From a virus: 28,390 nt of DNA. The stretch spans positions 1 to 28,390 of IMG/VR virus record IMGVR_UViG_3300010354_000455. One strand, 5' to 3'. The notes under the pieces are model-generated. The model was not told the origin of the DNA. It worked only from the letters and a program-made list of their open reading frames with translations, and did not search any database. Position numbers and translations under genes: made by a program. Below, in pieces: positions 1-28,390 of this stretch. Within the stretch, counting starts at the first letter, position 1. Every line of letters begins with the position of its first letter.

Positions 1-2
1 GC

Positions 3-275
3 ATTCATGCCTATGTGTATAATAACAAGCGCCATCCTGTTGGCGTACTCGCGGCTACGCCCTCTACGGCCAAGCCTACCGAGGTAATCATCGGTTGGTC
101 CAAGTGCAATCACAGCGCTGGCGACCGATTTAACAAGCAGATGGGAGTGAAGATTGCTTATGAGCGATCGGCTCAGCAATCGTATGCTGACATACCTGAT
201 TCGATGAACGAGCAGTACTACCAGTTCCTGGATCGTGCTCGCCGTTACTTTAACGACAAGAACGTAATTGGATAA
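3..275 (+). CDS. Hypothetical protein, 5'-truncated by window edge
   Basis: The frame is open to the left edge, so the gene very probably starts outside the window; an internal GTG at 15 is possible but has no ribosome binding site. The visible part is about 90 residues, ends in TAA at 273-275 and has mixed, soluble composition. I recognise no family. The next gene starts 5 bases after its stop, which suggests co-transcription. Codon use is fairly GC-rich, unlike the AT-rich genes from 3054 on. Confidence 0.6.
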   Translation: MHAYVYNNKRHPVGVLAATPSTAKPTEVIIGWSKCNHSAGDRFNKQMGVKIAYERSAQQSYADIPDSMNEQYYQFLDRARRYFNDKNVIG

Positions 276-279
276 AATC

Positions 280-468
280 ATGGCTAAGAAGAACAAACGA
301 GATGACGCAATGCCGGTCGATCTGTTCGAGCGCGAGTACCGTCAAGAGATCGAATGGCAGACCGAAGTCCTTCTGGGCGACGGTGAGTTCAAGGAGTCTG
401 AGTACGACGAGGCGTATGAGCGCGCTGTCGAGCTCGTTGCTGAGGACAAGGGCATTACCCTTTTGTAA
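280..468 (+). CDS. Small acidic hypothetical protein (62 aa)
   Basis: ATG at 280 is chosen over the in-frame TTG at 268, which would overlap the previous gene. The protein has a basic start (MAKKNKRDD) followed by a strongly acidic, probably helical body rich in Glu and Asp. No family is recognised. It sits 4 bases after the stop of the preceding gene, so the two are probably translated from one mRNA. A separate promoter for the next gene begins 8 bases after its stop. Confidence 0.6.
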   Translation: MAKKNKRDDAMPVDLFEREYRQEIEWQTEVLLGDGEFKESEYDEAYERAVELVAEDKGITLL

Positions 469-476
469 GAAAAGAC

Positions 477-504
477 TTGCAAGTTAATCCAAAAGTTACA
501 TAAT
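477..504 (+). promoter_or_regulatory. Early-type promoter TTGCAA-N16-CATAAT
   Basis: TTGCAA at 477-482, 16 bp spacer ending AAAAGTTA, CATAAT at 499-504. Same architecture as the promoters at 3018, 3340 and 3594. Here the gap to the ATG (526) is 21 bases, longer than in the others. Confidence 0.7.
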
Positions 505-525
505 CATATCTGTAAATTAAATACT

Positions 526-798
526 ATGCGTACCGTAATTAAGAACATCAATGCGTCTCATCCCTTGAAGAACATCACTCGTCGTGATAAGAGCTTCCAC
601 GGGTGGGAGTTTCAGAAGAACGTTAACAACCGCAAGACGTCGGTTCTGTTCAAGGACAGCGAGTACGGAGATAATCCGGCTTTGAGTCTTGCTGCTGCGG
701 TCGTCTTCCGAGATGGCTTTAACAACAAGCCGTCCAAGAAGGTCTACAACCATATGGGTGTGCTGACCTCTCGCGAGTTCCAGCGCATGTTCGCCTGA
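526..798 (+). CDS. Small protein, possibly AP2-like DNA-binding (90 aa)
   Basis: ATG start 21 bases after a well-formed promoter; no clear Shine-Dalgarno. The centre (about residues 24-65) has a GW, then basic residues, then a FKDSEYGDNPALSLAAAV stretch followed by FRDG. That pattern resembles AP2/integrase-type DNA-binding folds of phage homing endonucleases, where a strand-rich part precedes a helix with an Ala-rich face and a final RD. This is a weak resemblance from memory, not a firm assignment. No nuclease domain is attached. The opposite-strand ORF over the same bases is a shadow. Confidence 0.6.
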   Translation: MRTVIKNINASHPLKNITRRDKSFHGWEFQKNVNNRKTSVLFKDSEYGDNPALSLAAAVVFRDGFNNKPSKKVYNHMGVLTSREFQRMFA

Positions 799-813
799 TA
801 CTAACATTACGTT

Positions 814-839
814 CCTGTGGGGATTCAAACCCCCGCAGG
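814..839 (+). terminator. GC-rich hairpin after the 526-798 gene
   Basis: CCTG-T-GGGG (814-822) pairs with CCCC-CG-CAGG (830-839) around a 7-base loop. No T tract follows, so it may be a factor-dependent terminator or a 3'-end stabiliser. The 11-mer GGGATTCAAAC occurs at 820-830 and again at 838-848. Confidence 0.45.
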
Positions 840-884
840 GATTCAAACACACCGATTTATATTTTAACAAAGTTACAAAAAAAG

Positions 885-913
885 CTGGAATTAATACAAA
901 AAGTATCCATAAT
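885..913 (+). promoter_or_regulatory. Weaker early-type promoter for 937-1212
   Basis: CTGGAA (885-890), 17 bp spacer, CATAAT (908-913). An AAAGGAG ribosome binding site follows directly (914-920), so this gene, unlike its neighbours, would have a true leader of about 17 bases. Confidence 0.4.
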
Positions 914-936
914 AAAGGAGTAATAAATTAAACAAC

Positions 937-1212
937 ATGAACACGGACAATACCGCAATTAACATCAACAAGAACACTCAGACCCCTGAGGCTAAGGCTA
1001 AGCGTGCTGCTACCGTCGCTACCAAGCGCGAGCAGAAGGCTTCGGAGCGTGGCTACACTCTTCCGCTGGTTCTGACCTGCAAGGTGACCGGCAAGAGCGT
1101 CAAGTACACCTCTGCGGCCTACATCGAGAAGACCATCGCCAAGTACGGCTCTCTGGAGAACCTCCAGAAGAACTACGTCAGCCGCGAGGGTAAGCGTACC
1201 TCGAAGGCCTGA
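937..1212 (+). CDS. Small basic protein, paralogue of 4548-4871 (91 aa)
   Basis: ATG at 937; AAAGGAG at 914-920 is 16 bases upstream, a long spacing. The N-terminal 40 residues are Lys/Ala/Thr-rich and look disordered. The C-terminal 50 residues form a module: LVLTCKVTGKSVKYT, then I-EKTI-KYGSLE-L, then a basic tail ending GKRTSKA. The same module (VVLTCTISGKTV, then GSLEAF) makes up the first half of the product of 4548-4871, so the two genes are paralogues. Function unknown; the single conserved Cys and basic tail fit nucleic-acid or protein binding, which is inference only. A strong hairpin terminator follows 7 bases after the stop. Confidence 0.7.
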   Translation: MNTDNTAININKNTQTPEAKAKRAATVATKREQKASERGYTLPLVLTCKVTGKSVKYTSAAYIEKTIAKYGSLENLQKNYVSREGKRTSKA

Positions 1213-1219
1213 GTGCCAC

Positions 1220-1247
1220 GGGGCCCTTAACTGGGCCCCTTTACTTT
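1220..1247 (+). terminator. Intrinsic terminator
   Basis: GGGGCCC (1220-1226), 6-base loop, GGGCCCC (1233-1239), then TTTACTTT. Ends the 937-1212 unit. Confidence 0.8.
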
Positions 1248-1506
1248 GCCGTGCTAGCCGGCTGCTGCTAGCTTTTCATCAGTCAACACCTCAGGCTCAC
1301 AAGGCTTGAGGTGTTCGACTTTGTGCTTGACTTCCCACCTCAAAGTCACTATCATTGTCCCTTACCCTCGTACCTCATCGTAGTTCGTCACGGTCAACCG
1401 GGTGCGATTGGCACCGCAGCCACTCTCCAGCCAGTCCTTGAGGTAGTTCCCTTATTATGAGGGCTTTATTTTTAAAGGGCAAGCTTAAAAGGGTAAGGAA
1501 GGTAAC
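1248..1506. other. Non-coding stretch with several hairpins
   Basis: No convincing ORF lies between 1213 and 1550. The stretch can form several stems: GCTAGC at 1253-1258 with GCTAGC at 1267-1272; ACACCTCA at 1286-1293 with TGAGGTGT at 1307-1314; GACTTTG at 1317-1323 with CAAAGTC at 1341-1347; GGTGC at 1401-1405 with GCACC at 1411-1415. It may encode a structured small RNA or be a gene remnant. No tRNA fold was recognised. Its C content is ordinary, in sharp contrast to the next segment. Confidence 0.35.
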
Positions 1507-1514
1507 TTTTTTAA

Positions 1515-1542
1515 TTGAAGTTAAAGTGAGAGAATGTATTAT
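1515..1542 (+). promoter_or_regulatory. C-free promoter TTGAAG-N16-TATTAT
   Basis: -35 at 1515-1520, spacer 16, -10 at 1537-1542, then 8 bases to ATG 1551. It is the C-less counterpart of the TTGCAA/CATAAT early promoter, in the same geometry, predicting a near-leaderless mRNA. Confidence 0.7.
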
Positions 1543-1550
1543 GTTAGTTG

Positions 1551-1787
1551 ATGAAAATTAATTATGTTTATTGGGAGGTTGGTTTTGATGGGATTGTTAA
1601 TGTGATGAGGAATAGTTTGGTGGTTGAGAAGTTTAATGTGGGGTGTTGTATGGAGAGGTTTTTTGAGGATAATGATTTTAGTTGGAGTGAGAATGAAGAT
1701 GGGTTTAAGTGGAATGAAGATGGAGGGAGTTGTTTTGTGGTTGAAGGGGTTGATGGGAGTATGAGGTGGGTTTATTGGAAGGATTAG
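1551..1787 (+). CDS. C-free gene 1: hypothetical protein (78 aa)
   Basis: ATG 1551 is preferred over TTG 1548 because it lies 8 bases after the -10 box. The protein contains no Ala, His, Pro, Gln or Thr, which follows from the absence of C. It is acidic and aromatic, with five Trp and a Cys pair (GCCMERFF). Alternating hydrophobic and charged residues suggest a small beta-rich fold. Serines are AGT, leucine TTG, arginines AGG. No family is recognised. Stop is TAG. An intact frame in which every codon avoids C argues for a real, selected gene. Confidence 0.7.
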   Translation: MKINYVYWEVGFDGIVNVMRNSLVVEKFNVGCCMERFFEDNDFSWSENEDGFKWNEDGGSCFVVEGVDGSMRWVYWKD

Positions 1788-1822
1788 TTTTGTTAATGAG
1801 TGAGAGAGATTGAAGATTTTAA

Positions 1823-1850
1823 TTGAAGTTAATGATGAAAGGAGTATTAT
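1823..1850 (+). promoter_or_regulatory. C-free promoter TTGAAG-N16-TATTAT
   Basis: -35 at 1823-1828, spacer 16, -10 at 1845-1850, then 7 bases to ATG 1858. The preceding TTTTAATTGAAGTTAA matches the -35 context at 1510-1524. This geometry decides the start at 1858 rather than TTG 1810 or ATG 1849. Confidence 0.7.
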
Positions 1851-1857
1851 GTTTGTG

Positions 1858-2217
1858 ATGAATAAAAAATATAAAGTTGTAAATGTTTATAGTGGGTATG
1901 GTGAGATGGATTTTAATGGATTTGATGTTGTTGAAGGTAATAGTTTGAAGGATGTTTGTATTAAGTTGTTGGAGGAGAAGAAGAAGAGATTTGAGGAGGA
2001 TATGAGTTATTTTGAAGAGTTTGTAAATTGTTGGGGTGTAGAAGGTAAGATTGGAAGTGTTGGTGATGGGGAGGAAGGTTATGATTTAGTTTTTGAAGAG
2101 GGGAGTGAGTGGTATGAGAAGATTGATAAGAGTGATGATTGGAGTGATGAAGAGTGGAATGAGTGGATGAAGTTGAATTGTGAAGGGTTGAAGTTTGAAG
2201 TAGATGGAAAGATTTGA
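1858..2217 (+). CDS. C-free gene 2: acidic Trp-rich protein (119 aa)
   Basis: Start at ATG 1858, 7 bases after the TATTAT box; an upstream in-frame ATG at 1849 has AAAGGAG 5 bases before it and is the alternative start. Again no Ala, His, Pro, Gln or Thr. The N-terminal 45 residues look like a folded alpha/beta segment (KYKVVNVYSGYG, later LKDVCIKLLEEKKKRFEED). The C-terminal third is very acidic with repeated Trp (DDWSDEEWNEWMK). The negative charge could fit a DNA mimic or inhibitor, but nothing proves it. No homologue recognised. Confidence 0.7.
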   Translation: MNKKYKVVNVYSGYGEMDFNGFDVVEGNSLKDVCIKLLEEKKKRFEEDMSYFEEFVNCWGVEGKIGSVGDGEEGYDLVFEEGSEWYEKIDKSDDWSDEEWNEWMKLNCEGLKFEVDGKI

Positions 2218-2218
2218 G

Positions 2219-2246
2219 TTGTAATTTTAATTGAAAGGAGTATGAT
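2219..2246 (+). promoter_or_regulatory. C-free promoter TTGTAA-N16-TATGAT
   Basis: -35 at 2219-2224, spacer 16, -10 at 2241-2246, then 7 bases to ATG 2254. Supports the start at 2254 over the ATG at 2242, which lies inside the -10 box. Confidence 0.6.
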
Positions 2247-2253
2247 TAAGGTG

Positions 2254-2604
2254 ATGAAAATTAAAGTTATTAAGTTAAGTGTTGGTGGTTGTAATAGTGA
2301 GATTGTTTGGTTTGATGAGGAGTATTTGGTAGATGAGAGTGAGTTTAGTTTTAAGATGAAGGAGAAGGAGGAGGAAGGTGGAGGTAATGAAGGTTGTAGG
2401 TTTTGGTTTATTAGAGAAGATAGTGAGTATTTTAAGTTGGATGGAGAGGAGTTTGTTGATAAGAAGTTGGATTGTGAGTTGAGTGAGAAGTATGATTATG
2501 TTTGTAGGTTGGATGATTATTGGGATGAAGTGAATGAGAAGTTTGGAGTGAAGGAAGATGGGTATGAGGAGGAGTGTGATTTAGAAGAGGTTGAGAAGGA
2601 GTGA
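2254..2604 (+). CDS. C-free gene 3: very acidic protein (116 aa)
   Basis: Start at ATG 2254 in the context GATGAAAATTA shared with the starts at 1551, 3054 and 3376. The product lacks Ala, His, Pro, Gln and Thr and has a large excess of Glu and Asp over Lys and Arg. It carries a run of Glu and Gly around residues 37-46 (KEEEGGGNEG), three Trp and five Cys. The end (EEECDLEEVEKE) is an acidic tail. The DNA for residues 35-50 is nearly pure purine with clustered GG pairs. No family recognised; a DNA-mimic or regulator role would be a guess. Confidence 0.7.
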   Translation: MKIKVIKLSVGGCNSEIVWFDEEYLVDESEFSFKMKEKEEEGGGNEGCRFWFIREDSEYFKLDGEEFVDKKLDCELSEKYDYVCRLDDYWDEVNEKFGVKEDGYEEECDLEEVEKE

Positions 2605-2612
2605 TTTTTTAG

Positions 2613-2641
2613 TTGATTTTTTAAGAAATTTTAAGTATTAT
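2613..2641 (+). promoter_or_regulatory. C-free promoter TTGATT-N17-TATTAT
   Basis: -35 at 2613-2618, spacer 17, -10 at 2636-2641, then 7 bases to ATG 2649. Confidence 0.6.
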
Positions 2642-2648
2642 TATTGTG

Positions 2649-2963
2649 ATGAAAAATAAAGAAATTGTTAAGAATATTAGAAAGATATGGAGAGAAGAGT
2701 TGAAGGATTGTAAGTTATGGATGGAGTTTAGTTATAATGATAAGAGAAGTTATGGTAGAAGGTTGAAGTTGGTTTGTAGTGTAATTGGTATGGGGTATTA
2801 TGAGAATATGGAGTTGAGAGATAGGGTGATTAAGAAGGTTAGAAGTTATGTGAAGGATAATAATATTGGTGGAGTGAGTGTGGATGGTTGGATGGGTGGG
2901 TATGAAGTAGTAGTGTTTTTTAATAGAGGGGATGAAGTGAAGGATTATAATTTTATTAAGTAA
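2649..2963 (+). CDS. C-free gene 4: hypothetical protein (104 aa)
   Basis: ATG 2649, 7 bases after a C-free -10 box. Unlike genes 2 and 3 this product is basic (many Lys and Arg), but it also lacks Ala, His, Pro, Gln and Thr. The pattern is helical at the start (KEIVKNIRKIWREELKD), then KRSYGRRLKLVCSVIGMGYY, a second basic helix (RDRVIKKVRSYVKD) and a C-terminal beta-like part with VEV-type alternation. A nucleic-acid-binding role is possible. Stop TAA, then an intrinsic terminator within 11 bases, making it the last gene of the block. Confidence 0.7.
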   Translation: MKNKEIVKNIRKIWREELKDCKLWMEFSYNDKRSYGRRLKLVCSVIGMGYYENMELRDRVIKKVRSYVKDNNIGGVSVDGWMGGYEVVVFFNRGDEVKDYNFIK

Positions 2964-2973
2964 TTTTAATAGG

Positions 2974-3003
2974 GGGAATTAATTATTTTAATTCCCTTTT
3001 TTT
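2974..3003 (+). terminator. Terminator closing the C-free block
   Basis: GGGAATTAA (2974-2982), 5-base loop, TTAATTCCC (2988-2996), then seven T. Its CCC supplies the only cytosines between 1507 and 3016. Confidence 0.85.
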
Positions 3004-3017
3004 ATTTAAAAAAAAGC

Positions 3018-3045
3018 TTGCAAAATTAATTAAAAGTTACATCAT
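3018..3045 (+). promoter_or_regulatory. Early promoter TTGCAA-N16-CATCAT
   Basis: -35 3018-3023, spacer ends AAAAGTTA, -10 3040-3045, then 8 bases to ATG 3054. Predicts an essentially leaderless mRNA. Confidence 0.75.
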
Positions 3046-3053
3046 CTTATCTG

Positions 3054-3287
3054 ATGAAAATTAAATTAACTGCTGAGCAAAAAGCTAAAATGGAAGCTAT
3101 TTTTAAAAATATGAATGAGCTTTCTGAAGATAAAAATTTTATGAAAGCTTTAAAATATGTTGAAAATAATTTCGATAAAGCTGCTAATGATAAAAATAAT
3201 ATCGAAAAAGATGTTTATAATTTAGGTAACTTTATAGAGAATATTATCGATTCTGCTAAATGTAATTTTAATTATTATAATATTTAA
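3054..3287 (+). CDS. Lys/Asn-rich helical protein (77 aa)
   Basis: ATG 8 bases after the -10 box, no Shine-Dalgarno. The protein is strongly helical and charged (KLTAEQKAKMEAIFKNMNEL at the start), rich in Lys, Asn and Glu, and the gene is very AT-rich compared with the genes at 280-1212. No family recognised. It has its own promoter and a terminator 23 bases after the stop, so it is a self-contained cassette. Confidence 0.7.
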   Translation: MKIKLTAEQKAKMEAIFKNMNELSEDKNFMKALKYVENNFDKAANDKNNIEKDVYNLGNFIENIIDSAKCNFNYYNI

Positions 3288-3310
3288 ATTAGAAAATAAA
3301 TCTTATAGAA

Positions 3311-3338
3311 GCCATTAGCCAAACTAATGGCTTTTTTT
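3311..3338 (+). terminator. Intrinsic terminator (GCCATTAG stem)
   Basis: GCCATTAG (3311-3318), 5-base loop, CTAATGGC (3324-3331), then seven T. The same stem recurs at 3565. The next promoter's -35 begins at 3340. Confidence 0.85.
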
Positions 3339-3339
3339 A

Positions 3340-3367
3340 TTGCAAGTTGCCGTAAAAGTTACATCAT
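3340..3367 (+). promoter_or_regulatory. Early promoter TTGCAA-N16-CATCAT
   Basis: -35 3340-3345 directly after the preceding T tract, -10 3362-3367, 8 bases to ATG 3376. Confidence 0.75.
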
Positions 3368-3375
3368 TATTGTTG

Positions 3376-3552
3376 ATGAAAATTATTAAAGAGCAAATTA
3401 TTACGCAAGTCGGCAAGATTAAGCTGCATGATCTAGTTGGGGGCGAGCTAGTTGTTGGCTTTTCTGAAGATGGCATGCAAGTTTATACGCGAGAAGTTGG
3501 TGAAGAGGGCAGCAGCATTCCCTATAAAGAAGCTCTAGAAATGCTCGAATAA
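3376..3552 (+). CDS. Small hypothetical protein (58 aa)
   Basis: The in-frame TTG at 3340 is the -35 box, so ATG 3376 is the start; it shares the GATGAAAATTA context of its neighbours. The product has a beta-like core (IITQVGKIKLHDLVGGELVVGF, split by Gly) and a short acidic C-terminal helix (YKEALEMLE). No family recognised. Flanked by near-identical terminators on both sides, it is a complete one-gene unit. Confidence 0.7.
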   Translation: MKIIKEQIITQVGKIKLHDLVGGELVVGFSEDGMQVYTREVGEEGSSIPYKEALEMLE

Positions 3553-3564
3553 GATTTTTAATAA

Positions 3565-3592
3565 GGCCATTAGCATTCTAATGGCCTTTTTT
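3565..3592 (+). terminator. Intrinsic terminator (same stem as 3311)
   Basis: GGCCATTAG (3565-3573), CATT loop, CTAATGGCC (3578-3586), six T. The next -35 starts at 3594. Confidence 0.85.
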
Positions 3593-3593
3593 C

Positions 3594-3621
3594 TTGCATA
3601 CTACCCTAAAAGTTACATCAT
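3594..3621 (+). promoter_or_regulatory. Early promoter TTGCAT-N16-CATCAT
   Basis: -35 3594-3599, spacer ends TAAAAGTTA, -10 3616-3621, 10 bases to ATG 3632. Confidence 0.75.
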
Positions 3622-3631
3622 CATCTGCGTA

Positions 3632-3808
3632 ATGAACTACAGCACCCTTACCCCCGAGCTCAGTGCTCTCTGCAGATCTGCTATGATTGAAGAGGAGCCT
3701 TTTGAGCTGCAAGAGCAGCCTACCTTTGGAACGACCTTTGAAGAGGAAAAGATCCTAGCTGAAGAAGAATATGCTTTGATGCTTGCACAATACGTCTTTA
3801 GCCTGTAA
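3632..3808 (+). CDS. Small acidic helical protein (58 aa)
   Basis: Upstream in-frame codons lie in the terminator and promoter, so ATG 3632 is the start. The product is Glu-rich (EEEPFELQEQ, later FEEEKILAEEEYALMLAQY) and probably helical. No family recognised. Its stop codon TAA forms part of a likely -10 element (TAACAT, 3806-3811) for the next gene. Confidence 0.65.
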   Translation: MNYSTLTPELSALCRSAMIEEEPFELQEQPTFGTTFEEEKILAEEEYALMLAQYVFSL

Positions 3809-3811
3809 CAT
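3783..3811 (+). promoter_or_regulatory. Probable early promoter inside the end of 3632-3808
   Basis: TTGCAC (3783-3788), 17 bp spacer, TAACAT (3806-3811), 9 bases to ATG 3821. Confidence 0.45.
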
Positions 3812-3820
3812 ATCTGAACA

Positions 3821-4039
3821 ATGAAAGACTTCTATCAAATGGTTGGGTACGTTCTGACGATCTTGTGTATCGTCTTCCTCATCAGTCTGCTCCTGAGCCT
3901 TCCAGTAATGTGGCTCTGGAATAGCACTCTGCCTGATCTGTTCAGCTTCAAGCACATCGATTGGTGGACGGCTTGGAAGCTCTCCATGCTGTGTGGGTTC
4001 CTGTTCGGGACGTCCGTACGCTCTGCAAATAAGTCTTGA
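3821..4039 (+). CDS. Small two-helix membrane protein (72 aa)
   Basis: ATG 3821, 12 bases after the previous stop. Residues 8-32 form a clear transmembrane helix (VGYVLTILCIVFLISLLLSL) followed by a PVMWLWN turn; a second, weaker hydrophobic helix lies at about 50-66 after a WWTAW segment. The layout (TM, W/N/P turn, short loop, second helix) is like small membrane proteins of unknown role common in T4-like phages. A role in host envelope modification or superinfection exclusion is possible but unproven. Its stop overlaps the -35 of the next gene. Confidence 0.7.
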   Translation: MKDFYQMVGYVLTILCIVFLISLLLSLPVMWLWNSTLPDLFSFKHIDWWTAWKLSMLCGFLFGTSVRSANKS

Positions 4040-4063
4040 CCTCTCACAAATAAGTTACATACT
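4036..4063 (+). promoter_or_regulatory. Early promoter TTGACC-N16-CATACT
   Basis: -35 4036-4041 overlaps the previous stop codon; -10 4058-4063; 8 bases to ATG 4072. Confidence 0.75.
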
Positions 4064-4071
4064 GTCTTACG

Positions 4072-4254
4072 ATGAATGACGAAATCGAAGTCCAAGAAGA
4101 AGCAAAGAAGCCGTTCGTGCTGGTCGATCCAACCCCTCTTCAGCTCCAGCTCATTGAGTCTGCTCGAGAGATGGGCCTGGACGTGGAATGGTACAAAGAG
4201 CACATCCTGACCGATCCGATCTGTCTGAACGGACTTCAATTGGTTGAAGATTAA
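4072..4254 (+). CDS. Small hypothetical protein (60 aa)
   Basis: ATG 4072, 8 bases after the -10 box. Acidic N-terminus (NDEIEVQEEAKKPF), then a probably folded part with LIESAREMGLDVEWYKEHIL, which looks like a helix-turn-helix-sized segment. No family recognised. The -35 box of the following gene starts 2 bases after its stop, so it is monocistronic or read through into the next unit. The 142-aa opposite-strand ORF covering this stretch and the previous gene is a shadow. Confidence 0.65.
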   Translation: MNDEIEVQEEAKKPFVLVDPTPLQLQLIESAREMGLDVEWYKEHILTDPICLNGLQLVED

Positions 4255-4256
4255 GC

Positions 4257-4284
4257 TTGCCAACTAGCATAAGGTAGCCATACT
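4257..4284 (+). promoter_or_regulatory. Early promoter TTGCCA-N16-CATACT
   Basis: -35 4257-4262, -10 4279-4284, then 6 bases to ATG 4291 or 9 to ATG 4294. Confidence 0.75.
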
Positions 4285-4290
4285 GTACTC

Positions 4291-4506
4291 ATGATGAACA
4301 ACAAATGGAAAGAGTGCTTCGAGCTGTTTCATATTCTGGCGCCTGACTTTCAACATGTCATGCGCAAGTGTGCTGCTGATCGTCTGATCGAGCGTGGATG
4401 TGAGGAGGTGGGCTCTTCTGATGTCAATCACGAGCTCTTTCATATGTGGACTGCTGCAGGAGAGTTCTGGCACCAGGCCATCATCAATGAGGTCAATCGC
4501 AGTTAA
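4291..4506 (+). CDS. Small hypothetical protein (71 aa)
   Basis: Two adjacent ATG codons (4291, 4294) follow the promoter; either may start. The product has aromatic-rich helices (KWKECFELFHILAPDFQHVM; later ELFHMWTAAGEFWHQAIINE), three His-Met/His-Val pairs and three Cys. No family recognised. Next promoter begins 3 bases after the stop. Confidence 0.65.
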   Translation: MMNNKWKECFELFHILAPDFQHVMRKCAADRLIERGCEEVGSSDVNHELFHMWTAAGEFWHQAIINEVNRS

Positions 4507-4509
4507 GAG

Positions 4510-4537
4510 TTGCCATCTCGATCAATCCATCCATACT
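4510..4537 (+). promoter_or_regulatory. Early promoter TTGCCA-N16-CATACT
   Basis: -35 4510-4515, -10 4532-4537, 10 bases to ATG 4548. Confidence 0.75.
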
Positions 4538-4547
4538 GTACTACATC

Positions 4548-4871
4548 ATGACGACCATCGCACCTAACAAAGTAGTCCTGACCTGCACCATCTCCGGCAA
4601 GACCGTCACCTGGACCAATCGTACGATCATCCAGAAGAAGATCGATCAGTTTGGATCGCTTGAGGCCTTCACCGCCCAGTTCACCTGCAAGGGTGCCAAG
4701 AAGAAGGAGAAGAAGGCCTCGGCCGTCGCCATCAAGCCCATCCTCGTCCAGGGTGTGGAGTTGGGCAAGATGTCTCAGAAGGACTACACCGCCAAGTATG
4801 TCACCAACACGTACAAGTACAATGACGGTATTAACTGTACGGTAGTATCGCCTGTAGTTGTTTCTGCGTAA
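4548..4871 (+). CDS. Paralogue of 937-1212 with an added C-terminal domain (107 aa)
   Basis: Residues 8-50 match the C-terminal module of the 937-1212 product: VVLTCTISGKTVTWT, then QKKIDQFGSLEAF, then a Lys-rich stretch (KGAKKKEKK). The second half (about 60-107) is new: an extended, Tyr/Thr/Val-rich segment with VELGKMSQKDYTAKYV. In the paralogue the basic extension precedes the module; here it follows. Role unknown. The ORF in another frame (4651-4845) is a shadow. Confidence 0.7.
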   Translation: MTTIAPNKVVLTCTISGKTVTWTNRTIIQKKIDQFGSLEAFTAQFTCKGAKKKEKKASAVAIKPILVQGVELGKMSQKDYTAKYVTNTYKYNDGINCTVVSPVVVSA

Positions 4872-4899
4872 GGGGTTAGAAACAACCTAAGCGCAGAAA
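4861..4899 (+). terminator. Hairpin at the end of 4548-4871
   Basis: TTTCTGCG (4861-4868) pairs with CGCAGAAA (4892-4899); inside, GGTT (4874-4877) can pair with AACC (4884-4887). It overlaps the stop codon and lacks a T tract, so it may be a 3'-end structure rather than a classical terminator. Confidence 0.45.
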
Positions 4900-4929
4900 T
4901 TGGTTGAATATTGCCAGGCTCGGAAAACA

Positions 4930-4991
4930 GGGGCCTATGTGCATGCCAATTTGAGCGCGGATTTTTTACGCCAAATTCCTATATAGGCCCC
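4930..4991. repeat. Long-range inverted repeat around CCTATATAGG
   Basis: GGGGCCTAT (4930-4938) and ATAGGCCCC (4983-4991) are perfect inverted arms 44 bases apart, between converging genes (4548-4871 on + and 5001-5156 on -). Could serve as a bidirectional terminator. The right arm contains the palindrome CCTATATAGG (4978-4987). Confidence 0.45.
4974..4987. repeat. Dispersed repeat copy 1 (AATTCCTATATAGG)
   Basis: Identical 14-mer to 5712-5725. The preceding 20-25 bases are also similar in both copies: GCGCG, then a run of T, then 6-8 bases, then the 14-mer. Confidence 0.6.
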
Positions 4992-5000
4992 GTTCTTAGG

Positions 5001-5156
5001 TTATCCCCGCTTGCGCTTGGTACCCTTGTCTGATCGAGTAGCTCGGGGTGGTTTACCGGTTGCTTTATCGGTTGCACCTCTACTCCTAAGCCAGGCCGCG
5101 AACTTCTTAGAGGTATGTCCTTCTGGGGGCAGGATAAACCAAGACTTACTAGACAT
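5001..5156 (-). CDS. Micro-protein, paralogue of 5158-5301 (51 aa)
   Basis: ATG at 5156, one base after the TAA stop of the upstream gene. The product starts MSSKSWFILPPEGHTSKKFA and ends RATRSDKGTKRKRG. The neighbouring product has KWHVILPQGTISKEQA and RATRSDKGTKRK at matching places, so this is a tandem duplication. Both are short and very basic, ending in an identical 12-residue tail. The Trp, Pro and Gly positions are conserved. Nucleic-acid binding is plausible from charge alone; no family recognised. Confidence 0.65.
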   Translation of the reverse strand: MSSKSWFILPPEGHTSKKFAAWLRSRGATDKATGKPPRATRSDKGTKRKRG

Positions 5157-5157
5157 G

Positions 5158-5301
5158 TTATTTGCGCTTGGTGCCCTTGTCTGATCGGGTAGCTCTGATA
5201 GTCTTAGCTACTCCGCCGCGACTACGATAGGTCTTGGCTTGTTCTTTGGATATGGTCCCTTGCGGGAGGATGACGTGCCATTTGTTTGTTTTGTTGGGCA
5301 T
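5158..5301 (-). CDS. Micro-protein, paralogue of 5001-5156 (47 aa)
   Basis: ATG at 5301 is preferred over the upstream in-frame codon at 5343, because a TATAAT box lies 6 bases before it. The layout matches its neighbour: W-x-hydrophobic-LP, G-x-SK, a central RSRGG, then the tail RATRSDKGTKRK. Very basic. The two genes form a tight - strand pair divergent from the + strand pair at 5346. Function unknown. Confidence 0.65.
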   Translation of the reverse strand: MPNKTNKWHVILPQGTISKEQAKTYRSRGGVAKTIRATRSDKGTKRK

Positions 5302-5313
5302 AGTACTATTATA
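5302..5313 (-). promoter_or_regulatory. -10 element TATAAT for the - strand micro-protein pair
   Basis: On the - strand TATAAT (5313 to 5308) precedes ATG 5301 by 6 bases. No good -35 box was found. Confidence 0.4.
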
Positions 5314-5345
5314 CATTAGTTCCTGATAAGTACTAGTGCACACCC

Positions 5346-5492
5346 ATGAATACCCCGTATACGTTTGTTATTACCGAGGGAGACCTTATTCTCGAGCCTC
5401 GTGTTGGTCCCAATCACTTAACTGCAATACCTGGCCAGATGTATGAGCTGGTGGTGGTAGCTGGGCAATATGTATTACGAAAGGTCGTATGA
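5346..5492 (+). CDS. Small beta-type protein, paralogue of 5489-5680 (48 aa)
   Basis: ATG at 5346; stop TGA overlaps the ATG of the next gene in an ATGA arrangement, indicating translational coupling. The product reads YTFVITEGDLILEP near the start and ends YELVVVAGQYVLRKVV. The next product has YTFSVMSNGDIYMD and FEAVIVPTVGLVFRKI at equivalent positions, so the two are tandem paralogues. The G-D turn and the hydrophobic strand ending in RK suggest a small beta fold. No family recognised. Confidence 0.6.
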   Translation: MNTPYTFVITEGDLILEPRVGPNHLTAIPGQMYELVVVAGQYVLRKVV

Positions 5493-5680
5493 GTGCAGGC
5501 GTACAACCGGTGATGTGGTTTATGGATTATACGTTCTCGGTTATGTCTAACGGAGACATATATATGGATGCAGAGCTTGACCCGGCGGCTTTGAATGTGA
5601 AGACGGGGGATAAGTTCGAGGCGGTAATCGTACCGACGGTAGGATTAGTATTTCGAAAAATCCCCGCGACCACGACTTAA
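5489..5680 (+). CDS. Small beta-type protein, paralogue of 5346-5492 (63 aa)
   Basis: ATG at 5489 overlaps the stop of the upstream paralogue. It has an extra 12-residue start (MSAGVQPVMWFM) and a longer middle, but shares YTF, GD, the final hydrophobic strand and RK. Ends in TAA, followed directly by an A/T tract and a dispersed repeat. Function unknown. Confidence 0.6.
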   Translation: MSAGVQPVMWFMDYTFSVMSNGDIYMDAELDPAALNVKTGDKFEAVIVPTVGLVFRKIPATTT

Positions 5681-5711
5681 AAAATTTTTGCGCGCAATTT
5701 TTTTTAGGTAG

Positions 5712-5725
5712 AATTCCTATATAGG
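5712..5725. repeat. Dispersed repeat copy 2 (AATTCCTATATAGG)
   Basis: Second copy of the 14-mer at 4974, again after GCGCG and a T run. It lies 55 bases before ATG 5781 and could be the promoter for that gene. Confidence 0.6.
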
Positions 5726-5780
5726 GTTGCTTTTTAGATATCCGAGGCTAAACTATATATGGAAAGGAGAATACACACAT

Positions 5781-5996
5781 ATGCCTACACACAGTAAATC
5801 AGGCTATGAAATCAGACTCGAAGTGCTACAAATGGCAATGAGTTTGGCTTCCGAACGCTACCATAACCAGCTCGACCAGCTGCGCTATACTGCGGAACGG
5901 ACCAGCGCTCAAGCTTTCGAGCTACCCGATGATAATCGCGTAGCTGAAGCGCTAAAGCTAGCTAACGAGCTCTATGGTTTCGTAGAAGCGAAATAA
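5781..5996 (+). CDS. Conserved phage-type hypothetical protein (71 aa)
   Basis: ATG 5781 is chosen because AAGGAG (5764-5769) lies 11 bases upstream, one of the few clear ribosome binding sites here. The product is helical: YEIRLEVLQMAMSLASERYH near the start and a C-terminal VAEALKLANELYGFVEAK. In my recollection, small T4-like phage proteins share the pattern 'yElRle-L--A' and a final 'AlklA-eLY-FV'. Function unknown. It has a leader of about 50 bases, unlike the leaderless genes to the left. Confidence 0.7.
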   Translation: MPTHSKSGYEIRLEVLQMAMSLASERYHNQLDQLRYTAERTSAQAFELPDDNRVAEALKLANELYGFVEAK

Positions 5997-6021
5997 TAGC
6001 CTCGCTTAACGTTAGATTGCG

Positions 6022-6052
6022 AAGCAGTATCTTAACCGGTACTGCTTTTTTT
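6022..6052 (+). terminator. Intrinsic terminator
   Basis: AAGCAGTA (6022-6029), 10-base loop, TACTGCTT (6040-6047), T tract to 6052. Ends the 5781-5996 gene. Confidence 0.8.
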
Positions 6053-6082
6053 ATGGGCGGCGGGGGATTGATGCCTGCGGCA

Positions 6083-7345
6083 TCAGAGGTCTGTAGGCTG
6101 CTCTTCGGTTTCGGCGCTACCAATTTTAAAGGCACCGAGAGTGACTTGAGTAACCCGGATACCTTTTTCTAGGTCTGCGGCGCCGGTAAAATAATAACCG
6201 GCAGGGTTTACGGTGAATACCCCAGTAACGGGTAAGCTCTCTCTTAAAGCAGTTTGATGTTCGCGTGTACCCGGTATAAAATAGTTCTGCACTTCCTTTT
6301 TAAAAGTCTCTTCATCTCTAAAAATAGAAGTAGAACATATTAAAATAAAATCACTTAATCTAACTTTAGGATCTACTTCGTCTGCCTTGATATTAAGATA
6401 ACCTCTTACCCGGGCATCTAGTATACGAGCAGTGGTAATATCGGTATTATAGATTTCTTTAATCCATTTAGCAGTATCTGGCACAATTTCTTCTATACTA
6501 GGGTTAGTGGCAAATGCAGTCACTAAAGATGGAAGTAAAGATAGTTTTGGTACTTTAGGGTCTTCTTCAGTAGGGGAGGCAACGGGAGGAGTCGGCACCT
6601 TAACTATGCGAGGTTTTCTTCTATAAGCTTTTGGTGTTTTTACCTTAAAGTCTTTAGAAAAGATAGCTCCAGTAGGTAGTTCCCCAGACTTATCAATAAA
6701 ATATCTATGGGCATTAACCACTATGTCTCCTATTGATAGACCGCCCGGGGTCTTGAATTGGTTTACAATATCTTTACCATTAGCATCTAAACTAATATAT
6801 TTTTCGTACAAAGAATTAATGTCGCGGTGTATTTTATCTAGTAATGGCTTAGCGGCGCGTTTACCTTTAACCCCGGTACGAGCAGGCTTTTTAACAGAAG
6901 TTTCTTTTGATTCGTATTTTAACGGGGTACCTGGATAGTGTACATCATAAGATTTACCACCTCCAGAGACCATATTTTTGTCTTTAATATACTCGAGAGC
7001 TTTTAACACTCCTAAGGATTGAGGTATATTGGTCCCCGCTCTTACAAACTCTTCATATTTGACTGGGTCTAGTCTCGATATAAGCAAAGCCGCAATTGAA
7101 TATTCTCCGCGGCCGGTGCCTTGCTTTGCAGAGTAGTCAAATAAATTTTTTTGTAATTGATCCCATTGGCCGGATGCGCTTGTGTTAGTCTCAACAAACT
7201 CGAACCCTTGTGGCGGGGTAAACGGAGGAATAGCTTCCTGCTCGTCTAGGATATTGAACTCGTACAGGTCTTGTAAACAAAGCTTTTTCTTGTGAGGGGC
7301 TCTATTTAGGATAGATTTGTAAAGATTGTTTAAGCTCACGCGCAT
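6083..7345 (-). CDS. Large hypothetical protein, possible nuclease-like fold (420 aa)
   Basis: ATG at 7345 with a perfect T4-late-like TATAAATA on the - strand 3 bases before it; GTG at 7339 is a possible alternative start. Near residues 75-85 is GTGRGEYSIAALL, and near 130-150 SYDVHYPGTPLKYESKE. G-x-GE, then D, then E-x-K is the order seen in PD-(D/E)XK nucleases of phages, so a nuclease fold is possible but low confidence. The middle is basic and Pro-rich (residues about 240-270), the C-terminus acidic. It is the first large gene after the small-gene region. No homologue recognised with certainty. Confidence 0.65.
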   Translation of the reverse strand: MRVSLNNLYKSILNRAPHKKKLCLQDLYEFNILDEQEAIPPFTPPQGFEFVETNTSASGQWDQLQKNLFDYSAKQGTGRGEYSIAALLISRLDPVKYEEFVRAGTNIPQSLGVLKALEYIKDKNMVSGGGKSYDVHYPGTPLKYESKETSVKKPARTGVKGKRAAKPLLDKIHRDINSLYEKYISLDANGKDIVNQFKTPGGLSIGDIVVNAHRYFIDKSGELPTGAIFSKDFKVKTPKAYRRKPRIVKVPTPPVASPTEEDPKVPKLSLLPSLVTAFATNPSIEEIVPDTAKWIKEIYNTDITTARILDARVRGYLNIKADEVDPKVRLSDFILICSTSIFRDEETFKKEVQNYFIPGTREHQTALRESLPVTGVFTVNPAGYYFTGAADLEKGIRVTQVTLGAFKIGSAETEEQPTDL

Positions 7346-7348
7346 TAA

Positions 7349-7356
7349 TATTTATA
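7349..7356 (-). promoter_or_regulatory. Late-type promoter TATAAATA
   Basis: Exact T4 late promoter consensus on the - strand, 3 bases before ATG 7345 and 9 before an in-frame GTG. Confidence 0.6.
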
Positions 7357-7397
7357 ATCTTTACCGGTTATTCTAGCTTGGAGAACTGTATACAAAT

Positions 7398-7405
7398 AAT
7401 AAATA
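7398..7405 (+). promoter_or_regulatory. Late-type element AATAAATA
   Basis: Seven bases before ATG 7413. The following ATATAT matches the context at 26225-26238. Confidence 0.6.
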
Positions 7406-7412
7406 ATATATT

Positions 7413-7610
7413 ATGGTATTACTACTTATTGCCCTATTAATTGCTAGTATTGGTATCTGGTATTATGTTAACAACGCCAAGTCTGAAGATACTATTAATG
7501 TTAATCCGCCAGCCCCAGGCACCGGTACTCCAGTAGTAGAAGAAACTACTCCGCAGCCACCTGCAACTGATGATGCAGTAGGTCGTAGCGGTACCGATCA
7601 ACAAAGTTAA
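7413..7610 (+). CDS. Membrane-anchored Pro/Thr-rich small protein (65 aa)
   Basis: ATG 7413, 7 bases after a late-type element, no Shine-Dalgarno. Residues 2-19 are a hydrophobic helix (VLLLIALLIASIGIWYYV), either an uncleaved anchor or a signal peptide. The rest is a flexible tail rich in Pro, Thr, Glu and Gly (NPPAPGTGTP, TTPQPP). The form suggests an inner-membrane protein with a tail in the periplasm. Possible lysis or envelope role; no specific family. Confidence 0.7.
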   Translation: MVLLLIALLIASIGIWYYVNNAKSEDTINVNPPAPGTGTPVVEETTPQPPATDDAVGRSGTDQQS

Positions 7611-7640
7611 AGGTCTTAGGTTGCTATATAGAATATTGAG

Positions 7641-7647
7641 TTAAATA
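7641..7647 (+). promoter_or_regulatory. Late-type element TTAAATA
   Basis: TAAATA followed by TTCTGT and ATG 7654 (6-base gap). Confidence 0.6.
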
Positions 7648-7653
7648 TTCTGT

Positions 7654-8226
7654 ATGCAGCGCTGGGATATCATTAACGCTTTAATAGCTAAAAATAACTA
7701 TAAGACGTATTCTGAAATAGGTACGCAGCACGGTAACTGCTTTGTTAATATCAAAGCTGAATACAAAGAGTGCGTTGACCCACAAAAGGTCTTTTCGGGG
7801 TTAACCCACGAAATGACTAGTGATGTATACTTCGCACAAAACACTAAGAAGTTTGATATTATTTTTGTTGATGGCTTACATACCGAGGATCAAACTCGTA
7901 CGGACATACTAAATGCTTTTAATGCCTTAAACCCAGGTGGTACTATAGTTGCCCACGATTGCTTGCCTGATAGTAGAGAGGCAATTCAGCCCTGGTACTG
8001 CGGTACATCTTATATGGCACCGATCTGGTTTAGAACCAATCGACCTGACATAACAGTTCATATAGTTAATACTGATTGTGGGTGTGGTATTTTTAGAGCG
8101 GGTTCAAGTGCCCTTTATACTGCTGCTCCTTATGAAGTAGCTAGATCTTATGATTATTATGCTGCCCACAAAAAAGAATTAATGAACGTACTTTCCGTAG
8201 AAGAATTTAAAAATATTTACGCATGA
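7654..8226 (+). CDS. Class I SAM-dependent methyltransferase (190 aa)
   Basis: Rossmann-type methyltransferase. Motif I-like YSEIGTQHGNCF lies at residues 22-33, an acidic strand end (CVDPQ) follows, then FDIIFVDGLHTEDQTRTDIL and LNPGGTIVAHDCLP, which are the motif IV and post-motif elements of the Methyltransf_24 group. Such enzymes often modify sugars. Its stop overlaps the ATG of the glycosyltransferase (ATGA), so both are translated together and probably decorate the same substrate, for example a virion protein, host envelope glycan or DNA. Substrate cannot be read from sequence. Confidence 0.8.
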   Translation: MQRWDIINALIAKNNYKTYSEIGTQHGNCFVNIKAEYKECVDPQKVFSGLTHEMTSDVYFAQNTKKFDIIFVDGLHTEDQTRTDILNAFNALNPGGTIVAHDCLPDSREAIQPWYCGTSYMAPIWFRTNRPDITVHIVNTDCGCGIFRAGSSALYTAAPYEVARSYDYYAAHKKELMNVLSVEEFKNIYA

Positions 8227-8912
8227 AATTCTCTATAGTTATTCCTACTTATAATCGGTGGGACTTACTTTCTAGATGCTTAAAAAGTATCAAGGACAAT
8301 ACTGATTTAACCGACGGTGAAGTAATCGTTGTTTCAAACGGCTGTACTGATCATACTCCGTTTTACTTTGACGAAAACTTTAAAGACAAAAACTTTCATT
8401 TAGTTCATTGGCCTAAACCTTTGGGCTACCCTAAAGCAGTTAACATGGGCATGTCGGCTGCTACTGGTGATATAGTAATACTGTTAAATAACGATATAGC
8501 TATACTTGGTAATAGTTGGTATAATATATTAACCGAGCCATTTACCACAGATCCTAGGGCCGGTGTGACTGGAGTTATAAAAAGATATCAAGGCGGCAAA
8601 CCTTGGATACTATTCTTTTGTGCGGCAATTAAACGAGATGTTATTAACAAGATAGGCCTGCTTGATGAAACGTTCACTCCTGGTTGCGGAGAAGACATTG
8701 ACTACTGCATGAGAGCGTTTAACGCTGGATACAGTATTGTACAGACTCCAGACGAAAACCTTTCAAATATTACCGGTACTAACAAAATGACAGGCACATT
8801 TCCTATCTTTCACGAAGGAGGAGTTACAGTAAATAAGAACCCGGACCAAAATACAATATATGCCCGTAATATGAGAATAGTAGAAGAGCGCTACGGCCCA
8901 CCTAACTATTAA
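8223..8912 (+). CDS. Family 2 glycosyltransferase (229 aa)
   Basis: GT-A fold, family GT2. N-terminal FSIVIPTYNRWDLLSRCL (residues 3-20), VIVVSNGCTDHT (nucleotide-binding strand), GYPKAVNMGMSAATGDIV, then LLNNDI in the DXD position (residues about 89-94). Near the C-terminus GEDIDYCMRAF provides the usual acidic ED pair. The length equals a bare catalytic domain with no membrane segment, so it acts in the cytoplasm on a soluble acceptor or sugar carrier. ATG 8223 overlaps the methyltransferase stop. The stop overlaps the end of the converging gene. Confidence 0.88.
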   Translation: MKFSIVIPTYNRWDLLSRCLKSIKDNTDLTDGEVIVVSNGCTDHTPFYFDENFKDKNFHLVHWPKPLGYPKAVNMGMSAATGDIVILLNNDIAILGNSWYNILTEPFTTDPRAGVTGVIKRYQGGKPWILFFCAAIKRDVINKIGLLDETFTPGCGEDIDYCMRAFNAGYSIVQTPDENLSNITGTNKMTGTFPIFHEGGVTVNKNPDQNTIYARNMRIVEERYGPPNY

Positions 8913-9487
8913 AGCCAAAAGGCGACTCTACCAAATATTTGGCTAAGTTTAGAAAAACCACGGTACCAGATACGATGTGCAAACCAGCGGTAAAGTCTAG
9001 TATGGAGAAAAAAACGATTGTACCATTTGCTTTGTTCTATACGAAATTTTTCTTTCCATTCTTTTTCTCTTTCTAAACGCTCTGTATTATCTGTTTTTTC
9101 AAACTTTACTAGCTCGTATCTATCTACAATTCCATTGCTGAATACTGCTTTAAACTCAATCCAGCAGTCCCACTTGTCTTGTACGTTATTTTTAAAGTCG
9201 TAAAAATATATTTCTCCGTGATAGGGTACAGGATCGAGATAAGGTTCTTCTCTTTTAAGACGACCTATTCTATCTAGATAGTGTTTTGCATTTGGATCTC
9301 CTTGTTCCCATTCCTCTTTTTTAAACTTTTCTAGAAATAACTTTCCGCCCTGGATATAATACTGGCTCAGAGTATTCTCAAGGTCTTTAGTTTGAAAGGA
9401 ACTATCATTAATATTTAATCCAAGCTCTTTCATCTCGTCCGAGTAAGGTAACGAGTCAGATACGCTAATAGTGTCGAACATTCCCAT
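8909..9487 (-). CDS. Conserved phage hypothetical protein (192 aa)
   Basis: Starts MGMFDTISVSDSLPYSDEMK and continues with SFQTKDLENTLSQYYIQGG. I recall the MGMFD start, LP and FQTKDL motifs from a group of uncharacterised proteins in large phages. The middle (YHGEIYFYDF, WIEFKAVFSNG) looks beta-rich; the C-terminal third is highly charged, then aromatic and basic (WYNRFFLHTRLYRWFAHRIW), perhaps a membrane- or nucleic-acid-contacting helix. A TAAGTA element lies 15 bases before the start. Its last 4 bases overlap the glycosyltransferase end. Confidence 0.75.
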   Translation of the reverse strand: MGMFDTISVSDSLPYSDEMKELGLNINDSSFQTKDLENTLSQYYIQGGKLFLEKFKKEEWEQGDPNAKHYLDRIGRLKREEPYLDPVPYHGEIYFYDFKNNVQDKWDCWIEFKAVFSNGIVDRYELVKFEKTDNTERLEREKEWKEKFRIEQSKWYNRFFLHTRLYRWFAHRIWYRGFSKLSQIFGRVAFWL

Positions 9488-9532
9488 ATGCTTATAGTAT
9501 AATACTTATACAGGAATTCTACAGATATCTTG

Positions 9533-9538
9533 TAAATA
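9533..9538 (+). promoter_or_regulatory. Late-type element TAAATA
   Basis: Followed by TTACAT and ATG 9545 (6-base gap). Confidence 0.55.
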
Positions 9539-9544
9539 TTACAT

Positions 9545-9907
9545 ATGGCACGTAATACGTATAAGTTGCTTGGAGAGCGCTATTTAGAAGTAGAGCTCAA
9601 TTCTAACGGCACTCATAAATCCACTCACAATGTAGATATGGCGCGTACTAAAGCCAATCAAGCAGCAGAAGTAGCCCCAGAGCTTTATCAGCTTTTGCAA
9701 CAGTTAGATCCCAATGAACCGTTACATGCATGGATGGTTACTCACGTAACTCAAGCAGCAGATATGCTACAAGATGTACTTGCTGCTTTAAAAGAAGATC
9801 TTGCTGAACCAAGCACCATTCCAGTTAAAGAAGGTGAATTTGAACCTAACCCAATGGATGGAGAAGATGGTACATATCTATCTAGCGATATAGAAGGAGC
9901 AGTTTAA
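9545..9907 (+). CDS. Acidic hypothetical protein (120 aa)
   Basis: ATG 6 bases after a late-type element. The central part is helical (NQAAEVAPELYQLLQQLD, then HVTQAADMLQDVLAALKEDL), and the C-terminal 30 residues are acidic and probably disordered (FEPNPMDGEDG). No family recognised. The next gene begins 1 base after its stop and uses an AAGGAG within this gene's last codons, so the two form an operon. Confidence 0.7.
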   Translation: MARNTYKLLGERYLEVELNSNGTHKSTHNVDMARTKANQAAEVAPELYQLLQQLDPNEPLHAWMVTHVTQAADMLQDVLAALKEDLAEPSTIPVKEGEFEPNPMDGEDGTYLSSDIEGAV

Positions 9908-9908
9908 T

Positions 9909-10478
9909 ATGAAGAAAAATTATCAATACACCAAACTTACTAGTAAATACGAATTAATTAGCGAAGCTCACTTAAACTTTAAAAAAGAAATGTTTAAGGA
10001 AGAGTGTTGGGACGCTACTTCTAATGCTCCCGTAGCTGAGTGCTGGAATGAATTTGGCCAAATAAAAGAACAGTGCTGGTCTCACCCTTCCCACAGTATG
10101 AGAGGCGGGCCGTTAAAGAAAGAAATGTTTAGAGAAGAATGCTGGGATATGACTTCTAATAGTCCTGTACCAGAATGCTGGAATGAATTTGGAGAAATTA
10201 AACAAGAGTGTTGGTCTTCAGAGCCTGGCGCTCAAACAATGACTACCCCAGGCTATGCTGGCTCTGCTGGTGGAGATAGTATTAGCGAAAGCACTAAAGA
10301 CCCAATTGAATTAGTTTTAAAAGAAGCTAATGAGCTTAAAAAATCTCTTAAGAAGTTACAAGAAAAATATGCTAAGCGTCCCGGTTTTGCTGCAAATATT
10401 CTTAAAGAGAATCAAAAGCGTTTAGCTACTCTAGAATTAGATCTAGAAGTATTAAAGAGCGAAGTTAATAAAGGTTAA
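9909..10478 (+). CDS. Protein with two Cys-Trp repeats and a coiled-coil tail (189 aa)
   Basis: AAGGAG at 9896-9900 precedes ATG 9909, an unusual true ribosome binding site for this window. Residues about 25-58 and 72-106 are a tandem repeat: KKEMF(K/R)EECWD, TSN-PV-ECWNEFG, then IK-(Q/E)CWS. Each repeat has three Cys-Trp pairs. The last 60 residues form a helical, Lys/Glu-rich coiled coil (ANELKKSLKKLQEKY and later KRLATLELDLEVLKSE). It may be a virion or scaffold component; that is inference. The end overlaps the converging ligase-like gene by 4 bases. Confidence 0.75.
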   Translation: MKKNYQYTKLTSKYELISEAHLNFKKEMFKEECWDATSNAPVAECWNEFGQIKEQCWSHPSHSMRGGPLKKEMFREECWDMTSNSPVPECWNEFGEIKQECWSSEPGAQTMTTPGYAGSAGGDSISESTKDPIELVLKEANELKKSLKKLQEKYAKRPGFAANILKENQKRLATLELDLEVLKSEVNKG

Positions 10479-12139
10479 GCCCCTTTAATTATATTATATA
10501 CGTCCTGCAGGTTATTAATATCTGTACCTGCAGGAGTCTTAGCCATACCAGCTCTAAAGGCTTCAAAATCGCCTTGTTGAGCTGCCTGTCTTACTTTAGA
10601 CGCGCTCATACCCGCTACTCCTTCAGAGTCAGGATCTCGTTCTCCCGCGCTAACAAATATATATTCCGGGATGTTAAATAATATTCTACCTTGTCTATCA
10701 GGCTTATTATTATAGGTATTAACTATTTTTTCAAACTCTGGTAATCTATCTGACCCTGCTATATGAAATACTTTCTTGTACCCTTGTTCGTTAAGAAAGC
10801 GTAACATTTCAAATAATGTTTTACCTTGAGGCATTACCAATACGTTATTAGGTAAGACTTGTTTAAGTACATCTACCTTGGTGTTATAGTCCAAAGGGTT
10901 TTTATCAGAGTCGTGACTGTAAGTAGGGAACACAGCAATTAATTGTGCGTTATTTTTTGTTCCAGTATCTATTAAAGTTTTAATTAATGCTTGGTGTCCA
11001 ATAGTAGGCGGATTAAATCTACCATAAGTTACTACTGCTGTTTTGACTGAAGGTAATGAAGCGTTAGTAGCTGGCTTACGGAATGCGCTCATTTGATTTC
11101 TAATAAAGAAATCGCCAGTTATTTTAAATTGTTCGTCAGATATGGTTGGGGTATTTATTACTATACCTTCCTGTTCAGATGCCTTGTTACCTAGTTCTGA
11201 AGTCATTACATCGAGCAATGCTTTACCCATTAATCGAGTAGTTTGCCAGAACACAATATCGTTAACAGCTGTAGGTAAACTTTTAGGGGCTACTAATTTG
11301 GTTAAGTCTTCGCCGCGTTCTGCTACTGCTATATATAAGGCTTGATTACTACCCCCTACCACTTTACCATCAGCAAGAGTAATAGTTTTAGTGTTAGGGT
11401 TTGTAGCTCTACTTAACCATCCGCTTAAAGGCTTAGTCTCATTAGCCAAGGTTAAAGGAGAGTTAAGCACTTCCTTAAAATTAGGAGTACCAGTTAATCT
11501 AGTAGCTATTTGATGTATTACTTTAAAGCCTGCAGGGGTAGCAAACTTATTTACTTTAGCTACATATGCATTTAAAAGTTTGCTGTTATAAGGCAGCATT
11601 GTATTTTCGTACGTCTTTGTCTTTTTTACTGCGCTTACTGACTCAACCACTTTACCGGTATAATGAATAGCTAAAAACTTCTCTGCATAACCAATAACGT
11701 TAGTAGCTCCGTCAACATACTCCATATTAAAGAACACCAACGGGTTATCATATAATCCTAGTTGTTTTAGTTCTTTAGCTGTATCCTGTATAGAGGCGTT
11801 AAAAATTTTTAAAACTTCAGTACCAAATTTAACAAAGTTTTGATTTTCTGGAAAACGAGTCGGTAGATAATCTATAGTAGCCGGCGGCCCTTCTATATCT
11901 TTTTTAGCTCCTCTATAAATTGCAAACTGCTTACCTCGAGGGGTGTCTACTAAGCGTATACTTGCATTAACCCCGTCTATCTTTAAAGGTACAGTAGTAT
12001 TAGCAAGATAAGATGCTGTTTTATAAAATATGTCAACTAAATCTTTGCCAGTTTTTACTTCAGGTAGATCTATAGGGTGATACATATGCCCACCAGCGCC
12101 ACCTTCTTTAAGTAAAAAATAATGTTTAAAATCGAGCAT
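10475..12139 (-). CDS. Fusion of ligase-like nucleotidyltransferase and NMNAT/cytidylyltransferase-like domain (554 aa)
   Basis: The N-terminal ~350 residues contain the ordered signatures of covalent nucleotidyltransferases (DNA/RNA ligase superfamily): motif I LKIDGVNA with candidate nucleophile K53, an acidic FFNMEYVDG (E140) in the motif III region, motif IV EGIVI (324-328) and a motif V-like FKI (K339). The C-terminal ~190 residues are an HxGH-type nucleotidyltransferase: YGRFNPPTIGH (372-382) with Thr in place of the first His, HIAGSDR, and GMSASKVR near the end (ISxSxxR motif). Phage enzymes of this second type act in NAD synthesis or repair. It directly follows the baseplate/fibre genes. 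Activity of either half is inferred. Confidence 0.75.
   Translation of the reverse strand: MLDFKHYFLLKEGGAGGHMYHPIDLPEVKTGKDLVDIFYKTASYLANTTVPLKIDGVNASIRLVDTPRGKQFAIYRGAKKDIEGPPATIDYLPTRFPENQNFVKFGTEVLKIFNASIQDTAKELKQLGLYDNPLVFFNMEYVDGATNVIGYAEKFLAIHYTGKVVESVSAVKKTKTYENTMLPYNSKLLNAYVAKVNKFATPAGFKVIHQIATRLTGTPNFKEVLNSPLTLANETKPLSGWLSRATNPNTKTITLADGKVVGGSNQALYIAVAERGEDLTKLVAPKSLPTAVNDIVFWQTTRLMGKALLDVMTSELGNKASEQEGIVINTPTISDEQFKITGDFFIRNQMSAFRKPATNASLPSVKTAVVTYGRFNPPTIGHQALIKTLIDTGTKNNAQLIAVFPTYSHDSDKNPLDYNTKVDVLKQVLPNNVLVMPQGKTLFEMLRFLNEQGYKKVFHIAGSDRLPEFEKIVNTYNNKPDRQGRILFNIPEYIFVSAGERDPDSEGVAGMSASKVRQAAQQGDFEAFRAGMAKTPAGTDINNLQDVYNIIKGA
10503..10535. repeat. Inverted repeat TCCTGCAGGT ... 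ACCTGCAGGA
   Basis: Arms at 10503-10512 and 10526-10535 are perfect 10-bp complements with a 13-base loop. It lies 25 bases past the + strand stop at 10478 and inside the 3' end of the - strand gene, so it could act as a transcription barrier for the + strand. No T tract. Confidence 0.5.
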
Positions 12140-12140
12140 A

Positions 12141-14552
12141 TTAGTTTGTTAGTCCTAAACCTTTAGTAATATAATAACTATAAATGTTTTCTAATATGCC
12201 ACCATCTTTATACCATTCATCAATTGACGATGCGGTTTCAGAAAGAGTAGTAGAGAGCCCGTCTGTACGAGTATTCCAATCTATTAAATTGTTAACAGGG
12301 GTGTTAGTAAATTCAGAATTGTAATAATAAAAACGGTAATACTCTTTTACAGGGGTCTTTACGCCCCAACCAAAGAAAGAACTTAGCGGATAAGAAGATA
12401 GCGGGTAAGTGGCTGTAGGAGAAAAATACGCGCTCAATCCACGCGCCGTTACGCTAGCATAAGAAGTAACTATAGGCACTTCAAGTAATTCGTAAAAGTT
12501 AGAGTAATTAATATCGTTTAACACTATTTTTTGACCAGCACTTACTATAGCAGTGTTAATATTATAAGCAGTTAGCTCGATACCTAAATTGGTATGCTCA
12601 GTAAGAACGTTAAAATTAGTATTATATTTTTCTCTATTACCCCACAGACGTTCATGCGGAGCGCTAAATAAGTCAAACTCTCTTTTTAGTACTGGCGGTG
12701 GATTTAAATTAAAATCATCAAATTCTGTATTGATTAAATTAGATAAAGAGTATAACTGATCAACGTTAGCAGTGTATATATCGTTATTATTTGCTACAAA
12801 ATTAGCAATTTTTTCATATACTACTGTGCCAAAATTCTCGTTCGGGTGTACGTTGTCTCCAGCCGCCGCTGAAAGAAATTCAAACAAATTACCGTTTGCA
12901 GCTATAAACGGCTGCAAGGCGTATTTGTATAATTGCTCTCCGTAATTAAAATTTTCATTAATTTTACGTACAAAATATTTTTTGTTAAAATCAGTAATAT
13001 TAAGAGGCTGGTATCCGCTTAAGTTTACTCCTGAAACAGCCCCGTAAGTATTAGCCTGAGATATTCTTGTACCAGCCGTGTAATTGCCAGCGTACGGAGG
13101 AGGCTCAATCAGGGTGTAATAGTTTACCGCGCTTAATAATAGAGTCCCTGTTAATGTACCTGCTGATAAACCAGCAGAAGAAAGAGTTAAAGTAGAGAAA
13201 GCGTTTTTATAAAACCCACCGGTATCTCTATTTAAACTATCGTAACGCTGTACGCTAAACACTGGCTCATCAACTGTAGCTGCTATAACAGGAGCCACTG
13301 TCGCGCTTACACTAGGATTAACTCCGCCAATTAACGGGTGATTGAGTAAGTTTTTATTAGTAAATTCGGTTGAAGAAAGTACTCCACTGTTAATAGTTAC
13401 AATAAAATTGTTATTAGTGTCCGGCCACAATATACCCGGTAAAGGTATACTACCACCGTTTAGAGTTATGTTAAAGTGATCAGCTGATAAACACTTTACA
13501 TAAAAATCGGCTGATAATTGTACCTTACTGTTTGAATAGGAAGGTGCAAACCCGTCATTATTGTCTTGAAAGTTAGGTACTACAAAAGTGTTGTATGATA
13601 CCCATAAACGTGGTATTTGTACGCTATACCCGGTATTAAAACTATAGCTTAATGAAGGTATATCGTCAATATAATAAAAATCTATAGTTCCGGTATAGCC
13701 TACTAAGGTACCGCTTTCCGGATCTACTCGAGTACCAAACTCATTAATATATACTGCAGTCGGATCAGCATCAGAAAGAGAATTGACTATATTATTATTT
13801 AAATCAGTAAATCTCCAGCGCGGTCTTAATTGCGCGTACTTGTTATTGTTTGTAGCTAATTCCCAAGGTTGGGATAAAGAATTTTCTGAATAAAGTCCAA
13901 ACGCAACATCACTACTTACTCTATTAGTAGTAGAATATAAAATTGTTAACGCGCGCGGGGTTTCAAGAGGCCCCGGAACACATGATTGATAACCGTGATA
14001 TAGAGCTCCAGAGACTAAAGCAGCGCTAGTCAATTCAGACCAGTTACTATTATCCCAACTGATACTATCTGTTAGATAATTAAAAGCGCTAAAAACCTTA
14101 GTAAACGTACCTACCGGGCAGCCATTTTTAGGCACTACAGACAGCTTTACTTCATACGCGCCTGGCCAATCGTATGTTACCGGCTCAGTAGTTAGAGTAC
14201 TATCAGTTACTTGAGTAATTTCTGTAACAACACCATTACCAAATGAAACTATTAAGGAAAAATTATTTAATACATCTACAGGGTTGACTGAAGGGCCGGT
14301 AGGTAAAATTACATTACATACTATAGGGGTTGCATGCACATAACCACTAGCTACCCCGGTTGTAGTGCTGTACACTTTAAAATTAATACCAGATATATAT
14401 GTACCTATAGGTAAACACAGTACTGGAGCAGGCGTTGTAGTAGTAGTGGTAGTAGTGGTAGTGCCCGAACCAGAATCTTCTGTGACCAGAAAATTATTAT
14501 CTTCTGTTCTTAACCGGTCAAGAGCTTCTGTTGCGATGTAATTTACACTCAT
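12141..14552 (-). CDS. Large virion structural protein, probable baseplate/tail component (803 aa)
   Basis: Its position between a tail fibre gene and the ligase-like gene, downstream of gp25 and gp6, indicates a tail or baseplate protein. After a short N-terminus comes a run of ten Thr (residues about 31-40) and PAP, a linker. Residues ~85-135 resemble a PKD/Ig-like domain (TYDWPGAYEVKLSVVPKNG). The rest is Ser/Thr/Asn/Tyr-rich beta structure. The C-terminal 200 residues are less repetitive (YKYALQPFIAANGNLFEFL). ATG 14552 lies 3 bases after the previous stop, without Shine-Dalgarno. T4 gp7 or gp8 equivalence cannot be shown. Confidence 0.75.
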   Translation of the reverse strand: MSVNYIATEALDRLRTEDNNFLVTEDSGSGTTTTTTTTTTPAPVLCLPIGTYISGINFKVYSTTTGVASGYVHATPIVCNVILPTGPSVNPVDVLNNFSLIVSFGNGVVTEITQVTDSTLTTEPVTYDWPGAYEVKLSVVPKNGCPVGTFTKVFSAFNYLTDSISWDNSNWSELTSAALVSGALYHGYQSCVPGPLETPRALTILYSTTNRVSSDVAFGLYSENSLSQPWELATNNNKYAQLRPRWRFTDLNNNIVNSLSDADPTAVYINEFGTRVDPESGTLVGYTGTIDFYYIDDIPSLSYSFNTGYSVQIPRLWVSYNTFVVPNFQDNNDGFAPSYSNSKVQLSADFYVKCLSADHFNITLNGGSIPLPGILWPDTNNNFIVTINSGVLSSTEFTNKNLLNHPLIGGVNPSVSATVAPVIAATVDEPVFSVQRYDSLNRDTGGFYKNAFSTLTLSSAGLSAGTLTGTLLLSAVNYYTLIEPPPYAGNYTAGTRISQANTYGAVSGVNLSGYQPLNITDFNKKYFVRKINENFNYGEQLYKYALQPFIAANGNLFEFLSAAAGDNVHPNENFGTVVYEKIANFVANNNDIYTANVDQLYSLSNLINTEFDDFNLNPPPVLKREFDLFSAPHERLWGNREKYNTNFNVLTEHTNLGIELTAYNINTAIVSAGQKIVLNDINYSNFYELLEVPIVTSYASVTARGLSAYFSPTATYPLSSYPLSSFFGWGVKTPVKEYYRFYYYNSEFTNTPVNNLIDWNTRTDGLSTTLSETASSIDEWYKDGGILENIYSYYITKGLGLTN
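14430..14463 (-). repeat. Trinucleotide tract encoding poly-Thr
   Basis: Tandem ACT/ACC codons on the - strand encode ten consecutive Thr between GSG and PAP. A likely flexible linker and a slippage-prone site. Confidence 0.7.
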
Positions 14553-14555
14553 GCA

Positions 14556-15878
14556 TTACAGATTATATGCGAGCACGGTTAATTGTGCGTACGTTATTGA
14601 GCCGCTTGATGTTGTTGATGCGCCGCGTATACCAAATTTTACGGTGTCAGAGCCAGTCAGACCAGTGAGCATTACTGTGCCCGATTGAGATAATCTTAAA
14701 TCCCCGTCGACCGTGTCGGCTTGCGGAAATTGAGCCTGCTCTACTGTACCACTATTTACTTGATATACTACATTAAGATTTATACCGTTCACCAAATCAG
14801 AAGCGTACGCTTCTAAGGTATACGAGAATATCATAGTTGTTTTACCAAAACGTTTAGCCTCATAACCCGCTGAACCCGAACTCCAGCCTATAAACGTACA
14901 GTCTCCGCTTAGCCAATCTGGGGTGCCATCGTCATTATCTGGCCCAGATGTAATCGTATAAGGATTATTACCTTCATATCTACCATATGCAATTACCGGC
15001 ATAGTATTGCCGGTATTGTTTATATTACATAAAGAAGATCCTGTAGTTAATACCCCCGCTTTAAGTAATGGAGTTTGTAAAGTAATTGCAGCTGTGATCT
15101 CTCCGCCAGTTATAACCCCAGCGTCAAGATTTATAATATGCGCGCCCTGCATATATACCTGACCCCCGACTACTTCGAAGGGTACAATAGCATTGCCACC
15201 GCCTGGATCTGCAGGGTCTATAATTTGAAATTTGTCTGCTATAATAGCAAAAGTTGCACTAGTGCCTGTCGCCTTTACTAAACCGGTTACATTACCACTT
15301 GCATCTATACCCGGGAAAGGGGTAAAAGCTGCTTGCCAACTGCCACCGGAGCCAAACGTGCCTACATAACGATAGAGCTTATTATTGTCGTCAATATCAT
15401 ACCAAGAATCTCCTTCGAGTATATATGCTGCAGAAGGTTCTGAAGCTTGATAAAATACTACGTTGCCGCTACTTTCTCTTACTGGGGTAGACCAAGTTCC
15501 AGTTTCTAATGCGGAGCCTGCTGCATTAATTAATGCTGAAGTCGACCATAATACCTGATTACCAGATGGTATGGTAGTAGACCAACCAGCTGGCGGGTAA
15601 GGTGTTGCTGCAGGGGCAGATGGAACAGCATTAGTTCTTTGATAGCGTTTTTCGTAGTACGCGCCTGCTGTTCCGCCGCCTGGTGCGCCAGTAGTGCCTT
15701 GAGAGCCAGCCGTGCCTTGAGGACCACCGCCTCCGTTAGTGGCTAGCCAGGTTCTAAATTCATTAAAAGAAATTGCTTTAGTTTGACTAGAGTTAACTAT
15801 AGGCAGTACATTTGTGCCTTGGGCGGCAGTACTTGTTACTGTTGATAATTCTGAAATTTTTACATTTGCGTCAGGCAT
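14556..15878 (-). CDS. Tail fibre protein with collagen-like segment (440 aa)
   Basis: N-terminal MPDANVKISELSTVTSTAAQ plus LPIVNSSQTKAISFNEF is typical of phage fibre attachment regions. Residues 49-73 are a Gly-rich collagen-like stretch (GPQGTAGSQGTTGAPGG). Around residues 205-250, FAIIADKFQIIDPADPGG, PFEVVGGQVYMQGAHI and an AGVITGG turn resemble the C-terminal fibre domain of host-specificity proteins such as lambda gpJ. The end is a beta-rich tip domain (YGRYEGNNPYTITSG and beyond), probably receptor-facing. A TAAATA element lies 5 bases before the ATG, so it can be transcribed separately from gp6. Confidence 0.8.
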   Translation of the reverse strand: MPDANVKISELSTVTSTAAQGTNVLPIVNSSQTKAISFNEFRTWLATNGGGGPQGTAGSQGTTGAPGGGTAGAYYEKRYQRTNAVPSAPAATPYPPAGWSTTIPSGNQVLWSTSALINAAGSALETGTWSTPVRESSGNVVFYQASEPSAAYILEGDSWYDIDDNNKLYRYVGTFGSGGSWQAAFTPFPGIDASGNVTGLVKATGTSATFAIIADKFQIIDPADPGGGNAIVPFEVVGGQVYMQGAHIINLDAGVITGGEITAAITLQTPLLKAGVLTTGSSLCNINNTGNTMPVIAYGRYEGNNPYTITSGPDNDDGTPDWLSGDCTFIGWSSGSAGYEAKRFGKTTMIFSYTLEAYASDLVNGINLNVVYQVNSGTVEQAQFPQADTVDGDLRLSQSGTVMLTGLTGSDTVKFGIRGASTTSSGSITYAQLTVLAYNL

Positions 15879-15883
15879 ATAAA

Positions 15884-15889
15884 TATTTA
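15884..15889 (-). promoter_or_regulatory. Late-type element TAAATA
   Basis: Reads CTAAATA on the - strand, 5 bases before ATG 15878. Confidence 0.6.
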
Positions 15890-15891
15890 GG

Positions 15892-17733
15892 TTAAATGTT
15901 TACCACAGAAGTATCTTGAGAAACATCAGTTGTTACTAATATACGATCTGCAAATTCATTAATATCGTTAAAATATAAAGCTTGGAAGTTCTTTAGCTTA
16001 TAATTTTTAGTAGTTATGTAAATGTCGTTAGACGGATAAGAAGGGTTCCAGATTGTTAAGCTAATGCCTAATACTTTATCTCCTGTATCTAAACGCTCAG
16101 TATACACAGCACGAACCCCGTTAATACTTTCTATTTGAGAAGTAAGTGTTAGTAAATCTATATTATACCCTAACGTTATAGTGGCAGGGTTAAAAAACTC
16201 TTGAACTATACCCTTAACTCTGTTTTGTACTGAATATGTAGAAACCTTAGCATTACGCTCAAGTTCTACTACCAAACGAGTTTGAGAAATAATATCGTTT
16301 AAGTTTTTATCTGTGTTAGAACCATAACCAACTGTTACGGCTTTATAAACTGGATCTGTAACTATAACATCAGATGTTAAAACTTTTTTATTGTCGCAAG
16401 TTTTAGTAATAAGCGCTTTTTGAGTTGGAGTAAGATATTTTGTATAATCGTTTGAGGCTATATTAGTTGCTTTAGGCAGCGCGTATACGTATACATTATT
16501 AAAATTACAGGACGTTGAAAACGCTATTTGATTGTATAGCACTCTACTATCTTGATTAGGATCGGTAAGACCTATATCATAAAAATAACGAAGATGGTCG
16601 TTTACGTAATCTGTATTACTATAAACTTTTACATCCTGTATAATATTATTAAAGGTAGTCTTTATAAAGTTTTCAAAATCACTACCAGTAATTAATCTAT
16701 ATTGAGATTTAAATGCTGCCGGGGCATTAGCTCTAATGCTGTCAGCACCTTCAGCTTCAGTGAATAGAGTTGATGGGTTAGCGTTATCAAAGAATAAAGC
16801 GTTGACATTAGTATCGTCTAAATAAGTCAAATCGGTACTAAAGACGTTTTGTTTAATAACATTCCATTGAGCGGTAGAGTATAAAACAGCAGGTAAATTG
16901 CCTATGGCATTAGCTGCTATTTGACCCCCTGTACCAGCTGACTCAAGATAATAAACAGCAACAACATCTCCGGTGTTTAATTTTTTACCGTTTATGTTAT
17001 CTCCAAATTTAAGCTCATAGTTACGATTTTCATTATAGCGAACTTCGTATTTAGTATCAGTAGCGTTTTCTAAATATAAAGAATCTGTACGAGTCCACTG
17101 ACTCCATTTACCAGTATTAATATCGTTTACATATACGTCTATATTAAAATGGTCTACTAGTATACCGCTGCCAGGAGACACAAATACTGTTTCATTGTTT
17201 ACCCCTAAAGAGCTATATAGTGGGTATTCCACCCATTTACCTTGATATAGTAATGCTTGATTGCCTACAGCCTCGACAAACTGAGTACCAGTAATACTTT
17301 TGGTAAAAGATACATCAGTATTAAAAGTATAAGGAGTGTTATTTACTCTTAAAAAGGTATAACGCGGTATTGTATACGAACCGGTAGTTAGGTCCTGGGT
17401 AGCAGAGCAAGTAAATGTAATTGTTGAGGTCTGCATACCTACAGGGGAGTAATTTACAAGTTTAACTATACGGTTAATATTTTCGTATATTTGAGCTTCG
17501 CTAAACATAGACTCTGTAGAAGTCTTGTTTAAATAAAACATTAAAGTATGAAACGAATATGCAACAATATTAGTTATTGCGGTAAGATTTGACCCTTCAA
17601 GATACTGATCAGTAAAAAGCCCGCTTTGAGTTAAACGGTTACGAATAAAGTCTCTAATATTAGTAGCGTCAAATGCAACGTATTCGTTGTATTGTACGTT
17701 AAGGGCTGATGCATCTGTAGTAAGTGTAGACAT
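15892..17733 (-). CDS. gp6: Baseplate wedge protein gp6-like (613 aa)
   Basis: T4 gp6 is the baseplate wedge protein that dimerises to form the inner ring of the baseplate. This product has a similar length (613 versus about 660) and the expected start: VAFDATNIRDFIRNRL, then SNLTAITNIVAYSFHTLMFY and NINRIVKLVNYSP, a helical region that locks wedges together. The C-terminal half contains the Baseplate_J-like part (RLITGSDFENFIKTTF; later VKGIVQEFFNPATITLGYNI). Its start is 3 bases after the gp25 stop, the usual gene 25-gene 6 pairing in T4-like phages. No Shine-Dalgarno seen. Confidence 0.9.
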   Translation of the reverse strand: MSTLTTDASALNVQYNEYVAFDATNIRDFIRNRLTQSGLFTDQYLEGSNLTAITNIVAYSFHTLMFYLNKTSTESMFSEAQIYENINRIVKLVNYSPVGMQTSTITFTCSATQDLTTGSYTIPRYTFLRVNNTPYTFNTDVSFTKSITGTQFVEAVGNQALLYQGKWVEYPLYSSLGVNNETVFVSPGSGILVDHFNIDVYVNDINTGKWSQWTRTDSLYLENATDTKYEVRYNENRNYELKFGDNINGKKLNTGDVVAVYYLESAGTGGQIAANAIGNLPAVLYSTAQWNVIKQNVFSTDLTYLDDTNVNALFFDNANPSTLFTEAEGADSIRANAPAAFKSQYRLITGSDFENFIKTTFNNIIQDVKVYSNTDYVNDHLRYFYDIGLTDPNQDSRVLYNQIAFSTSCNFNNVYVYALPKATNIASNDYTKYLTPTQKALITKTCDNKKVLTSDVIVTDPVYKAVTVGYGSNTDKNLNDIISQTRLVVELERNAKVSTYSVQNRVKGIVQEFFNPATITLGYNIDLLTLTSQIESINGVRAVYTERLDTGDKVLGISLTIWNPSYPSNDIYITTKNYKLKNFQALYFNDINEFADRILVTTDVSQDTSVVNI

Positions 17734-17735
17734 TA

Positions 17736-18179
17736 TTATGAAAATGTGTAACCAGTTTTTGTAATAGTACCAGGTATTTTAATTCTTTTATTATTCAAAG
17801 CAGGTATTTCTATACTTAATGTAATAGTGTAGGTTTGCTCGTCTTCGTTTATTACTACATCTAGACCTGTTACTTTTATACGCGGTTCAAATATGCTTAA
17901 ATTATCGACTATAGTGTTACCTATATATTGAGCATTAGACTCACTTACCGGTTCAAATAAATACTGAACTAAGTTTAATCCGTATCTTGGATTTAATAAA
18001 TTCTGACCAGGTACTGTATTAAACAAAGAAAATATGGAATTTTTTACAGCTGCTTCGTCATAATCTGATGCTAAATCTTTAGCAATTGGATTGGTAAAAT
18101 CAAGCTGCAAATCTGAATACGTATACCTATCTGGAGTTAGCTGTACCTTTTGTAAGCCTGTAAAGTTAAGGGAAGCCAT
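17736..18179 (-). CDS. gp25: Baseplate wedge protein gp25-like (147 aa)
   Basis: gp25 sits in the baseplate wedge and starts sheath assembly; its fold is lysozyme-like without needing activity. The conserved core is visible: DEAAVKNSIFSLFNTVPGQ, LLNPRYGLNLVQYLFEP and the family's EPR motif in IFEPRIKV (about residues 97-104). Length matches T4 gp25 (132) with a slightly longer C-terminus. ATG 18179 has TAAGTA 7 bases upstream on the - strand. Followed by gp6. Confidence 0.9.
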   Translation of the reverse strand: MASLNFTGLQKVQLTPDRYTYSDLQLDFTNPIAKDLASDYDEAAVKNSIFSLFNTVPGQNLLNPRYGLNLVQYLFEPVSESNAQYIGNTIVDNLSIFEPRIKVTGLDVVINEDEQTYTITLSIEIPALNNKRIKIPGTITKTGYTFS

Positions 18180-18186
18180 TGTAAAA

Positions 18187-18192
18187 TACTTA
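18187..18192 (-). promoter_or_regulatory. Late-type element TAAGTA for gp25
   Basis: Seven bases before ATG 18179. The divergent gene at 18218 has its own TAAGTA at 18202-18207. Confidence 0.55.
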
Positions 18193-18201
18193 GGGAAAGA
18201 G

Positions 18202-18207
18202 TAAGTA
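18202..18207 (+). promoter_or_regulatory. Late-type element TAAGTA for 18218-19249
   Basis: Ten bases before ATG 18218. Confidence 0.45.
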
Positions 18208-18217
18208 ATATCATTAT

Positions 18218-19249
18218 ATGAAAAATAGTAAGTTTAACCCTTTATTTGAATCACTTTATGATCGTTTCCGCGAAGGTTCAGGATTTTTAGCAGGGGATGT
18301 AGTTAAACTTAAGAGTGGTTATGAGTCGATGGAATGTTTTAAATCTTTAGCTGAAAATGTAAAGCAGCGGGTAAAAGATATAGCAAAATCTGGTAATAAT
18401 ATTCGCATTGGTCGTTTACACAATAAGCATTCTGGCTACGGTGCTTTAGGCGGACCTATTCATCCGGCTTGTCATGCAGATGTTTACGAAGAAGTAGCTC
18501 CAAGTTTTTGGCGCAATCTTGTCACCTTGCCAGTTGAATGTTTAGAAGAAGTAAACACAGGTATTAATTTACCACCAGTACCAGACAACCAAAAAGATAC
18601 TAGAGATAGAGTGACTGGACCGACTGAAGTTAGTAAGGACAAAGAATACAAGAGTGAAGAAACTGATGATCAAACCAAATTAGCAGAAAAACAAACCCAT
18701 GTTAAAAAGGGCGATTATAAATTAGCCACTAGTAACACTGTTCTTCCTCATTCAAACAAATATAATGATGACAAGCCTTCGAAAGTAAAAGGACTAGAAA
18801 AAGCTAAAGAAGTAAATGAAGCTTACGCAATTGAAAACATTTATGCAAAAATGTTAACTGAAGACGTAGGTGCAATGGGTCAAGTTAACCCAAGTATGTC
18901 GGACGAAGGAGATCAATTAGCGGGCAATCCTCATATACAATCTGAAGATGAAGAGCAAATGGACTTGCCTTATCCACCAGAGCCTAAAGGCCCAGAAGCT
19001 ACTCAATCTGAAATTGAATTTTCCTACAGTCTACCTGAACCACAGGAAATGGAAAAAATGAGCGATGAGCAAATTTTACAAGCGTTCCATAGATTGGGTA
19101 AAACTTTAGACAAGATGGAGCCAACCCAAAAAAATACTAAGTTTGCAACATTAGTTGGAGACTATGTAAAGAATGTAAGTCCAGAACTACTACAACGTAT
19201 TAAAGACCTAAGCCATAGAAATAAAGCTAACAAAGCTGGCTCAATGTAA
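18218..19249 (+). CDS. Hypothetical protein, possibly virion-associated (343 aa)
   Basis: Residues 1-115 are a folded-looking N-terminal part (FNPLFESLYDRFREGSGFLA; later IRIGRLHNKHSGYGALGG; an HPACHADVYEEV stretch with His and Cys). The middle (115-200) is highly charged and probably disordered (DKEYKSEETDDQTKLAEKQ). The C-terminus is acidic, then helical (MSDEQILQAFHRLGKTLDKM, ending VSPELLQRIKDLSHRNKANK). No family recognised. It lies divergently next to gp25 under a late-type element, which suggests a late structural or assembly role. It overlaps the end of gp44 by 23 bases, tail to tail. Confidence 0.75.
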   Translation: MKNSKFNPLFESLYDRFREGSGFLAGDVVKLKSGYESMECFKSLAENVKQRVKDIAKSGNNIRIGRLHNKHSGYGALGGPIHPACHADVYEEVAPSFWRNLVTLPVECLEEVNTGINLPPVPDNQKDTRDRVTGPTEVSKDKEYKSEETDDQTKLAEKQTHVKKGDYKLATSNTVLPHSNKYNDDKPSKVKGLEKAKEVNEAYAIENIYAKMLTEDVGAMGQVNPSMSDEGDQLAGNPHIQSEDEEQMDLPYPPEPKGPEATQSEIEFSYSLPEPQEMEKMSDEQILQAFHRLGKTLDKMEPTQKNTKFATLVGDYVKNVSPELLQRIKDLSHRNKANKAGSM

Positions 19250-20171
19250 TAAGACAGCTAAAGAAGTTAATTTCTTGATCCATAACTAAAGCGCTTTTAT
19301 AAAGACTATCCGAGACTTGCAGCAATGCAAGTCTCTTTTTATCTTCAGGTAAAGAACTCTTGTATATAGCGTTAAACAAGTCCTTAAGTAGTTTAGGGTA
19401 ATCGTTACCGAACGTTTGCTCGCTTTCAATAACAATCTTACGTAGAGACATTAAGTCTTCTTTGTTGACAATTTTTTCTAAGATCTCTTGAGCAAAGCCT
19501 TCGTTGTTAATTGTACTACCTATATTAAGTTCCCCGCCTATAACGCTTCTCTGAATATAGTTAATAATTCTACGCAAATCAGGATAATGGTAGCGTATGA
19601 CCTCTTTTAATCGGTCAATTTGTTCGGGACGTACCTGTACGCTTTCTTGGCGAAGTATATAGGCTACTCGCTTGCCATATTCACTAATAGGAGGAGTAAA
19701 ATCAGTGAAAACCTGGCAACGAGATTGAATGGGCTGAATAATACGATGTAGATAATTACCAGTGAGAATAAAACGAGTATTACCGGCATATTCTTCCATA
19801 ACGTTACGCAAAGCTCTTTGCCCTGCATCAGTAAAGTTATCAAACTCGTCCAGAAAGATAATCTTAATCTTTCCGTCAATACTCTTAGTCTGCGCGAACG
19901 ATAAGATAGAGGTACGGACTTCGTCGATACCATTCTTTTCGCTAGCGTTAATGTACAAGTATTGAGCATCTAGTATTTCATTAACAATTACTTTGGCAAG
20001 AGTAGTTTTTCCAGTACCTGCATTGCCTACAAAAAGCATATTAGGTATTTCGCCTTTAGAGCGACATTCTTCTACAAATGCTCGAAGGCTTTCAGACAAA
20101 ACCATATCAGCCAGTTTAACCGGCCGATATTTTTCTACCCAAATATTTTTAAGCTGTTCGTTGATAGACAT
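19227..20171 (-). CDS. gp44: Clamp-loader ATPase, gp44-like (314 aa)
   Basis: AAA+ subunit of the sliding-clamp loader (T4 gp44, related to RFC small subunits). WVEKYRPVKLADMV at residues 11-24 is the RFC-box start; Walker A GNAGTGKTT lies at about 49-57, Walker B IIFLDEFD at about 104-111 (DEFD rather than DEAD), sensor 1 RFILTGNY, and IQSRCQ carries the SRC motif with the arginine finger. Length matches T4 gp44 (319). Its ATG overlaps the dut stop by one base (TAATG), so translation is coupled. It ends in TAG. Confidence 0.93.
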   Translation of the reverse strand: MSINEQLKNIWVEKYRPVKLADMVLSESLRAFVEECRSKGEIPNMLFVGNAGTGKTTLAKVIVNEILDAQYLYINASEKNGIDEVRTSILSFAQTKSIDGKIKIIFLDEFDNFTDAGQRALRNVMEEYAGNTRFILTGNYLHRIIQPIQSRCQVFTDFTPPISEYGKRVAYILRQESVQVRPEQIDRLKEVIRYHYPDLRRIINYIQRSVIGGELNIGSTINNEGFAQEILEKIVNKEDLMSLRKIVIESEQTFGNDYPKLLKDLFNAIYKSSLPEDKKRLALLQVSDSLYKSALVMDQEINFFSCLITLSQLC

Positions 20172-20620
20172 TATTTTTTGTCAGAAGAACCGAACCCCTT
20201 TTCGCCACGAACAGTCTCTACTACTTGATCGGTCCATTCAACATTTGCTTGAATAAGAGGATATACAATTAACTGAGCTACTTTATCTCCTTTAAAAATA
20301 TAAACATTGACATCGCTAAAATTATAAAGCTTTACCCCCATATCCCCCCGGTAAGGGTTATCAATAATACCAAAATGAGGGAATACATGCCTCTTAAACC
20401 CCATACCTGAACGGCCTTCAACTCTAAACCAATATCCTGGAGTTACATAACCTAACTTAAGGCCTACTGGCACTGTAACCCAACCTTTAGCTGGAATAAT
20501 GACATCTTCTACAGCAGTTACATCAAGACCTGAGTCCCCGGTATATGGATCACTATAATTATACTTAGGCAAAACAGCTGCATCATGTGTCTTAACGAAT
20601 TTAATAGTTACTGGAAACAT
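20171..20620 (-). CDS. dut: dUTP diphosphatase (149 aa)
   Basis: Hydrolyses dUTP to dUMP, keeping uracil out of DNA and feeding dTMP synthesis. All five trimeric dUTPase motifs are present in order: SGLDVTA (motif 1), EGRSGMGFK (2), GIIDNPYRGDMG (3, with catalytic Asp), GDKVAQLIV (4) and RGEKGFGSS (5, the C-terminal P-loop-like arm). ATG 20620 is preferred since FPVTIKFVKTHD is the usual family start; in-frame ATG 20644 and TTG 20665 would add unrelated residues. A 10-bp direct repeat (ATAGAGTATG) lies just upstream. Coupled to gp44. Confidence 0.93.
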   Translation of the reverse strand: MFPVTIKFVKTHDAAVLPKYNYSDPYTGDSGLDVTAVEDVIIPAKGWVTVPVGLKLGYVTPGYWFRVEGRSGMGFKRHVFPHFGIIDNPYRGDMGVKLYNFSDVNVYIFKGDKVAQLIVYPLIQANVEWTDQVVETVRGEKGFGSSDKK

Positions 20621-20665
20621 ATAGAGTATGATAGAGTATGCCATTGATAAATCAATGCTTGCCAA

Positions 20666-20671
20666 TAAGTA
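20666..20671 (+). promoter_or_regulatory. Late-type element TAAGTA
   Basis: AATAAGTA followed by TTCTTA and ATG 20678 (6-base gap). Confidence 0.6.
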
Positions 20672-20677
20672 TTCTTA

Positions 20678-21274
20678 ATGAATCCTCCGCTTCCGGATAA
20701 TAAACCTTCTGATAACCAGAACGTTATTGACCAGATAGATGACTTTATTAAAGGTTTAGACACTCCCCCGGGTATGGCAGTTGCTACAGCAGTTGTTACG
20801 CGTACATATGATAAACCAGTTCAAGAAGAAATCAAAGTAGAAGTGCCAAAAACCGATGCAGAGTTACAAGATTTTGTTTTAAAAAATTCCGCTAAATTAG
20901 CAGAGTTAAGTATTAAAAGCGTACAAGAGTTACAAAAAGTAACTGTAGCTACTGGCGATCCTGAACAAATGGCTAGCTTAGCAAGCTTAATAGCTGCAGG
21001 TGCTGGTGCGATAGAAACTATTAACAAAATACATTTGCAGAATAAAAAAGCAGATGCTGCAAAAGATGTAAAAAAGCTTGAAATAGAAGGTAAAAAAGAA
21101 ATACAAAAACTCAAAAATGACGGCTATTTAAATTTACCGCAAAACAATACTAATGTATTAATTGCTACCCGAGAAGAGATTATTGCGCAACTTACAGGTA
21201 AGGCTAAAAATAAAGCTACTGATTCGCTGGAGGTTCTTGAGATTTCTGCTTCTTCTCCTTCTCTTTCAGCTTAG
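20678..21274 (+). CDS. Probable small terminase subunit, gp16-like (198 aa)
   Basis: In T4 gp16 assists the large terminase in DNA packaging. This protein has the layout I recall for marine T4-like gp16: a flexible N-terminus, a helix hairpin core (LQDFVLKNSAKLAELSIKSV; VTVATGDPEQMASLASLIAA), a charged coiled coil (LQNKKADAAKDVKKLEIEGK) and a C-terminal NNTNVLIATREEIIAQL, similar to the N-x-N-V-hydrophobic-x-x-T-x-E-L ending of those proteins. No gp17 is adjacent, so the call is tentative. Its last 59 bases overlap the end of the converging lipoprotein gene. ATG 20678 follows a late-type element. Confidence 0.55.
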   Translation: MNPPLPDNKPSDNQNVIDQIDDFIKGLDTPPGMAVATAVVTRTYDKPVQEEIKVEVPKTDAELQDFVLKNSAKLAELSIKSVQELQKVTVATGDPEQMASLASLIAAGAGAIETINKIHLQNKKADAAKDVKKLEIEGKKEIQKLKNDGYLNLPQNNTNVLIATREEIIAQLTGKAKNKATDSLEVLEISASSPSLSA

Positions 21275-22175
21275 AGTAAACCGTTACTATTACCATACAT
21301 AGTACAGTCACCCCCACCACTGTACCTATAACCCAGGTAGGGGCGGTGGCAATAGTATAGGCAAGTGCAAATGAAGATATAGCAACTATACCCATGTTAA
21401 TACTTTTCATTAACCCTGCTGCTATAAGAAATAATATACCCACGCCAACTAAAGCTTTAATCATATAACCAAGATATTCTTGTTTTTGAGCTTCTTTAGC
21501 TAAAGCTAGTTTATCTTCAGCTTCTTTTTTTACTCGCTCTATTTCAGCAGCTTTTTCTGCATTAAGTTTGTCGAGAGCGGCTTTATTATCAGCTCTCATT
21601 TTAGCTTTTTCATCTTCTTTTTGTTTAATTAAATCTGTAGCTTTTTGGTAAGCATCAGCTGCAGCTTTAGAATCTTCAAAAAGCTTTTCATATTTTTTAA
21701 GCAATTCAGCAGAAGTTCTTTTACGATCTGCATCTACCTCTTGCTTTATTTGATCTTGCATCGTAATAGGTAAAGGGTCAAGACGAAACATATTTTCTTT
21801 AGCTCTAAAATGCGCAATAGCAAAATCTATATCAGTATCTTTTTTAGCTTCAGTTGCGTATAATATACCGAAATTGGTCTCGCTAATTTTTTTAAAATTA
21901 GCGTTATCTATTTCTTCTCTCTTTTTATACGCATCAGCTAACCCTTTACGAAACTCTTCATATTCTTGTTCTATTTTTTTACGGGCTTCTTCTACCTTTT
22001 TATCTGCTTCGCTCAATTGCGCTACACCTTTTCTATCTTTATCAGCTGCTGCTACTGCTCCTGCTGTAGCACTACCACCGCCTAAACTCTTCCATGACTC
22101 AGGCATTTTAAGTCCGGGTATTAACGTACATCCTGTGAACAAAATTGGCAATAAAAGCGCGCTTAGTTTTTTCAC
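21216..22175 (-). CDS. Lipoprotein with long coiled coil and C-terminal membrane helices; spanin-like (319 aa)
   Basis: GTG start at 22175, 5 bases after a TAAGTA element. The N-terminus is a lipoprotein signal with lipobox LFTGC (Cys16). Residues ~55-225 form a long charged helical region (EEARKKIEQEYEEFRKGLAD; LDKLNAEKAAEIERVKKEAE), likely coiled coil. Three hydrophobic segments follow (~232-252, 256-275, 280-300) and a basic tail (KLKEKEKKQK). A lipid anchor at one end, a membrane anchor at the other and a helical span between is the layout of unimolecular spanins, which disrupt the outer membrane at lysis, but this one is much larger than T1 gp11. Alternative: a structural envelope protein. 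Confidence 0.75.
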   Translation of the reverse strand: MKKLSALLLPILFTGCTLIPGLKMPESWKSLGGGSATAGAVAAADKDRKGVAQLSEADKKVEEARKKIEQEYEEFRKGLADAYKKREEIDNANFKKISETNFGILYATEAKKDTDIDFAIAHFRAKENMFRLDPLPITMQDQIKQEVDADRKRTSAELLKKYEKLFEDSKAAADAYQKATDLIKQKEDEKAKMRADNKAALDKLNAEKAAEIERVKKEAEDKLALAKEAQKQEYLGYMIKALVGVGILFLIAAGLMKSINMGIVAISSFALAYTIATAPTWVIGTVVGVTVLCMVIVTVYSKLKEKEKKQKSQEPPANQ

Positions 22176-22180
22176 ATAAA

Positions 22181-22186
22181 TACTTA
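22181..22186 (-). promoter_or_regulatory. Late-type element TAAGTA
   Basis: Five bases before GTG 22175; it lies just after the hsp20 terminator. Confidence 0.55.
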
Positions 22187-22189
22187 CAA

Positions 22190-22217
22190 TAAAAAAGGGA
22201 GAGATTTCTCTCTCCCT
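22190..22217 (-). terminator. Intrinsic terminator of hsp20
   Basis: On the - strand AGGGAGAGA pairs with TCTCTCCCT (22196-22204 with 22209-22217) over a 4-base loop, followed by a T tract of about six. Confidence 0.85.
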
Positions 22218-22239
22218 TGTGTATCAACTTGCAATACAG

Positions 22240-22656
22240 TTAGTTAATATCAATAACTTTCTTGCCGCCGTTTTCCACTTTGTTCTTAGGAAATACCAAA
22301 GTAAGAACACCATCTTTCTGTTCAGCCTTAGCTTTATCCAAGTTGTAACTATTACCAACAGTAAAACTGCGGCTAAAGGTTTCCTCTTGCGATCCACCCT
22401 TATGGATGACCTTACGAGCACCTTCAATAGATACTACTCGGCCCTCTACTGAGACCGTTGTTTTATCTTTGGATACACCGGGAAGATCCACCTCTACAGT
22501 GAGTTCGTCCCCCTCTTTAAACCTAACAGTGTCCCCTGTTCGGCTCACGTCACCCCAAAAGAAAGGATGATCGAATGGATCCCTATTGAAAAAGGATTCA
22601 ATAAGGGATGTTGGATTTCTGTATGTGTTACTATTATTGTAGTTAGTTAGTTTCAT
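22240..22656 (-). CDS. hsp20: Small heat-shock protein, Hsp20 family (138 aa)
   Basis: ATP-independent chaperone with an alpha-crystallin domain, frequent in marine T4-like phages. SLIESFFNRDPFDHPFFW is the usual phobic N-terminus; GDELTVEVDLPGVSKDKTTV opens the crystallin domain, and DGVLTLVFPKNK is the GVL signature near the C-terminus. The C-terminal KKVIDIN carries the I-x-I/V-type oligomerisation tail. ATG 22656 (MKLTNYNN) is preferred over an upstream in-frame start at 22695, which would overlap nrdA. A TAAATA element overlaps the nrdA stop, giving a short leader with a hairpin. Confidence 0.92.
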   Translation of the reverse strand: MKLTNYNNSNTYRNPTSLIESFFNRDPFDHPFFWGDVSRTGDTVRFKEGDELTVEVDLPGVSKDKTTVSVEGRVVSIEGARKVIHKGGSQEETFSRSFTVGNSYNLDKAKAEQKDGVLTLVFPKNKVENGGKKVIDIN

Positions 22657-22661
22657 AGTAA

Positions 22662-22675
22662 TGCGTTTGCACGCA
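22662..22675 (-). promoter_or_regulatory. Leader hairpin with GCAA tetraloop before hsp20
   Basis: In the - strand RNA TGCGT-GCAA-ACGCA forms a 5-bp stem with a GNRA-type loop, ending 5 bases before the hsp20 ATG. With the TAAATA at 22680-22685 as promoter, the transcript would begin almost at this hairpin. Confidence 0.45.
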
Positions 22676-22679
22676 AAAT

Positions 22680-22685
22680 TATTTA
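22680..22685 (-). promoter_or_regulatory. Late-type element TAAATA for hsp20
   Basis: CATAAATA on the - strand, sharing bases with the nrdA stop codon, 23 bases before ATG 22656. Confidence 0.45.
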
Positions 22686-23573
22686 TGATTCGCAACTAGC
22701 GCAAGATAATATAGAACGAGCTAGTTCTTGCGCTGGATTTGCTGAGCGTTGATAGTATAAGCTCTTTATTCCGTTTTCCCAAGCAAAAATTAGTAAATCA
22801 TTGACGTCCTTAGGCTTAGTATTAGGCGGAATCATTAAATTTAATGATTGGCCTTGATCAATAAACTTTTGTCGGGCAGCTGCTTGTATAACAATTTCTT
22901 TTTGACTGATTTCTCCAAATGTCTTAAATACGTCTTTTTCTTCTTGGGTCAAAAAGTCAAGATGCTGAACCGAGCCACCTTTAACAAGTATAGACTTCCA
23001 GGTATTATCAGAGTTCTTACCTTTCTTTTCAAGGAGAGCTTCAAGATAAGGGTTCTTGTATGTAAATTTGCCCTTAGCTAGATCTTTAACGAAATAGTTG
23101 GAGTTGAGCGGCTCTACCGATGGAGATGCCTGGCCAAGAATAAAAGAACTTGAAGTCGTTGGCGCTACCGCAAGAGTGGTTACATTACGACGACCGTAAC
23201 CCTTAAGTAGTGGTGGTTCTCCGTAGTGCTTAGCTAGTTCTTCAGAAGCTTTGTCAGCTCTTTCCCGTACAAATCTCCAAATTTTGGTGTTAAGAAATTT
23301 TGCTTCTATTGATTCAAACGCAACCATTTCAGATTGAAGAAATGTATGCCAACCAAGAGAACCAATACCAAGAGCTCTTTGATTAATAGCGAAGTTTCTT
23401 GGGTGAGCCATAAACTTCATCTTTTCAGTCTTGTTGATAAACTCAGTCATTACTGAATCGAGAAAATATACAAGAGTTTCAACTGCATCAGTATCTCTCC
23501 ACTCATTCCACTTTTCAAAATTAAGAGAAGAGAGATCGCAAACAAATGACTCATCTGGACCGTTAGAAAGCAT
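22683..23573 (-). CDS. nrdA: NrdA C-terminal fragment (296 aa from the first ATG)
   Basis: Part of the interrupted nrdA. A restart at ATG 23573 would begin just after SNLCTEI, so the fragment alone lacks the thiyl-radical Cys. It contains the rest of the barrel (PTTSSSFILGQASPSVEPLN loop) and the C-terminal YY and CASC elements. No ribosome binding site is seen before 23573. Confidence 0.7.
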   Translation of the reverse strand: MLSNGPDESFVCDLSSLNFEKWNEWRDTDAVETLVYFLDSVMTEFINKTEKMKFMAHPRNFAINQRALGIGSLGWHTFLQSEMVAFESIEAKFLNTKIWRFVRERADKASEELAKHYGEPPLLKGYGRRNVTTLAVAPTTSSSFILGQASPSVEPLNSNYFVKDLAKGKFTYKNPYLEALLEKKGKNSDNTWKSILVKGGSVQHLDFLTQEEKDVFKTFGEISQKEIVIQAAARQKFIDQGQSLNLMIPPNTKPKDVNDLLIFAWENGIKSLYYQRSANPAQELARSILSCASCES

Positions 23574-23708
23574 AATCTCGGTGCAGAGGTTACTATGATG
23601 AATCTTTAGCTTTTTATCTTTATATACTTCAGGGGCTTGTTTGTTAGCATTATCTGTAAAAAAGATATAAGGATACCCAGACTCAAAGCGTTTCTTAATA
23701 ACTAAGCC

Positions 23709-24335
23709 CTAAATCCTACGCTTTTCTTTATCTCCGTCAATCATTGACTTGAACCATTCATCTGAAATACAAACCCCAATAGAGAGATTCTGGATAGTAT
23801 CGCCTTCTTTACGAATATTAAGAAACTCTTCAATGTCCTTATGATCGATAGGCAGATATGCTGCAAATGATCCACGACGCACGTTTCCTTGCGATATATA
23901 GTCAGTCAAGGACTCAAACACAGTAAGCTGATGATGCACCCCGGTTGACTCTCCGCCAGAGCTAATTTTAGCTCCGCGTGGTCGAATAGCTCCAAAAAAA
24001 CCAGATGTACCACCACCTGCTTTAGACATAGTACCCACTTCAGAAATCTTATACAAGATTGCATCCATATCATCATCAACATAAGACCCGAAACAAGATA
24101 TAGGCAAACCACGTTCGCGGCCGAAATTAGCCCAAATAGGAGATGCAAGAGAGTAAAACCCTTTATGCATATAATCTTCAAACTTATCAGCAAAGCCTTT
24201 AAGCTTGAGATACCCTTGGGCAGCTTCAGCAATATCTCTTATACGTTGTTCTGCTGTTTCGTTTTCTAGAAGATATCCTCGTGCGAGAAATTTTCTAGAG
24301 TCAGTATTCAGCCAATAAATACCCTTGTTTGTCAT
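23709..24335 (-). CDS. nrdA: NrdA N-terminal fragment ending at the amber codon (208 aa)
   Basis: Part of the interrupted nrdA. It carries SPIWANFGRERGLPISCFGS, the GGGTSGFFG loop and RGSFAAYLPIDHKDIEEFLN, but none of the catalytic Asn/Cys/Glu triad. ATG 24335 has TAAGTA 13 bases upstream. Alone it cannot be an active reductase. Confidence 0.75.
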   Translation of the reverse strand: MTNKGIYWLNTDSRKFLARGYLLENETAEQRIRDIAEAAQGYLKLKGFADKFEDYMHKGFYSLASPIWANFGRERGLPISCFGSYVDDDMDAILYKISEVGTMSKAGGGTSGFFGAIRPRGAKISSGGESTGVHHQLTVFESLTDYISQGNVRRGSFAAYLPIDHKDIEEFLNIRKEGDTIQNLSIGVCISDEWFKSMIDGDKEKRRI

Positions 24336-24366
24336 AAAGCGTAAAATGTACTTACCCGGGGGTTAA

Positions 24367-25338
24367 TTAAAATAAATCGTCTTCTGAAAAACTTTGCGAT
24401 TTTTTTGAATACTCTACAGGACGAGAGTGAAAAAAATCTGTCATATTATTACCGAGTAATTCTTCGTTGAACCAAGCTGTATGCTTAAGTAGTTCGTTAT
24501 TAGGTTCAAAAGCTGGAGGAAAATTAATACCTCTGAGAGATTCATTAATACGATCTTTAATAAATTCTTTAAGGTGCGCTGCTGAAAGCCCGTCTTCCTT
24601 AACCCCATTAACCATCCAATCAATAATTTTAGCTTCACTTTCGTATGCTTCTACTGCTTCGTGGAGCACTCTTTCTTCCAGTTCTTTATCAAAGAGCTCG
24701 GGATATTCTTCTCTAATAGTGTTAATAATTTTCATACCGACTAGAGCATGAATGTTTTCTTCGTTGCGCGTATATTTGACTTGTTGATCGGTATCTTTAA
24801 GTACGTTTTTGTTACGAGCAAACCAATTAATAACGTAGAACTGACTCATTAATGATACATTTTCTACAAATAAAGTAAAAAGAATAAGAGCGTATAGATA
24901 CTGCTTTTCCTTACCCTTATAGTAGCGATGGGTATACTTTTTGAGGTATTTTACTCGGCCTTGTATCCACTCGAGCTTAAGATTCTCTTCAAATACATCT
25001 TCGAGGCCGAGAACGGTAATAAGTCTTTCGTAGGCATTATTATGAATAACTTCTGTGTTAGCCATAACATATCCTAAATCTTGCAATGCAGGGTGTGGCA
25101 GATTTTCTCCAAGCTTTGCCCAAAACGTTTTTACCGCTACTTCGATTTGACCAATAGCAGATAGAGTACGAATAATAATTTCGCGTTCTTGTTCAGTAAG
25201 ATTAACTTTGAACTGCTGCACATCAGACTTAAAGCTGAATTCTTTATCAGTCCAAAAGCCATTATGCATTGACTCAATAAAGTCTTCAGTCCAAGGATAA
25301 TGATTAGGTTTACGCGAAATTTGTTCGTCAAAAATCAT
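24367..25338 (-). CDS. nrdB: Ribonucleotide reductase beta subunit (323 aa)
   Basis: Class Ia RNR small subunit carrying the di-iron centre and tyrosyl radical. Ligand motifs are intact: TEVIHNNAYERL gives E96 and H99 with radical Tyr Y103; FVENVSL gives E159; RNEENIH gives E194 and H197. The sixth ligand, Asp in E. coli, is probably E66 (QIEVAVK). The C-terminal SFSEDDLF is the acidic, Phe-ending tail that docks into NrdA. It lies 31 bases upstream of nrdA on the same strand. TAAATA lies 8 bases before the ATG. The intact tail suggests a working NrdA partner exists or was lost recently. Confidence 0.95.
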   Translation of the reverse strand: MIFDEQISRKPNHYPWTEDFIESMHNGFWTDKEFSFKSDVQQFKVNLTEQEREIIIRTLSAIGQIEVAVKTFWAKLGENLPHPALQDLGYVMANTEVIHNNAYERLITVLGLEDVFEENLKLEWIQGRVKYLKKYTHRYYKGKEKQYLYALILFTLFVENVSLMSQFYVINWFARNKNVLKDTDQQVKYTRNEENIHALVGMKIINTIREEYPELFDKELEERVLHEAVEAYESEAKIIDWMVNGVKEDGLSAAHLKEFIKDRINESLRGINFPPAFEPNNELLKHTAWFNEELLGNNMTDFFHSRPVEYSKKSQSFSEDDLF

Positions 25339-25346
25339 GGGAATAT

Positions 25347-25352
25347 TATTTA
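25347..25352 (-). promoter_or_regulatory. Late-type element TAAATA for nrdB
   Basis: Eight bases before ATG 25338. Confidence 0.5.
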
Positions 25353-25433
25353 CGTATTGTAAATGAGTTTGACCTTTTTTCTATAAAAAAAGTTGTATTT
25401 TATTCGCCAGTGAATTCGACGGAGTTAAAAGAG

Positions 25434-26204
25434 TTATCCCTTTTTATTATAAAGTTCTAATTTTTTTACTATATATTTAACAATTTCGCTTCTTACTATA
25501 TCTTCTTCTGTTAAGTAAAATACGTGAATGCCCTTTTCTTTGCTTTCATTATCGTTAAAAACATTACACATTTTTTCAAAACCAGATTTACCGTTAATGT
25601 CTGATTGCATTGGATCTCCGCAAACAAATAGTTTACTAAAATGCCCCACGCGGGTGAGTAAGGTTGTAAGCTCTCTAAAGGTACTATTTTGAGCTTCATC
25701 CATAATAATGCCTTTTGCGTTCCAGCTCAATCCTCTAAGGAACCCAGTAGGTTTACCGTCAACTCTTTTTTCTTTTAATAATGTGTTAACGTCTGCAGCA
25801 AATAAAAGTTCATCCAATTTTTCCATTAACGGCTCGAGATAGGGAGATAACTTTTCTTCAGCACTACCCGGAAGATATCCCATTTTATTATCACTACTTT
25901 CTACTATAGAACGTATATAAAGCAAATCACTTACTTTTTTAAGATTCATTAACTCTAATACTGCTAGTGTTGCAAGAAAACTCTTACTACTACCTGACGG
26001 GCCAGATAGAAACATTATCTTAGTATTATTGTCTAATGCTAATTTAAGAAAATCTTTTTGTTTGTTTGTTAAATCCGGTCTTTGTCGTATTTGTACCGGT
26101 CTTTCTAATTTTTGTGCCTGATGGACTATTGGGCTTTTGTCTTTGGCATTTTCGTTATTGTTGTGAGTTTGTTTCTGTTTAAGCAAACGTTTCTTTTTAC
26201 TCAT
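25434..26204 (-). CDS. phoH: PhoH-like P-loop ATPase (256 aa)
   Basis: PhoH-family ATPase, common in marine T4-like phages, role in infection unresolved (RNA metabolism or phosphate stress are proposed). After a basic, Gln/Asn-rich N-terminus of about 40 residues, LTNKQKDFLKLALDNNTKIM leads to Walker A FLSGPSGSSKSFLAT (K74). SDLLYIRSIVESSDNKMGYL and the family's EEKLSPYLEP follow, then Walker B GIIMDEAQNST and VCGDPMQSD. All match PhoH. TAAATA lies 6 bases before ATG 26204. Divergent from the small gene at 26239. Confidence 0.94.
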   Translation of the reverse strand: MSKKKRLLKQKQTHNNNENAKDKSPIVHQAQKLERPVQIRQRPDLTNKQKDFLKLALDNNTKIMFLSGPSGSSKSFLATLAVLELMNLKKVSDLLYIRSIVESSDNKMGYLPGSAEEKLSPYLEPLMEKLDELLFAADVNTLLKEKRVDGKPTGFLRGLSWNAKGIIMDEAQNSTFRELTTLLTRVGHFSKLFVCGDPMQSDINGKSGFEKMCNVFNDNESKEKGIHVFYLTEEDIVRSEIVKYIVKKLELYNKKG

Positions 26205-26210
26205 CTATTA

Positions 26211-26216
26211 TATTTA
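26211..26216 (-). promoter_or_regulatory. Late-type element TAAATA for phoH
   Basis: Six bases before ATG 26204; only 10 bases from the divergent element at 26227. Confidence 0.55.
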
Positions 26217-26226
26217 CTTAAAACAA

Positions 26227-26232
26227 TAAATA
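26227..26232 (+). promoter_or_regulatory. Late-type element TAAATA for 26239-26550
   Basis: AATAAATA then ATATAT then ATG 26239; the same string precedes ATG 7413. Confidence 0.6.
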
Positions 26233-26238
26233 ATATAT

Positions 26239-26550
26239 ATGTTTAAGCAATTTGATTCCAAGGTAACTGAGTTATTAAAAGAATTTGTAGACACTTTTCC
26301 TGTAGAAGTACAAGAAAAGAAAGGCGCGCGCTGCACTAAAGTAACCGGACAACAGGCATCATCTCGTAGCGATAAAAAATATATGCGCTGTACCCGGGTC
26401 GGCGGCAAATTAAAAAGAGTGCATTACGGGGATCCTAATTTGCGTATTAAAAAATCAAACCCTAAGCGCCGCAAATCTTTTAGAGCGCGTCATAAATGCT
26501 CAAGCGCAAAACCAGGCACTGCAAAATATTTTAGCTGCAAAAATTGGTAA
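26239..26550 (+). CDS. Small basic Cys-containing conserved phage protein (103 aa)
   Basis: The C-terminal 50 residues carry HYGDPNLRIKKSNPKRRKSF, then RARHKCSSAKPGTAKYFSCK with final NW. I recall this GDP-IKKSNP-RRKSFRARH-C-C-W block as a widespread module in large environmental phages, function unknown. Earlier, RCTKVTG and MRCTRVGG give two more Cys, so four Cys could bind zinc. Strongly basic, therefore perhaps a virion DNA- or capsid-binding protein. ATG 26239 is 6 bases after the late-type element. Its end abuts the converging 480-aa gene. Confidence 0.8.
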   Translation: MFKQFDSKVTELLKEFVDTFPVEVQEKKGARCTKVTGQQASSRSDKKYMRCTRVGGKLKRVHYGDPNLRIKKSNPKRRKSFRARHKCSSAKPGTAKYFSCKNW

Positions 26551-27993
26551 TTAGCCCTGTAAGAGCATATTAACGCTAGCCCATAAATCGGTTGTTGATG
26601 TTAAAGCGCGCGCCGCTATTACCATTATATCCGGGGTGCCATTAATTTTTATTCCTAATCTACCTAGATCTGCTAAAAATATATTAGAAGATTGAGACAC
26701 TGCTACCCCTTGACCGCTAGCTAAAAAGCTTGAGTATAGAGTGTACCCCCCACTCAAACTTAAAGTTGCGTTACCATAAGCAAATTCGACTTTTTCTAAA
26801 CCAGTTTCTCCTGCAGGCAACCAATTTAAATTACCACCTGTAACAGTAGGATTAAGCCATACTCTATACTGTATATTTCTCGTACCAGTATTAAACATTT
26901 GAACATCGCTTAATCTTAATGCTAAATTTGCGGCGCCCGGTGCTATTCTTACTGCTATAATTGGTCTATAAGAAGTATCGACACTTAAAATTGCACCGCT
27001 TAGATCTGCAGTAATATTGGTACCAACAGTATCTGATACTCCTTCAGAAATAGAAGCGCTGCATATATGACGCATTGACCCGCTTCCAGGACCGACTTGT
27101 CTGATCTCATATCTTATAGGTTGATTGGGGGAGGTAATGTATGGGGCTACAACACTATTAAAATGAGTAAATTGATGGGCTATGTAAAGTTTACCTGCTA
27201 CATAAAAACCACACCTAACTCGCCCTACCCCCAGCCATTCATAATCCATGTGGAATATTTGAGCTTTGGTCCAATCTAAAGACAAACCAGAAGGCCCTGT
27301 TCCGTCTAGAGGGTCTACATTCCAAGCAGATTGAGACACTACTTCTGTATTAGTAACACCGGTGCTTTTTAATATATTTAACGTTACATCAGTGCCTGTT
27401 ACTTCTAGAAAAATACCGTCAGTAGGGGTATAAGGGGCCGCTGAAAGACTTTGAAATTGGCCAACTCTTTTAATTATATTTGTTTCTTTTGAAAAGGTGC
27501 CAGTAAAAACTGCTACTTGACTTTTACCAGGTTGATAATTAAATCTAGCGGTTGTTTGTCTGACAACATAATCCCCAGAAGCTGCAGTAGACATTAGTAC
27601 ACAACTATCTCCTGGTACGTGTATACTTGAAGCAGAACCATATGTTACTTCGTCGTATAACCATGGCATTTTACTATATTGTTGCTTACCGTCAAATAGA
27701 GTGGCCGGTGCAGAAACTCTTAATCTACCAAATGCATCTAAGGATGCATTATCTCCAAAAGGACTACTATTAGATTCTGCAGTGCTTATATCAGATACTA
27801 ATAAAGCGGTTTTACGATAAACGTAAGTGGTAGAAACTGAAGGTACTGTAGTTAAAGTATCGCTGTTAAATCTAGTTTCTACCTGTACAGTAGAAATTGG
27901 AGGGTATGCCGTAGTATCCGGAAATATAATAGCATTAGCAAGTCTAGACGAAAAGTCCGGGTAGTTAACTGTTACAGGCGGATTTACAGGCAT
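26551..27993 (-). CDS. Virion structural protein (480 aa)
   Basis: Located directly downstream of gp23. The Ser/Thr/Val/Gly-rich composition and regular beta pattern point to a virion protein. Residues ~75-100 hold SSPFGDNASLDAFGRLRVS and TLFDGKQ, a motif I recall in structural proteins of large phages and related viruses. Later QSAWNVDPLDGTGPSG, LDWTKAQIFHMDYEWLGVGR and HQFTHFN suggest a jelly-roll or lectin-like fold. It could be a capsid decoration or fibre protein. ATG 27993 has TAAGTA 6 bases upstream. No Shine-Dalgarno. Confidence 0.75.
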   Translation of the reverse strand: MPVNPPVTVNYPDFSSRLANAIIFPDTTAYPPISTVQVETRFNSDTLTTVPSVSTTYVYRKTALLVSDISTAESNSSPFGDNASLDAFGRLRVSAPATLFDGKQQYSKMPWLYDEVTYGSASSIHVPGDSCVLMSTAASGDYVVRQTTARFNYQPGKSQVAVFTGTFSKETNIIKRVGQFQSLSAAPYTPTDGIFLEVTGTDVTLNILKSTGVTNTEVVSQSAWNVDPLDGTGPSGLSLDWTKAQIFHMDYEWLGVGRVRCGFYVAGKLYIAHQFTHFNSVVAPYITSPNQPIRYEIRQVGPGSGSMRHICSASISEGVSDTVGTNITADLSGAILSVDTSYRPIIAVRIAPGAANLALRLSDVQMFNTGTRNIQYRVWLNPTVTGGNLNWLPAGETGLEKVEFAYGNATLSLSGGYTLYSSFLASGQGVAVSQSSNIFLADLGRLGIKINGTPDIMVIAARALTSTTDLWASVNMLLQG

Positions 27994-27999
27994 ATTATA

Positions 28000-28005
28000 T
28001 ACTTA
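28000..28005 (-). promoter_or_regulatory. Late-type element TAAGTA
   Basis: Six bases before ATG 27993, just after the gp23 terminator. Confidence 0.6.
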
Positions 28006-28010
28006 CTATA

Positions 28011-28044
28011 ACCAATAAGAAACCCGCCCATTTCTGGGCGGGTT
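28011..28044 (-). terminator. Strong intrinsic terminator after gp23
   Basis: AACCCGCCCA and TGGGCGGGTT (28021-28030 with 28035-28044) form a perfect 10-bp stem; reading leftward on the - strand it is followed by TTTCTTATT. It insulates the capsid gene from 26551-27993. Confidence 0.88.
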
Positions 28045-28075
28045 CTTGTTAAACGTTTTACCGTTACCAGCTTTA

Positions 28076-28390
28076 TTAGAGCATGGTGGCTGCAGTACCA
28101 GGAACGAAAGCGGTACCGAGTCCGGAAACGATGATGAGGTGGTAATAAAGAGCTGCGCCGAAAATGTGGTCAATGACGCCGTAACGGGTCATTAAGCCTA
28201 CACGTGGGGCGAAGTCGTTAGGACCAACGGTGCGTTGTACCAATACTGGAATGTATGGGCAGTATACGATACCGGTGTCATAGTATTCAGTACCCTTGTA
28301 ACCAAGGAGGGCGTACTCAAGAGCAGTAGCGCGTTGACCTACTTGATATTGGGCTTCTGTACGGGTATCACGGTAAACCGTGAAACGACC
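28076..28390 (-). CDS. gp23: Major capsid protein gp23-like, C-terminal part (partial)
   Basis: The - strand frame is open to the right edge and ends in TAA at 28076-28078; 104 residues are visible. It contains YALLGYKGTEYYDTGIVYCP, PYIPVLVQRTVGPNDFAPR and VGLMTRYGVIDH, matching the T4 gp23 C-terminal region (YKG, DTG-x-x-YCPY-P, G-MTRYG). gp23 forms the hexameric capsid lattice. Codons are more GC-rich and C-ending (TTC, TAC, ACC) than in the neighbouring genes, as expected of the most highly expressed gene. Followed by its own terminator. Confidence 0.93.
   Translation of the reverse strand, partial: GRFTVYRDTRTEAQYQVGQRATALEYALLGYKGTEYYDTGIVYCPYIPVLVQRTVGPNDFAPRVGLMTRYGVIDHIFGAALYYHLIIVSGLGTAFVPGTAATML

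Follow-up and report, generated by a model that had tools for sequence, protein, structure and literature searches.

Where does a late messenger RNA begin when the late promoter lies almost on top of the start codon? This question is raised by a 28,390-nucleotide viral DNA (IMG/VR record IMGVR_UViG_3300010354_000455, positions 1 to 28,390, hereafter the window), for which an earlier note proposed that a T4-late-like TAAATA or TAAGTA precedes eleven start codons by 5-8 bases, with four looser cases, on both strands. As T4 late transcription starts about 6 bases past its box, the note inferred that these mRNAs should start at the AUG and suggested, together with an early gene array, that phage and host translate leaderless mRNA routinely. 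The analysis described here indicates that the arrangement belongs to an uncultured, mostly freshwater group of T4-like phages, in which late mRNAs would begin at, or within a few bases of, the first codon, leaving no room for the usual ribosome-binding site. Early promoters are placed in the same way, so these phages appear to dispense with that site altogether.

Late boxes in the window

Recomputation of every coordinate showed that the observation holds, all eleven tight and four loose spacings being exact (Table 1). Eleven of 23 curated late-region starts carry TAARTA 5-8 bases before the start codon, whereas dinucleotide-preserving shuffles of the same upstream sequences give a mean of 0.36 (maximum 3 in 3000), any position in the late region gives 0.0055 (0.13 of 23 expected), and other ATGs in the late region give 1 of 540. 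Among 60 permutations of its own letters TAARTA is the best, with 11 cases against 7 for the next, which overlap it. The condition set beforehand as fatal to the idea, that the motif be equally frequent at random AT-rich positions, is thereby not fulfilled. Only one of the 23 starts has a strict Shine-Dalgarno sequence (9909, an operon-internal gene).

Table 1. Predicted promoter elements in the window; spacing is the number of bases between the box and the start codon.
Position	Strand	Element	Spacing	Start	Gene	Orthologues and remarks
7349..7354	-	late box TAAATA (in TATAAATA)	3	ATG 7345		an in-frame GTG at 7339 would lie 9 bases from the box (GTG start inferred)
7400..7405	+	late box TAAATA	7	ATG 7413		
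7642..7647	+	late box TAAATA	6	ATG 7654	methyltransferase-like ORF	
9503..9508	-	TAAGTA	15	ATG 9487		box in 0 of 8; probably not this gene's promoter or a wrong start
9533..9538	+	late box TAAATA	6	ATG 9545		box in 3 of 5 at 5-6
15884..15889	-	late box TAAATA	5	ATG 15878	tail-fibre-like	box in 5 of 6 at 5-6
18187..18192	-	late box TAAGTA	7	ATG 18179	gp25 baseplate wedge	box in 17 of 18
18202..18207	+	late box TAAGTA	10	ATG 18218		mostly 5-14
20666..20671	+	late box TAAGTA	6	ATG 20678		box in 6 of 9
22181..22186	-	late box TAAGTA	5	GTG 22175		box in 14 of 14, 13 at spacing 5
24349..24354	-	late box TAAGTA	13	ATG 24335	NrdA N-terminal part	weakly conserved
25347..25352	-	late box TAAATA	8	ATG 25338	NrdB	13 of 44 at 6-8
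26211..26216	-	late box TAAATA	6	ATG 26204	PhoH-like	14 of 18 at 6-8
26227..26232	+	late box TAAATA	6	ATG 26239		11 of 12 with a box (10 at 5-8, 1 at 12)
28000..28005	-	late box TAAGTA	6	ATG 27993	virion structural protein	2 of 2 at 6
3023..4550	+	early gene array; sigma70-type promoters (TTGCMA-N16-CATACT/CATCAT)	close before ATG			

Spacing edges and conservation across the clade

The pattern belongs to a large clade. Among 1478 starts (1030 non-redundant) from about 210 related viral loci, the box-to-start spacings of the non-redundant set rise abruptly from 2 cases at 4 bases to 84 at 5, followed by 59 at 6, 36 at 7, 29 at 8, and a decay thereafter. T4 positions its box at -13 to -6, about one helical turn from +1 (PMC2988020), so that a spacing of 5 puts the A of AUG at +1, and the edge at 5 is what this geometry predicts if nothing may lie upstream of AUG. 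The spacing-5 class also has 86% pyrimidine just before AUG, as expected at a start site, against a background of 61%. Early sigma70 -10 hexamers in the same genomes show their own edge at 6 (relative G001: 0 at 5, 12 at 6; relative G002: 0 at 5, 10 at 6), the value expected for a hexamer at -12 to -7, while T4, Syn9, and HTVC008M show no such peak. Shine-Dalgarno sites are at chance level, strict motifs being found at 1 of 24 late-region window genes and at 10/201, 11/235, 3/136, 2/136, and 2/96 genes in five large relatives, compared with 82/244 in T4 and 56/177 in HTVC008M.

Box and spacing are conserved at orthologous genes whose upstream DNA has diverged (Table 1), although not at gp44 (0/32 at 5 or more) or gp6, and 20 of 44 nrdB orthologues lack the box. 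Boxes favor non-internal genes, as in relative G006 (23/74 against 5/62 internal) and in G001 (35/145 against 9/90). Boxed genes in G006 encode the portal, head-tail adaptor, tail tube, baseplate hub, endolysin, and tail fibre, whereas helicase and QueC genes are unboxed and carry sigma70 promoters; besides such structural genes, nrdB and phoH are boxed too.

Comparison with the T4 late promoter revealed that the match is to a variant of the 8-bp TATA box related to TATAAATA: TAARTA is preceded by A in 53% and by T in only 12% of cases, the second upstream base is not T-rich, and G is common at the fourth position. The 30 bases upstream of 231 boxes show no conserved position beyond the base next to the box, hence no conserved -35 element. 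A gp55-like sigma was detected in 12 of 21 large relatives (PHROG 234) and could be aligned with T4 gp55 over the sigma-2-like core, while the window itself, a 28-kb fragment, carries no gp55 gene. By eye, most of these proteins appear to lack a counterpart of the C-terminal hydrophobic clamp-binding tail of T4 gp55 (DFLYEAND). The co-activator gp33, which is small and divergent, was not found in 12 relatives with PHROG 254, although it was found in T4 and HTVC008M, and a divergent homologue of the gp45 sliding clamp was present in 4 of 12 relatives, including the close ones G005, G006, and G012. With gp33 undetected and the gp55 tail apparently lacking, activation may differ from that in T4.

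Proposed T4-type late transcription with little or no leader

Taken together, these data support with high confidence a model in which TAARTA is the -10-like box of a T4-type late promoter, read by host core RNA polymerase carrying a phage gp55-like sigma. In this view, transcription starts at the A of AUG or a few bases before it, giving late mRNAs with no leader or a leader of 0-3 nucleotides (tail to about 11) and no Shine-Dalgarno site, and early genes follow the same rule with host sigma70 promoters. Ribosomes would then start the first gene by 5′-terminal AUG recognition, and internal genes by coupling or other Shine-Dalgarno-free initiation. Motif, spacing edges, absence of Shine-Dalgarno sites, conservation, the gp55-like gene of relatives, and the late functions of boxed genes were established computationally, whereas the actual RNA 5′ ends, the use of the box by this sigma, and the mode of ribosome recruitment are inferred. 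The interpretation given in the earlier note is thus partly supported. Its core inference that late promoters abut the start codon gains strong support from the comparative evidence, but a start exactly at the AUG applies only to spacing 5, since other spacings imply leaders of about 1-11 nucleotides and those of 9-16 give short leaders rather than none. Operon-internal genes are not leaderless but simply lack Shine-Dalgarno, and the claim that the host routinely translates leaderless mRNA remains a suggestion, no host having been assigned.

Other explanations appear unlikely. TAARTA might be an A/T-rich translation signal substituting for Shine-Dalgarno, because phages and bacteria without Shine-Dalgarno often have A/T-rich sequence before the start codon and the internal genes here are G-poor just upstream of AUG. 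However, boxes are several times rarer at operon-internal genes, which also need translation, the motif is the T4 late consensus, a gp55-like sigma is encoded, boxed genes are late by function, and early genes use a sigma70 -10 in its place with an edge shifted by one base. It is similarly improbable that the boxes are genuine late promoters while translated mRNAs mostly come from promoters further upstream and carry ordinary leaders. Although some genes lie in same-strand runs and could also be read from upstream, many boxed genes are divergent or first in a run, no Shine-Dalgarno site exists for a leader to deliver, and the spacing is tightly constrained, which an unused start would not explain.

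Mis-called gene starts, with true starts downstream behind a Shine-Dalgarno site, are very unlikely to account for the pattern, even though starts were taken mechanically as the first ATG and gene 7345 may start at a GTG two codons downstream. None of 152 boxed ORFs in five relatives has a Shine-Dalgarno sequence plus an in-frame start in the first 90 nt, relatives of NrdB, gp6, and gp44 align from residue 1, and boxed starts in HTVC008M coincide with independently deposited annotation where checked. Chance due to composition (about 60-65% A+T in the late region) is refuted by the shuffles, permuted motifs, and other ATGs, and T4 and cyanophages of similar A+T content show no such peak.

A bolder reading, considered more likely than not, is that a whole lineage of T4-superfamily phages has abandoned Shine-Dalgarno initiation in both early and late genes and runs on leaderless mRNAs, with a rewired late system (TAARTA box, gp55 without the canonical clamp-binding tail, no recognisable gp33). 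This would imply hosts in which leaderless or Shine-Dalgarno-free initiation is the normal mode, and HTVC008M, with a mix of exactly leaderless and Shine-Dalgarno-led late genes, would represent a cultured intermediate. T4 late transcription is the textbook phage late system and its mRNAs carry Shine-Dalgarno leaders; a T4-like clade in which early and late promoters both sit at the start codon would show that the leader is dispensable in this system. The spacing edges at 5 and 6 also provide a sequence rule for calling gene starts and promoters in uncultured phages.

Host search and related systems

To identify a host, GTDB genome contigs were scanned with gp44, which found no relative, and with NrdB, which gave 10 contigs in MAGs labelled Flavobacteriales/Flavobacteriaceae, Verrucomicrobiales, Opitutales, Cytophagaceae, Lokiarchaeota, and one Phyllobacterium isolate. 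These loci look unlike this clade and none of these genomes carries a detectable gp55, so no host was assigned. A leaderless sigma70 pattern is enriched in some genomes of the phylum of the Opitutales MAG (27 matches against 1 in controls, 59 genomes) and not clearly in the phylum of the Flavobacteriales MAG (7 against 4, 61 genomes), a weak lead to Verrucomicrobiota only. Bacteroidota were considered because they lack Shine-Dalgarno, but the early promoters are of the ordinary sigma70 type. Phage-encoded ribosomal protein S21 was considered as a mechanism, but it was found in relatives G001, G003, G004, and G008, in HTVC008M, and in Melnitz but not in the closer relatives G005, G006, and G012, and so cannot be the general explanation. 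Isolate records hold only distant homologues, with identities of at most about 28% for gp6 and about 38% for gp44.

No report of leaderless late mRNAs in T4-like phages, cyanophages, or pelagiphages was found in a literature search that left out most subscription papers. T4 late promoters (TATAAATA, gp55-gp33-gp45) share the TATA-like box at the -10 position, the lack of a -35 element, AT-rich sequence downstream, the gp55-like sigma (in relatives), and downstream structural genes, but T4 boxes peak 21-29 bases before AUG with Shine-Dalgarno leaders, here 5-9 with none, and the box here tolerates G at its fourth position. The T4-like cyanophages S-PM2, Syn9, P-SSM2, and P-SSM4 have a NATAAATA-type box placed 19-29 bases upstream. 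Phage-wide leaderless middle/late transcripts occur in Thermus phage phiYS40 (reviewed in PMC3594737), an unrelated phage whose host phylum is itself rich in leaderless genes (PMC3160421) and in which no T4-type late promoter is known to be involved. Leaderless genes of Actinobacteria and Deinococcus-Thermus, with a TA-like signal about 10 bp before the start, show the same diagnostic geometry (PMC3160421), but these are cellular sigma70 genes and a minority there, whereas here many first genes of both kinetic classes are concerned.

The cultured Pelagibacter phage HTVC008M makes leaderless late translation directly testable, as it carries 12 TAAATA boxes at a spacing of exactly 5, including those of the gp25, tail tube cap, head closure, and DNA end protector genes. 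Examples of spacing-5 genes are those at 6280, 7562, 11972, 19456, 31132, and 49760, whereas genes such as 36520 and 46046 have the box at 18 to 21. A survey of pelagimyophages reported that late-promoter prediction failed in them (PMC7029224), which the placement described here may help explain. HTVC008M follows a mixed strategy, with other genes being Shine-Dalgarno-led, and the sequence after its boxes is mostly GT.

Late boxes at gene starts of the window and its relatives

The earlier note listed fifteen gene starts with TAAATA or TAAGTA shortly upstream, and this observation held, since recomputation showed all fifteen spacings to be exact. Of 23 curated starts in the late region, 11 have TAARTA 5-8 bases before the start codon, while dinucleotide-preserving shuffles of the same upstream sequences gave 0.36 on average and never more than 3 in 3000 trials, and only 1 of 540 other ATGs in the region carries the motif at this distance. 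TAARTA also outperformed all other arrangements of its own letters, so the pattern is real and not a product of A+T content. The late region encodes T4-superfamily proteins, namely the gp6 and gp25 baseplate wedge proteins, the gp44 clamp loader, dUTPase, Hsp20, NrdA/NrdB, PhoH, a virion structural protein, and glycosyl- and methyltransferases. Isolated phages hold only distant homologues (at most about 28% identity for gp6 and about 38% for gp44), but IMG/VR holds over two hundred related loci, many of which, judging from their dataset numbers, are presumably from lake samples.

To examine the pattern at the population level, ORFs were predicted mechanically in these loci, and the position of TAARTA was recorded for 1478 distinct starts (1030 after removal of similar upstreams). 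Two boxes fall at a spacing of 4, followed by 84, 59, 36, 29, 23, 14, 19, and 14 at spacings of 5 to 12, with a decay to background by about 17. The lower edge is the key feature of this distribution. T4 late boxes lie at -13 to -6 (PMC2988020), which leaves five bases before +1; a spacing of 5 therefore makes the A of AUG the predicted first transcribed base, whereas a smaller spacing would cut into the start codon, and the observed edge is exactly there.

If these phages avoid leaders in general, early genes using host sigma70 should show an edge one base further out, because a -10 hexamer occupies -12 to -7. Scanning of box-less, non-internal starts for TTG-N-TATAAT-type promoters gave roughly this result: the relatives designated G001 and G002 have 0 promoters at spacing 5 against 12 and 10, respectively, at spacing 6, G005 and G006 each have 2 and 4, and G012 has 0 and 4. 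No such peak was found in T4, Syn9 peaked at 22-26, and HTVC008M was scattered. The two promoter classes thus agree, each with its own geometry, on AUG at or just after +1. By eye, the window’s own early array looks the same, for instance TTGCCA-N16-CATACT with 6-9 bases to ATG.

Strict Shine-Dalgarno motifs precede 1 of 24 late-region genes of the window and about 1-5% of genes in five large relatives, which is about chance as estimated from base composition, but 34% in T4, 32% in HTVC008M, and 15% in Syn9. Internal genes also lack the motif and are G-poor just before AUG. Mis-called starts do not explain the pattern, as none of 152 boxed ORFs in five relatives contains a Shine-Dalgarno-led alternative start in its first 90 nt.

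Conservation at orthologues and the late transcription machinery

Comparison of orthologues revealed that the box and its spacing persist where other upstream sequence has diverged. The box is present before gp25 in 17 of 18 distinct relatives, before gene 22175 in 14 of 14 (13 at spacing 5, although the start codon is GTG in the window and ATG in relatives), before phoH in 14 of 18, before gene 26239 in 11 of 12, and before the tail-fibre gene in 5 of 6. Operon-internal gp6 and early-type gp44 lack it, while NrdB is mixed, with 20 of 44 having no box within 20 bases. Gene 9487, where the window’s box lies at 15 bases and 0 of 8 orthologues have one, should be dropped from the fifteen. At 7345, where the spacing is 3, an in-frame GTG at 7339 gives a spacing of 9 and, by inference, may be the real start.

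A gp55-like late sigma is present in 12 of 21 large relatives and aligns with T4 gp55 over the sigma-2-like core, and divergent clamp homologues occur in the close relatives. However, gp33 was not detected in the relatives, and most of the gp55-like proteins (from the related loci L214-L225) end without an obvious counterpart of the clamp-binding tail of T4. Either these elements are too divergent to recognise or activation is organised differently, and the coupling of late transcription to replication may differ from that in T4. In G006, the boxed genes include portal, head-tail adaptor, tail tube, baseplate hub, endolysin, and tail fibre, while sigma70-type starts precede a helicase and QueC.

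Inferred mode of expression and comparison with other systems

In the most likely mechanism, host sigma70 polymerase would initially start at the AUG of early genes, and a gp55-like sigma would later direct the core enzyme to TAARTA and again start at the AUG or a few bases before it. The resulting 5′ AUG is presumably bound directly by 70S ribosomes or by 30S with initiator tRNA, with internal genes starting by coupling. The transcriptional half of this scheme rests on strong evidence, albeit from sequence alone, whereas the translational half is an inference from established knowledge of leaderless mRNAs. The interpretation in the earlier note, that these mRNAs should start at the AUG, is therefore supported in part: leaders of 1-11 nucleotides are predicted for spacings above 5, so that ‘leaderless’ in the strict sense applies to part of the set.

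The late-box peak lies at 21-29 in T4 and at 19-29 in cyanophages. The cultured pelagiphage HTVC008M is the exception, with 12 TAAATA boxes, mostly followed by GT, at a spacing of exactly 5. Those that could be checked (up to 50 kb) lie at deposited gene starts, including gp25, tail tube cap, head closure, and DNA end protector. They coexist with Shine-Dalgarno-led late genes with boxes 18-21 bases upstream, so that two late-gene architectures occur in one cultured phage. A published survey reported that late-promoter prediction was unsuccessful in pelagimyophages (PMC7029224). Leaderless middle/late mRNAs are known in Thermus phage phiYS40 (PMC3594737), and leaderless genes with a TA-like signal about 10 bp upstream are common in Actinobacteria and Deinococcus-Thermus (PMC3160421), but no report of a leaderless T4-type late system was found within the open-access literature searched. 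Among cellular genomes in the phylum of the Opitutales MAG, several (G036, G055, G041, and G081) contain 3-6 exact sigma70 promoters with the -10 box 6-7 bases before ATG, against almost none in the reversed-pattern control, suggesting leaderless genes in some Verrucomicrobiota, although this hint is only a pattern count.

Additional features of the window and its relatives

Coordinates of additional features in the window, its relatives, and HTVC008M
Feature	Sequence	Position	Strand
C-free stretch	window	1507-2993	+
ORF in C-free stretch	window	1548-1787	+
ORF in C-free stretch	window	1810-2217	+
ORF in C-free stretch	window	2242-2604	+
ORF in C-free stretch	window	2646-2963	+
nrdA region	window	22683-24335	-
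nrdA ORF	window	23709-24335	-
nrdA ORF	window	22683-23573	-
tmRNA gene	L266 (relative G006)	8439-8842	
Twelve TAAATA boxes at spacing 5	NC_020484 (HTVC008M)	6280-142360	
Ribosomal protein S21 gene	G001, contig C1	15868-16029	

The window carries a 1,487-base stretch without a single C on the + strand (G 34%, T 35%, A 31%), whereas the next longest C-free run is 45 bases. It holds four consecutive intact ORFs, whose proteins therefore lack P, H, Q, A, and T. G is raised as well, so simple C-to-T conversion does not explain this composition. No relative of the 1810 ORF was found in viral contigs, and three of the ORFs had no Pfam match. Elsewhere in the window, nrdA is in two ORFs matching different parts of the same family with a gap between them, which may reflect a frameshift, a split gene, or an assembly error.

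Among the relatives, G006 encodes a tmRNA (Rfam RF00023, 103.5 bits) with an unusually long predicted tag, GIVNSLKGAFAAPVAALAAFFSTEELQFAA, inside a cluster of 22 tRNA genes. Phage-encoded ribosomal protein S21 occurs in part of the wider clade, namely in G001, G003, G004, and G008.
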